From Asterochloris sp. CNOR1 (lineage: Eukaryota > Chlorophyta > Trebouxiophyceae > Trebouxiales > Trebouxiaceae): a stretch of 64,000 nucleotides of DNA. Below are positions 1-64,000 of this stretch, one piece after another; the first letter of the stretch is position 1, and each line of letters opens with the position of its first letter. The DNA is taken from NCBI GenBank assembly GCA_963969365.1, contig OZ017751.1, forward strand, positions 248,001 to 312,000. Reading direction: 5' to 3'. Under the pieces are notes generated by a model that did no database searches, was not told where the DNA came from, and was given only the letters and a program-made list of their open reading frames with translations. Both the position numbers and the translations under genes were made by a program.

Positions 1-302
1 TGCTGCACTCTCCTTGCCTGCATTTGCTCAGCATGTGCTGAACTCGGCAGCTGTGCCTGTATTTTTTCAGCAGGTGCTGTGCTGTCTCTTGGCTGCAACT
101 GTGAGCATGTGCTGACCGGTAACTCTGCCTGCGCTTTCCAGCCAGTGTTGTATTCCACACAACTCTGCCTGCGCTTGTCAGCGGGTGCTGCATCAGTCTT
201 ACTAAAAGCATCTGGGGTGTGCCTGGTTGCTGAGCATCAAGGGAGGCTGGAAGCCTTAGGGCTGCCCTGGCACGTGAATCCCTACTGCCCCCCCTGTTGC
301 AG
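1..302 (+). repeat. Intronic, degenerate copies of a splice-acceptor region
   Basis: No exon could be supported here. The stretch holds several diverged copies of a short unit combining a CAG/CCAG acceptor-like motif with GTGCTG or GTGTTG, for example near 70, 139 and 180. The two 30-base segments at about 119-148 and 160-190 are close copies, 41 bases apart. They resemble the acceptor and first bases of the kinase exon that begins at 303, so the region is best read as the intron upstream of that exon, filled with decayed copies of its edge. Confidence 0.45.
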
Positions 303-1134
303 GTGTTGAGGCATAAGTGGGTGAAGAACGGGCCCCTCTGGCAGGAGTCTCTGGCGCTTGACCCCTTTGTTATGCGGGTGCACCCAGTGACAGGCAAGAG
401 ACAATAGCGGCCTTCTGTCCCTTGATGGCTTGGCTGCCACTGCGTCTGTACAACTCACAGCATTCCCCTTTGTAGTTTTGGGAGACACTCTACGACAAGC
501 CAGAAAAGACAATGGCTTTGACCTGCATTGCTGGGATGCCACCATTTTGTAAAATCTCGAACAGCTCCCTTTTGATGGGGGTGCACCTTGTCACATGAGA
601 GTACCCACTGCACGTGGTGACAAGCGCTCTGTTGTGTGCGTTCAAGTCGTGAGCTGGCCTGGCACTGCATCTGGACAACATCTTGAAGCATTCTCGACAC
701 CGTCCTGTCTCAGTTGAGCTGTAGTGCATGGCCTGTTGTTCACACAACCCTTGGTGTCTGCTACAGGTGGCCTGCAGGCTGATGAGCAGGTCGTGCAGGC
801 CCTAGAGCAGCAGGGCGCCCTGCGAGACCGAATTTTGCAGGACCTGGTGCATAACCAGGTCAACAGCCTGACAGCCAGCTATTTCCTTCTGCAACAGGCA
901 TACACTGCCCAGCGCCTAGCTGAAATGCAGAACGGACTGGCTTATAGTGGCCGGAGCAGCATCACCCGCTCACAGTCGGCCAGTGCTGCTCAGCACATGG
1001 CAGCCATGCAGCATGTGGGACTCAGCCAGTCAATAGCAGCCCACCAGCAGCAGCAGAATGAGGACTCCGCCCACACTCTGTGTGTGCACCAGCCCAAGCC
1101 CATGCCAGCCCTAGTCTACACAAGTCAGTTTTAG
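303..1134 (+). CDS. Ser/Thr kinase of the CAMK/AMPK-related type, C-terminal part only
   Basis: Two exons are proposed. The exon at 303-377 (25 codons, phase 0) encodes VLRHKWVKNGPLW, which looks like the last helix of a kinase domain (the H-x-W motif of SnRK, MARK and BRSK kinases). The exon at 778-1134 encodes a segment with RDRILQDL and NSLTASYFLL, typical of the UBA-like domain that follows the kinase domain in AMPK-related kinases. A glutamine-rich tail follows and a TAG stop ends the frame. The kinase catalytic domain lies left of the window, so substrate and exact subfamily cannot be read. The gene is tail-to-tail with SLD5, 194 bases apart. The UBA identification is from memory of family sequences; that both exons belong to one gene is inferred. 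Confidence 0.55.
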
Positions 1135-1328
1135 GAGGACCTGGACGAAAGCTCCACGTGCTTCAGTTTGATCATGCAAAATTGCATTTCATAAATGGTG
1201 TGTGATGTCATTAGGCTGGGGTCACTCTGGTGTCGAAGTCAAGCATTTTCCAGTCTGCTGCTGTCGTAACAGGTGAAAAGGATGGGCCAGAGGCTAACAC
1301 AGGAGCTGTACGACCGCTGGGCCTGACT

Positions 1329-3847
1329 TCAGATGAGCCTGACCCAGCGATCTTTGATCAGGTCCTGGATGGGCTTGTGGCGCACTACATACAGGTCGCC
1401 TTCCCTGAACTCTGCCGTCTCAAGCCTGCACCCCAGGCGCATGCAGCGCTGGATACGCAGCTGATGACTGCTTGATGGGCTTCTCTGGCCTACCAGGGGA
1501 CCCCACCACGCGTAATGTGAATGGCAGCAACCCCGCAGGTGCACACTTTCCATGCAGAGCATGCACACCACAGGGGCCCGTTGTGAGGCCCATCACATTG
1601 TCGGGCTCCAGAAGCGCTTTGCCTATAGGTCATGTGCCCTCTATACAGGCTCTGCAGGTGGGAACTGACAGTGTGTGAAGCATAGGGCTGCAGGCCCCTC
1701 ACCCGTCATCGGTCAGCTCTACAGTGCCCCTGTCGCTCAGCACCAGGCAGAAGACGTGGGCGTCTAGATCAGGCTTGTCCACCATATCTCGCTCCCCACC
1801 CATCAGGCTCTGCTTGGTCAGATCCTGGTACCCCTGCAGCCCCTTGGGAGGAGTTAGATCTGGGGTTTGGTGCGCCTCACGCCAACAGTGCTTTGGATTT
1901 TGGAACACAACGCGAAAAGCTTGCAGCGAGGCTTGCTCTGCCTGAGGCAATGAGCTGCAAACAACTAACATGCATGGATCCAGTATGCAAGTACAACAAC
2001 ATTTCCAGAGCTGAGCTCTGCCTCACGTCGGGGAGACGGTTCAAAACGTTCTCCTTCTGATGCCGCCCAAAGTTGAGGAACTGCTGCTTCGCATATGCCA
2101 GCTCCTGTAGCCAGGGGACACTGATCGTAAACATCATGGATGGGATGTATCACCAAAGAATCAGCCTCAAAGACTGTTCCCATTAGCATTGTATGGTTAT
2201 CTCCAAGACCTAGTCCAGAATTAGCAGCAGACTACACGGCCCTCTTAGAGCAAGCCCAGAAGCGGCCTCTAGCCAGGCCACACTCTGAGAGCAAGGCGAT
2301 GACGCAAGCCATGCCTTCCTCCTTGAGTTGTGCTGGGACCCACCTGAGGTGACAGCCGAGTGTGGACCTCCGGCTCATCCAGAATCCACATGACATGCTT
2401 CTCTATCTTCTGCAGCCGCGTGCGTTGGTACCAGCGCAGCAAGCACTTGACGCGGGTGAGGGCATACTGGCCCATGACTCTGTTCACTTCCATCTCCTGC
2501 TGCTGCTGGTGCAGCGCGATCTGGTCTTCCTGCACCAGAGCAGGCAGAGCTGTCGGCAGCAGCGCTCAGCAGCCGGTTAGGGCAAACTCATACCACTGAA
2601 TGTGCATGCAAAGTCACCCCCCTGCAGCATGGCAGCAGAGCTCTGCATTGGGATCAATGGGTCTGGTGGGAGCATGATAGGGTCAGCTCAGCTCCTGCTG
2701 CAGTGGTGCAGGCCAGTGCAGCTCTCCTGCAGCGGAGCAGGTAGGCCTGTAAGCAGCAGTACGGCGGCGGCATCGCAGGACCAGCTCAGCTCTTGCTGCA
2801 GCTTGCGCAGCGCAATGTGGCCCTCCTGCAGCATGACAGGCAGGCCTGTGAGTAGCAGCATCCCATTGACAGTGGTTCTGAGACAGCCAGGTTTTGAGCC
2901 CCTCCGGCATTCCTGACAGAGCGAGTTGGAGCCCTGCAGCACAACAGGGAGGGCTCTAAGCGGCAGCATTTGGCCCGGAGGATGAGCGGGCACTGAAGCA
3001 TGCTCGATGTGTAATGGTGCCTGCTGCTGGCAGGCAGCTCTCAAGACTGCGCCAGGGCTGAGTTGCTCCTGCTGCTGGGCGTCCTCCTGCAGCTGGGGAG
3101 GCACAGCTCTCAGTAGTGGCATGACCAAACACAGTCAGCTGCGGGCTGTGCTGCTGCTGCTGGTATGCAGCTTGGCAGTCCTCTTCTGCAGCAGGTACGC
3201 GCCGCCTGAAGAGGAGGACTGCCATGTTGCAAACAGCAGCACAGGCTGCCCGTGCATCCCAGTCCAGGCATGAGCTGCGGGGGTGTGCATGCGTGACAAA
3301 GTGAGCAGCACCACCGCGAACTGTCATTGGCTGCAGTCATTGAGCTCATAAGTGAGCAAGGGCTGCAAAAACTGAATGACTGGTTATGTATGCTCAGTGA
3401 AGCAGTTGTGCACCAGCTGAGCTCGCTGAAGCGGCCGTGCACATGCTTCTCCAATTTGCTCATGCCAGCCGCCAGCGAGTTGGGACTTGCCTGTGCTCTG
3501 ATCTGCTCCACAATCATTGGTATGAGGTCTGAAGCATAGTGCAGGATATCTGGGGCGCACTTCTCGTTCTGCCATGCCTGCAGCACTGCAGACAACACTG
3601 CTGAGCTGATTTAAGAGCCCATGTATGCTCTGCTGGCTGTCACCTGAAGCGTAAGATGCACATCGGACCTGACAGTAGGCCGCCAGGCCTCACCCCGCAC
3701 CTGCTTTAGCAGTGTGACATTGCTGTCGTAGGCCACATGCTCCTCAGCAGGGGTGTAGTCCAGCGGCAGTTGGCTATCGAACTGTGATTCGCTTCCAGGG
3801 AACACAGGCTCGCCAGCTGACACGCGGTCCTCTTCGGCATCTGCCAT
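1329..3847 (-). CDS. SLD5: DNA replication complex GINS subunit SLD5
   Basis: Six exons in phase: 3701-3847, 3491-3577, 2344-2529, 2027-2104, 1703-1833 and 1329-1467, giving 255 residues. SLD5 is one of four GINS subunits; GINS joins MCM2-7 and CDC45 to form the replicative CMG helicase in the nucleus. Recognisable family blocks in order are LLKQAWQNEKCAPDIL near residue 45, the long alpha-helical middle with LQKIEKH, then KPDLDAHVF, and the C-terminal B-domain block GDLYVVRH ending in WVRLI. The start is the first ATG in frame and gives an acidic N-terminus before the first conserved helix. Intron 2 uses a GC donor (GCAAGT) and is long. The gene is head-to-head with VPS52. The frame is clean throughout. 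The family assignment is firm; exact boundaries are inferred from splice sites. Confidence 0.92.
2530..3490 (-). repeat. CTG/CAG-rich imperfect repeat filling SLD5 intron 2
   Basis: This 961-base intron is dominated by short imperfect repeats built from CTGCAG, CTGCTG and CAGCAG, on both strands, in units of roughly 60-75 bases. Many units carry an acceptor-like CTGCAG next to a CATGGCAG or CATGACAG motif, resembling the acceptor and start of the flanking exons (2529 downward and 3577 downward). No conserved protein segment was found in any frame. The long open frames on either strand come from the lack of A/T-rich stops in the repeat. Confidence 0.6.
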
Positions 3848-4070
3848 GCTGATGAAGTGCTGGGACTGGTGCTGTTGCCCTTGATGGCAATTATGCAGGC
3901 ACGATCTGCTGCATTCATGTCAATGGCTGATAGTGGGCAATGAGGGCGGGACCCATGGCGGTGGGGGGAGCAGTGCTTGACCGACTTGCTTGACCGGGCC
4001 CTGGATCCCTAGGGGGAGGAGCAGGATCCCAGAACCACTGCTGCTGCCCTCTGAGACAAGAAAATCAACC
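3848..4070. promoter_or_regulatory. Shared upstream region of SLD5 and VPS52
   Basis: The 223 bases between the two divergent ATG codons must hold both 5' UTRs and both core promoters. No clear TATA box is visible. The region is inferred to be a bidirectional promoter from gene orientation only. Confidence 0.4.
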
Positions 4071-7000
4071 ATGACAGCAGTCGTGGAAGGAATGTCGCCT
4101 GCACTGCAAAGTTTTCTGCAGGCTGATGCAAAGGCCACTGCACAGGCACCCCAGGTGAGGCTTGAGAGAACTGATAGTGCAGACCTGCAAGGAGGGCTCC
4201 ACAGCGTTGGAGGTAGCATGCAAGCTGCTCAGTCCAAGTGTGCATGATAGCAATCTCTGCCTTGCAGTATCCTGCATGCAGCACACAGAACGTACCACGC
4301 CTGCATGAATTCATGGTTGCCTCTCCTTCTCAGACAAGCTACATGTGCTGCAGCAGCAGCTGGAGACAGAGGGGGACCTCAAACTGGGCGAGCTGGACAT
4401 CACGACCTCCACACTGAGCCTGGCTGGCATCGAGAACCAGATTGAGCAGTTTGCGGACCACGATGTGCTCAAGGCCATTTTGGATCAGGGCTGTGATGCG
4501 AAGGAGTATGGGCGCCAGTATGAGGGCAAACTGCGCCAGGCAGAGCTGGAGTCCATACAGGACTACATCACTGAGAGCGACAACTTGGCGGTGCTGCATG
4601 AGCAGGTGTGCTGCTTTTGGCTGGCAGTTTTGTGCCCTGTGAGAGGGGGCAGTGGCTCTGACCTGCTTGGGCGAGCATGCCTTCCCAGGCGCCAATCAAC
4701 CTGCGTTCTCGGCGCCCAGGACAAGCAACTGAACAGGCGCAGGTGACCTGTGCTAAGGCAGCAGTGCTATTTTGTGTGAGCAGGGGCGCCAGGACATCAG
4801 CAGCTGTCAAAGCATCCAGATTGAAGGCCATATAGGGCGCCTCAGCAGCTGGTGACCTTGAATTCTGGCGTCCAGAAACTCAAGTCTACTGCCTGATGAT
4901 CAGCGATGACAACAACATCTAGGTATACCGCTGTGCCTACATAGCCGCCAAAGCTAGATCTCGAGCCCGGATGTGCACGCCTGCAGATCAGCAGATTGTG
5001 GCGACCAAACAGGACATGCTGGGCTTCAGCAGCTGAGGGGATCTGTAGTATTACTCCCCAGGCTCATGTCTGCAGATCAGCAGAGGTCCCAGACATGGCA
5101 GAGCTTGTCTGTGCTGTGCCCTGCAGATCAGCAGCTGCGACCACATCCTGGCGACCATGGAGGACATGCTGGGCAAGTTCCAGGCGGACCTGGGGAACAT
5201 TAGCACAGAGATTCGCGCCCTGCAGGAGCAGTCGCAGAGCATGAGCGTGAAGCTCAAGAACCGCAAGGGCACGGAGCAGAAGCTGGGGCAGTTCATTGAC
5301 AGCATTGCCATTCCAGGTAAGCAGGGGTTTCTGGGCTGAGCTCGGCATGTTTCCTACTCAGGGGTGGCCAGACTCAACACAAGTACCAGCTTCAGCTTAT
5401 GAGAAACTTTCAAGGACTAAGAGTGTGTCGCTGGGGCCGGGCTTTGGACAGCATCATTATCTGTGTAAGCAAGGTCTTCGGGACTGTGCTGGTGGGGGTG
5501 CCCGAACAGAAGGGCATGATGAGCTGATCAGGTGCTATGCCCCTGCTGCTGCAGCAGGCACCTTTCTTTTGTTGCCAGGACTGCAGCGCTGCAATGTGCT
5601 GCATATGTGAACTCTATCTTTCTCATGCCTGCAGGGCCGCTGGTTGAGGGGATCATGCAGAGTGAGATTGATGACAGCTTCCAGGAGCAGCTGCTGGCTC
5701 TGCACCGGAAGCTGAACTTTCTGGAGAAGAACGAGGCTGCCCAGTTTTCAGCAGCTTACAGGTCTGCCAGCGCCGGTCCTGTTGTCAGCAGTCTATGTTC
5801 TGCCCCACCTTGCTGCACTGGCCTGGCACACAAAGTGACTTTCCTGAAGCAAACATGGCGGCCCAGTCCTCAACAGACCGCAGCACGTCCAACAGCTCAG
5901 CGTCCAGCAAGGCCTGAGCTCGCAACTTTTCCCCTTTTGAAAGATTCAGGGGAGGTTAACCCTCCAATTGCAGCAGATAAGCAGCGCGTCAATCGCTCTG
6001 CTCATCGCAGGCTCGTTTCTGCCTGTCCCATCACTGGAGGCTTGTGGCCCTTGAACTTGACCAGCTGCAAATCACCTCAGCACACAAGACAATGCAGCGC
6101 TCCTGTTTGAGGAGCAGTTGCACAATTATGCCTGTGTCATGGCCGTGGGCACACGGCCCTAAAGCTGAGAAGCTGCTGGTGAGGGGAAGGGTCAAGGTTG
6201 AGCACTGCCACATGCAGCATTTGTCAACACTGCCATATGAACACTGCCACATGCAGCATTTGTCAACACTGCCATACTCTTGCACTGCAAGGACATGGCC
6301 TATAAGCTGGAGATGCTGTGGCAATGATGGCAGTGGCCAAGGTTGGCCACTGCCTCATGCAGCGTTTGTTCACCAATCTGATTTTGCATTGCAGGGATGA
6401 TGCCCTCGAGCTAATAGCTGCGGAGTTGAGGGAAGTGGCCAGGGCTAAAGATCATCTCGTGCAGCATCGGTTCACGAGCCCGACGCTGCACTGCAGGGAC
6501 GTGGCCCCTGAGCTGGAGAAGCTGCGGGTAAGGGCGGTGGGCAAGGCGCGAGACTGCCTCATGCAGCGCATCTACTCCCTGCGCAAGCCCAAGACCAACA
6601 TCCAGATCCTCCAGCAGAACGTGCTGCTCAAGTGCAAGTACCTGGTGACCTTCCTGCGCCTGCACGGGCGCGAGGTGTTCACAGAGGTCAGAGCGGCGTA
6701 CGTGGATACCCTGTCGCGGGTGCTGTCGTCCCACTTCCGGGCGTACCTGGCGGCCATCGACCGCCTCAAGGTGGGCCGTGGTGCACGCTGTTCGTGCATG
6801 TTGTCAGGGCATATCTGGCGGCCATCGACTGCCTCAGGCTCATACATCGCAGAAATTGCGGGCATCAACTGCCTCGGGCTGATGCATTGCAGGGTGTGCG
6901 GCCATTGACTGCATCAGGCCGATATTTTGCAAGGAGTGCAGAAGCCCATGTTACTCAAGGTGTGCAAAGGCATAGGGTGTTCAGAGGTCTGGGTAGTGTG

Positions 7001-10000
7001 TGTGCACACTTTGTCTTTGGCGCTATTCTTACCCAATCCAGGCGTACTTGGCGCTCACTAACTGCCTCAAGTTGCGAGGTCGCCTGATGGCCCTGCAGGA
7101 GGAGACTGCATCGCAGTCAGATGTGGTAGGCCAGGCAGATGCCCCAGCTGCCTCTGGCGTGATGTCCTTGTTCCAGAGGGCAACGGCCTCATCCCAGGAC
7201 CGGGCCGATGTCTTTGCGCTTGGCGACCGGGCAGCCCTGCTGCACCACCTTGACCAGGCCGCCATCATCCCCCACGTGGCGGACTCTGAGGGGCGTAAGT
7301 ACCCCTTCGAGGTGAGGTTTGGTCTGCACCAGGGCGCTGAGATGCTGCAAGGTGTGCCAGTCCTGCCTGGTATAGATTCCGTCGAAGCGGCTGATGGCAG
7401 CAACAGCGTCTTAGCTAGGGCCAGAGCTTCCTGAAATTCAATGTTACGAGGTCAGAGGGGCACAGGTGCCAGTAAGAGGATGTGCATGAGATCAATGTTT
7501 TTGGAAGATTCTTGAGAGCTCTGTTTGTGGGCAGTGCAGAGCATTTGAAAGGGGCTGGGCAGGATCTGTGCAGTGGTGGAGGGGTGGGAAGGACTCGTGA
7601 AAGGGTGTGCAGCCGCTTTGAAAGGGGTAGAAACATTTGTTTGCCGCCTTCTTTCGCCCGCATGCGATGCCTGATGCGTCGCAGAGCGACAAATTGAAGT
7701 GCTCAGGGTTATGCGCACCTTTGGGATCAGCTTTCATCTGCAGGCCTGAAATGCCACTGTTCAAAGGCAGGTGCTTGCTGCTGCCAAAGTGCCAACAAGC
7801 GGCGAGGAACACTTCTCAATCCTGTATGCAACAGCATGATGCCCCAAGGCTACTGCCTGCTGCATGCAGATACTGTTCCGCAGCGCCAACAAGCTGCTGA
7901 TGGACACAGCCACCTCTGAATTCCTGTTCTGCGCCGACTTCTTCTCTGAGAGCGCCATATTTCATGAGCTCTTCTCAGCCACCCTCAACGCTGTGGAGAC
8001 TGCCCTGGCCACCAGTCTTCAGGTATATATGCCTAATCTGTGGCTGGTCTTAGTAGCCTGTCCGTGGCGGGCGCCTATGCAGGGACAGTGCTCTTGTCCG
8101 TGGCACCCATGCAGCTGCCTGTTGCAATGCCTGCCTGTAGAGGCAGGGCTGTAGAGGCAGCACCGTCTGTGACAAAGAGCATCTCGGCACTGCAGCCTTG
8201 TTACCACCCATTCTGGACTTGTGGCACGCTGGCAGCCGCTGAGCCCTATGGTCCACCCGCAGCAGCACTGCCAGGCACTCAAAATGGCAGCTGCTGTGGC
8301 TGGCTTGCAGGGAACATGCAAGGTTGTCTGCATGCTGTTGGCGACCCGCACCCTTGCTTGTGGCAGCACTGGCTTGCAGGCAAACCCAGCAGCTGTTGTG
8401 GCTTGTATGCAGGAAACATGGGACATTGTGTGCGTGCTGCTGATGATTCGCATCACCCATCACCACCAGCTGGTGATGAACAAGCGGCGCATCCCCTGCC
8501 TTGATGACTATTTTGACCGGGTTAACCTCATGCTGTGGCCACGCTTCAAGGTGCCAGTGTTGCTGGGCTGCCTGCGTCATCCTCATGCTATGCTCGCGCT
8601 TCAGATTGGCTTGCTGCTGAACTGTTGCGCGCTTGCTGCTTTGTGCCTGAGTGCTTGCTGCAGTGGTCAAGTAGGGTGCTGCTGAGTATCACAGGACACG
8701 TGCTGCCTTTTTTAATGCAGCTGTTGTATAGGTCCTGCACGCTCTTGGGGGGTGGTGGCCCCATCTTGCCACCACAGAGGCGGCCACTGTTGGACAGGCT
8801 TGTGCGGCCACTCAGTGCAGCTGGTGCGAATATGGCTGGGTGCAGACCCCATCTGGCATTCAACTGGCTGCATCCTGCCCCCTAAGGTGGTCGCTGGCAG
8901 CGAAGAGGTGAGCTAGTTCACATCCTAACCTAGCTGCCATGCAGGCGCTGTTTGACATCCAGCTGGCCAGCATCAAGCACTACAGCGTGGCCAGCTTCTC
9001 AGAGGACTCCAAGATGCACTTCATCACCTACAGATACGCACAGCTGACTGCCTCCCTGCTTCAGCTCAACACAGACTACCAGGTGGGCACACCTGCCTCA
9101 GCGTTCGCTGTGCAGGAAGGCTGTGCCCTGAAGGAAGCCTGACTGGCTGAGCAGCAGCCCTGTTTGGGGCAGTGCTTGACTTTGCGCTAGGGCACACTGT
9201 AGCAAGACATGCTGGGCTGCCAGCTGCTGCATTGCAGGAGATCCCGCTTGGATCCCATCACGTCATACCCGCATCACAATCACGAGTGACAAGAGCATGC
9301 TTTGTTGGAAGGAACCCATGCTGTGCAGGCAGCTGCTGCCGTACGGGCTGAGTTTTGCAGGCAGACCTCGTGTGCAGGACTTTCAGGCAGGCACCTGCGA
9401 TCAGCAGAGCTCCCTCTGCCTACCAGCAATACGGCAGCAGGTGCTGAGCTGCATTGCTGGTGTTAAGCAGCCACTTGCCGCCGTGCAGGAGGGGCAGCTG
9501 GACCACAACATCGACAGGATGCGCTACACCATGATGGACCTGCTCACCCGCCTGGGCAAAGCGTTCCGCAGCCGCCGCGCCAGCACAGTGTTCAGCATCA
9601 ACAACTTTAACCACGTCGTCACTGTGAGTCTCACCCACTGCAGCTGCCTCCAAGTCACTAATGTAGTTAGTGTGAGACAGCGATGCGTGCCAAGTCCATG
9701 ACTTCAGCACTTGGGTCTGGTGCGGCCCACTTCTCACATGATTCAGCATCATTTTGGGGTGGGTCTTGGCCCTCCCTGAGATGGCACTGCGTTGAAAGTC
9801 CTTATCAACCAAATCTTGTGGCACTGCTACCTCAGGCAACACCCTCTGGGTATGTCATCAACTGGTTGGCGCCTGAGGCAATCAATCGCATACCTGCTGT
9901 CATGAACGTGGCATCCTGCAAACTGCACCTGTGGTCAGTGCACAGTCTGCAGCTGAGGATGCTGCAGCTCGCCTATCGCACCATTATTGCCTGCGGCTGG

Positions 10001-11996
10001 CGGCACTGCAGGACCCTCTAAGTGCGACATGTGGCCATGCCCTGCAGGTGCTGCAGTATGGCCAAGGCAGAGCTCAGGCAGTGTGCCCTCCTGCAGATGC
10101 TGAGGGGTGTCCAGAACAAGGCATGGGCGATGTCCCCCATTGCAGGTGGTCCAAGATGCTTCAAGTCACAAGCTGGGCCATGTCTCCTCCTGCAGGTGTT
10201 GCAAGACTGTCCAGAGGTGAGGCGCAGGCCATGTCTCCTCTGCAGAAAGCTCATATCAAGAGTGAAGCCATGTCCCCTCTTGCAGGTGCTGAGGGATGCC
10301 ACGAGCAACGTGCAGGCAGTGTCTATGCTGCAGGATGTTCCCAAGACAGACATTAGGTCACAGTCCTGCAGGTACCCCAGGACGCCCCAAGTCAAGGCAC
10401 AGATGACGCCTTCTCTGCCAGATGCTCCATAGTAGATTGAATCTAAAGTCAGGTCCTCTCCTGCAGGTGCTGAGGGACGCCCAGAGCAAGGCGCAGGCAG
10501 TGTCTCCCCCTCAGGGCACACCTGCGCAGCCGCAGGAGGGGGGGCTGGGGGCTGTGGGCAACTCCACAATCAAGGAGTTTGAGGTGGGCACCCCACCTTG
10601 TAGGCTTCAATGTACCAGCGAAAGCTGAGATGGGCTCCCCAGTTGGAGGTTGGCAGTCTCCCTTGTGGGTTTCCTGCCCCAGCAAAGCTGCACCAGGGCT
10701 CCTCAACTCCAGGATGGCAATGTATTCTGTGGGCTTGCTGCACCATGCCGTAATATGGGCGTCCAACCTGCTCGTCGGGTTAAGCCCCTCATGTCCCTGG
10801 CTCTGCTGTTTGCTTCTGCTCAGCCCAGACCAGCTGGGCAGTGCCGCTCTGCATTGCGAGACCAGCACCAGCTGAGCCTGCCTTGATGCCAGCGGCACCC
10901 GATCTATTTGCAGCCATGCAGGATTGACTTCCAGCAGCCTCTCAGATTGCCGTCTCGCTGCCATTCTTGGAAACTCCCTGCCTGCAGGAGCAGCTGGTGA
11001 CCTGCACCAGCCTGTATGTGGAGGAGCAGCTGCAGCAGCACTTTGGCGGCCTCATAGGCTTTGTCAAGAGGGCGGAGGCCTCTCAGAAGCACAAGGGGGC
11101 AGCTGAGGGCACGCCCCTGCCAGGGTACGGCGCGGCAGAGGCCGCCCCTGTTGTCAAAGAGTTCAACGGCAGATGGCAGGGCGGCATTGAGGCGCTCCAC
11201 AAGTGAGCAGCAGGCCTGCTGCTGAGGGCCACAGTGCTAGGCCAAGTGCTGGGCCAGCAGGCATGGGAGAGCAGCAGGATCGTAGGTGTAGTGGCAGACC
11301 TGCAATCATGCAGCCAGGCCGTCAAAACATGCAACCTCCAATGTGTATTGTCTCGCTAGTCACTTCCACAGCAGATGGCAGGGCGCTCACCAGGTGAGGA
11401 AGGGAGGCTGCGCCTGCTGGTCATCTTGGGGGGGTGGGACACAAGTGTATACCAGGTGACTGGGTTCGTTCCATGCAATGCCCCATGCTTGCTTGTGAGG
11501 AGTTGCTGAGCCAGTCAGGGAGTTTGATGCTTACAGCAGGTGGTAAGGCCAGCAGTGAGCAGCCCACAGGGCAGTGCAGCCTGTGCCAGTCTGATTGTCT
11601 TGAGGACCGGCGGGGATGCAGGTAGACCCTGATTGGCAGGGTTGTTCCTTCTGATGGCTATGGCCTGATCTGAGATGCTGGGCCTGGATCATGGACGAGT
11701 ACACTTGTACTGCCATCAGTGGAGACAGGCTGAACAGCCATGGGCTACCCAAGCTTGAAGAAAAGAGTCTGAAGCTGCATACGCCGTTCTGCAGGGAGAC
11801 CGCCAAAGACTTCAAGAACAGCGCAGCTGGCAAGGAGGTTCTGAAGGCTGCTGTCACCCAGTTGCTGCTGTACTACACGAGGATGCTGGAACTCCTCAAG
11901 CGCTCTGGTCCAGAGTGTGCAGCGCTTATCCGTGAGGCCGTGACGGTGCCAACCATAATGTACTCGATCAAATCCCTTCCCATTCAAATTAGATGA
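4071..11996 (+). CDS. VPS52: GARP complex subunit VPS52 (plant POK type)
   Basis: Thirteen exons in phase give about 780 residues: 4071-4212, 4334-4605, 5127-5316, 5635-5761, 6497-6770, 7072-7311, 7870-8022, 8413-8550, 8945-9082, 9489-9623, 10467-10583, 10988-11202, 11795-11996. VPS52 is a core subunit of GARP, with VPS51, 53 and 54, which tethers endosome-derived vesicles at the trans-Golgi. Landmarks in order: LGELDI near the N-terminus, the coiled-coil stretch, SLRKPKTNIQILQQ, KYPFEILFRSANKLLMDTAT across an intron, RRIPCLDDYFDRVN, LWPRFK, and AAVTQLLLYYTRM near the C-terminus. All match plant VPS52 in order and spacing. Exon 1 is least certain; its 3' end was set by phase. Exon 6 has a second in-frame acceptor at 7042 that would add ten residues. 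Several introns hold decayed copies of exon edges, listed separately. The stop is TGA. Confidence 0.94.
6040..6496 (+). repeat. Ladder of decayed copies of VPS52 exon 5 start
   Basis: The true exon 5 begins at 6497 after an acceptor. About four diverged copies of its acceptor and first 70-80 bases lie upstream: roughly 6043-6110, 6144-6225, 6285-6366 and 6384-6474. Shared landmarks in the copies are the TGCAGGGA-like acceptor, the GAGCTGGAGA-like core and CTCATGCAGCG near the end. The copies no longer keep an open frame matching the protein. The spacing is close to 100 bases. This is read directly from sequence similarity; the origin by tandem duplication is inferred. Confidence 0.75.
6203..6276 (+). 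repeat. Exact 35-base tandem repeat, period 39
   Basis: The 35 bases at 6203-6237 recur without mismatch at 6242-6276. The unit contains CACTGCCACATGCAGCA, the end of the decayed exon 5 copy in this intron. Perfect identity suggests a much more recent duplication than the surrounding copies. Confidence 0.9.
6741..7071 (+). repeat. VPS52 exon 5 end repeated through intron 5, forming the next acceptor
   Basis: The last 30 bases of exon 5 (6741-6770) recur at 6809-6838 with about 26 of 30 identical. Shorter versions occur near 6859-6878 and 6897-6920. A further copy at 7042-7071 (about 23 of 30 identical) runs into exon 6, so the intron is flanked by direct repeats that both end in CTCAAG. Most differences in the best copy are C>T or G>A. 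Confidence 0.8.
8305..8353 (+). repeat. Decayed copy of VPS52 exon 8 start
   Basis: This segment matches the acceptor and first bases of exon 8 (8409-8460): CTTGCAGGGAACATG here against TATGCAGGAAACATG at the true exon, followed by the related TTGTCTGCATGCTGTTG and a CGCACCC block. It sits about 104 bases upstream of the real exon start. A weaker acceptor copy lies near 8370-8385. Confidence 0.7.
10038..10466 (+). repeat. Five-step ladder of copies of VPS52 exon 11 start
   Basis: Exon 11 begins at 10467 with GTGCTGAGGGACGCC. Diverged copies of its acceptor and first 40-45 bases start near 10038, 10091, 10190, 10280 and 10366. The copy at 10280-10326 is the best: it keeps GCAGGTGCTGAGGGATGCC and GCAGGCAGTGTCT. 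The spacing is mostly 86-99 bases. Each copy retains a plausible acceptor, so cryptic splicing is possible. Confidence 0.8.
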
Positions 11997-12900
11997 GTGC
12001 CTGTTGCAACCTCCAGCTAGCTGCACGCATGCTCCCCCTCCTCGCAGTGAACAGTTGAAAGAGTGTGTGAGTGATGCTTGCCATCCTTAGGTCATGCTGG
12101 AAGACCCTGGCACTGGCCATGTCTCATTTGACCAGAAAGGGCTTGACCAACACAGCTGTGGATCTTGCTGTTACAAACAAATGCAGGGTGAGCGGAATAT
12201 GGGACGTCTTCGAGCGGGCCCGAAACCAGGTAAATGCACGAAATTCATGAATCCTGCTCGAGGGTCCACGAATGTGGGAACCCTGGATATGGCCGGATCA
12301 ATCAGAACCAGGGGAATAACGCCTATCCCAGCGAGTAAGAGAGGGCGCCTGGCACCAGGCATCTGCCCAGCATGCCTCTGCCTCTGCCCACAGGCGATCT
12401 GGGGAGCCGGGGCAACCAGGATGTCATCAACAGGCATTCCCAAGACTTTCAAGAGCTTAAGAAAGCGGCAGTGGAGAGGCTGTGCGGCCTGGACAGCCTG
12501 AGGAGGAGGAGAACAGCCTATCTCCCTGCAGCGGGTGGGTATGCCATGGCGCCTCAGCGAAATGTGGCTGAAGTGCATCTGATGCTTAGTAGACTGCGCA
12601 GACCTGCTGGTCAGGCTGGTGGCTGCTGATGCTGTGCATCTCAGGCCTGCTTGGCAGGATGGTGGTTGCTGATGCCGTGCATCTTCATCAGCAGGATTCA
12701 CAACAGTCTATTGCAGATCACATGCTCCTCCCCTGATCTTTCTCCCCTGAGTGCAGGCAAGGATCAAGATGCAGAGGAGGGCCTCCGCGAGATTGATCTG
12801 TACAAAGTGAGTCTCACCCTGCAGTTGATGCCAGGACATACAGGATGTCTAGTAGCGCAGCAGCTGCTCCTGGCTTGAGGTTCATGCCTTTGTGAGCAAC

Positions 12901-12944
12901 CAGGGAGCCTATGTTGCCATGCCAGGGAGCCTATGTCGCCATGC
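12901..12944 (+). repeat. 22-base tandem duplication just before an ABCG exon
   Basis: The bases at 12901-12922 recur at 12923-12944 with one T/C difference. The unit begins CAGGGAGCCTATG. It ends six bases before the acceptor of the exon at 12951. Confidence 0.9.
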
Positions 12945-13858
12945 TTGCAGGCCGGGAGGGAGACCAGGAAGGAGTTGGTGGCCCGAGCTCTCAACACACA
13001 GGACCAAGACCAGGAGCAGAAGCTGCGCAAAGTGCGGGAGAGGATGGACAGGTCTGGCAGTGGGTCTCCGCCATGCACGTGTGGTCGGTTGTGAGCACGA
13101 GGCCCTGAGCAGTGCTGCGCAATGGAAGCTTATGTCATGCCTTGCGTCACCTGTGCTGTCTTCATGCACTACTACACACGCATGGCTCCTCTTTCTGTGG
13201 CTGTCTGGGACCATGCATGTGCCTGCGCTGTGATGCTGGCTGATGAGCAGTTGTGCACCCCTTTGGTCTGGTTGCATACAAGGGTCGACGGGCTGGGCTG
13301 TCTGCCCTGTGCTGCAGGGTCGGCATTGAGCTCGCCAGCGTCGAGGTGCGTTTTAAGAATCTCAATGTGGAGTCCTGGGTTTACGCAGGCAGCAGAGCCC
13401 TGCCCACCGTGCTGAACAGCTACAGAAATGTGGTGGACGTGAGCAGCCCCAGAAATAGCATCTGCACCGAGAAGTGCCTTGCATAGCCTTGTCTTGCCTG
13501 AGTTGTCTGGTTGCTGCCTGGCCGCCCAGTCATCGTGGCTGGGCAGCTTTGCCAGCCTGCACGGGCTGCCAGCCTACTGCCTGACCCCTCTACATGCCTC
13601 TGCAAAGTTACCTGCAAATGCTGCGTCTTGCCAAGAGCAACAAGCGCAAGTTTACCATGCTAGACAATGTCAGTGGCATCATCCCCCCGGGTGAGGCATG
13701 CCAGGGTTTCTGGCATCTGAGCTTGAAGCCTGTGCTGCTTCCCTCACCCCCTCTCTGCTGGTGGCTTGTGGCTATGCACGCAGCGCAGATTGCCTGTCGC
13801 TTGCCGCGCGTATTAAAGGATAGCACAGCAGGCTGGCGTTCTTGGCACCCCTGCCCTG

Positions 13859-13937
13859 TGCTGCATGTTTGCCCGCAGAGCTGACATTCGGGGCTGCCAT
13901 CCTGGCTTCCAGCGAGCTGCTCGCTGCATGTTTGCAG
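13859..13937 (+). repeat. Duplicated acceptor region before the ABCG Walker A exon
   Basis: The segment from 13859 (GCTGCATGTTTGCCCGCAGAG) is a diverged copy of the segment from 13922, which is the true branch and acceptor region leading into the Walker A exon at 13938. The offset is about 63 bases. The copy continues into sequence resembling the start of the exon. Confidence 0.65.
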
Positions 13938-16900
13938 GGCGCATGACGCTGCTCCTCGGTCCTCCAGGCGCCGGCAAGTCCACCCTGCTGCGGGCACTGT
14001 CTGGCAAGCTGATCGGCTCAGACCTGAAGGTGAGAGCTAGCTGGCATTTGCTTAAACACGCAACAGGCTATGGCAATTGTGGTACAGAAGCGATGCTGCA
14101 TTGCCTTCCTGCAGGTTGATGGCAACATCACCTACAACGGCAAGCACTTCAACGTTTGTGCCACGCCGCACAGCAGCCTATGTGGATCAGACTGACATCC
14201 ACCTGGGGGAGTTGACTGCACGGGAGACCTTCGACTTCAGCTCTCGCTGCCAGGGCGTGGGGCACAAGGCTGGTGAGCAATAAAAAATTCTGGTGCATGC
14301 ACCATTGCAGTCTTGGAGCATAGCAATTGGCTAAGACCAAGGGAAGCTCAAGCACATCAGGCTGAAGACCATGGAGCTCCAGCCAGCAGGCAGCCATTGA
14401 GCACAGCAGGGCCCAGGGCATTGCAGGATGTTGACACTGACAATACAGTCATGTGGAAGTCCCTTACGCCCTCCGGACAGTTGCTGAACCCAAGGTTGAG
14501 CTCAGGCACACACACCAGTCAGGTGAGCCCTGAAAAACAGGTGCCCAATGAACGCATTCTGGGTGGCTGGCTCTGTGCAAGCACAAGTCAAGCACATCAG
14601 GGAATAAGCTTGTGAGGCAGGCAGCAACCCTAGACCCTAACCCTAGCGGCCCAGGCTGCTGATCCCAGGACTGCGGCAGTGCTCAGCGCTTGTGCTCAGG
14701 CAGCGCCAACCTGAGAGGATGGACATGCCATCAGTATCAGCTCAGGGTCTGCTCACAGGGACCGCATTCCAGGTCAGAGTCTCCTGCAAACCCAGAGGCA
14801 CACAATCGCCAAGTCATTTTGGTGTTGTAGACAAGCTGGATGGAGTGCCCAGGAGCCGGGCAGATTGTTGCCTGCACAAGTTTGCTGAGGGCTGACTACT
14901 CCCGTGTTTGGCTCCCTTACATCTGCTCCCCTCTGCGGGGATGATGCATTCAGCCCCGGGCCGCATGATGGCCTTTTGCATGCACAGTGACAGCCAGGGA
15001 GGGCGCAGAAGAGGGAGAACACTGCTTACAATGTGCCCTACTCGGGAGCGTGCACACCATCTTGGGCTCAGCCTGGTGGCTTCATTGCTGCAGAGGAGCT
15101 GGAGGAGCTGCTGAAGCGGGAGAAGGAGCAGGGCATCAAGGATGTGGACCCCTGGCTGGACGCCTTCATGAAGTGTGAAGTGCGCAAGGGCAAGCGCAAG
15201 ACTGTGGTCTCTGACTACATCATCAAGATCCTGGGGCTAGATGTGAGTCCTGACCAGACGACGCGGTGGAGTTGTGTGCAGTTGCGCTGTACCCCTAGGC
15301 ACTGGAAATCTTGAGGCTGGCTTTGAGTCCTGATCAACTATGGTGATTAGGCATCGCGGGCAGCTGTGTGCTGTTCATTCAAATTCTGTGACCTTGACTG
15401 TCCCTCACTCAGTGAGGTGCTGCCTCATCGCGCTCTGCACAGGTTTAGCTGGGGCAACAGGCTCAGCTGGGGCAGACTCTGAGTCAAGATGGTGCTCGTC
15501 AGTGTTGTATGCAGCTTAAGCGCTGCTGGTTCTGTACACTGGTATGCATCCCACAGCGGCTGCCAGGCTTGTGACACGACAGCATCATGGCAAGTCTGGT
15601 CCAACTCGCTGCTGGCTGCGCTGCCTGTTGACCAGCGCGGCGTCACACTGCCTGTCTGCCCTTTGGAATAAACCCATTTCCATTGCTGATGCAGGTCTGC
15701 ATGGACACCATAGTGGGCACCGACATGATTCAAGGCATCAGCGGTGGCCAGAAGAAGCGCGTCACCACTGGGGAGATGATTGTGGGCCCCTGCAAGACCC
15801 TTTTCCTGGACGAGGTGGGCTTGACAAGCCTGGCGGCTGCTCAAGCTGCATGTGGCGGTGCCAAACCCTGTCACTTTGCAGCCACAGAATGCTGTTTGGG
15901 CGATCCATGAGCTTGGCACATGCACAGACAGGCGAAGCCTTGCCACGGGCGGGTCCCATCTGGGTGGGATGGCGCATGCTGTGCTTGACCCCCACCTCCC
16001 TGCCGACACTGTCGCCAACAACTGTTGCACAGCGTGGTTCCTGTCTGGGCATAGGCGGCTGCAGGGTGGTGCCCAGCAATTAAGGGCTCCACTCAAGCAT
16101 CGATCTGGGCTCTGCACTGACTGTATACAGGCCTCAGCCCAGGACCAGTACTGCGGCAGTATGTGGTGCATGCCCCAAGCATCTTTCACTGGTGCCCCTG
16201 GCTGGCCTCACGCCCTGCCTGCAGATCTCCACCGGCCTGGACTGCAGCAGCACCTTCCAGATTGTGAAATGCATGCGCGACTTTGTGCACGTTCGGCAGG
16301 CAACCCTGCTCATGGCGCTGCTCCAGCCAGGCCCTGAGTGCTACAACCTCTTTGACGACATCCTGCTGCTGTCTGAGGGTGGGCTGCCGATGCCCCTTCT
16401 GCAGCTTGCAGCCAGCTTGACTGCCCTGGCCACAGTGCTGCGGTACATATCCAGTGGCAGGCATAGCAGGCATCATACAAATGTGCAAGCTGCTGAAGAG
16501 TGTACTCCTCTACCCTGCTGCATTTTTTCAAGTCTGAGCTGCCTTCTTACAGTGATGTCGCAGGGTCCATGTGCACTGGTCCCTGCGAGCTTGCAGGGGC
16601 TGACACAGCTTGCCTGCAGCTGCATCGTCTGGTGGCAGCCCAGAACCTGGCGCGTGCGCTCAAAGCTGCACTTTGCCCGCAGGCGTTGTTGTGTACCATG
16701 GGCCCCGTGACGAGGTGCTGCCCTTCTTTGAGTCCTGCGGCTTCAGAATCCCTGGAAGGAAGGCCGTCCCTGACTTCCTGCAGGAGGTGTGGCATCAGTG
16801 CTTTGTCCAGCGCTTTGCTGCCCTCTGCCCCAGCAGCTTGAAGTCCAGTCCTTTGCCACTGCTGAGGTCACCTGAGCCCAGGCCTAGAGTCCTGTTGGGT

Positions 16901-19900
16901 TTGTTCTGGCTAGAACCCTGGCTGTCTATTCTCGGCCTGACTGTGAGTGTGCGGCTGCCTTCAGGTCACCTCTAGGAAAGACCAGCAGGCTGCACAGCTG
17001 ATTGAGCCACTGAAGCACTGTTGTCAGCAGTGGTCTCCTCCCACCCTGTTATGCTGTGTTGCAGTTCGGGCCAAGAGTCACCCTGCTTCTGCCGTGCTGC
17101 TGGCGCTGCTATGCAGCCGCCAGGGCTCCAAGCACTCCCTCTCAAATGACGTTCAAGCCATGCTCTGCAGCTTAGTCACAGCTCTCAGCCCCTCCATTCC
17201 GGTGCAGCAATACTGGTTCAACACCAAGATTTCATACAAGTTCGTGCCAGTCATGATATTTGCAGATGCCTTCAAGCAGTGCAAGACAGGGCTCGCAGCG
17301 CTGAAGCTCTGTCAGTGCCATACCCTGCCGCTTCTGCACACAAGCAGGCGCTGGTCTACGACAAGTATGCCCTTTCTAGTAAGTGCGGGGTCTGGCTGGC
17401 TCTGATGTCATTGCCACCGTACTGTATCCTGTTCCAGTGCAAGCTGAAGGCTGCCACCTCCTGAATGCTGCATGTCACACGCTGCATGTCTGGCAAGTTG
17501 ATGTGCATGTCCAGCAAAGCTCGCAGCCAGGGAGCAGGGTTTCAGCAATTTGCTATGCCAGTTGCAGTGGGCACTTCACGGGGCACTGCTGTGCTTCTGC
17601 CTGGCCCTGATGTTGCAATTCCTGTGATGCAGGCTGGCAGTCTTTCAAGGCCCTGCTGAGGCGTGAGTACATGCTGGTGCAGAGGAACAGCTGTGTCTAC
17701 GTCTTCAAGGCCACCCAGGTTTGCTGCCAGTGGAGTCCTCACCTAAACGGCTCTGTTTGGCCCGTTCTCCGCGTGCCCAACCAGCCTCAGGACTTGGCAC
17801 CATCAGTACTTGCCTGCAGCGGTGGCCCTGTCACTAGGGAATGAGCCTGCAGTCCTGCACAAGCCTTTGAGATCTTGCCACCCTGTCAGCCAACCCCTGC
17901 CTGCAGGCTGGCATCGTGGCATTCACCGTGGGCACAGTCTTCCTGAGGACACAGCTGCATCCCAGCAGCGCTGACCTGGCCCAGTCCTACTCCGCCATGC
18001 TCTTCTTCTCACTTCTCCAGATGTTCTTCAGCGGTATCGCCGAGATGACCTTCATGGTCAGTGCCTGTTCGTTGTCTCTGATCCCAGAACCCACTTGTTG
18101 GGCGCTCTGCCGCTGCCTCCAATGTACTGCTGGGCAGCACAAATGGGCCTGCTGAAACAGAGTGCCATGCCCCTCTCATCTTGAGATGCTTTTACTTGTG
18201 CTCAGTCAGCATGTGCATGTGGCTTCAAGCTCCCGCAAGTGAAGAGTGAAGAGCCCCTTCGCACTCGCCGCGTCAAGTTCATCATCACAGATGCTTTTCT
18301 TGTACAGATCGAGCGCCTGCCTGTGTTCTACAAGCAGCGTGATGCATTATTCTTCCCCCCGTGGGCCTATGTCGTCCCCACCACCCTGGGACGCCTGCCG
18401 GTGTCCTTCGTGGAGAGCACCATCTGGGTCGATGAGTGCATGCTTCAGACCTTTTGCGCCTTTCTGCAGCGGCAGGCCTGGTTTTGCATACTGAGACACT
18501 ATATGCATTGCAGCCCCCGTCGGGCCACCAGCTTTTGGATCTGGACGCCATCACTTGCAGAGGGGCACCTGCACGTGACATGCTGCAGTAATATTGAGAA
18601 AGTCCAGCAGCCCTCAACCGGTGTACATGGCTTCAGTGGCTCCTGACCCTCAGACTAGAGCCACCAACTGCAGTGTGCCTGTCCACACTTGGCCTGGTGG
18701 TGCAGTGGGTTATGCTGTGGCTGCCTGCAACCTGTTTGCCATGGGGATTGCAGTGACCTCAGGCTTGCTGCCCAGCATCAATGTTCAAAGCCAGCATGGC
18801 CCATGCAGGGTCATCTGATAGCTGTTCTGACACATGCACTTGTTTGCTTTGCAGCTCTGACCTACTGGGAGGTGGGGCTGGCCCAAATGCTGGCCGTGTT
18901 TTCATGTACTACTTGATTCTCTTCCTCATTCACAGTGAGTGGTGGTGGGATTGAATGCCTTGTAAACTCATTCCGCCCAGCTCTGACCACCCCCTGGCCC
19001 TCCCTTGGCCATGCTGCATAGTGTTGGGGATCATCTCAAGTGCTCAGTCTGCAGCAACCACCGAAGAGGTGCTGCACAGTGGCAAAGATTCCCATATGCT
19101 TAAGGCAGTATGGCTGTTGACCTGGAGCTGTCTTTGAGGCCACTGCTCTGTTACTGACCCAAGATGGTGCACCTCTGCCCTGCAGACTTGGCCATCTCCT
19201 TTCTTCGGGCCCTCGGCAGCTTCGCAAGGAACATCGTTGTGGCTAACGCTCTGGGGGCCTTGACGCTATTCTGTGGAGGCCTGATGGGTGGCTTTGTGCT
19301 GGTCAAGGACGACATCCACCCCTGGACATGCGTCATACTGGTGCTTGTTGCAGCATCTGCTCTGGGCACAGGCTCAGTCTGCAACACCACTTACATATGC
19401 TGGCCTGCGCTTGTGTCATATTTCTGCGTGCTAAAGGACCCCTGCTTGTCAGAGCTTGGCTACTTGTCGTAGAGCAGTGGCCAGCAGGTGCATGTGCCTC
19501 AGCCAGGGGCGTCATTCTCTGTCGAACAACATGCCCGCTCCCGGAGACATCTTGCGCTCAGCTGCAACCCCTGTCAGCCACCGGGCTCAAAATCCAAGAC
19601 TGTCTCCTTGACCGGGTCTCGTTGCCCTGACCTTGGGGAGCCTTCTGAGGCGTCACCCACCCTGTGCTGCAGGGTCTGGGTCTTCTGGATCAACCCCATG
19701 CAGTATGCCCAGCGTGCCATCCTCATCAATGAATTCACTGACCCCCACTGGCAGCATCTGCTGGTCCCTGGCAGCACACAGGGCGTGGGCGACAGCCAGC
19801 TGGCGACCTATGGCTTTGTGCCCCATTACTGGTCAGCTGCAGGACCCTCTAGACAGCGTGTCTGAACTTGATATGGCGTGTGACATGGCCGCACCCTGCA

Positions 19901-22900
19901 GTGAGGTGCCCTGCTGGCCACGGCTGCTTCAAAGCTCTGCACCATGGTCCGTCACTGCCTGGACACCGCCAGATTGCCAGGGCACCAGCCTTCCGGCGTG
20001 TCTCAAGGCGAGGGCTTGTTGCAGTGTTCAACATTGTGACCAGACAGCTCGGACTGCTGTCCACCTGCATCAATACCACCGCTGGATAGTAGCACAGCTG
20101 CCTGCGCTCATTGCACGCAGGTGCGTGTCCCTGGCATTCAGCTTTGCCCGCCTTGCTTCCTGTCAGAGGCTTTACTAGTAGCTGCTTGTGTGCAAGAGTC
20201 CTGCAGGTGGGTCAGGACGGGGCTCTGTTGATGCACCAACATTCATTGCTGGGTGGTCTGCCTACCAGAGCTGTTACCTTAACACATGCTGCAGGTGGGT
20301 GTGGCTGGCCGTGGGCATCCTCATCTTTGCCAACTTGTTCTTCTGCATCACAATCCTGGCTCATACATTCCTGGACAGCTCTGAGGGCAGCAATGCCACC
20401 ATACCAGAGGACATGCTGAATGAATGTGCAATCTCATGCAAGGGCCACGGTGACGCGAAACGCTGCCCCAGAGGTAGTGGTCGATGTCAAGGTGAGCCTG
20501 ATGTGCATGAGCAACTGTGAGGCTCAGTACCGTGCCTTCAGCGTCTTTCAGGAGTAGCAAGGGCCCACAGGGATTGCTGTTGCAGAAGGCTGCACTGTGC
20601 AGGCACCACGATGTTTTCATGGCCCGTGTCAGATGCTGCACCTGATTGATATGCCTGCCCTCTGGTGCCCAGTTGCCACCAGAGGGGCGGCATCAAGGAC
20701 CCTTTGATATGGTCAGGCACAGCAGTACGGCCCTCTCAGTGTGTGTCCCAAATGAATCGCTGAGACAAGGCTGAAGACTGCAGGCCAAGGAGTGCAGCAG
20801 CCAGCGCAGGATGGCGCTGCAGGGCCACGCTTCCAAGCACATGGGCCATGGCGCAACCGGCGCTGGCAGCCACAGGTGACACCTCTCTTCCGAGACTCCG
20901 CAGGGGCATGCTGCTTGGGCCCAGCATCTGTGACAGCCTGTATTGTCCAGAGCCACCGCCAGCCAGACGGTCCTGACATGGGAGGCAACATGGCGTAAGG
21001 GCTTGCATGAGCACTGCCGGGTCTGCCTGACTGGCAGCAGTTCTGCAAGTTGAGGCAAGTGCTCTGGGCAGTGAACGAACTGCCAAACTGCTCTGTGCTC
21101 TTTCCGGCAGGTGCGAATCAAGCTTCTGTGTACTGCCGCAGATCCATCAACCCTGCCTCCCTGCGCAGCATGACTCCCTCCCAGGGCAGCTTTGACCTGC
21201 AGCGTCCTAGCGACTCCAAGAAGGTGATAGACGGAGAGGCAGCGGTGAGCTAATGTTAATGTTGATCTAAACAAGTTGATGTGCCAACAGCTGCCGGCAG
21301 GCGCCGCGCTAGACTGCCCTCCTGAAGCCCTGTCTCATGACCTTTGGGGCCTGCTGCAGGCTTGTCACTCCATGACCCAACAGCCTGCGATTGCCCTGCT
21401 GCCCTGCACAGTGTCTCTCTCACTGCCTACTGTGTGCTTGCCTCTTTGTGCTTTTGATTATCTAAAACGCGATTGTAAACGGCAATAGATTGCTACATGC
21501 CCAACCAGCTGCAGGGTCAGAACGAGCAGTGGAGATAACATCCAAATATTGTTTTGTTGCAGGGCTTCCAATTATACCCTGAGGAGGGCAGCCACCTCAG
21601 CACAAAAGGGACAGTCCCCAATGGCGCTAATGCTCCAGGCTATCAGACAGGTCAGCCCTTGATGATCATTTGCATTGTATGGAAGGCTGAGGTGCTGCAG
21701 TCAGCACTGGACTCCAAGGAGGGCGGCTATCCTGCCTGCTGTGACTTTTGGCAGCTTTGCAAGCCTTCCAGGAGCCTCGTGGCCATGTTTGCATACTGAA
21801 TTACTGTGGTTGCACATGTGCTTGTGCAGGCCTGCTTCCAACCAGCACTTGCTTTCTGCGGCTGCCTGCTCACTGATGTCAGACTGCGCGGAACCAGGAA
21901 ACCCCATGTGCTCTGAGCCTGACTGCACATGCCTGAGCCCCAGCCTCTCCACAACCCTCCTTGCCCCTGACAGCATCAAGCCGCATGCAGACGCCCCCAC
22001 CTTTGGAAGGTCATCCAGCTTTGCAGAGGGGAGATCCGGCGATGGAGCTGACGGCGCTGCAGACGTCGGCGAGATTGAGCGCGGCATGGTGCTTCCCTTT
22101 CAGCCCCTGGCCATGACCTTTGACGACATGCACTACTTTGTGGATGTCCCTGCGGTGGGTGGCTCCCGGCCGACATGGGGCTGCCATGGCGAGCTATGCG
22201 AGGGAGGGGCAAATTGCAGAACAGATGTTTCCTTGCATAGGATGCAGGCACAGCTGCAGCCAGCAGCCTTTCTGCTGATTCAGTCAGGCAGCACTCCCAG
22301 CCTGTGCAAGCGGCTGCTCCACAGCTAGCTGGTCCTGCCTGCCAGCATGTTGTCATGAAGGCATGGCGTCTGATGGTCAACCGCGTGGTTGCCCTCAGCA
22401 GGCTCAGGCTGGCATGTTGGGCGCCCGTCAACACTGTCGACCATATCGTCCCACAAGATATGTGTTTGCAGGCCCTGGCAGGCAAATCCATGCCCACCAT
22501 CAAGAAGGTGGATGGCAAGGATCAGCTGGAGCTGCTGCAGGTAATCACCAGCGCTTTCCGCCCTGGCATCCTCACCTGCCTCATGGTGATCTGGGCAGGC
22601 TTGCAACACTTCAGCCCAAGCCAATGGGGATCAGCACACTGACATACAGTCCGCAGCCTGCAGGGCGTCTCTGGTGCTGGCAAGACAACCCTCATGGACG
22701 TGCTGGCTGGTCGCAAGACAGGTGGATGCCTGTGCTGCCCACATGTCGGAATGGGTGTGCCATCAGCTCAATGACTGTGGCTGGGCGCCGGGCATACCCT
22801 CCTCCATCGCCTCCATGCTGTCCCAACGCTCCTCATGACATTGCCAAGCCTGGGGCCTGACAGCTGCCTTGTCTTGCTGCAGGTGGCATCATTCAGGGTG

Positions 22901-23436
22901 ACATCAGGATCAATGGGTACCCCAAGAAGCAGGAGACCTTTGCCAGAGTCTCAGGCTATGTGGAGCAGTTTGACGTGAGCCACAGGCTTTACACTTCTAC
23001 ATGTGGCAGTTCTCCTGGATGTCCCGTGACAACCCACAAGCCGACCTAGACAGAAGCGTGGCATGCCCATAGCAGGCTGCATGAAGCTCTGCGCTGTGGC
23101 TGTGTGCTGAGCGAGGCCAAGAGGTGTTGCTGTCCAGGTGTGCGCTGAGAGCCTGTGGTGCACCCTCCTGCCTGCAGGGCCACTCTCCTCAGACAACCAT
23201 CAGGGAGGCTCTGCTTTTCTCTGGCCGCCTGCGTTTCAGCAAGGGGGTGAGCTGACCACATGCTTGGACAGCATCAAGTGTGCAGCACCTTGTACCCTGC
23301 GTGCTGCTCTGCACTGCACAAGCCACTTCTGCATGCGGAGTCAGTGCCGGATGTGGAGACGCCGCTGTCCACAGCCAAAGGCATTGTGCTCAACACTTGA
23401 CCACGGGGCAGTTTTCAAGCTGCCTGCAACTGTGCC

Positions 23437-23850
23437 ACCTGTAGATTGAGTTGACCACCTCAGTGCCTGTGTAGCTGTGCTGGGTCGGCCTGCAATCTGG
23501 GACTTGTGCTTGCACTGTTGGTGAGATTGGGTCGATGATTGCCGATGTGCCGCTCTGCAGGTTGAGCCCTACAAGACTATGCATGCCTTTTTGGATACTG
23601 GCCATGCTGGGCCCACATTGCAGTTTGAGACGTCACCATTGATGCCTTTGAATGTGGGTCAATGGTGTGGTGGCAGCTCTGCTGCCTTGCAGATTGGGCG
23701 TGCCACCAGTAGGTCCTGTGTGTATCGGGACACCATCTCTCAAATATGCTGTGCTGTGTTATGAATTCAGCGCAGCGTTGTGAAGCTAGAGGCCGATCAG
23801 CAGCTCGTATGGCTGTGCTCCTTCTTAGACACCATAGGTCCTCCTTTCAG
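23437..23850 (+). repeat. Ladder of copies of an ABCG NBD2 exon start
   Basis: The exon at 23851 begins GTTGAGCGCCACACCATCGA. Diverged copies of the acceptor and first bases occur near 23437, 23557, 23617 and 23691. The copy at 23557 keeps CTGCAGGTTGAGCC and ATGCCTTTTTGGAT; the copy at 23617 keeps TTGCAGTTTGAG and ACCATTGATGCCTTTG. The frames are not kept, so these are intronic remnants, not alternative exons of the family. Confidence 0.75.
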
Positions 23851-26800
23851 GTTGAGCGCCACACCATCGATGCCTTTGTGGATGAGGTCATGGACTTTGT
23901 GGAGCTGGCAGTCTGCGCAATGCTGTTGTGGGTGTGCCAGGCGTCAGCGGGCTCAGCGTGGAGCAGAGGAAGCGTCTGACCATTGCCTTCGAGCTGGTGC
24001 GCAGCCGTACACTGTGTTGTGGTTGTCTGCAGCAGTGCTGCTATGGGCTGTGGTTGTTGTCTGCAGCGGCACTTTTGTGCAATGTAACTCTTGCTGTCTC
24101 CAGCAGCATTGCAGGGCTGGAAGCCAGGTCAGCGCTGTAGGGTGCAGCTGCTCCAGGGCATATTGCTGAAAATGTGCTACACGTGACCGAGAACACAAAG
24201 CACTTGAATGAACACCCTGCATTGGGCTGCTGTGTGCAAGACTGCCAGGATTTGTTGTGCCTGCCACGGGCGTGGAGTATGAGTCTTGCCCTGCGCCGTC
24301 CTGCAGGTGGCCAACCCCTCCATTGTGTTCATGGACGAGCCGACGTCAGGTAGGTGCCTTCTGTGGGGCTGCTGGCATACAGGCTAGATCTTCTGCTTGC
24401 TGCCTGTAGCGTTCCCAGCAACCCTTTCTGCACTACCTGTGGCTTGCCGAGTAGGCTGAGGGCAGCTCTGGGCCGGTCTGCGTGAGTGCATCACCCTGTG
24501 TGCACCAGCACTGTGCAGACAAAACCCAATGTTGCTGCAGGCCTAGACGCCCGGGCTGCTGCTATCATCATGAGGACAGTGCGCAACATCGTCAACACGG
24601 GCAGGACCATCGTGAGTGCCAGTGCCTTTGCCTGAAAGTCTGAGAAGTAACCACTGGCAGCCCTCTGCTGCTGCACAGAGCCGTCAGCACAGCCTGTTGT
24701 CTGCAGCCCTGGCTCAAATGATGTAAGACCCACCAGCACGGCAATCTCATGTGCTCAGATTCTAAAAAAGCACTGCGTTGCAGGTGTGCACCATTCACCA
24801 GCCCAGTATTGACATCTTCGAGTCCTTCGACGAGCTGCTGCTGCTCAAGCGTGGTGGAGAGACCATCTATGCAGGCGGGGCACAATTTTACGGCATGCCG
24901 CTTTGTGCAGTTGAGACCTGCAGTGCCACGCATCTCCATGCCTTGCAATTTGCTGGGCACTGCAGCGTTGCACAGCGCTGATTGCACTGCATGAAGCTGC
25001 AGTTTTCTGGCAGCTAGGCTGAGCAGTGCTGCTTGTGTGGCGGCCATCATGCCTGTGGAGGATTGCTCCTGATGCTGCCAGCCTACAAGCCGAGCCTTGT
25101 CTCACAGGTGCCTCCTGAAAAGCTGTGGAGCCTCCAGCTCTTGCCGTGCAGAAGATCATCTCGCCTGTTGCCTCCGGATCCTTTAGGCAGTCTGGCAACC
25201 CATTTGCTGAAGGGCATGCCCCTGCCGTGCCTGCAGGCCCTCTCGGACACGACTCCGCAAACCTGATCGGCTACTATAAGGCTGTGCAGGGAGTACCACG
25301 TATTCGTGAGGGGCTCAACCCTGCCACATGGTGTGTGCCCCTGTCAGCCTTCATGCATCTTGTCCTGCATGCGGGTGCACAACCTCTGGTCCACATCAAC
25401 TGCTGGTCTGCTTAGTGTAATGGCAACAGCAACTGCTTGGTTGATCCTTACCTAATGGCTCAGCTGCTCTTGCTCTGCAGGATGCTGGAGGTCACCACAC
25501 CCGGCCAGGAGGAGCGCCTGCAGGTGGACTTTACTGAGGTCTACCGCAGCAGCCAGCTGGCCAAGTAAGCCACCCGCCACTGGTGCTGCACCTGCAGCAG
25601 CCTGTATTTGTCGCGCGACTTGCTGGGCACGCAAAGCAAGAGAGTGTCTGTGCGTAGCAGTTGACAGCACCAGCAACACTTGCTGGCAGTACAAGGAACA
25701 CTTGCAAAGAAGAAAAGGCCCTCTTAGGCTGTTTGCAGATGCAGCTCCTGTGCCGCACAGCATTCATGTGCTGGCCGCCTGCCCCACTGCTGCATCTGCC
25801 TGTCATGGTGCAGCTTCTGGGTGCAGCGCAGCATGCATGCGCTGGCTGCCTGCCACTGTGATGCATCTGCAGCAGTGCAGCAGCCTGTTGTGGGGCAGCC
25901 CCCATGCTGCACAGCATTCATGCGCTGGCGGCCCCTGTATCATGTGCAGCAGCCTGTCACACTCTGTTCCTGTTGCTCCTGCATCCCTTGCCTGGGCACC
26001 TGCTTGGATCAGCTGTGCGCACACAGCAAGCAGCCCACCAGCACCGCCCGCATCTGCGTGGCCTGCCCTCGAGGAATCGCCATGCGCAGCGTATTGGGCA
26101 TTGCTCTTTAAGACCTCATCTTGGCAGCTGCCTTGCTGCACCCCAAAAGGGTGCTGGCAGTCAAATACAGCATCACTGAGATGCTGCTCAAAGTGCATGC
26201 TACACCAATCATGCCCCTCTGCCATGTTTAGGGACCGTGACGCTCTCGTCAAGGCAGAGGTCGCCCCCCACGAGGGAGTAGAGGATCTCAAGTTTGACAG
26301 GTGGGCCACTGATGAATGACTGTGTGTGTGGGTGCACCTTTGGGGTGCTGCAGCCTGGCTGCTGTCATGATGCAGGCACCTGCAGCCTCAGAAGTGGGTA
26401 TGCCCATGCTGCACCTGGTGAAGAGTGAAGACCTTGCGCAGCACGTGGCGCCTGCACCTGCAGCCTGAAGGGCGGCTGTTGTCACGCTGCACCTGTCAAT
26501 TGCACTGCCATGCAACCCAGGCACTAGCAGGAAGAACATCAAACTTTGTGCGCCGTACACACCGCCGCCGCAATGCTGACTACCCAGACCAGGCCAGTCA
26601 AATTGTCTGTGTGTGTGCTGCCTAGCTGTTAACTGCCTGTCCCCAAGCCACAGAAGAACAGTGCGCCCAGCTGTTTATAGTGTTCTGTGTGGTGCCTGGC
26701 CGCAGCGTGTATGCTCGTGGCTTCATGGAGCAGCTCCGCATCATGCTGTGGAAGTTCAACATTGTGTACTGGCGCCTGCCAGAGTACAATGGAGTCAGGT

Positions 26801-27491
26801 GAGCTCACTGTGCTGTTCCCGCGTCAACGACCCACAGCACTGCTGTCTGTCCATGAGGCTTTGCTGCTGGTCAGCCGCTTTGTGCCCAATGTGTGCTGTT
26901 GTGCTGGCAGTCTGCCTCTGGCATGTAGCTCATATTGCACGGAGTCAAGCCGTGGCCTAGACACCGCTGGGGTGTTGCTGGCCCCTGGCCGGAGCTCAGG
27001 GTGGCTGTCACTGGCCTTGCAGGTTCTCGTTCACACTGGGCATCGGCCTCATCTTTGGCGCTGTCTAATGGCGCCTGGACGGCAAAGTGTGAGTGGCATT
27101 TTCCAGCCTCGTGCAGTGCCCCTGATGTTCACAGCCAGCCGCCAGTGCGAGCTGACACGTTTCCTGAGGCGCGGGCTTCCCCAGGCCTGCACCACCCGCT
27201 GCAAGCCACTGACGGCTGTCTCGCAAACAGGGACAGTCTGCAAGCATTGTCAGGCAGTCTATGCCAGGCACCAGCCTGCCGCACGCCACAAGGCAGTGCA
27301 GGCCTGCTTGCTGGTTCAGGCATGGGCATGTCACTTGCACATGCCCCGGCCCAGTGGCCCCTGTCTGCATGTGCCTCTGGTGGGTGCCATGCTGAGAATA
27401 CATGTGTGCTCTGCTGCAGAGAGACAGAGCAGGACCTGTACAACATATTGGGTGCCCTGTACTCTGCAGTCCTCTACGTGAGTTCTGCAGC

Positions 27492-27775
27492 CGAGCCTGC
27501 CTGCCGCTGTCGCATCCCCTGCGGCCTGCCTGGCCCGCCCCTGCTGCTGCTGCAGCCCCTGCGGCCTGCCCCGCCTGCCGCTGTCGCTCCCCCTGCGGCC
27601 CTGCCTGGCCTGCCGCTCTTGTATCCCCTGCAGCCTGCCTGGCCTGCCCCTGCTGCTGCTGCTGCTCCCCCTGCGGCCTGCCTGGCCTGCCCCTGCTGCT
27701 CCCCCTGCGGCCTGCCTGGCCCGCCCCTGCTGCTGCTGCTGCCCCTGCAGCCTGCCCCGCCTGCCCTGCTTGTCG
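27492..27775 (+). repeat. GC-rich minisatellite in an ABCG intron
   Basis: Seven or eight imperfect units of about 33-45 bases, each starting CCCCTGCGGCCTGCC or CCCCTGCAGCCTGCC and ending in a variable run of CTG or a pyrimidine-rich tail. It lies inside the intron between exons 27420-27477 and 27959-28072. Each unit looks like a pyrimidine tract plus CTGCAG acceptor, so it may have grown from a duplicated 3' splice region. The long open frames on both strands here are products of the repeat, not genes. Confidence 0.85.
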
Positions 27776-30459
27776 CACACAAACACGGGTGCTCAGGGCA
27801 CCTCCCAGGGGCGAGTCCCCTCCCACTGCTGCCTCCTGCGCCCTCTGGGCCCCCTTGCATCACCAGGTTTTCTTTCTGTCAAGGCCTGCTAAGCCATACC
27901 TTGCTGACCTTTGGCTTCCCCCATCAACCAGCGAGATGCTGACCCTCTGTGCCTGCAGCTGGGTGTCTTGGATAGCATCTTTGTGCAGCACATCTTCTCG
28001 GATGAGAGGGCCGTTTTCTAGAGGGAGCGTGCAGCCGGCATGTACTCTGTTGCCTCTTGGTACTTAGGAATTGTGAGTGGCCAACCTGACAACTGCTGTG
28101 TATGTCCGCCCGCCCAGAGCATAGTGCTGGATGCCTGTTCACAAGTTGCCTGCGCATTGCGTCTCATCAGGGCTGGTTCCCTTGGCATTGCTGTCACAGT
28201 CTTCTTGTAGTGCAGTTCAGCAGCCTGCAGTGGGTGCCTGCGCATGTGCAGGTGGCCTGAGAATCTGTTAGCAGCCATGCTGCTGCTGTGGCAGCAAGCT
28301 GAGCTTTGGCCTCCGTGAGCGGCAGCTGACTGGCTGCTGCCCCCTGCAGGCTATAGTTGAGATCTCCTACCTCCTGGTTCAGGCCATCCTGTACACAGGC
28401 AGGGGCTGCACTGTTGCATGCAAGCCCTGTGCAGCAATGTCATGCAGTGCATGCAATCATCTCATTGCGAATGCCAAAACGTGCCGTCCCATGGTAACTG
28501 GCATCTGGCTGCACTGCCGGCAATGGGCCCAGGTTCTCAGCCCGATGTTCTCATGCGCTCACACGAGCACCTGTGGCTGCCCTCTAGATTTCTTCCCCTT
28601 GTGCCTGCAGCCATCACCTACCCTATGGCATGGTTCTACATGTCCCCAGCTAAGTGGTTCTGGTACCTGTGGTGAGCTCCCCTGCTGTGGTCATGCTTGG
28701 TGTCAGTGTGCCCATCTGACTCCACTGTGGGCCACGCCTGCCTGCGGCGCTGGCCATGCTGCTACCAGTCCCGCAGGCTCCGTCACATCAAGCACTGGAT
28801 GCAGATCATGCCTGCCTCCAGCAGTGGACATCAGCCAGCCAGTCTGGTCTAGCCTGACTTTCCTGCCCCCCAGGCAGGTCCAGAATGGACAGCAAGAGGG
28901 GTGAACATGTCTGGCCTGGCCCATGCAGGTTCATGTTCCTCACGCTCATGTACTTCAACTTCTACGGGATTGCCTGTGTGGCGGTGACACCCAACCTGCT
29001 GGTGGCAGCTGTGCTCTCAGGCACCTTTATGGTAAGCCTCGCCCTGACCAAACTATGGCTGCTTTGAGCCCAGCATCTCATGTTGCAGTTTCATACTGTG
29101 CTTACACCTCCACGCTGCTCATGCCCTTTGCCTAGCATGTGTCTGTCGTCATTTGTGCTGTTGAGTGTAGACTAGCGGCTGCTCACGCCCAGCTTCGGAG
29201 ACTCATGGGCTTGAAGGTGCACCCCTCCGGCCAGGTGACAGGACACATGGTGAATTGTTTTTGCAGGCTTCTTCAACCTGTTTGCCGGCTTTGTCATTGG
29301 CCGTGGATCCCTGCCTGGGTGGTGGGTCTGGATGGTGGGTGCTGCGACAATGCAGTGCTGCATTGACGCAGGGCAATGGTGCTGGCCCAGCTCTTCCCTC
29401 ACATCAGCTTACATCTTGCCTTGCCCTGCGGGCTGCTCTGTGCATGCTTGGCCAGTGGGCACTCCCACACTGGCTGGTGTCTTGTGTATCCAAGTACCCA
29501 AAGTGTCAACACACGGCTGCCCTTGCTCCTGCCTCTTCTGCCTGACACGATGGCAGCTCCTGGCACTCCCTGCTGACGCCCTTGCACCTGCTGTCCTGCA
29601 GTACTACCTGAATCCTGTGGCCTGGACTTTGTGTGAGTATGCTGTCCACTGCCACCGCCATGGCCACTGCCACTGCAAGCTCCTCAGCCCTCCACACTGC
29701 CCCAGCACACCCAGCTCACTGTCATGGGCAGCCACCTTGTGCATGGACTGGGCAGATATGCTGCTTGCTCTGTCGCTAGCTGCAGACAGCTGGCTCTGTT
29801 AAGTGTCAACAGCAGGGTTCTTGCTTTGCATCACCGTGCCTCATCAGATCTGGCTGCAACCTGGAGGTTGGTGTCTGTTCATGCCTCCCACCACCTGGAG
29901 CCTGTCTGTCTGAGCTGTCCAGACAGCGCAGCTGCAAGTGCATGCCCGCCTGCCATTTCAGAGCACGCTAGGGACCATAGCATGCCCTGCCCATCAGATC
30001 GAAACAGCACCATCACCTGCCCTGCCTGCAGACGGCCTTGTGGCCAGCAATCTCGATGACCTCCACGGGAAGACTGTCACCCTGGATGGTGGCGGGCAGC
30101 AGACAGTGCCTGAGTACCTGCTGGATCGTTTTGAGTGCAGCTATGGCTTCCTGGGGCAGGTCTCAGCCATCCTCATAGCATGGTGCATCCTCTACTGGAC
30201 TCTGGGAGCCTTTGCCATGACAAAGGTGACGAGCTGAGGCTGGAGTGCTGGCCTGGGCTTCTGGGTATGGTTCCGCTCGAGAAGCTGTTGGGGGCCTCTG
30301 TTACTGGGCCTGCTTCTCCTTTGCTTGGTAACACTGCTGCTCTGTGCCTCACACTGAGGTGCGGTTGTTAAACATGTCATGCACAGGGCTGCATCAGCAC
30401 ACCTCTGGCTAAACATTGCCCACTGTCGTGCTTTGCAGTTGAACTTCCAGAAGCGGTAG

Positions 30460-31351
30460 TGACTGGGGCCTCCGCTCAACCCGCTGACAACTGTTGTTGA
30501 CATTATTTCTTGTCCAAAACATTCTCCCGAGGGCCCATGTCTTGGCTGTGACCCACACACTGATGATGGAGAAACTGATCTTTAGAGAGCACAGGGCAGC
30601 CAGCCTGCGCCTTGCCAGCTCTGTGCTGTCTGTGTCTGCCGCAGGTATGATTTGGCAATCCACAGATCAGGTGTATGCATCTATTGGCTGGAGCTGCCCC
30701 ATACTACAAGCAGTACTGACGGCAGTCTCAGCCTGGCGGTGCTCTCTACACCCCATCGGTAGATCCAGCTGGACCCCCGCAGGTGTCGCAGCGCAGCTCC
30801 ACTTGATCAAGCAAGATGACTGCTGCCCGGCCTCAGAGACTGTGAACATCAACAGCATTGACTGGGTGTTTTACCATGGCAATCCCAAGGAGCCCAGACA
30901 CAGCCCTGATGTACCCAGACACATCAGATGTTGACAAGCTTGACCTTAAACAAAAACCACTACTAGGTGATGAGAGCATGTCCCGCTAATCGAGTGAGGA
31001 GACTGCCGAGCAACTGCCAGGAAGCATGTCAGTCATCCGTTGGCTGACTCTGAGAACACCCAGCGATGATATTCCCCAGCCGATGGCAGCTTGGAAGCCA
31101 TGGTCGGGGCAAAGAAGCCAGCTTCGTTGATCCACGCTCGTCCCCAGCTCCTGACAGACTAGATCAGGTCAGCCAGGCTCAAGGGCCGCTCTGAGCCAGG
31201 AGGCGACCCATGCTCTGTGTGCCTGTCCTGATGCATCTGCATATGCAGACTTTAGGATCTGCTCTTGCGATTCAGGCACAGACTTGCGCCACAGTCCTGT
31301 TATCTAGACCTGCGGCTGCAGGCAATCCTGTGACCACCCCTTGGCAGCACC
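30460..31351. other. Intergenic, no gene recognised
   Basis: This 892-base stretch separates the ABCG stop from the F-box/LRR start. It should contain the ABCG 3' UTR and the promoter of the next gene. Open frames here show no family resemblance and no plausible splice chain. No repeat ladder was noticed. Confidence 0.5.
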
Positions 31352-32266
31352 ATGTCCAGCCCAGACCAGGAGCAGGACATCAGCGTTCTGCCAGCGGATC
31401 TGCGCAGGCAGACAGCTGCTTTGGTGGAGCACAGCAGCCTCCCTGCCCTGCGCCTCGTCAGCCGCGGCTGGAATGAGGCAGCTAATCTGGCTGTGTGCCG
31501 GCTCGCGGGTGAACTGTCGCTCGCTCAATTGAGGCTCATTGGCCAGAAATGGCCCAATCTAGAGCAGCTGGCCCTGGATTGGAGAATTATACCTGACAGA
31601 GACCTGCTGTCATCTTTGATGCCGCTCAAGCGACTTCAGCATCTGAGCATGGGCACAGGCGCTGCGCTGCTGCCAGGGGGCCAGGAGTTCATACTCAGGC
31701 AGACGCGACTGCTCGGCCTGCACATTTTCAATATATGTTTCGGAGCCTCTGATGGGCTGCTGCAAGTCATTGGCAGGCTGAGCCACCTGGAGAGGCTGGA
31801 TTGTGGCCTCCAAGCCGAGCGTCGCGCTCCGAAACCAATGCTGCCGCCGCTCCAGCTGGAGCCAGCAACAGATGAGGGTGTGCGGTGCCTGAGTAGCCTG
31901 CAGTCCCTTCAGGCCCTGGCCTTGACGTTCAGAGCCCCCCAACTACCCCCAAGAAAATTCAATGTCACAGGCCAGGCTCGCAGTTCGATTGGGAGCCTGC
32001 ACCAGCTGACGCGCTTGTGTCTGGATTGGTGGCCCATGGTGGACACAGACCTTGACCACCTGAAACACCTGCAGCTTCACTCTCTGGAGCTGAACAACTG
32101 CCTGAGTCTGACTTCAGGATGTCTGATGCATCTGAGTCTGTTGACAAGTTTGCACACCCTGAGCTTCCTGAGTGTAGAACCCCCATGGAGTACCGAGGAG
32201 GAGCTTGACGCCTTTGAGGAACTTGCCAATGAAGTGATGCCATTTTTGACAACACTGAACTTCTGA
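31352..32266 (+). CDS. F-box/leucine-rich-repeat protein, intronless
   Basis: A single uninterrupted frame of 304 codons from ATG at 31352 to TGA. Residues about 10-45 (LPADLRR ... LRLVSRGWNEAA) look like an F-box, the motif that binds SKP1 in SCF ubiquitin ligases. The rest is leucine-rich with irregular repeats of the type LxxLxLxxN, for example LEQLALDW, LQHLSMG, LERLDCGL, LTRLCLDW and LHSLELNNC. The substrate cannot be predicted. It is the only gene in the window without introns and sits between very intron-rich genes, which fits retroposition or a lineage-expanded F-box/LRR family. The F-box call is moderate; the LRR call is firm. It is convergent with the phytocyanin gene. Confidence 0.8.
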   Translation: MSSPDQEQDISVLPADLRRQTAALVEHSSLPALRLVSRGWNEAANLAVCRLAGELSLAQLRLIGQKWPNLEQLALDWRIIPDRDLLSSLMPLKRLQHLSMGTGAALLPGGQEFILRQTRLLGLHIFNICFGASDGLLQVIGRLSHLERLDCGLQAERRAPKPMLPPLQLEPATDEGVRCLSSLQSLQALALTFRAPQLPPRKFNVTGQARSSIGSLHQLTRLCLDWWPMVDTDLDHLKHLQLHSLELNNCLSLTSGCLMHLSLLTSLHTLSFLSVEPPWSTEEELDAFEELANEVMPFLTTLNF

Positions 32267-33563
32267 ACATGCTCTCCTCTTCTAAACACACATGCTGCTG
32301 CCAGCCTGGGTGGCTGTGCCCACTGATTGAAGAGCACGAGACTGTGCAACCTGAGCAGCCAACAGGGCTGAAGGGAAGTGCTGTCAGCCAATTGCGCATG
32401 AATAGCCCATCACCTGGTTGGACCATGCCCTGGCAATGTTACGCATGCAGCCTTGCTGTGGAGCATGGTGGTGGGTGAGCATGAGGCCCTGGCTGCACTG
32501 CTCTCATGCTGGAGATTGTGGGCAGCAATCGCTATGCATTTCTGCCAGGGGCAAAGCAGCCTGCCGCATTGCTTGCGAGGCTGCTTGCTGTCATGGATTG
32601 TGGATGTGGGGGATGGCTGCAGAGTGCATGTGCCAGGAGCAATGGTGGCAGCTCAGCCAGTAATAGTCTCTACAAGAGACAACCTGCACAGGCTTGGTCC
32701 CTGTACATTGTCTCAGCTTCCTGGTGGACCCGTGCTGGACTCCTTCGACAGGCTCTATTGGACCCCATTCACCATCTGTTTATAGTGAGCTGTCCCTGCA
32801 GACCCTTCAGATGGCCAGGCCATGCATGCCACGCGCCGCAAATGCTTCCAGCTGGGCTATGTGAAACCCCATCGCATATGCGGCTTGTTTGAGGCATCGG
32901 TAGTGTTTCCCCACTCTTGGCTGCGAGGTGTTGTTATGGCATCATGCAGCCAGCAGCGTGATCACCAAAGTGCTGGACGTCGCACACTGCCACTTCCTGC
33001 GGGGCCTGCTGGGTGAATTGCACACGCACCAAATGGAAAGTCCTGGCTGGCTTTAGGAGATACCTGCTTGCTGTGCACTGGCAAACATAGTCGACATGTT
33101 CAGTCACAATTTCAGTCGCATCTGCAATCCTTCCTACCGACACTACAAGTGATACCCCAAAAGTGGGAGATATCTCTGCTGGCAAACCCAGCACGCATTT
33201 GCTGCCTTGCAGGCTCGCGGCAGCCCAGGCAGCACCCCTACCTGTCTGCAGGACAGGACAGCACAGTGGCCACTACACCACAGCACGCTTATCTGGGAGC
33301 TTGGGGGCACTGAAGCTGCACCTTCTTGGCTATATATAAGATAAACTGAGTCACACTGCTGCAGCACAGAGTAATGGTATCTCATGTTGTGGGCTGACGC
33401 TGAATGGAGCTGCTACTGACCACACACAATTTCATCTGGGGAGTGCTTCCGCTGGGGTTCAGACCTTGAGTAAGTGGCAGTCCAAGATGTCACGAAATGC
33501 GCAGGGATGGGGTGGCATCACAGACATGGACATCCGGCAGAGCTCAGGTATTTAGCCTCAAGA
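32267..33563. other. Intergenic between convergent genes, no gene recognised
   Basis: This 1.3 kb stretch should carry the 3' UTRs of two convergent genes. No conserved protein segment, RNA gene or clear repeat was seen. An A/T-rich TATATATAAG motif lies near 33332 but no gene start follows it, so no promoter is claimed. Confidence 0.45.
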
Positions 33564-35207
33564 TCAGGCCAAGGATCTCCTTCCACTGGCAGCTGATGGG
33601 AGGCTGGGCTGAGGTGCCAGCCCAGCCAAGCCAGGGTACTGAGCAAGGGACGGCGTGCCAGGTGCAGCCTCTGTGTAGTTGTACACCGTCACTTGCAGGT
33701 TCTGCAGACCGGTGCAGGCAGCAGTCAGCAAGACTTCCGGGAAGCTTCCCTCAAGGGGTGGGACCATGCCTCAACACACAGGGACTGCTGGCAGAGTGGG
33801 AGCGAAGGCAGCGTTGTCTGCCAAGCGAGGCCTTCAGGCACAAGAGCAGGGAGGGTGCTGCAGAACGCCTGTGCGGCGCACTGTGGCACACTGCCTGCTT
33901 GAAGAAAAATTCAACCACAACAGGTGCTAGTTTGGAATAGTCTGAATTAGCTGCGGCTGATCCGAATCCAGCCTGCTGAGCGCTCACCTGCCCCTGGATG
34001 CAGTGGGTGCCCTCCTGGCACACAAAATAGTAGACCCCAGCGTGGTTCAAGGGCGTGGTGTAGTTGGAGGTGCCAGCAGTCTTTGAGGTGACTGGGTACA
34101 GCTCCTGAGGCAGCACGCAACTTGAGTCAGCAGTGGGCTCACAGCACAGAGCTGCAGCAGTGGCGTGGGCAGGACACATGCTGGCTGCGGGTCAGCACGC
34201 TGCTCTTGTCACTGCTGCTGATCATAGTGCCACGCTGCTGCATGCCCCCATGATGTATGGCCGCCTGACTAGCACAGTACAGCTACCGACATGCTGGTGG
34301 GATTCCAGTGCAGAGTTGCAAGGTGGCAGTTGCAGTGAAGCAGACAGTGCTGCTGCGGCTGCAGAAGGGATTTGCATACCTCTTGGCCATCGGTGCCTGG
34401 CTGATAGGTAGAGGGGCACTGATTGGAGCGCACAAGGTAGACGCCATGGTCATCTGCACAGCAAGGGCACCTGCTCAGTACTCATCATGTGCAAGATGTG
34501 TCCTTCAGGTGGTTCTGCACTCTGCAGCCTGTGCAGGCATGCCCTGCAGCAAGCTGCTGGGCCCAGGCCAGAGCAGAAAGCACTGAGCTAGCCCTAGATG
34601 CTGCAGCAGCACTTGGGCTTTTTTGCTGCAGCCGCCGGCACATAGCCTCTTTGGCATGCATGCCAAAGGTCCGACAGGACGGTCCTGTCTAAAGAGGGGT
34701 TTAGAGATCACCCCCTGCAGATATTGTTGAAGTGAGATCTTGGGGCTCTTGTCAACCAGGGCAAGAGTGACTGCTGTCTGGGCACGTGCTGTCACACTTC
34801 CTTACCGTTCGTCCACAGGAAGGTCAGTTTAGTGCCCACTGGCACGCTGATGGCTGGGTACTGATAGTGATTCTGCAGCACAGGGGAGGTATGTTATAGG
34901 GTAATCTACTTGATGCAATGTGCTGCCAGATCTGTGCTCAGACAGAGCATGCAGCTGCATGTGGCGGCTCACAGGCCAGGATGCATGCTCCAGCAGACGG
35001 AAGACGAGCCTAGATAATGCAATATTGTCTCATAAGCCTCACCTCCCAGGGCTCGATGACAAGAGTGTAGCTGGCAAGGGGCAGGGTTGAGCTGTTCCTG
35101 ACAGTAGGGGTGGCAGCTGCTGTGCTGAGGGGTGCAGGGGCCAGCTGAGCCAGTGCCAAAGGGCAGGCCAGCAGCGCCCATGCGGCGGCTGCTTGCAGAA
35201 ATCCCAT
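33564..35207 (-). CDS. Phytocyanin (stellacyanin-like blue copper protein)
   Basis: Five exons in phase: 35043-35207, 34806-34872, 34380-34453, 33988-34104 and 33564-33701, giving 186 residues. Phytocyanins are secreted or cell-surface type 1 copper electron carriers. A signal peptide is visible at the N-terminus (MGFLQAAAAWALLACPLALA). The cupredoxin ligands can be placed: His80 in DHGVY, Cys131 and His136 in the block CQEGTHC, and Gln141 in place of the usual Met, as in stellacyanins. Cys90 and Cys137 can form the structural disulfide of the family. The 45 residues of the last exon end in a Pro/Ala/Ser-rich tail; a GPI signal is not obvious. A short GTGGATT repeat lies just upstream of the start, near 35214-35230. 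Partner proteins cannot be inferred. The frame is intact. Confidence 0.88.
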
Positions 35208-35723
35208 GACAATTGTGGATTGTGGATTGTGGTGAGGATACCCAAGGATTGATATGCAATGGAATCATTGTGTAGGCCCCAGCTCCTGGATAGACTGGTT
35301 CTTTCAGAGTGTGCCCCCCATGCGCTCCGCATGTGGCAGGCATGGTCTTTTACACATATCAATTTCTTTTGCAAATCTGAGGCCAGACGCAGCCCATAGA
35401 GTGTGATGTCACAGAAGGGCATGTCAAGCCATGGGGCCCTGTTTGAGTCCTTGGGAGCCAGCACTATGAAACACCAAGAATGACAGTGGAAAAATAATTT
35501 TCAACACTACAACTGTCTCTTGCTGGCTCTCATGACACAGGCATTGTAGGCTGTAGAGGTGTGATTATGGCAAGCACAGGTATGGCTCTAAAGAATGGGC
35601 CATAACAGTGTGATGGGCCTTGGGCCACTGTACACCTAATCTACATTAATGTAGCAATATTGCTATGTACAGTCAAGAGCCACCCGATCAGGAGCCGCCA
35701 GCGATTGATGCCACAGGCGACTT
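35208..35723. other. Intergenic between two minus-strand genes
   Basis: This 516-base gap holds the phytocyanin promoter and the lipase 3' UTR. The part near 35480-35680 is more A/T-rich than the surroundings. No gene is visible. Confidence 0.5.
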
Positions 35724-38700
35724 TCATGTGTGGGCCAAGCCGGCAGCTGTTGGGCTCAGCTGCTGTTGCAGCTGCCTGAAGACGACAGGCAGGCTTGCAG
35801 ACTGAAAGTCGCTCTGGAGGTGCACGGTCAGCCCAGTGGCGTCTGCCTCCGGTTGCTGCAGCTGCAGGCGCCGGACGACTGCTCCAGGCACCAGCACCTC
35901 CAGTACCATGGGCTGGGCTTGCCGCATCAGCTGGGCCGGCCGCAGCAGCAGCCGATGTAGTAGGAGCGCCGCCACTGCCACGAGGTGGCGGGACACCAGA
36001 CCAGCGGCCGCCCTGCTGTGCTGCACGGGGTGTTGGCGTCGCCTGAGCAGCGAGGGCCGCGCCTCAGGACTGGCAGCCTCCTGCTCCGTGCGGGGCGTGG
36101 GCTCGGGGCGCTGCACCACCTGCGTGTCGCACCACACCTCCCCTAGGGCTTGGACCCTAGCAGTCGTGCTGACGTCCAGACCGCGGCCATACAGCAGGAC
36201 CTGGAGGGCATGATGGGTGGGTGTCAGCACAAGTTGTGGGCCGGCGCCAGAGCTGGCATTCAGGGAGTGACAAGCAACAGCAGAAGCTGTGGGTTCCGCG
36301 GCTGCTGGACTTCTGTGATGGGCCTGGCTTGCTGTCACACGACGCTTCACGGACTGCTCTTCCTTCCAAGCAGTGTCTGTCTGGGAGGCCCCCCATGAAG
36401 CAGTGTCTGTCTCAGCATGTTGGAAGGGTCCCATACTGTAGAGACCCTGCCATGGTACCCGCTTGACTGTTGCGACCAGCACTGCTAGGCTGTGCTGACC
36501 TCAGCGCAATGAAGCGCCTTCGCCGCTGCTCACTGCCAAAGAGGCGGTGGTGCCCAGCGCTTAAGATGCTGGTGTTGACAGGGCAATTCGAACTTTCTCA
36601 CAAAACCGTCCCCTCCACAAAGCTGCTGCCAAACATTTGGCAGTGCCCAGCGCTGACAGAAGCCCTGTGTGGACCACGGACGCAGCTGGACGCAGCTCAC
36701 CTTGACACACGGATGAAGCCCCCTCGCCGCTGCACGCGCCAAACAGGCAGCCAACCTGAGGTTTGAAACACACATGAACCCCTCCTCAAAGCTACTGGGA
36801 CACTGACAGAAGCCAAGTGTTGCCCACAAACACAGCTGAACTCAGCACACCTTGACACGGATGAAGCCCCCTCGCCGCTGCTCGGCGCCAAAGAGGCGGC
36901 TCTGCGTCAGCCACACCCAGGGCCACAGCCAGCGGTCCCTCGGCTGGGCCTGCCCCGCAGCTTTCACTGCTGGGAGCCCGCTGCTCAGCAGCTGCGCCCA
37001 CTGCAGCGCCCCAGGCAGGGAGTGGCAGTCCAGCGGTGGCGCCTGTAAAGCAGTATGAATCAGAATCGGCAGCACACTCAGCATGCACGGTCCTTGGTCA
37101 TTGCAGTAGCATCCACCACCAGTCAGCTCCATGTACCACAGATTCATCTTGGCAGCAGCGCAGTCCGCGGGAAGTTGCTCCCCCAGGCAAGAGTTGGACC
37201 AGCAGGGGTGAACGTCGAGAAGCAGTTCATGCCCACGGTAGCTGTTTGATGAACAACCTGAAGCATCATGTTCACATGCTCCACAAATGGAATGCCTTGG
37301 CGCAGGGAATGGATACATCATTCAGCTTCATCAGCATGCCAATTCCCGGCAGAAAAGAAGCCATGCTGGATCTCACCATACACCCAAACCTCTCCCCCTT
37401 CCCCGCGCAGGGGCAAACATCTATTGACTCACCGTCTCAGCATACTGCAGCTGAAACCCCGGGGCAACATCGATGCTGTGAGTGACAGCCCTGCCTGCCT
37501 GGCCTTCACTCCTGCACCACAGGGGAGGACTGCTGTTGGCAGTGCATTCAACTGGACTTGCAGTTCAAGCAGACCAGGAGTCTCATCTGAACCACCTCGC
37601 TGTGTCTGACCTGCACTCTGTGCTCGTCTGTCAACTCAATGACCACCACTCTTAGCAACTCAGTGAGACCAGGACCAGCAGGCGGCCACTGTCTGGAGAG
37701 CTCAAGGCTGCACCAAGCAGGAGCATCTGAGATAGACCACGCCACACTCCTGCTGTGATTGCATTCAGAAGGCAACAAGCTGCTGGAGCAGTGAAGAAGG
37801 CTGCAACAAGGCCGAAATGCAGCAGACAGTGCAGAACAGTGCTGACAGGGCTACAGCAGATCAATGCAGATCAGCGCAGCCAAGCAGGGACACATGGCTG
37901 CCAGGCCTGGAGAGAGCAGCACCACGCACTTGAGTGGCCAGGCGCCGGTAGTCATGCAGCCTGCGAGTTGCCTGTGCAGAGACGCAGGACAGAAGGTGTC
38001 AATGCATTTGCAGAGATGCGACATATGCCTGGGAGGGCGCACCAACAGGCCTGCACACCCTGAGGCCTCTTGAATGCAACACATGACGTTGCAAAGCTTT
38101 TCACTCTTAGCATGGGTCATGCACGAACTGCTGTCGATGTGGAACAGCTGCAGCACCCACCTAAAGGGCTGGACACTGACGGGAAGTTGCAGCGCAGCCG
38201 CGCAGATCTGCTGGATGCGTGCCCGATAGGTCGGCATGCGGTGCATCCACAGGCTGCCCAGCGCCTCCTTGCGCTGCTGCACAATGGGGTCCTGCTGCGC
38301 ACAGGACATGTGTCAGAATCAAACCTTCAGGCCTGTGCTGGCCCGTGTTAGCAGTAATAGTCTGCTGTGTTTGCAATGCTGCACTGCACACTGGGGAGCT
38401 TGAGCACATTTTTGCATGAAGCTGGGGAGGGCCACGGCGGCAGCAGGCTGTGGGGACTGCGTTGCCACATGTTACATTTGATCACTCCTGTCGGCTGCAG
38501 ATGAGAAGGCAAGCATATCGCTGCAGGGTGGGCTGACCACATAGACCTGATTCAAAAACAGCCCCTTCAGCACAGCAAGCAGAGGAGCAACCTGCAGACC
38601 AAACGCTGAGCCACAGATGTTCCCAAGAAGCACTTGAGGTGACTCATGCACTGCGTGTGTTGACACCAGCGGTGGTAGCAGATGGCAGCTGGTTGGTAGG

Positions 38701-41700
38701 TGCCGAAGAATGATAGCCCAGACAGATGGCGGTACACCCACCTGCTTTCCCCACCTCGCCGCAGCACCAGCTGGCGGCCCATCAGCCGGGCTGCGCAGGC
38801 TGCGGCTGACATCTGCCGGGTTCAGGTACAGGCGCTGGCCCAGATGGACATAGGTGCCCTGCACAGCCATAAAGATTGGGTTGGAGTTTGAAATATAGAT
38901 GCTCTGCCGTTAGAGTCGTTCATTTTAGTCACGACAAGGGGTACTTCCCCAGGCTCAGGGATGCACGTTCTCCTGGGACAGGATTAACTTGAGAACAACA
39001 GGTGGGTACTGCATTGCAGATACTGCATGAGGTGCCCGCACGCAACTTGCTGCAAGAAAGAAAGGCAACTTCCCAGAGGTGGCTGCTTGGTCTCGCCAGG
39101 ACACCACTGTATGCCCTGCTGCATGAGGCTCGCTAGGCCCAGGTTGCAGTGGCTGGTGCCCTCACCTGAGGGCGGCTGACGAGTCGCACTGCTGCCTGAG
39201 CAGTGCGGGCCGCCATGTGCAGGGCTGGCTGGGGGCGGGGAAGGGCTGCTTGTGGTGCGTTGGCCACTGTCTGCATCAGGGGGCCACAGCTTGAATGAGA
39301 TGACGTCACTCAGCAGCATGCGGCAGCAGATCAAGTGTTGCCTCAAACGAACTGAAGGCTGCAGACACAGCGCCGGGGCTAGCAGCGCCATAAGCCACCT
39401 GGGTCTGTGCTGTTTGACTGGGGTCCAAGTAACCACTGTTGCCAGAATCAGCGCCCACAGATGCCTCGCTGCCAGCTAGATCCTCCTGGGCATCAAAGAA
39501 GCTGCTGCCCTCACTGCTGTCAGACGCCAAGCTCAGGCTGCTGGGCAGGCTGCCCAAAGTGGGTGTGCGGGGGAGCAGGCCTCCAGCATGTGCCAGATCT
39601 AGCACAGCTGCTGGGCTGCTGCCGAGGGGGGGCTGAGCGGTCATGGTCTCAAGCACTAGCCTGCGGGTGGCCCTGCTCAGGCCAGCTGGCGTAGTGGGGT
39701 CAGCAGCGGCCTCTGCGAGGGCCAGATTGCTGCTGCTAAGGCGGAGGCCGGTGCTGGAGCTGCCAGGGCCATATGTGGCATCAGGCATGGGCGGCACCGC
39801 GCCTGCAGTCCGCATTGAGGCCTGGCAAGAGCCTCCTCCCCACAGAGCTGGCTGTGACTCAGGGTCTGCATGGGCCGCTTCAACAAACGGCACTGCAGCT
39901 GCAGCCTGGGTTGGGGCAGCAGCAGGGGCGGTCTCGGGGGTGAGCCCCAGCACGCTGTCTGCATCGGCAGCGGCCGCGAGTGGAGGACCTGAGGGGTGTG
40001 CAGGGTCTGTGCTGGGGGAGAGCAGCTGTGAGATGACGTCCTCTGCAGTGCACATGCAGCGCATCAGCTTCCCGCGTCAGGCGCAGAGTCTCATGACAGG
40101 TCACTTGGAACACGCATAGTGATGGCGGTACCAGCATGTCACCAGTGTATGGCTGATCAGCCTGCCACTATCAGGTGCTGTCATGCATGCTGGTGGCAGT
40201 GCACAAAAGCGAAGAGGCCGCGACGCCTGTTGGACCCCAGACCCCAAGGTAGGCATAGGATGGTCATCTCAGCTGCCTGACAAGGTTGCGCAGCCATGCT
40301 GTGAGGTTTGTGTACAGCCATGCAGGAATTGCAATTTCTGACCATTGGACCTCAGCCCCGAATGCAGGCTTAGGGTGGTCCCTGCGGCTGCCTGACGCAA
40401 TTGTGTGACCATCTGGTGTTTTGCTGGACGCAGGGTGCAGCAGGGGTTGGCGCATCTGCTGGCTATCTGGCCGAGAGGCTCAGACTGCTGAGCCTGAGCA
40501 CGCCACTCCTGTACCAATGGCTGGTACATCTGGCTGGCACCTGGTCAACGCCCTCACCTGGCACAAGAAAGTTGACCAGGTGGCGCTCCCACCCCCTGGC
40601 GTGCACCAAGGCAGCCAGAGCCTGGTTGCCAACAGCGGGCATGGCAAAGCCGATGCAGGCTACATGCTGCGGCGCCTCGTCAGGTAGGCTGTGCAGGAGG
40701 TCCAGAGCGCAGAGTTGGGCAACGGCGCCGCCCAGACTATGCCCTGCAGGGCACAGCAGTCTATTGCTTGGACAGATGGGCTGTCATAGGTTTGGAGTGC
40801 AGATTTGGTCAGTTTCGCCACATGACTGTGCCTTGCAGGAGCACAGTAATCTGTTGGGCGACTGTGCTGTGCCTTGTTGGTGTCACAAGTGGTTGATCAC
40901 AAGACTTGAAGTGGTTGCAGGTGCAGTGAAAAGATGGTAGCTGAGGCCAGTGACTTGGGCAATCACAGAGGTGGTGGGGCATCATTCATGCCGGCAGCCA
41001 CTGCAATCAGCACCAGCAAACTGTCTGACCTCACATGCAGGGACAGATGCCGTTGTCAGCTGCAGCCATTGCTGTGCTGTGTGCAGCAGTCTGGAGCAAG
41101 CCCGAGAACAGCAGGCAAGCTCCTGCAGAGCAGGCACACCTCCCTTGTCCCATACATGGCTGAGCCCAGATGGTTTCTGGGGATGTGTCAAAATATGCTG
41201 ATGTAGGGCAGGCTGCCTTGAGCAATGAGGACCTGGAGTAGTGCAGCGTGTGCCAGCAGAGGGCCTCGGGGTCTCTTGCCCGCTGCAACCGTGACAGTTC
41301 AACTCACCTGTCAGCACTAGGCGCTTGCCCTGCCGCCTGGCATGGCGGTACAGACTGTGAATGGGGATGCTCCTGGCACGCCGCAGGAAGCCCTGATGGG
41401 CGCTCTGCAGCACACAGATCTGCAAGTGACGGGCTGGCTAGCTTGCCAAAGCAGATGCTCAGCACGGCTGGCGTAGCCTGGCATGTCGAGTGCGGCATGC
41501 AAGTGCCTGCAGCCTGGTTTCAAACAATCATGCAGCACCGCCTGCTGAAGCAAGGTCAGCCATGCTGTTGCTGGCAACAACTGCCAGGGGCAAGCAAAGG
41601 TATGACTCTGAGCCAGCAGAAGCTGCCAGAGGTAGAGGAGCGGCCACAGCTGACAGCAAGCAGCTAGGTGCGGCTCACCGTCTCAGAGGAGTCTTCAGGC

Positions 41701-42961
41701 CACATGGGCTGCTGCCTGATAGCCGCCAGCGTCCAGTAGTCGCGGCGCTGCTTGGTCCCCACAAAGGCCACGTACAGTGCCTCGGGAGAGTCAGCCACCG
41801 CATACCTGCATGCAGACTGTGACCTCTGTAAGTCTGCATAACAGCAGTACAAGTGGACACTTTGGCTGGGGCATACCTGTAGGCAGCCAGGCAAGGGCGC
41901 TGTGAGGCGATTTGACGCCAGGCCCGGCTCAAGCTGCGCATTTGTTGTTTTCCCGATCTGCAATAGTTGCGCCATGCTGCTGCAGGTAACAGACGTGGCA
42001 GTCACAGCATGTGCAATCTGGCTCCATCTGGGCTCCCCTGGCCACCCAAAGGCTCTTTGGACAGGTCAAAGGAGGGCAGCCCACCATGACTCACTGTCAC
42101 ATGTGCTGGCCTGTGGGGGGCTGTGCAGTCACATTCCAGTCCCCGCCAAGAAGCCAATCTTCCACCCCGCCCTGCCCTGTTGGCACCATCTGGAACGTGA
42201 ACCCAACCCCATACCATGTCGCATGGAAGCATGCCCCTGCTCCGCAAAGCATGCAGACAGCATCGTCCTCAGGGCCCAACCTGTGCTCAACGTGGTCCTG
42301 ACTCCACTGGATACGTTCGAATGTGAAGAGGCCCTCAGGAAGGCCGGCCCGAAGCTCGGTGGCCGCTGCTGCCACCTCATCTGCCTGCTTGTATGCTAAC
42401 TCTGACAGCAGCAGGCTGGTCAGCGACTCCTGCAGCGGCAAGCGCTTATGAGTGCGGTAGACGTCCCGGCGGGCGCGATCAGCGCAGACAGCGTGTGCGC
42501 CTGCTTCTTTGTTTCAGCAGCGTGAAGGTTCGTTGTCAAGGAAGCAAACGTTGTCCAGCAAGTCTTTCCCAGGACTGCAGCGGGCAATGCTCAGCAGAAA
42601 GATGCCTGACTGGCTGCCTGGGGCTCACCTTGAGGACCTGAGAGGAGTCCAGCTGCAGAGCCTTGGTGAGGGCTGCCTCCAGCACGGTAGACTCCTGTGG
42701 TGCATGCTTCACAGCGTCTCTAGGCAGATGATGGGGCCAGTTTGCCTGCCATCCAGCTAGGAGGCGCTCTGCAAGACTGGAGGCTGCTTGGTGGCCTGCT
42801 GGCACTGAGAGAGATGCTGATGCTGGCCGGGGTCCAGTGCGGGCTGGGCGGCGGGCATGTTGATTGCTGACGAGGCCAGGCCTCAAATCAGGCAGCGTGA
42901 CTGTGCTGAAGAGCGTTGTCATAGAACCTTCGTGCCCAGACAGCCTGTCGTTGGCTGGCAT
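35724..42961 (-). CDS. Class 3 lipase (alpha/beta hydrolase), plant-like
   Basis: Supported exons: 42629-42961, 42281-42429, 41679-41805, 41308-41419, 40558-40743, 39399-40042, 38742-38858, 38161-38291, 36851-37042 and 35724-36200. One small exon between 38161 and 37042 is missing, since phase does not close there; another may lie near 39100-39280. The family hydrolyses acylglycerols or membrane glycerolipids. Landmarks: SDPEALYVAFVGTKQ-like block (ADSPEALYVAFVGTKQ), AHQGFLRRA, and the nucleophile elbow GHSLGG with Ser about residue 243, then EDVISQLLSP. Exon 39399-40042 adds about 214 residues of Ala/Pro/Ser-rich low complexity. Later blocks YRARIQQI and YGRGLDVSTTARVQ match the C-terminal region of long plant homologues. 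Some of those, as I recall, extend to a P-loop domain that is absent here. The start could be 42961 or 42922. Confidence 0.86.
36506..36899 (-). repeat. Three-step repeat of a lipase exon end and its donor
   Basis: The 3' end of the exon 36851-37042 is the best copy (36859-36899). Diverged copies lie at 36712-36751 and 36506-36546. On the plus strand all three keep ATGAAGC followed by a CGCCGCTGC core and GCCAAA. The similarity extends past the donor into the intron for about 100 bases in the first copy, including GGCTTCTGTCAG on the minus strand. The middle copy carries a stronger donor (GTGAGC) than the exon itself (GTGTGC). Confidence 0.8.
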
Positions 42962-43433
42962 GCAGCTCAGCAACCTGCACAGCAGGCAGATGCTTCGATA
43001 CAAGCATCAACCACTTGAGAACATGGCAATGGCTGATATGACCACACCTGATGCTGCATATCGCTACTGCATGTGGCTGATGCTGTAGAGCTCAGTCAAC
43101 ATGCTGTTTGGCAAAGATGAAGGGAATGCCTGGTAATCAGCAAAGGTGAAGCCGTGCGAAGGGTCGAAACGGCTCTTGTAAGTTGCACGCGGCGCCATAA
43201 GCAGATGCGTGGGGGGGAGCATGCTGCCTGATCAGGTCATTGTTTGACATGCGAGCTTCCCGCAGTCGTGTATTTGGAGTGATCTGCCAGATCTAGGGCG
43301 CCATCAGCGCCATCGCCGGAGGGCTGAGGGCCATGTTGCCAACTTCAATTTAGAGTACTCTGGTTGCTGGACCGGGAGTGTCACATCGTCTGGCAAACCC
43401 AAGCATAGCATCGGAGAGTGCTCAAGACCAAGC
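42962..43433. promoter_or_regulatory. Shared upstream region of the lipase and COX6A genes
   Basis: The 472 bases between the divergent start codons must hold both promoters. No clear core promoter motif is visible, so this rests on gene orientation. Confidence 0.35.
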
Positions 43434-44167
43434 ATGCAGGCAGCAAAGTCTGCAGCCCGTCAGCTGCTGCGACATCAGAAGACAGCAGCACAGATGACCC
43501 AGCGAAGGGCAATGTCTGGTGGCAGCATTGAGCAGGAGGCCAAGGAGGCCAATAAGTGAGTGCGAATCTGAAATCTCCTTTGCGTCCTGTTCATGCAAGA
43601 ACGCTAATTGGCTTTCCCTCACTGTGTGCCTTGCTGCATGCAGGTGGTGAGCTCTCTCTGCACAGACGGCACTAGGCTGCAACAGAACAGCTGTGGCCAT
43701 GCTTTGCACTGCATGCTGCTGTGCATTCAAACATGAAGGATCTCCCCCTGTGTGAGCAGGAGGATTGTCACATTCTGCGCCGTCCCACTCTGCATTGGAA
43801 TGGCCATCTATGACCTCAGCGCCACCCACGAGCACCATGAGGAGGTGCCAGACTACCCCTACCTCAGAATAAGGTGAGCGAAGGCAGCCTCATGCACTCT
43901 TGAGGCAGGGACGCTGCAATTGCTATACCCAAGAGCAGCGCGCGGGGGCCTCATGTGCATTGAGTGCAGGGCCCGCAGTTGCTTGTCAGCGGTTGGCATA
44001 ACACTGCAGCTTTGGGGGGCCATGATGATCTGGGCGCTTGCTGTGCACCTCTCTGGCCTCCTCAGAGGTGATGAAGCAAGGCAAAATTGATATGCTGACC
44101 TCACTTTAACTGCGGCTCTGACATTCGAACACCCACTGCATGCAGGTCAAAGGAGTTCCCTTGGTGA
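43434..44167 (+). CDS. COX6A: Cytochrome c oxidase subunit 6A
   Basis: Three exons in phase, 43434-43555, 43760-43873 and 44146-44167, encode 85 residues. COX6A is a nuclear-encoded subunit of mitochondrial complex IV with one membrane span facing the intermembrane space. The N-terminus is rich in Arg, Lys, Ala and Gln and lacks acids, as expected of a mitochondrial presequence (MQAAKSAARQLLRHQ). The middle exon carries the transmembrane stretch RIVTFCAVPLCIGMAIYDL, then the family signature THEHHEEVPDYPYLRIR. The last exon has only seven codons before TGA and completes the typical KEFPW ending. Because exons are so short, no single open frame reveals the gene. It lies convergent with ABHD18 and divergent from the lipase. 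Confidence 0.92.
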
Positions 44168-44558
44168 GCCGAGGCCAAGCCCTTGTAACCTCTGCTACCG
44201 CTGATGCCTGGAGCATGCCAGTACACATTACATCTGAAGCATCTGGACCAAGGGCTACAGCTTGCTGCCTGCTGTGTGTGGTCAGGCCATTGTCTGCGGA
44301 TCTGAATGTGCACCAGCACCCTGCAGGGGCGACTGTGGTCTCTTTGAGGATTGTGAGAAGGAACATGGTGATGAGGAGGAGTGACACGACCTTTGCCTTT
44401 TTTACACTTGCATGAAATCTACATTAAATCGCGGCGCAAGGTTCAAAATGGGTGGCACTCAGTCGCAGGGAGGGGCCTGGGGTTCTGTAGCGCTGAGGAA
44501 GGCTGACAGACCTGTGACGTCTGAACGGCTAACAGCAATTTAAGTGAATCAAAATGTT
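44168..44558. other. Intergenic between convergent COX6A and ABHD18
   Basis: These 391 bases hold the two 3' UTRs. No gene or clear repeat was seen. Confidence 0.5.
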
Positions 44559-47500
44559 TCACGGATCTTTGGGTAGGCCGTTCAGGGAGTCTAAAATTGC
44601 TGTTCTGAAGGCAGGCTGCTGCATGAGGAATGCTGACACATGACCACCTTCCACCCAGCGGACCTCACAGCCTGGCCAATGCTCAGCTAGCTCTATCACG
44701 CTCTGCCTGGACACATACGCATCCTGGTTGGCTGCCACCAAGACGGCAGCCTCTGGGCAGCGCAGCCTGCAAGTGAATTTTGATTTTGAGTTGTAGAGAA
44801 GTTTCGGCAGCACAGCACAGGAGACACGTAGAAGGGTAGAGGGTAGAGGGTAGAGCAGCCTACCTGGGGAAGCGAGTGACGTCGGTGTACCTGCGCAACA
44901 CAGGTTGACAACTGAGCAGCAGGTACTTGATGTCGCTCTTGTGTAGGGTGGGCACACGGAGCACACAGCAGGAGGCGGCTGTGCGAAAGAGAGACACTCA
45001 AGCAGCTTGATTCCTGCCCCTGTTGAGCACTGGGTGCATGCCAAACAAGCACAGGGTGCATGCCAGGCAAGCACAGTTCCCCAACACCTGGTGCCCCACT
45101 TCACCTTGCTTACATATCCAGGGACGATGGAGAGGCGAATGCACGCTTCAGGATGGTCAAGCAGCTGTGCTCCTGTCACTGCCAAGCATGGGGCACTTGC
45201 CAGACCTGCACAGCTCTGCAACACCTAGCGGCCACTGAACACTTTGCCCTGATTCACTTTCCCCACATGTATCGTGATGGCTCACGTTTCAAGGACGTTG
45301 AAGAGGCGCATGCGCGCCTGCTCCTCGTCCAGGGTCTTGCGGACCCTCCAAAACTCGCCCATCTGGGCCTCTGTATGCGTGAAGCCGCCGCCACGATGCA
45401 TCCCAGACCTTTCAAAATGATCCCCCGCCTGACGTCCTCCAGCCACAGCACTGCTGGTGCCTGTGCTGGCAGGCTGCTGAAGGAGTTCAGCAGGGGGCCT
45501 ACTGAGTGGCTGCCTGCTAGAAGGCTGCTCTGCTTGCTGCGTCTGCTGGGCAGCTGCTTGCCCAGCCTGAGCATCGCTCCCATTAGCGGAGGTGTTTGCC
45601 GGCAGCTGGCTTGGAGCGGCAGCCGGCTGCTGCTGCTGCTCCTGCGGGAGGGTCTCCTGCAGCAGGGCCTCCCCGACACGCTGTGCAGAGTGTTGGGCCA
45701 CCGCCGTGCTCGAGTTGTGGGGTGGATCTGAGCCCCTGGCGGTGGCCTGGGCTGTGGAGAGCTCCTGGTAGGACTTGAGCTTTTCCAAGATGCGGGCCTG
45801 GGCAATGATGCTGGCTGTGGGCTGTGCTGCTGTCATCAGAACCTCCTCCACTGCCTGTATATCAGCAGGACCTGTCTGGCTGGTGGCGCATGTAGGTGGA
45901 AACCAAACAAGCAACTGGTAGTGCAGTAAGGAGCAGCAGGGAGTCTTGTCCATGAGTTGAAGCTGCATGTTAGGCTTGCTGCACGACAGGAAAGCCCAAT
46001 AACAGGCCAGTCAATGGCAGCTCCATGCTCCAGCAGCAAAATTGTCAAGGTGGTTTGAAGCTGTGCCATGTCTCCATTATCTCAATAGCTGTGAACTGCG
46101 TGTGCTGGTGATGCACGTGAAGTCAAACGTGGGAGGTCAGGTCATGTGCTACACCTTATCCAGTCAAAGGGTGCTGTCATGAGCTGCCAAGTGATGGTGC
46201 GCTTGCAGTCCCCCTTCCTGAAGCTTGCTGGATTGAATGGCGGTTTGCAGACACAATCTGCTGGCCATGCATTGCACACATGTAGGCCACATACGCTGGC
46301 GATGCGTGCTGGCAATGCACTGCAGGAATGCTCTGCGGCCCAACTCGCATGCTGCCTCTTGTCAGCAGGTGTTGTCAATGGCCGCCATCTGTTGGCTTCT
46401 GGCTTGCAATGCCACACTATGTGAGGATGTCGCTTTGCAATTGAAATATGCATTACATAGATGCTCGGCAGCGCAGCTCACCCGCTGCTTCCTGTCAGCA
46501 GGCTCGGTCAATGGCCGCCAGGTGGTAGCATGCTGCAGCGCCCCTGAGCAAAATGCCACGGCCGCAGATCGGGGCGCCAGCAGCGGGGTGCAGGCCACGT
46601 TCCCTGGGAAGAGAGCGGCTGTCATGCTGGCATGGACGCCCCCCATGCTGAAACCGCACATGCCTGCAGGGGAGCGTGGGGAACACACTCTTACCCTGGG
46701 CAAGTATTGGCTCTGCACAGAAAGTGTCGCCCAGCCTGGGGAGGCTCATGAGCCCATGACAGCAGTGACAGGCTCTCCTTAAGCAGCTGGCAACCACCTA
46801 GCCGGGTAAGTCCCTGCTTCTGGGCCCATGAGAGCAGGAACAGGCTCTCCTCGATGGTAGAGCGCCCCAGAGTCAGCAGATCGCTGACGTGCAGCAGCTT
46901 GGCACCCTGCTGCTCTGCCGGGCGCCGTGCCCCATAGAACGGACTCTCCAGAACCATGGTCGCCACTCCCTGCACTGGCAGGGCGCCTTGTTAGGCGGTG
47001 TGGACAATTGAACAGGGGTTCTGCAGAGCCATGGTTGCCTCTGCCTGGATTGATGGGCTACTTTGCAGTGACTGCAGGGGAAGTTGGCATCTGCGTCGGC
47101 CATTGCTGCATTCATGCTTGATCAGGAGCCACTCATGCAGTGCTGCCTGCATGAGTCACTGCTCATGAAATGCAACAGAGACAGACCGTGTGGCTTTCGA
47201 TTGCCTGCAATCTTGCCCAGCCAGCACAACCCCAGATGAATGGCGCCTGTGCCTGCCATGCAGCTCTCACTCAGCTCCACTCAGGCAACCTCACCTGCTG
47301 CAGCAGGGGAGCCCCCAGGGACAGCCGCCGCCTGAAGTCGTGATCGCCAGTGCCTGCCAGGTGTACAACAAAGGACGTCCGATCCCGCTCATGGCAGGGC
47401 TGCAGGAGCTGCACCCTGGCAGTGCGGCTGGGCACAGGCAGCGCATCGTACACCCTGCCACAGGAGCAAGACACTCATCTGGTAGGCCAGCCATTAGCGT

Positions 47501-48332
47501 TCTTGGGAAGCTGCAGCCTCTTTGCAATGCAGTGCCAGGCAAAGACGGGTGTAGAAAATTAAGGTTGGGCTGAGGGTCTGTGCATGCTGAATGAGCAGGG
47601 CCTCTGCAGGCAACCTCAAGATGCCATTGCAAGGGCGCGTGCGCCTGCCAATAGCTGACGTGCCACAATCAAAACCACTGGCGTTCGGCCGGCAAGCCTC
47701 ACCTGCCAAAGCATGGTGTCCTGCAAGACAGGTGAAGCCCTCTCAGCCAGCAGCCTCAGTGTCTGCAACTCGAAATTTTGTGCCGTGCTGCTCGAGAAGT
47801 GCATGTCTTGCATGCATCACGGAACAGCGTATTCATTGCAGCTCAGCAGCTGCAGGGGCGACATGGGCCTGAAGATGAGGGGTTTGCATAAGCAACGTGG
47901 CATGCCGAGCCAGCAGCAGGAGAGGGACTCTCACTTGAAGCTGGCCTCCAGAAGCTCACACTCCACGTTCCACTTCTTGGATCGCCACTTCACCTTCCAC
48001 TCGGGCTGCAGCAGAGCAGCATGCGCGCGTGAGGCCCTGACAAGGCGCAGGCATGCTGCCCTTGGCACAGCAGGTGCAATCATTGCGCATGGCAGCAGCG
48101 TCACCTGTATGATGTCAAAATGCTGGGGAGGCCATGTCTGGCTGAACAGCTGCACATCCTGGAAGTCTATGGCTGCCAGGTCCCCCCATCCCTCCTTGAA
48201 GAATCCAGGGGAGAGGCCCAGCTGGTGCACCAAGCCTGCATATGCTACATCTAGCCTGCGGCCGCCCAGCAATGCCAGGTGATCCCAAAGGGCCTTGGCC
48301 TGCCTGTGCCAGGCTCGCAGCTTGGTGCTCAT
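44559..48332 (-). CDS. ABHD18: ABHD18-like alpha/beta hydrolase
   Basis: Eight exons in phase give 545 residues: 48105-48332, 47935-48005, 47295-47454, 46798-46969, 46482-46663, 45286-45875, 44864-44890 and 44559-44766. Conserved blocks match animal ABHD18 in order: VVHLAGTGDHDFRRR, MVLESPFYGARRP, the nucleophile elbow GFSMGG (Ser216), then NQDAYVS (Asp492) and VEGGHVSAF (His519), a complete catalytic triad. Human ABHD18 has recently been linked to cardiolipin deacylation in mitochondria; whether that holds here is inference. The exon at 45286-45875 adds a Gln/Ala/Pro-rich segment before the C-terminal block. The exon at 44864-44890 is only 27 bases. The gene is head-to-head with NOC1. Introns carry copies of neighbouring exon ends. 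Confidence 0.9.
46331..46530 (-). repeat. Copy of an ABHD18 exon end in the following intron
   Basis: The end of the exon 46482-46663 and its donor region (about 46465-46530) recur at about 46325-46395. On the plus strand both keep TGTCAGCAGG followed by GTCAATGGCCGCCA, flanked by related GCCCAACTCGCATGC and GCGCAGCTCACCCGC. A shorter third trace is present near 46290-46325. Confidence 0.8.
46741..46857 (-). repeat. Copy of the ABHD18 exon 4 end in intron 4
   Basis: The coding segment at 46819-46857 (plus strand CCCATGAGAGCAGG and ACAGGCTCTCCT) recurs in the intron at 46741-46786 as CCCATGACAGCAGTGACAGG and CTCTCCT. The copy still reads KESLSLLSWA against EESLFLLSWA in the exon, so the duplication is fairly recent. 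Confidence 0.8.
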
Positions 48333-48614
48333 ATGTATAGTGAGCAGTGCCCACTGGGCAGAAGAGCTTTGCTACGTCACACACATGAATGCAGTCTGAC
48401 TGCAGGGTTTGCAGCACTGCTGCATGCACAATGGTGCGCTTGGACGGCGTTTAGATTCTTGGGTGGAGCTTCAGCCTACCTGACAGCTACCCTCTTCAAT
48501 AAGCAGCTGTCGGCTATATGAGCAGCACGGGTGTCATCAAGGCAACTTGAGGCCTTCAGGCTCATCATCTCTGTTCAAGCTGCCGGTCAAGCTGATACCA
48601 GCCAGTTGCCTCTG
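48333..48614. promoter_or_regulatory. Shared upstream region of ABHD18 and NOC1
   Basis: The 282 bases between the divergent start codons must hold both promoters and 5' UTRs. No core motif is clear; the call rests on gene orientation. Confidence 0.4.
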
Positions 48615-51600
48615 ATGGCAGCTCCCAAGAACAAGAAGCATTCCAAGAAGCAGCAGCCCAATGGTACAGGCAACCACCAGCAGCCTGCTGGGAAGGGGAG
48701 CAACCTGCAGGGCGAGATTGTGGAGTTTGCTTCCAGCCTGGGCCTTGCCAACGGCGGCTCCCAGCAGGGCTTCAATGACAGCGACTTCCGCCCTGAGAAG
48801 GCTCAGAAACGCTTCAAGGCGAGCGCCAGGGCAGATGCAGCCCCATGCTGCCCTATTCAGCTGGCCGGCAGCATGACCAGATCCCTGCACGTGCAGGTAG
48901 ATACGGGCGGGGGCAGCAAGCAGCAAACCCAGGGCAAGATGCCTCAGCAGAATGCCTCCAGACCCTCTGCAGAGCAAGCCCTTAGGCAAACCCCACACGC
49001 AAATCGCTTGCTTGACAGCCGGCACAAGCAGGGCAACGGGGCAACCAAGGGGGCTGCGCAGGCACCAGGCGCGCCACCAAAGCTGAGGACCTCACGAGAG
49101 GAGCAGAACGTCGACAGTGTCAAGGGACGGACCTGGAACACAGGCGTGGGGCCCAGGCCAGGTGGGGCCTGCCCCTGCTAAGGCTGCTGGTTGGCTTGCA
49201 TTGGCGAATCCTGCACCTTACATGATGCCACGCCTCTCATGCCAAATGGCAGTGCTCATCGCCATCATACCATCACTCTGGCACGCAGCAGTGAGACAGG
49301 TGACCTGCACTTCGCATGCAGCCAGGCCTTGTATGCCAGATGGCAGTGCCCACTGACATCACACCGCCATGATGGCAAGCAGCAGGTTGAAACAGCTGCT
49401 TAGTCTGGCTGAGCTGGAGCTGTCCGAACAGCACTCTTGACCTACTCTGTCCCTAGGGCGCATTTGGTGGTCACATCCAGTGACATCCAGCGGGCCCCTG
49501 CAACAGGGGTCATCATCTCCAAGCGTGCCCGCAGCAGCTTGCTGCTATGCTGAGCTGCAGACCCCTGATGGCAGTGCAGAGGCTGCTACTTGCATCACTA
49601 GGGGGATCAAGAGTACTGCAGCCATTGTGGCATGTGGATTCGCACCTGCAGCCGTGACGTGGCTGCTGCTGAGCTGTGCTAAGCCCCCTGCAGACACAGC
49701 TGCCTGCATGCCCCTGACCGCACAAATGGAGAGAAAGTGCGCCAATGGTGCTCTGCCTGTGAATCTGTGCCTGCCCATTGAGCAGCGGCTCTGACCTGTT
49801 GACCCACGCACAACTCAGCCTGCAACATGTGCACTTGACTGGATGGAGCTGGTGTGTGTATCTGCAGGGGAGAAGCGCAAGGCGAGCCTGCTGAGCCGCA
49901 CAGAGCCCAGCCTGTGGTATGAGGCAGCAGCAGGACTTCCCGCGCTGCCCGCTGAGGCTATGGCTACAGCCACAGCTGCTGAGTTGACGGAGTCTGAGCT
50001 GAAGGCGCGCAAGGCAGTGGCGGAGCGGGCGCTGGAGAATGAAGCTGTCGTCTTTGAGCAGGAGCTCGGTGAGCTGGTGTGCAGTGCAGGTTACGACGTG
50101 GACTGCTTTCCTGGAAGGCACAGGGTCGTGGCCCTGCCGACATCTAGCATCTCAGCTGCCACCCGTAAGGCTGGAGAATGAGGCGATTGCATCTTGCATC
50201 TTGGGGTTTCTGCCTGGCCAAGTGGCAGTTACAGCAAGGCAGCATTCGCTCGTAATTGACATGCCTGACTCCCGTATGGCAGGCCAAGCATGGGCGGTTC
50301 GTTACCAGTGCTTGTCAGCAAGGCAGCAGTTGTAATACTCAGCAGGAGCATATGTGCCCTGCTGCAGAAGGCTATCCCGGGAGTGGGATGGTGCAGCGGT
50401 GGTGCCTGCCTCCCACAGCTCTGATGGTCCCCCACGCTGGGAGGCAGGGAGACAGCAGGCAGACAAATGCACAGCATAGCCCCACGTGGTCATACCACAC
50501 CCTTGTTGAGTCTGCAAGCTACAGAAGCAGATGAGTTGCCAGATGGCTGCATCTAGATGCCGACAGCCGCTTGCACCCTTTCTGTGTCTACAGGCTGCGG
50601 GAATGGGCAGGAGTGGGATCGTGTGCAGCACATGCTGCAAGCCAGACGGAAGTTGCATGTCATGAAAATTGACCTTCCGCTCAGTTGCAGATTGTAAGAA
50701 TCGGCAGGACGTCAGGTAGCAGCAGCAGGTGCTGCGAGCAAGACCTCATGCACTCAGTTTGCTGCTGCACTGCAGGTTGCAACAGCGGGCGGATCGCCCG
50801 GTAGCTCCAGCAGGTGTTGTGGGCAAGACAGAGATCGGACATCGCAAACCAGTTCTGTGCCACGCTGCAGGTCACAAGAATGGGCAGGATGCCAGGTGGC
50901 TGCAGCAGGTGCGTCGCAGTGGAACCACAGCGGACAAGGTGGCAGCCCTGACTCTGCTGGTCCAAGAGTCGGCTGTGGCCAACCTGAAGGCGCTGGACTC
51001 GCTCCTCAGCTGGGTGCAGAAGCGCAAAGGAGGGAAGGACGTGGTTCGGCAGGTGGGCCTGCCTCTGTTGGCCTTGTCGCATTGTGTGTGCTGGGCAAGG
51101 TGATTCTGTCAGGGCAGGGGCTTGTCTGGTAGTTGCTGCTCAGCTAGGTGCAGGCATGCAACATGGGGAGAAAGATGAGGTTCTCCAGGCTGCACCGCAG
51201 TTGTGCTGCAAGCGAGATCTGGGTTCTGGACTGAGCCTGGTAGAAATGCATCGTTGCCGCCCTTGAGGAGGCTGTAACAGGCTGCAGCAGGCTGACAGAC
51301 CAGATGCATTTCTCAAATGCTTCCAAACCATTAGACCTTACTGGAACCGCTGGCCACCATTACTTGTGCTTTCCTGATGCACGATTCTGGAAGATCGAGG
51401 CGGTGAAGTGGGGCCAGGGCCCCTCGTTGTGCAGGCAAATAACAAGTGTCATCATCTGATCCCCTGTCACCAAGCACCCCAGTAACTTAAAGCCGCTGCC
51501 TGCAGGCAATCGATGCCCTGCGCGAAATCTTTGTGGTGGCCCTGCTGCCCGACCGCAAGCTGCGCTTCTTTGAGCAGCAGCCGCTGGCCGCTGTGCCGGC

Positions 51601-54600
51601 CGCACCGCAGGGCAAGGAGGGGCCTCGCCGTTTGCTGTACTGGCTGGTGGAGGATGGCATCAAGAAGAGGTTAGACTGGTGGTGCTGGGCTGCTTTCTGA
51701 AACAGGGAGGCAGTATGTCAGCTGCTCTATTCAGTGCCTGCACTGCCAGCTGTACTTGATGGATGGCGCATTGGCCTTTACTTGGACTGTATTGGCTAAG
51801 TTTGGGTGGATAAACAGGAAACAAGAATGGTGTAGCTGGTGGAGGATGGCATGTCCAATTGGTGCAAATATTGCTGTGCTGCTGTCTGAAGGAGGGGGGA
51901 AATTGGTCTAACGCCACTTCTGGTTTGGTGCCTGCACTGGCACCTGTTTTGGATGGGTGCTGCAATCGCTGGTGGGATAATGTGAAAATGAAACGTCTGT
52001 GGAGGTTGAAAGCTGTCTGAAGTCAGATGCTCTGTACAAGTATTGTGATTTATCAGTCTTGCAATGTCAGCTGTGCTGGAAGGGTGCCAAAGTGGCTGCT
52101 GCACTGGCTGGTGAAGGACAGCATCAAGAAGAGGTGCGCAACCGAAGGGCTGGCATCTGCTGTGCCGGCGTCTTTTAGCCTGCTGTACTGGCTGCCCTGG
52201 GACAGCATCAGGAAAAGGGTGCCAGGTCTGTTATGCCGGGGCTGCAGTGCTGTGGCATAGAGTGCAGCAGCATAGAGAGAGAGATGTCCTCAGCAATGTG
52301 TGAGAACTTCTGGTGCCTGCGCCCCCTGGCATGCAGCGTGGCTTCTCCAAGGCAGACTTACGACGACCAATGAAGCACAAGATGGGTGTGAGCTGATAGC
52401 TGCACTTCATCACAGGCAACCTGCACTGATTTTGGCGCACACCCTCTAGGCTTTGGGTGCTGTGCAGATTGCAAAGCGTTGTGATTGTGAGGAGCCATGA
52501 ACGAGTGAAGCCAGGCTGACAAGCCTCATAAGCGTAGCGCAAAGCCCAAAAGATCTCCCTCTGCTGTGCAGGTACTCCAGTTTTGTGACTGCGCTGGACG
52601 AGTGCAGCCGCGACAACTTGGAGTTCCTGCGCGAGCGGGCTGTGAAAGCCATCTACGAGCTTCTGCGCAACAAGGCTGAGCAGGAGAGCCAGCTGCTGCG
52701 GGCGCTTGTGAACAAACTTGGCGACCCCTCGCGCAAGGTGGCTTCAAATGTGAGTCCTGAGCATGGGGGTGGTCTCAAGGCCTGAGCTGGTGGGAGGCCT
52801 GAGCAGGCGGGTCTGCCTCTGGTTTAGCAGCACTCTCATGCAAGGAGGCATCTAAGACCTGTCTGCAAACAGGCAGCACGTTGTGTATGTGCTCCAGCTG
52901 GCAGGAGCACCAGGTGCAGGCAGTATTGCATGCTGCACCCATTGATGTATACAGCTTATGGGCAGTGTGTGAGACCCTCTCTTCTGCTCTGCTGGCCGGC
53001 TTTCCCCCTGAGGAACACCCAGCCAGGCAGGCGGTAGCGCCATGCATGCTGAAACCATAGGAAGCAGGGCGGGTTATGATAATGGCTCACACTTGATGGT
53101 GTGAGCAACACTTTTCCAATCCTGTCTGCAGGCGGGCTTCCTGCTGGCATCTCTTCTGCAGGAGCACCCCGCTATGAAGGCGGTTGTAGCCACTGAGGTG
53201 GAGCGCTTTGTCTTCAGGCCAGGCCTGAAGGATCGCGCCCAGTACTATGCAGTCATCTTCCTCAACCAGATGGTCTTGTCTCACAAGGATTCGGAAGGTG
53301 TGCTGCCTGGTGGTTTCTGCCGGCCAAGAGAAGCGGCAGACGGCGTCAAAACTTATCTGCTCCGTCAAGTCCTGTCACAGACCCTTATAGCTCACGTACA
53401 CAGCAAGTTCGCTGTGACGGCTCAAGATGCTGGGTCACTTGCAATCAGATTGTCCCGGTCCACATGCCCTCTGAATGTCTGCCTCCAGCATTGCAAATGC
53501 TGCAGACATGCAAGCGGCGTCTAACCATGCATTCCCATATGCCCTCGTGTCCCCTGGCATGCTCTGCCAAGTCCTAGTGATCTGCGCGCAGCAAGGGGCA
53601 CGACCTGTGCAGTATGCTGTCCACCATATCAACAGGGCCTGCACCACCATAAGGGTTCAGGTGGTCTGCTGCTTGTCAGCAGATCGACTCTGAAGCCTTC
53701 AGTCAGCCTCTCAGCTGTTCCTCCATCTCCCTGCACTTGCACTGACGTTTTTGGGGAGGCTGCACAAGCTGGCTGGTTGTCAGGCTGCATTCGTGCGCAT
53801 AGGCAGTCTGCATTGACGTAGACACTGCAAGGGAACCTTGTCCTGGCTTGCAAGCTGGCCGACATCTGCTCATGCCTGCAGGTGTGCCTCAGCACCTGAA
53901 CAAGGCACTCAGCGCCTGCTGAGAAAGACTGTAAGCTTGGCTGACCGCTCCTGCCTGCGCCTGCAGGGGGCTCTGTTTTGGCCAACAAACTCATTGACAT
54001 CTACTTCACCCTGTTCAAGATGATCCTTGAGGGGCACGCTGGTCATGCAGCTGCAGCCACCAAGTCCCAAGAGGAGGCAGCTGCTGCAGCACAGCCCAAG
54101 AAGAATCGCCACAGGTGTGTGGAGTGCCGTCAGAGCCTGGCTGTCACGCTTCTGCTATGCCAGCTCAGGGTAGCCACACCTGCTGAGCGCCTGACACAGG
54201 TCCGTTCTGCAAGGGTGGCCCACCGTTCCGCTGGCCTGTATTTTTTATTGCTTCTATGCAGCTAATGCATTGCTGCTTGCACATGCGGCCTGACTCTTCA
54301 GAGAGGTTCCTGTTGCCTGCAGGGACGCTCCACAGCAAGGGAGGAGGGGCAAGGGCAAGCAGCGGGGCAAGCAGGCTGGCGGCAGGCACCAGAAGGGCAA
54401 GGCAGAGGCACCAAAGGCCACGGTGAGCTGCAAGAGCAGAGTTTTGGTGTCGTGCCAGCAGCAGGCACCAGAACGGAAAGGCTGAGATACAGGTGTCAGG
54501 GTCTGAGACTGTGGAGCCCTTTGTAATGCAGCGCACAAGCAGCACATGCAGAAAGCACCCACTTTGTTGTGTCGCATGCCAGCGGCAGGCACCAGACAGG

Positions 54601-57600
54601 GGACCAAATGATGAGCACAATGCCATGATGAGCTGCAAATCTCACCGAGATGGGGGCTTGCAAGTGCATCACACAAGCTCCACTGTACATCTTGGTGAGA
54701 CTTGCACTGCTGGGGCTTGGGGCTTGGCAGGCCGTGATGTTTGCTCTCAACAGACCAAGTGGATGTGGCCCCCTTTCCCCTCCAAGCGCGATGCACACTT
54801 GGAAAAAGGGAAAGCACTTGCTTCTGCTATGCACAAGCAGTGAGCAAGTGTTACCTGGACACTAATGCGTTCGTGCAGACCTTTTGCATGCAGACCTTGG
54901 TAGAAAAGCATACACTGCTGGGGCTGGGCAGGCCGCGCAACACACTGCCAACAGAGTGAGCTGACGCTGCTACATACCTACGGGCTCCTGTGTCATCAAC
55001 ACCTGCTGCAAGCAGAGGAGCTCGTTGCCTGCAACCTGGGTGCCTGGCCCGCTTCTGCAAACACAGGAGGAGCACGCAGCATACCTGGTGGCCCCAAGTG
55101 CTGCTCCACTCCTTCTGTGCTATAGACCTGCCCTGGTGCAGGCAGAAGAGCTTGATGCCCGCATCCTGGGGGCCATCATTGCAGGGGTGCGCCGCGCCTT
55201 CCCCTTTGTGGCCGGGGACGACGTGGAGCCCCTGGTGCAGAGGCACTCGGATGCCCTCTTCCGTATGGTGCACACGGCCTCCTTTGGGGTGGCCGTGCAG
55301 GCTCTGCTGCTGCTCTTCCAGCTCATGTCGGCCCAGAACTCCGTCAGCGACCGCTTCTACAGGTGGGTGGAGGTGACATCGCTGCGAGAACAGCGGAGTA
55401 ATAAATTTGTCACCCACAGGACACGTGCCCGTTGGTCTAGCTGGCCATTGCACCGCTCCTGAGGGACTCCCCTGATTTTGCTGCTGGTGAGCTGTCTTGG
55501 CTCCTGCAGCCACGTCCAATGGCAAGTACCTGCCTGCTGCCTTATGTGTTTGTCTGCCAACCATGTGCTCCCACCTGCACACCCCCCGTCTTGCTGCCGC
55601 CTCTTGCAACTGAGGTCCTGGCTGCCGCTGTCTGCCTTCAAACTCTGTCCTGCTGTTGCGGAACGCAAGAAGCCACCCAAAGGCTTGGTTGCTTGTCTGC
55701 TGCTGCAGATCTGTCCATTGCTGCAGGAAGCTAACTGAGTCCCCAGAAGTGGCGTGCAGCAACAGGGCCCCCAAGTTCCTGATTACCTGCTGCTGCGTGC
55801 ATGCAAAGGCCTGTCTGTACCTGCAGGGCGCTGTATGAGACGCTGTTGTCTCCAGAGGTGGCGCGCAGCAACAAGGCGCCCATGTTTCTGTCCCTACTGT
55901 TCAAGGCAATGCAGGCAGATGTCAGCTCCCGCCGCAAGGCAGCCTTTGCCAAGAGGCTGCTGCAGGTGTCTCTGGAGCAGACTCCCGCCTTTGCCTGCGG
56001 GTGCCTGCTCATCCTATCAGAGCTGCTCAAGGTGGGCTGCCCATCTGCCTGCCTTTGCCTTGCAGAGCCTTCCACCTCGTCAGAGGTGTAGAGCTGCTGA
56101 AGAAGAGCTGCACATGTTCCGTCCTCTGCCAAGTGTGTTTTCAATCTGTTCAGAGCTGCTCAGGGTGGGATGCCCACCTTCCTGTCCATCTCTGTGGGCG
56201 CCTGCCTATTCTGTTGGAGCTTCTCAATGTGTCTTTCAGGTTTTGTGGCCCTGCCCGGTGCCTGTGCATCCTGTCAACACAGTCTGCAGGGGTTTGCCTG
56301 TTCATCTGGCACTTTGGTTCAGGCAGCCTTACTCTTCAGGTCTGCTGGTGCCCTGTTCCCCTGCATATGCGGGCAGGGTCAAGAAGGAAGCATCATCGTG
56401 GTGCAGTTGCAGCTTGAGATACTGCTGGCACACTTTGGGAATCCTCCTTCGTGCAAAGTCACTTTTTGGTGCAGAGCTGTGACCTTGTCGCTGTGCAGGC
56501 GCAGCCCTCCCTGTGGAGCGCAGTCCAGGAGGCAGAGGAGGCCTCTGATGAGCTGGAACACTTTGAGGACCAGCCAGAGCCCCAGGAGCCCGGCATGGTG
56601 TCAAATACAGTCACTGGTGGCGAAGGACCCACTCAGAAGGAGGCTGCAGCTCTGCCTGCAGCAGGAGCTGGTGGGGGCAAATCTGAGACTCTGCAGGAGC
56701 GCAGCCCTGATGGAACAGGGGCCAGACCTGTGCAGGCGACGGGGTACGACATGCGCAAAAGGTGAGATCTGAAGTGGTCAATGTGGTCTGTGGGTGACAG
56801 TGGCATGTGCGTGTGACCGTCGTTGTGCTCGTTCTGGGGGGAGGGCCACTGCTGGTTACTCAGCGGGCGCAGAGGCCCTCCAGGGAGGCCTGCAACCTGA
56901 GGTCTTGCCAGAAGCTGGCTGCAAGACTGCCCACGAAGACACAATCTGCTCTGCTGACAAAATTGCGCCTGCTTTGGGGTGCAGCTGCAGCCATCCACCC
57001 AGAGACATTGCTGAGCTGTTTGTCTGCATGTGTGCTGGTGCTGTGGGATACCTACAATCATCTTGGTTGCCTGGCCACTACATGCACCCTTTCATTCATC
57101 CTAAGCAGCATTGCCTGCCAGGTGCCTACACAACCAGTGAGCTCCCTTTATGCAGGGAGCCCCTGTACGCTGGCGCAGAGAAGAGTGCCTGGTGGGAGCT
57201 GTGCTGCCTGGCCCAGCACATGCACCCCAGCTGCAGCGCCATGGCGTGCCAGCTGCTGGCGGGAACCCACACTGACTACGCTGGGGACCCGCTGCGGGAC
57301 CACAGCCTGGTCGCCTTCCTGGACAAGTTTGTGACCCGCAAGCCCAAGGTGGGGGGGCACGGTTCATGCCATTTCATGGCATTGCAAACGGCAGCAGCAA
57401 CTCGCTGATCTCCCTCAGAACATTGTCTGAGATGGTGAAGGAGGCTCTGCCTTGGGTTTCTTGTTGGGGAGGTGCCTTGATCGCAGCCCGCACCTTCCCG
57501 TGTTGCCCTCTATGGTTTATGCAGGTGGCTGTCTTGAGCAAGTTTGCAAGTACAATGTAAGGCTTGTGTGGTTCAAGCTTGCCTGTGAAGGCTGGCCTGC

Positions 57601-60600
57601 CATGCACCTGATTTTCCGCCCAGCTCCAGCTCGGCTTCAAGCCTTGCTGGCACTACATGTGACTGCAAAGCAGCAGATCTGCGCCTGCAGGCATGCCAAG
57701 CACCTGAGGCTCTACTCGGCTCCAGATGTGCTTCGAGCTCTGCTGGGGAGACGAACTGCATGTCACTGCCCCACTTTATGCTCAAATTGAGCTCCACAGC
57801 TGCCCCTGCAGGCTCAGCAGCGCGGAGCGTCGCTCATGCAGCCCGCAGCAGGCAGGAACGCTCAGCAGCAGCCCTCCGCTGCAGCCGTGGGAAGTTCTGC
57901 CTTCACTGCCCTGGCTGAGCAGGACGTGCTGCCAGACGCACGCTTCTTCCACAAGTATTACAGGTGTGGCTGCTGCTTTAAAGCACCATTGTGGCCCGCT
58001 GCGAAGCCAGGGGTCTTTGCAGCCGTCTCAAGACATGGACATCATTCTAGCTGCATGTTGTCCGCATATCCCTATCTGCTACAAGCACAGCTGCCTAATT
58101 TACCTGCTGAATCTGCAGCAGAAGGGGGTGTGGATCATCAATTGCATCTGGATGTGTCCCTTGAATCCACTGCTGCCCAACCTCACCCTGCTGCAACTTG
58201 CCGTAACATGGCCACAGCATTGACCATGGGCGTCTCACGCCAAAATCCTTGGCAGCTGCGCCTGCCTAGAATGGCTGCAGTGTCAAACACTCGATGCCTG
58301 GGTATGCAGCCCTGTGTGCAAAGGCAGCAGCCCACTGCCTTTACAGATGTTGAGCGCCTTGCAGACCCTTCTAGGGCAATCCTCAAGGTGCAGCTGCCAC
58401 CTGGCTCGCAAGGGCATGCCTGCAGTGGGAGATGTATGTACACATGTGTGGACTCTTAGCTGCCTGTCACGTGCCCACTGCATGTTGCTGTGCTGCAGTG
58501 TGGCTGCTGAGCGGCACCAGGGCAAGCCCGCGCGCAAGCGCAAGCGGGATGAGGACACCGCGGAGGATGACGCTGCCAGCTCTGATGAGGAGGCGGAGAT
58601 TGGTGAGGGCTCTGATCAGTTGTGGGCTGCAGCAATCTCCTTGCAAACTGAATTTGAGGCAGCAAGTTGATGCATTCCCATCATGAGGAGTGTCATTTGT
58701 TCTGGGCCAGAGTGGCAGGCTGCAGCGCACAGAGTTGGTGAGACAGGCAGGTGCCACAGGCAGCAGCAAGCCTAAAGGTATTGCTTGCTGAGCTGGATGG
58801 TGCCAATCTTGCCCTGTGAGGCGGTAAAGCTGCTCTCAGGCGAGGCGAGGATGCTGTGGAGATCGATGCTGCCAGCTTTGTTGGGAGAAGGCAGAGGCTG
58901 TTGAGCTGGTCAATACGGTGACAACTTCAACACTACACCACAAGTATAGCAGTGCTGATCGTTGCAAGCTGACCTCACATGTGAACCTTGCGCAGATGAT
59001 GTCCTGGAGGGAGAGGAGGAGGAAGAAGCTCGAGGGGGCCAGGGCTACAGCTACGATGATCTGGCAGCTGCCATGGGCGGTGATGAGGAACTGCTGGATG
59101 ATGGGGGCCCCAACGAGGATGCTGAAGGTCAGTGCATGGGAGGTGTGTCATGGCTGATGGTGGTGCCTTACTGCAGCTCTCAGGGGCCATGGGCGGGACT
59201 GTGGACATGTTGGACAGCGAAGTGGGGAGGACGGGCGAGGTGGCGTCTTGACTGCGCTGAAACATGGGTCTGGCTGATGTTGAGGCCTGCTGCTGGACCT
59301 TCAATCTGGTGGCCAATCAAGACTTGCATCACTGTCATGGGTGCAGACAATGGCAGTGACATCACGAGCTGGGCTTGTGAGGGGAATAGGTGTGCTGACC
59401 ATTAGTGGGTGGACTTCAAGGTGGAAGATGACACTGCATCTGCAGACTGTTGAGGGCCTGCACTCACGCAAAACCCTGAGCAACCCTGGTCCCCCCACTG
59501 CTGCGAGAAGCTGGTGCTGCTGCTTAGCATGTGTTGTGCAGGCCCTGATGTTGTGCAGGCCAAGAAATGTCAATGTTGCTGCAGGAGTCTGTGGTGAGCG
59601 GCAGGCCATACATCTTGATTGTGTGCACAGTCCTTAGGCGTGTGTTCTGTGTGTCTCATAGGGTCAGATGTTGAACCGGAGGCTGCTGTCGCCATGGCAC
59701 TGGGCCAAGACAGCGATGAATTTTCCGTGGAGGATGATTCCGAGGAGGACTCTGAGGCTTCCAGCAATGCAGGTTCGCTGCTGCATCATTGCGGGGTGCA
59801 CAGCAGCTGTGCATTTGACCTGGCCTGCTGGGTTGCTGATTCCTGGCTGCAAGGGGGCGGCGAGAGGCTCCAATTGGAATTCTCTGAATGCATGTCTTCA
59901 ATTCTGTATGGTGTGAGGCTGGGGGGGGCTGCAGCAAGAGCACGGTGTCTCGCCTACTTCTGCCGAGGCTTTCCCATTGTGTGGCGCCCTGTAGCAGTAC
60001 AGGCTCTTTGAGATCTTACCTACTCTGGCGGCCCCTTCCTCTGCCCTCATGCACAGTGGACTGGCTTCTAGTGTCACGCAGCTGTGCAAGCCGCTCGAGT
60101 TTCCAGTCACGTTGGGGGGGGCTTGCCATATGCCAATGTGAGGCACCATGCAGAGATTCGTGAGATTTTCCTGGTGTGGAGCTCTCTCACAATGTTCCAG
60201 GACCTGACGACAGCGACAGTGAGGCTGACCTGAACCCTCTGGACCTTGCCCCTGCCACAGACTCTGATAAGGGAGACGGTGAGACCAGCTGCTCTGTGTA
60301 TCACTGCCATGTGTCGCAACATCAGATGGTGTCCTTTCTGCAGCCTGGCACAGTGTGTACTTGAGTCCCTTTGTGTCAATTTTGCAATGTCACCAGGCTG
60401 AGTGGGCTGTTTGGTCCCTGCAAGGACATCCTGCAGAGCTTGCTTTTGACCATGCTCCTGGCTCCTGCAGTGGATGAGCATGGACTACCAGTGATTCATG
60501 TTGAGAGTGATGACAGCGAGTCAGGTGAGGAGGGCTGGGTCATGTACCAGGGCCCAAGCCAGCAGCCTACTTCAGTGCCCAAGCGCAGAAAGGCTCAGAG

Positions 60601-60784
60601 ACCAGCAAAGGGCACAGGCGCTTTCGCCTCGGCGGATGAATTTCTGGACAAGATTGACCAGGACTGGGCTACCACACCTGCTGACGACAACCTTGAAGCG
60701 GCTCCTGAGGTCGAAAGGCCAAACAGGAGCAAGCGCAAGCCAAAGCACAAGGGAGGTTCAAAGCAGAAGAGTCAACGCCAATAG
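48615..60784 (+). CDS. NOC1: Ribosome biogenesis protein NOC1 / CEBPZ (CBF/MAK21 family)
   Basis: Eighteen exons in phase give 1152 residues: 48615-49161, 49868-50068, 50871-51052, 51506-51669, 52572-52749, 53132-53297, 53967-54114, 54323-54422, 55142-55362, 55827-56031, 56499-56761, 57156-57348, 57812-57963, 58499-58602, 58996-59127, 59662-59772, 60201-60278, 60471-60784. NOC1 binds NOC2 in the nucleolus and is needed for early 60S subunit maturation. Family blocks in order: LVQESAVANLKALDSLLSW, LLYWLVEDGIKKR, LVNKLGDPSRK, ANKLIDIYFTLFK, VRRAFPFVAGDD, NSVSDRFYR, APMFLSLLFKAMQADV, ACGCLLILSELLK, EHFED, SAWWELCCLAQHMHPS, LVAFLDKFV and FHKYYR. The C-terminal third is acidic, with many Ser/Asp/Glu and a basic end (KRKPKHKGG), typical of nucleolar proteins. 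Every intron phase closes, in contrast to the ABCG gene. Several introns contain copies of exon edges. Confidence 0.95.
50697..50870 (+). repeat. Two copies of the NOC1 exon 3 start
   Basis: Exon 3 starts at 50871 (TCACAAGAATGGGCAGGATG, then CAGCAGGTGCG). Copies start near 50694 (GTAAGAATCGGCAGGACG) and 50776 (GCAACAGCGGGCGGATCG), each ending in an AGCAGGTG-like block. Spacing is about 82-95 bases. Confidence 0.7.
51632..52220 (+). repeat. Copies of the NOC1 exon 4 end through intron 4
   Basis: The exon end (CTGTACTGGCTGGTGGAGGA, then TGGCATCAAGAAGAG) recurs at about 51830-51860, 52091-52137 and 52181-52220. The second copy keeps ACTGGCTGGTGAAGGAC and AGCATCAAGAAGAGG; the third keeps CTGCTGTACTGGCTG and GACAGCATCAGGAA. 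Intron 4 is about 900 bases, the longest in the gene. Confidence 0.85.
54371..54605 (+). repeat. Copies of the NOC1 exon 8 interior after its donor
   Basis: The exon segment 54371-54412 (GGCGGCAGGCACCAGAAGGG, then CAAGGCAGAGG) recurs at 54453-54485 (AGCAGCAGGCACCAGAACGG) and 54575-54605 (AGCGGCAGGCACCAGACAGG) within the following intron. Confidence 0.8.
55733..55900 (+). repeat. Copy of NOC1 exon 10 start, upstream of the real exon
   Basis: Exon 10 starts at 55827. Its segment at about 55845-55900 (TCTCCAGAGGTGGCGCGCAG, then CAACAAGGCGCCCATGTTTC) is mirrored at 55735-55790 (TCCCCAGAAGTGGCGTGCAG, then CAACAGGGCCCCCAAGTTCC). The copy has a plausible acceptor nearby. Shorter echoes of the exon end (AGAGCTGCTCAAGG) appear after 56031, near 56090, 56150 and 56215. 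Confidence 0.85.
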
Positions 60785-60985
60785 CAAGTGCCGCTGTTGC
60801 AGTGCTGATGTTTTACATATATCAAAAGTGCAATGTCTGCCGTTCAGGGCATTGATTCATGTTCATGTGGCCTGCTGCGGCCATCAAGGTTAATGCATTA
60901 CATCAATTCTCACAACAACATGACAGAAGTAATAGTGGGGACCCTGCACAGGAAAGGGGGAGTTGGGCCTGCACAACATGGCAGA
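60785..60985. other. Intergenic between convergent NOC1 and codanin-like genes
   Basis: This 201-base gap holds two 3' UTRs. No gene is visible. Confidence 0.5.
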
Positions 60986-63960
60986 TTATTCGACTTCGGC
61001 GTTTTGCCTGTTTTCACTGGTGGCTTTCATCTGTTTAAGCTGCTTTTTGTGGGTTGTTAAGGCAGCCTGCACCTGTGCCCGCATCATGTCTTTGACTTTG
61101 ACTGGGGTCTGCACCATGAGCTGCTGTGCAGACAGACTGGTTGCTACTTCTGCAGCCATTGCAGCTGCTGTGGCCACCACGGCAGGCGGCCAAGAGGGAC
61201 TTGCAAGTCCGAAGATCACGTAGGCTGCTCTCGAAGTAACGTGCTGACGCGCCGCCTCATGACACTGAAGCATGGCCTGCAAAGCAGACCCCGCAGGGGT
61301 TGCCAGGAAATTGGATGCAGGCTGGGGTTCACTACAATGCTTGGTGACTGTCAAGAGCCTCACAGGTGAGTACATATAGCGTCAGCATCACACCCTCAGC
61401 AGACAGGCAGCCAGCAAGGAGGGCACTCAAGCTGCTGCACCCCCAGTCAACCCCATTTGCACCGTGACGGGGAAGCCACAGCGGCAAGACCTAACATTCA
61501 GCAGGCTATGCCAGCAGAGACACTACAAGAACCAATGTGAGCACTGGCGACTCTGTGGGCCTAGCACAGCCACAGCAGCAAGCAACACTCAGCAGCATGT
61601 CACCTCCGGCAGGCACCTGCCAGCAGCAGCACTGCCAGCTCGGTCGAAGTCTGCCTGGCCTGCCGAGGTCTTGGAGCCCTTAGCAGCGCCCAAGACCGGT
61701 CCCAGCTCCTTCTCAAGGGCTGTCTTGACGCAGGACTCCAATGCCTGTGACCAGCTGGCCACACAGGCGTTGTTTGCCAGCACGCCAGTCGCGAAGTCTA
61801 GGATCTCCTTCAGCCGCACCTGCACAGGTTCAAGGCACCAAATGAATGTCACTCCCTGCAGTCAGCAAGCAGCACCCAATTTGACCCTTGCTCCTCACCT
61901 GCTGCCCACCAGGGCTGCACCCCTCAAGCACCCACACAGCTCAGTGCTTCCGCGCCGCATGCATTGCAGCCCCGCAAAGCCACATGTGCCCTGCCTAACT
62001 GCGCCTGCAGTCACCCCGCTTACCCAGAAAGCAGCCCCGCAGGCTCCTCACCTGCCCAGCAGGGCTGTACCTCTCCAGGAAGGCGCCCTGTAGCTTGAGC
62101 TTGACTGCGTCCTGGCAGCCCCGAGCCGCTTGCTGCAGGCTCTCTGGCACCGGTGCTGCCGCAGGAACATCCTGGAGGGCTGACGCGCCAGCCGGGTTGA
62201 TGCGCCGAGCAGGCCGCGGTGCCTGTTCCCTGGTGCCTTGCACGGCCTGCAGGCACATGTGGCATGGCTCGTGCTGCTGAGCGCCTGCAGTCTGCGCCAG
62301 AAGGTTTTGCTAATGGACCAGATCTGGGGGTGCCCCACGGTGTGGCCGGCTTTCCGTCCTGCAAACTCTGGCAACAAGCTCCAGCTGTGGGCAGCACAGC
62401 CGCGCGAACGCTCACACCGAGCACACACCACACGCTGAGGCAGTCACATCCGCGACAGGCATAGACCAGCCAGCTGACCTGCAGAGTCTGGCGGGCAAGC
62501 TCCAGCCCCGGGCAGCACAGCCGTGCATAGCGGGCATCCACCTCCGGCAGCTGGTCCCATTGCAAGCGAGTCAACTGCTGTTGCCAGGCGGACCCGTCCC
62601 CATCAGACTCGGCCCCCAGATGTGTGACGGGGCAGCGCTGGAAGTGAGCGTCCAGCACGCAGCGCAGGCACAGCAGGGGGTGCGCAAAGGCTGCACTGCG
62701 TGGGCGCAGATGGTCCAATTGCTGCAGGGCCAGCAGGCGACGTTGCAGGCGGCGCATACCCGGGGATGCCCAGGCGGTAGGGTCCCAGGGAAGAAAGCAA
62801 AGGTACCGCAGCAGCCAGGGCAGGGCCCAGCACAGGTGGGCTGGGGATACGACGGCTGCGGCCAGGTGGGCTTCTGCATCCACCAGGGGGATGAAGACGT
62901 CGCTGGTGTCACTGGGACCTGCAGACAGCAGGCGATCACATTGGCTGGTGGCACTTCACCGCAAAGCAGAGTCATCCAGGTTGCTTGCAGGCAACTACAT
63001 GGTGGCCCTACAGCGGGCACAAGTGGCACACAAAGATGTTGCTGATTTTGCTAGCATCTGCAGACAGTAGGTGAACGCATTGGCTTGTTGCAGTTCACAG
63101 CGAGGCAGAGCCGTTCACATTGCTGGGCCAGGCGTGCAGGGAGCAGGCAACTGGGTGTTGACCCTGTTGCGCCTACCAGTGGCACACTGCTGTTACTGGT
63201 GTTGCTGGGACCTGCAAACAGCAGGCAACCGCGTAGGCCTGTTCAAAAGTTCTGCAGTGCAGAGCTATGCACACTGCTCGCCAGGGCCTGCAGGGAGCAT
63301 GTCAGTGGATGTCGGCCCCGCTATGTTCAACAGTGGCACACAGGTGTGGCTGATAGGGCTTACAGGCAGCAGGCAATGGGTAATGGAAACATTCGATCTT
63401 CATCCAAGGTGCCACTGCCAGCTTGCAGGGCGGCTCAACTGCCAGGCATATCGATCAAACCAGATGGCAGGATATTCCAGTGAGCATCTCTGGGAGCCCG
63501 CGTGGTGCCCGCTGTGACCGTTCAAAGCTGTGGTGGCCACCACGTGCACCTGTGGAGGTGCCTACTGATGAGATGCTCAGAGGAACAGCATCGTAGGAAA
63601 TGCACAACGGTGCAGGCAACTGAGCAGACTGGTTTGCTTCAGTTGCACACCCAGCACCCACAAGACTGCCTGAGTGGTGCAGACGCATGACGGCGAAACA
63701 GAGCAAGAAGGCAGTGACCTGAAGAGCCACTTCAGACAGTGATGCCAAGACTGCAAGAGTGGTGCCGTCCTCTCAGCATTCACTGCGTCCATTCACAACA
63801 ACGGCAATTCGATTCACCTGGGGAGCCACTTGTGAAGTTGAGGTAGCTCAAGAAGGTGGCCAGGGTGCATATCGCCGTCAAGCGCTCGCTGCGTGTGGCT
63901 GGGCTGCTGCTGCCGCTGGCGCCCTGGCCAGCTAGGCTGCTCAGTCTGGACAGCATGTGC
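60986..63960 (-). CDS. CDAN1: Codanin-1-like protein, 5' part beyond the window
   Basis: Exons recognised: 63818-63960, 62479-62918, 62052-62246, 61604-61819 and 60986-61276, joined in phase; the gene continues past the right edge. Animal codanin-1 binds the histone chaperone ASF1 and controls its nuclear import, and is mutated in congenital dyserythropoietic anaemia type I. Similar blocks in order: LTAICTLATFLSYLNF, the hydrophobic stretch LCWALPWLLRYLCFLPW, VDARYARLCCPGLELAR (animal VDQQLLYTCCPYIGELR), LKEILDFATGVLANN (animal LRRTVEFVAERIGSN), and the Ala-rich C-terminal helix region. The stop is TAA. Similarity to the animal protein is moderate, so the call is by order of motifs. The first exon in view starts with a split Arg codon. 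Confidence 0.7.
62919..63817 (-). repeat. Degenerate acceptor copies in a codanin-like intron
   Basis: The exon at 62918 starts on the minus strand with CAGGTCCCAGTGACACCAGC. Related segments occur in the upstream intron near 63030-63060, 63175-63215, 63280-63300 and 63330-63350, for example CAGGTCCCAGCAACACCAGT followed by a GTGTGCCACTG block. No protein-coding segment of the family was found between the two flanking exons. Confidence 0.6.
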
Positions 63961-64000
63961 CTGCAGGGGACCAGCACAGCAGCTTCAGCAGGCCCAGCAG

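What the first reader, a model, noticed from the sequence alone, without database searches (positions are those of the whole stretch)
1..64000. Introns filled with decayed tandem copies of neighbouring exon edges
In at least seven genes on both strands the introns contain ladders of partial copies of the adjacent exon start or end together with its splice site, spaced about 50-200 bp. Examples: VPS52 (6040-6496, 6741-7071, 8305, 10038-10466), ABCG (13859, 23437-23850), lipase (36506-36899), ABHD18 (46331, 46741), NOC1 (50697, 51632-52220, 54371, 55733), codanin-like (62919-63817). The copies differ in age and do not keep frame. Intron gain by tandem duplication of an AGGT-containing exon segment has been proposed before. 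A genome where serial junction duplication appears to be the main source of intron length would be new to me. Unlike introner elements, each ladder is private to its own junction.
Basis: partly seen in the sequence, partly recalled or inferred. Interest (0 to 1): 0.88.

Follow-up and report, generated by a model that had tools for sequence, protein, structure and literature searches.

The report
Tandem duplications lengthen introns across splice junctions
In this stretch of nuclear DNA, probably from a green alga, short pieces of DNA have been copied side by side again and again, and where such a piece crosses an exon edge the spare copies end up inside the intron, leaving ladders of decaying copies of the exon edge and its splice site.

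Summary
With one unrelated repeat removed, strong direct self-matches 10-300 bp apart number 83 against 1 at 5 kb; inverted ones are not in excess. In my gene models (8 genes, 91 introns), 28 of 182 junctions have a copy in their own intron against 0.7 in length-matched foreign introns. The signal is gone 72 bp into the exon. Some ladders are regular: about 49-bp rungs in VPS52, three 140-165 bp units in codanin. Of the cited examples only 13859 is weak.

Intron-only duplications are also common (17 of 37 clusters by strongest pair). The junction share (54-62%) exceeds a uniform expectation of 30%, but much of that fits slower decay of exon copies. Visible copies cover 10.7% of intron sequence (17.9% by array span), so 'main source of intron length' is not shown. 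The intron-birth signature fits 1 of 91 introns. Best reading: serial small tandem duplication filtered by splicing; when a unit spans a splice site the outer copy stays in use and the inner copies become intron. Many acceptor-side copies keep plausible 3' splice sites, which RNA-seq could test.

The parts
10033..10500 (+). VPS52 acceptor ladder: nine decayed rungs about 49 bp apart, then the exon start itself (exon 10467-10583)
   Evidence: Spacings 49,49,50,50,40,48,38,49,46, taking 10 of the 12 TGCAG/TGCCAG sites there as rungs; alignment A1, mean column identity 64%; 5 of 9 rungs reach score 30 alone, best 84
6021..6568 (+). VPS52 acceptor ladder before exon 6497-6770, with a young 39-bp duplication at 6199-6276
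   Evidence: Lags 39,102,106,145,204,206,349,457; TRF 97% matches
6736..7074 (+). VPS52 exon-end copies in intron 6771-7071; the last copy abuts the 3' splice site (the one intron-gain-like case)
   Evidence: Lags 40,68,80,301; 23 of 30 end-anchored matches, none of 8190 off-diagonal pairs as good
8287..8452 (+). VPS52 acceptor copy, lag 102, before exon 8413-8550
   Evidence: Score 64, AG kept
4972..5174 (+). VPS52 acceptor copies before exon 5127-5316
   Evidence: Lags 89,140,150; score 42
5430..5489 (+). VPS52 donor copy of exon end 5316
   Evidence: Score 42, GT kept
8514..8624 (+). VPS52 donor copy of exon end 8550
   Evidence: Lag 55; score 37
10576..10745 (+). VPS52 duplications after exon end 10583, lags 64-65
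   Evidence: donor score 34 with 8 exon bp; classed intron-only
11162..11385 (+). VPS52 donor-side copy of exon end 11202, lag 202
   Evidence: 91% over 22 bp; score 36
2491..3194 (-). SLD5 acceptor ladder: up to six ~100-bp copies upstream of exon 2529-2344
   Evidence: Lags 98,99,197,296,404,557; 4 copies reach score 30; alignment A3 of hand-cut units, mean column identity 55%; exon aligns to GINS subunit 4
62875..63352 (-). Codanin-like acceptor ladder: three units of 139-166 bp covering intron end + exon start (exon 62918-62479)
   Evidence: Lags 139,154,156,293; alignment A2, mean column identity 77%
61890..62078 (-). Codanin-like donor copy, lag 150, GT kept
   Evidence: Score 47
62358..62526 (-). 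Codanin-like donor-side copy of exon end 62479, lag 121
   Evidence: Score 57
50512..50912 (+). NOC1 acceptor ladder before exon 50871-51052 (copies at 50512, 50575, 50686, 50755)
   Evidence: Lags 85,95,180; scores 31-58; exon edge aligns with Mak21
51633..52227 (+). NOC1 donor ladder: copies of exon end 51669 at 51828, 52097, 52181
   Evidence: Scores 39, 63, 41; exon edge aligns with Mak21
54371..54638 (+). NOC1 donor-side copies of exon 54323-54422
   Evidence: Lags 79,124,203; scores 49, 42
55002..55174 (+). NOC1 acceptor copy before exon 55142-55362, lag 130
   Evidence: Score 54
55739..55890 (+). NOC1 copy of exon start 55827, lag 109
   Evidence: 84% over 43 bp
55995..56308 (+). NOC1 donor copies of exon end 56031
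   Evidence: Lags 71,133,197; scores 34-54
58541..58905 (+). NOC1 donor-side copy of exon end 58602, lag 296
   Evidence: Score 41
36475..36899 (-). Lipase donor ladder after exon end 36851
   Evidence: Scores 94 and 53, GT kept in both copies
40795..40856 (-). Lipase acceptor copy before exon 40743-40558
   Evidence: Score 52, AG lost
46315..46529 (-). ABHD18 donor duplication spanning exon end 46482, lag 133
   Evidence: 82-bp match; score 68
46744..46851 (-). ABHD18 copy from exon 46969-46798 in the following intron, lag 72
   Evidence: 83% over 36 bp; donor score only 30
46945..47063 (-). ABHD18 acceptor copy before exon 46969-46798, lag 75
   Evidence: Score 44
23558..23732 (+). ABCG acceptor copies before exon 23851-23927
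   Evidence: Scores 43, 40, 32
15228..15336 (+). ABCG donor copy of exon end 15242, lag 80
   Evidence: Score 34
12599..12684 (.). Example of a tandem duplication away from my exons (unannotated), lag 43
   Evidence: 86%
49210..49385 (.). Example of an intron-only duplication, lag 94
   Evidence: 74% over 82 bp; class
25741..25959 (.). Example of an intron-only array, lags 71, 83, 154

Best explanation
Noncoding DNA in this genome has repeatedly gained small direct tandem duplications (unit estimate 22-296 bp, median about 94 bp), some repeated in series to form short arrays. The process is blind, or nearly blind, to gene structure. If the unit lies inside an exon it is removed by selection. 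If it lies inside an intron it is neutral. If it spans a splice junction the transcript holds two or more copies of the site; use of the outer one (first donor or last acceptor) keeps the protein unchanged, so the inner copies, exon fragment included, become intron and decay. The exon copy is held by purifying selection and acts as a preserved template that makes old copies recognisable, which is why ladders seem to belong to exon edges. Shown here: local direct repeats, some arrays with regular rungs, restriction to the junction's own intron, exon-to-intron polarity for NOC1 and SLD5, many duplications away from junctions, no exon-internal pairs. Inferred: the DNA-level mechanism (perhaps fill-in and end joining of staggered breaks), neutrality, and the splice choice.
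For: Direct but not inverted local repeats are in excess. Units align over intron part and exon part in codanin, less well in VPS52 and SLD5. 28 of 182 junctions have own-intron copies against 0.7 permuted; gradient from the exon edge. Of 44 clusters, 23 touch a junction, 14 are intron-only, 7 unannotated, 0 exon-exon; uniform placement of units would put 9.5% inside exons, and 0 of 37 has p = 0.025. Differences between exon and noncoding copies are 87 of 470, 101 of 468 and 123 of 473 at codon positions 1, 2, 3: neutral decay of the intron copy plus some silent change in the exon. NOC1 exon edges at 50871, 51669, 55142, 55827, 56031 align with Mak21, so there the exon is the source. Both sides are affected about equally (13 acceptor, 15 donor at >=34). 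Introns with copies are longer (median 467 against 308 bp, p = 0.001).
Against: Junction clusters (20 by strongest pair, 23 by any pair, of 37) exceed the 30% expected from uniform unit placement (p = 0.002 and 5e-5). If exon copies stay visible twice as long, an assumption, p is 0.21 and 0.04, so a junction preference is not excluded; a second placement model that moves finished pairs gives 15.8 +/- 2.9 against 20. Only 7 of 43 seeds cover a whole unit and extension of the other tested 35 beyond the seed is weak (p = 0.09), so some pairs may be dispersed local copies. Young copies are scarce (2 of 44 below 9% divergence), against a constant rate. Density differs strongly by gene (ABCG 5 clusters in 14.1 kb of intron, VPS52 10 in 5.6 kb). 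No RNA evidence was available.
Confidence: 0.76

Rival explanations
1. Junction-targeted duplication: something about splice junctions (transcription-linked breaks, the TGCAG motif at acceptors, R-loops) makes them hot spots, and serial junction duplication is the main source of intron length.
For: Junction share 54-62% of 37 clusters against 30% under uniform unit placement; introns with copies are longer.
Against: Slower decay of exon copies may explain much of the excess; intron-only and unannotated clusters are common; donor and acceptor sides are affected alike, against an acceptor-motif cause; coverage is 10.7-17.9% of intron bp.
Confidence: 0.16
2. Templated local insertions: copies of nearby sequence pasted in during break repair, not true tandem duplication.
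For: Most matched seeds are shorter than their lag and similarity beyond the seed is weak.
Against: Such insertions usually come in both orientations (recalled), but inverted local copies are not in excess; several arrays show multiples of one unit.
Confidence: 0.1
3. Classic intron gain by tandem duplication of an AGGT-bearing exon segment: the introns themselves were born this way.
For: VPS52 intron 6771-7071: the last exon-end copy abuts the 3' splice site; Vps52_C scores 97.7 bits with acceptor 7072, 96.5 with 7042, 90.1 with an intron-translation control.
Against: Intron 3' ends resemble upstream exon ends in 1 of 91 introns at p<=0.01, and intron 5' starts resemble downstream exon starts in 0 of 91.
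Confidence: 0.07
4. Reverse direction: intronic minisatellites expanded and exon edges were recruited from them.
For: Arrays look like decayed minisatellites.
Against: NOC1 and SLD5 exons that seed ladders align with known Mak21 and GINS subunit 4 chains, so these exon sequences are ancient.
Confidence: 0.03
5. Chance or composition: the window is rich in CTGCAG-like words.
For: CTGCAG occurs 229 times.
Against: Dinucleotide shuffles, foreign exons, foreign introns, distant lags and inverted matches all give background.
Confidence: 0.01

Closest known systems
[quoted passage not shown] potato RdRp case, PMC4974935, passages seen)
   Same: Tandem duplication, in potato of an intron-exon junction segment, supplies splice sites and new intron sequence; the same paper cites multiple tandem copies of a 24-bp exon segment in fission yeasts.
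   Different: There a new intron arises. Here existing introns mostly grow, with serial rounds and heavy decay; the birth signature fits 1 of 91 introns.
Novel Drosophila introns by tandem duplication of proto-splice sites (PMC2891723, passages seen)
   Same: Exonic duplication followed by intronization of one copy.
   Different: Those are new intron positions found by phylogeny; here intron lengthening found by copies.
Small tandem duplications at breaks with 3' overhangs (PMC8355091, abstract seen)
   Same: Short direct tandem copies.
   Different: Cell experiments with induced breaks; the mechanism here is only inferred, and the joints are inconclusive (0, 0, 1 and 7 extra matching bases in four two-copy cases).
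Introner elements (recalled)
   Same: A source of intron sequence.
   Different: Introners are one family spread over many loci; these copies are private to each junction within the window.
Decayed minisatellites (recalled)
   Same: Head-to-tail units of tens of bp.
   Different: The terminal unit is a constrained exon edge carrying the splice site in use.

Membership tests
Intron gain by AGGT tandem duplication | Intron 3' end is a copy of the upstream exon end | tested here: not met
   1 of 91 introns at p<=0.01, about the chance number; the one, VPS52 6771-7071, is itself beyond chance
Intron gain by AGGT tandem duplication | Intron 5' start is a copy of the downstream exon start | tested here: not met
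   0 of 91 at p<=0.01
Intron gain by AGGT tandem duplication | Intron absent from outgroups | not testable with these tools
   No genome held for the window; one viral-contig scan found no relative
Small tandem duplication | Copies in direct, not inverted, orientation and close by | tested here: met
   83 direct (27.5 kb repeat removed) against 1 inverted at 10-300 bp
Small tandem duplication | Copies adjoin, unit length equals lag | tested here: inconclusive
   7 of 43 seeds cover the unit; extension of 35 others p = 0.09; regular arrays in VPS52 and codanin
Small tandem duplication at staggered breaks | Little microhomology at the joint | tested here: inconclusive
   0, 0, 1 and 7 extra bases in four two-copy cases (6199, 12599, 12900, 45026)
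Introner elements | Same sequence in many introns at distant loci | tested here: not met
   2-4 segments per 1000 lags at 5-21 kb; 0.7 permuted junction hits of 182; only within 64 kb
Minisatellite | Copy number varies between individuals | not testable with these tools
   Single sequence only

The most novel reading that the evidence does not exclude
Serial tandem duplication is the main supplier of intron sequence throughout this lineage: introns without visible copies are made of older duplications decayed past recognition. Acceptor-side ladders are kept as reserves of working 3' splice sites while donor-side copies are purged, so introns grow at a tolerated cost in splicing noise.
Probability: 0.17. 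Interest if true: 0.8.

Novelty: new variant of a known kind. Interest (0 to 1): 0.55.

Why it matters
What sets intron length in green algae is open: a comparative Chlamydomonas genome paper finds conspicuously long introns, calls the advantage of keeping them long unknown and thinks whatever drives intron length is probably ancient (PMC8226300, passages seen). Visible copies of exon edges in 27-32 of 91 introns give a concrete, testable supply mechanism. Exon edges serve as preserved templates, so rate, unit size and decay of duplications can be measured inside a single genome. The ladders also make natural tests of how the spliceosome chooses among near-identical competing sites.

Tried and rejected
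Permissive gapped extension to test whether whole units match: uninformative, because control flanks aligned nearly as far (mean cover 0.90 own, 0.89 control); replaced by a stricter test. Tandem Repeats Finder gives 13 rows at score 50 and 61 at score 30; most ladders are too decayed for it. Composition as cause: rejected by shuffles and foreign introns. Templated insertion: no inverted excess. Intron birth as the general cause: rejected. Relatives: one viral-contig scan with a NOC1 exon found none; genome contigs, plasmids, phages and E. coli were not scanned, being prokaryote, plasmid and phage collections. Sense-strand skew as a correlate of gene differences: no clear pattern in 8 genes by eye (the TGCAG counts for minus-strand genes in that call are wrong because the strand was complemented but not reversed, and are not used). 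In making the gene models I dropped by hand some weak exons that the gene finder proposed, without a fixed rule. Literature searches (three of them returned nothing, several lists were cut) showed, by titles and abstract starts, no paper on junction ladders as a source of intron length; only open-licence PMC papers are covered.
Full report
What was checked. No genome for this window is held, so everything rests on 64 kb and on gene models made here. I seeded a small hidden Markov gene finder with 20 hand-read exons, self-trained it and curated 8 genes by hand: SLD5, VPS52, an ABCG-type transporter, a cupredoxin, a class 3 lipase, ABHD18, NOC1 and a codanin-like gene. Pfam supports SLD5, Vps52, ABHD18 and Lipase_3; the cupredoxin match is exactly at cut-off and Codanin-1_C is below it (23.2 against 27 bits). 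NOC1 aligns with MAK21 (chain 8e5t_5, yeast by recall) over query residues 175-668, SLD5 with GINS complex subunit 4 (2e9x_D, human by recall). VPS52 and codanin found no PDB relative. The ABCG name is from reading motifs and was not tested in a library. The models hold 91 introns, 38,611 bp, median 383 bp. Weak exons were dropped by hand and some ABCG exons may be missing. The organism is not identified: green alga is my inference from base composition, intron richness and recalled traits. Asterochloris, at 56-62% GC and 9 introns per gene (PMC6652019, passages), would fit, but so may others.

Is the pattern real? Yes. Self-matches at lags of 20-150 bp are 433-640 per 1000 lags against 2-4 at 5-21 kb. 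With the 27.5 kb repeat removed, direct matches at 10-300 bp are 83 against 1, and inverted ones 1 against 1. With junction queries and length-matched foreign introns, 28 of 182 own junctions score >=34 against a permuted mean of 0.7. Dinucleotide-shuffled introns give 0 where the real ones give 20 of 182. One cited example, 13859, is weak: it ranks first against foreign exon edges, but rests on 13-15 matching bases.

What it looks like. In VPS52 before exon 10467 there is a ladder with spacings of 49, 49, 50, 50, 40, 48, 38, 49 and 46 bp, if 10 of the 12 TGCAG or TGCCAG sites there are taken as rungs, the last being the exon itself (alignment with 64% mean column identity). Five of the nine intronic rungs reach score 30 on their own. 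In the codanin-like gene three units of 139-166 bp align over both intron part and exon start at 77% mean column identity. SLD5 has up to six copies about 100 bp apart; four reach score 30, and hand-cut units align at 55%. Donor-side ladders are seen in NOC1 (51633-52227, 55995-56308), the lipase (36475-36899) and ABHD18 (46315-46529). Acceptor and donor sides are affected alike, 13 and 15 junctions.

Direction. Five NOC1 exon edges beside copies (50871, 51669, 55142, 55827, 56031) align with MAK21, and the SLD5 exon at 2529 with GINS subunit 4, so there the exon is the source. Differences between exon and noncoding copies are 87 of 470, 101 of 468 and 123 of 473 at codon positions 1, 2 and 3 (p = 0.02), as expected if the intron copy drifts freely and the exon changes mainly at silent sites.

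Junction-specific or general? Of 44 clusters of local duplications, 23 involve a junction or exon part, 14 lie in introns, 7 in unannotated DNA and none has both copies in exons. By strongest pair the annotated split is 20 junction and 17 intron. Placing finished pairs at random gives 15.8 +/- 2.9 junction cases. Placing units before duplication predicts 61% intron-only, 26% junction, 9.5% inside exons and 3.6% whole exons; against that, 20 of 37 (p = 0.002) or 23 of 37 (p = 5e-5) is an excess. If exon copies stay recognisable twice as long, which I assume and did not measure, the expectation is 46% and the p values are 0.21 and 0.04. I conclude that a blind process filtered by selection may account for most or all of it, with a junction preference still possible. 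The absence of exon-internal cases (p = 0.025) fits the selective filter; very short repeats inside exons do exist (for example 15093-15110), and whole-exon copies were not classed apart.

How much intron length? Matched copies cover 4,114 of 38,611 intron bp (10.7%) and array spans 6,917 (17.9%). These are probably lower bounds, since the strongest pairs found reach only 33% divergence, but they do not show that duplication is the main source. Introns with copies are longer (467 against 308 bp); part of this may reflect the greater chance of hits in long introns.

Intron birth. The tandem-duplication birth model predicts that the intron's 3' end copies the upstream exon end. Only VPS52 intron 6771-7071 does so clearly. 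Its true acceptor is uncertain: 7042, which would add ten residues in frame and was the gene finder's choice, or 7072. Vps52_C scores slightly favour 7072 (97.7 against 96.5 bits).

Splice sites in the copies. At score >=34, of 24 acceptor-side copies with a mapped junction, 19 keep AG, 16 score within the range of genuine acceptors (at or above their 10th percentile) and 5 score at least as well as the site in use; of 20 donor-side copies, 9 keep GT and 6 score in range. The two sides differ (p = 0.03), though neither differs clearly from a neutral 0.59, my estimate from 77% identity (p = 0.06 and 0.26). At score >=30 the counts are 23 of 30 and 11 of 20, a smaller contrast. A base-by-base count gives AG 0.93 over 46 bases against 0.68-0.84 in nearby stretches, and GT 0.78, no different from its neighbours. 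Copies within a ladder are not independent, so this is a hint. It predicts alternative 3' splice site use.

Mechanism. Four two-copy cases whose seed covers the unit (6199, 12599, 12900, 45026) show 0, 0, 1 and 7 extra matching bases at the joint. The first three would fit end joining of filled-in staggered breaks as described for small tandem duplications (PMC8355091, abstract); the fourth has 2.3 copies by TRF. This is inference from few cases. Later rungs may come from slippage or unequal exchange once two copies exist.

Loose ends. Few pairs are young (2 of 44 below 9%): contraction of identical repeats, assembly collapse or an old burst could each explain it. ABCG is poor in all local duplications (5 of 38 clusters in 37% of the intron sequence, p = 0.002). 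Lags modulo 3 are uneven (18, 20, 5 for 0, 1, 2; p = 0.01), unexplained.

Novelty. Intron gain by tandem duplication is known, including a junction-spanning case in potato (PMC4974935) and multi-copy cases in fission yeast cited there. Serial, junction-spanning intron lengthening at this density was not found in the listings of ten searches of open papers. I file it as a new variant of a known kind.

Noticed in passing
27485-27776: G+C-rich imperfect repeat with 34-40 bp units in the ABCG intron after exon 27420-27477; left out of the cluster counts.
   Followed up: no
1-64000: CTGCAG occurs 229 times and TGCAG 487 times on the + strand, several-fold more than base composition suggests by my estimate.
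   Followed up: partly
6771-7071: VPS52 intron with exon-end copies along it and a copy abutting its 3' end; acceptor 7042 or 7072 is uncertain.
   Followed up: partly
12757-30225: The ABCG gene has far fewer local duplications than most of its neighbours.
   Followed up: partly
24 acceptor and 20 donor copies listed: Acceptor-side copies keep AG (19 of 24) more often than donor-side copies keep GT (9 of 20); at a lower threshold 23 of 30 and 11 of 20.
   Followed up: partly
31334-32266: Single long open frame that reads like an F-box and leucine-rich-repeat protein (by eye only).
   Followed up: no
3847-4071: SLD5 (minus) and VPS52 (plus) lie head to head with start codons about 220 bp apart in my models.
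   Followed up: no
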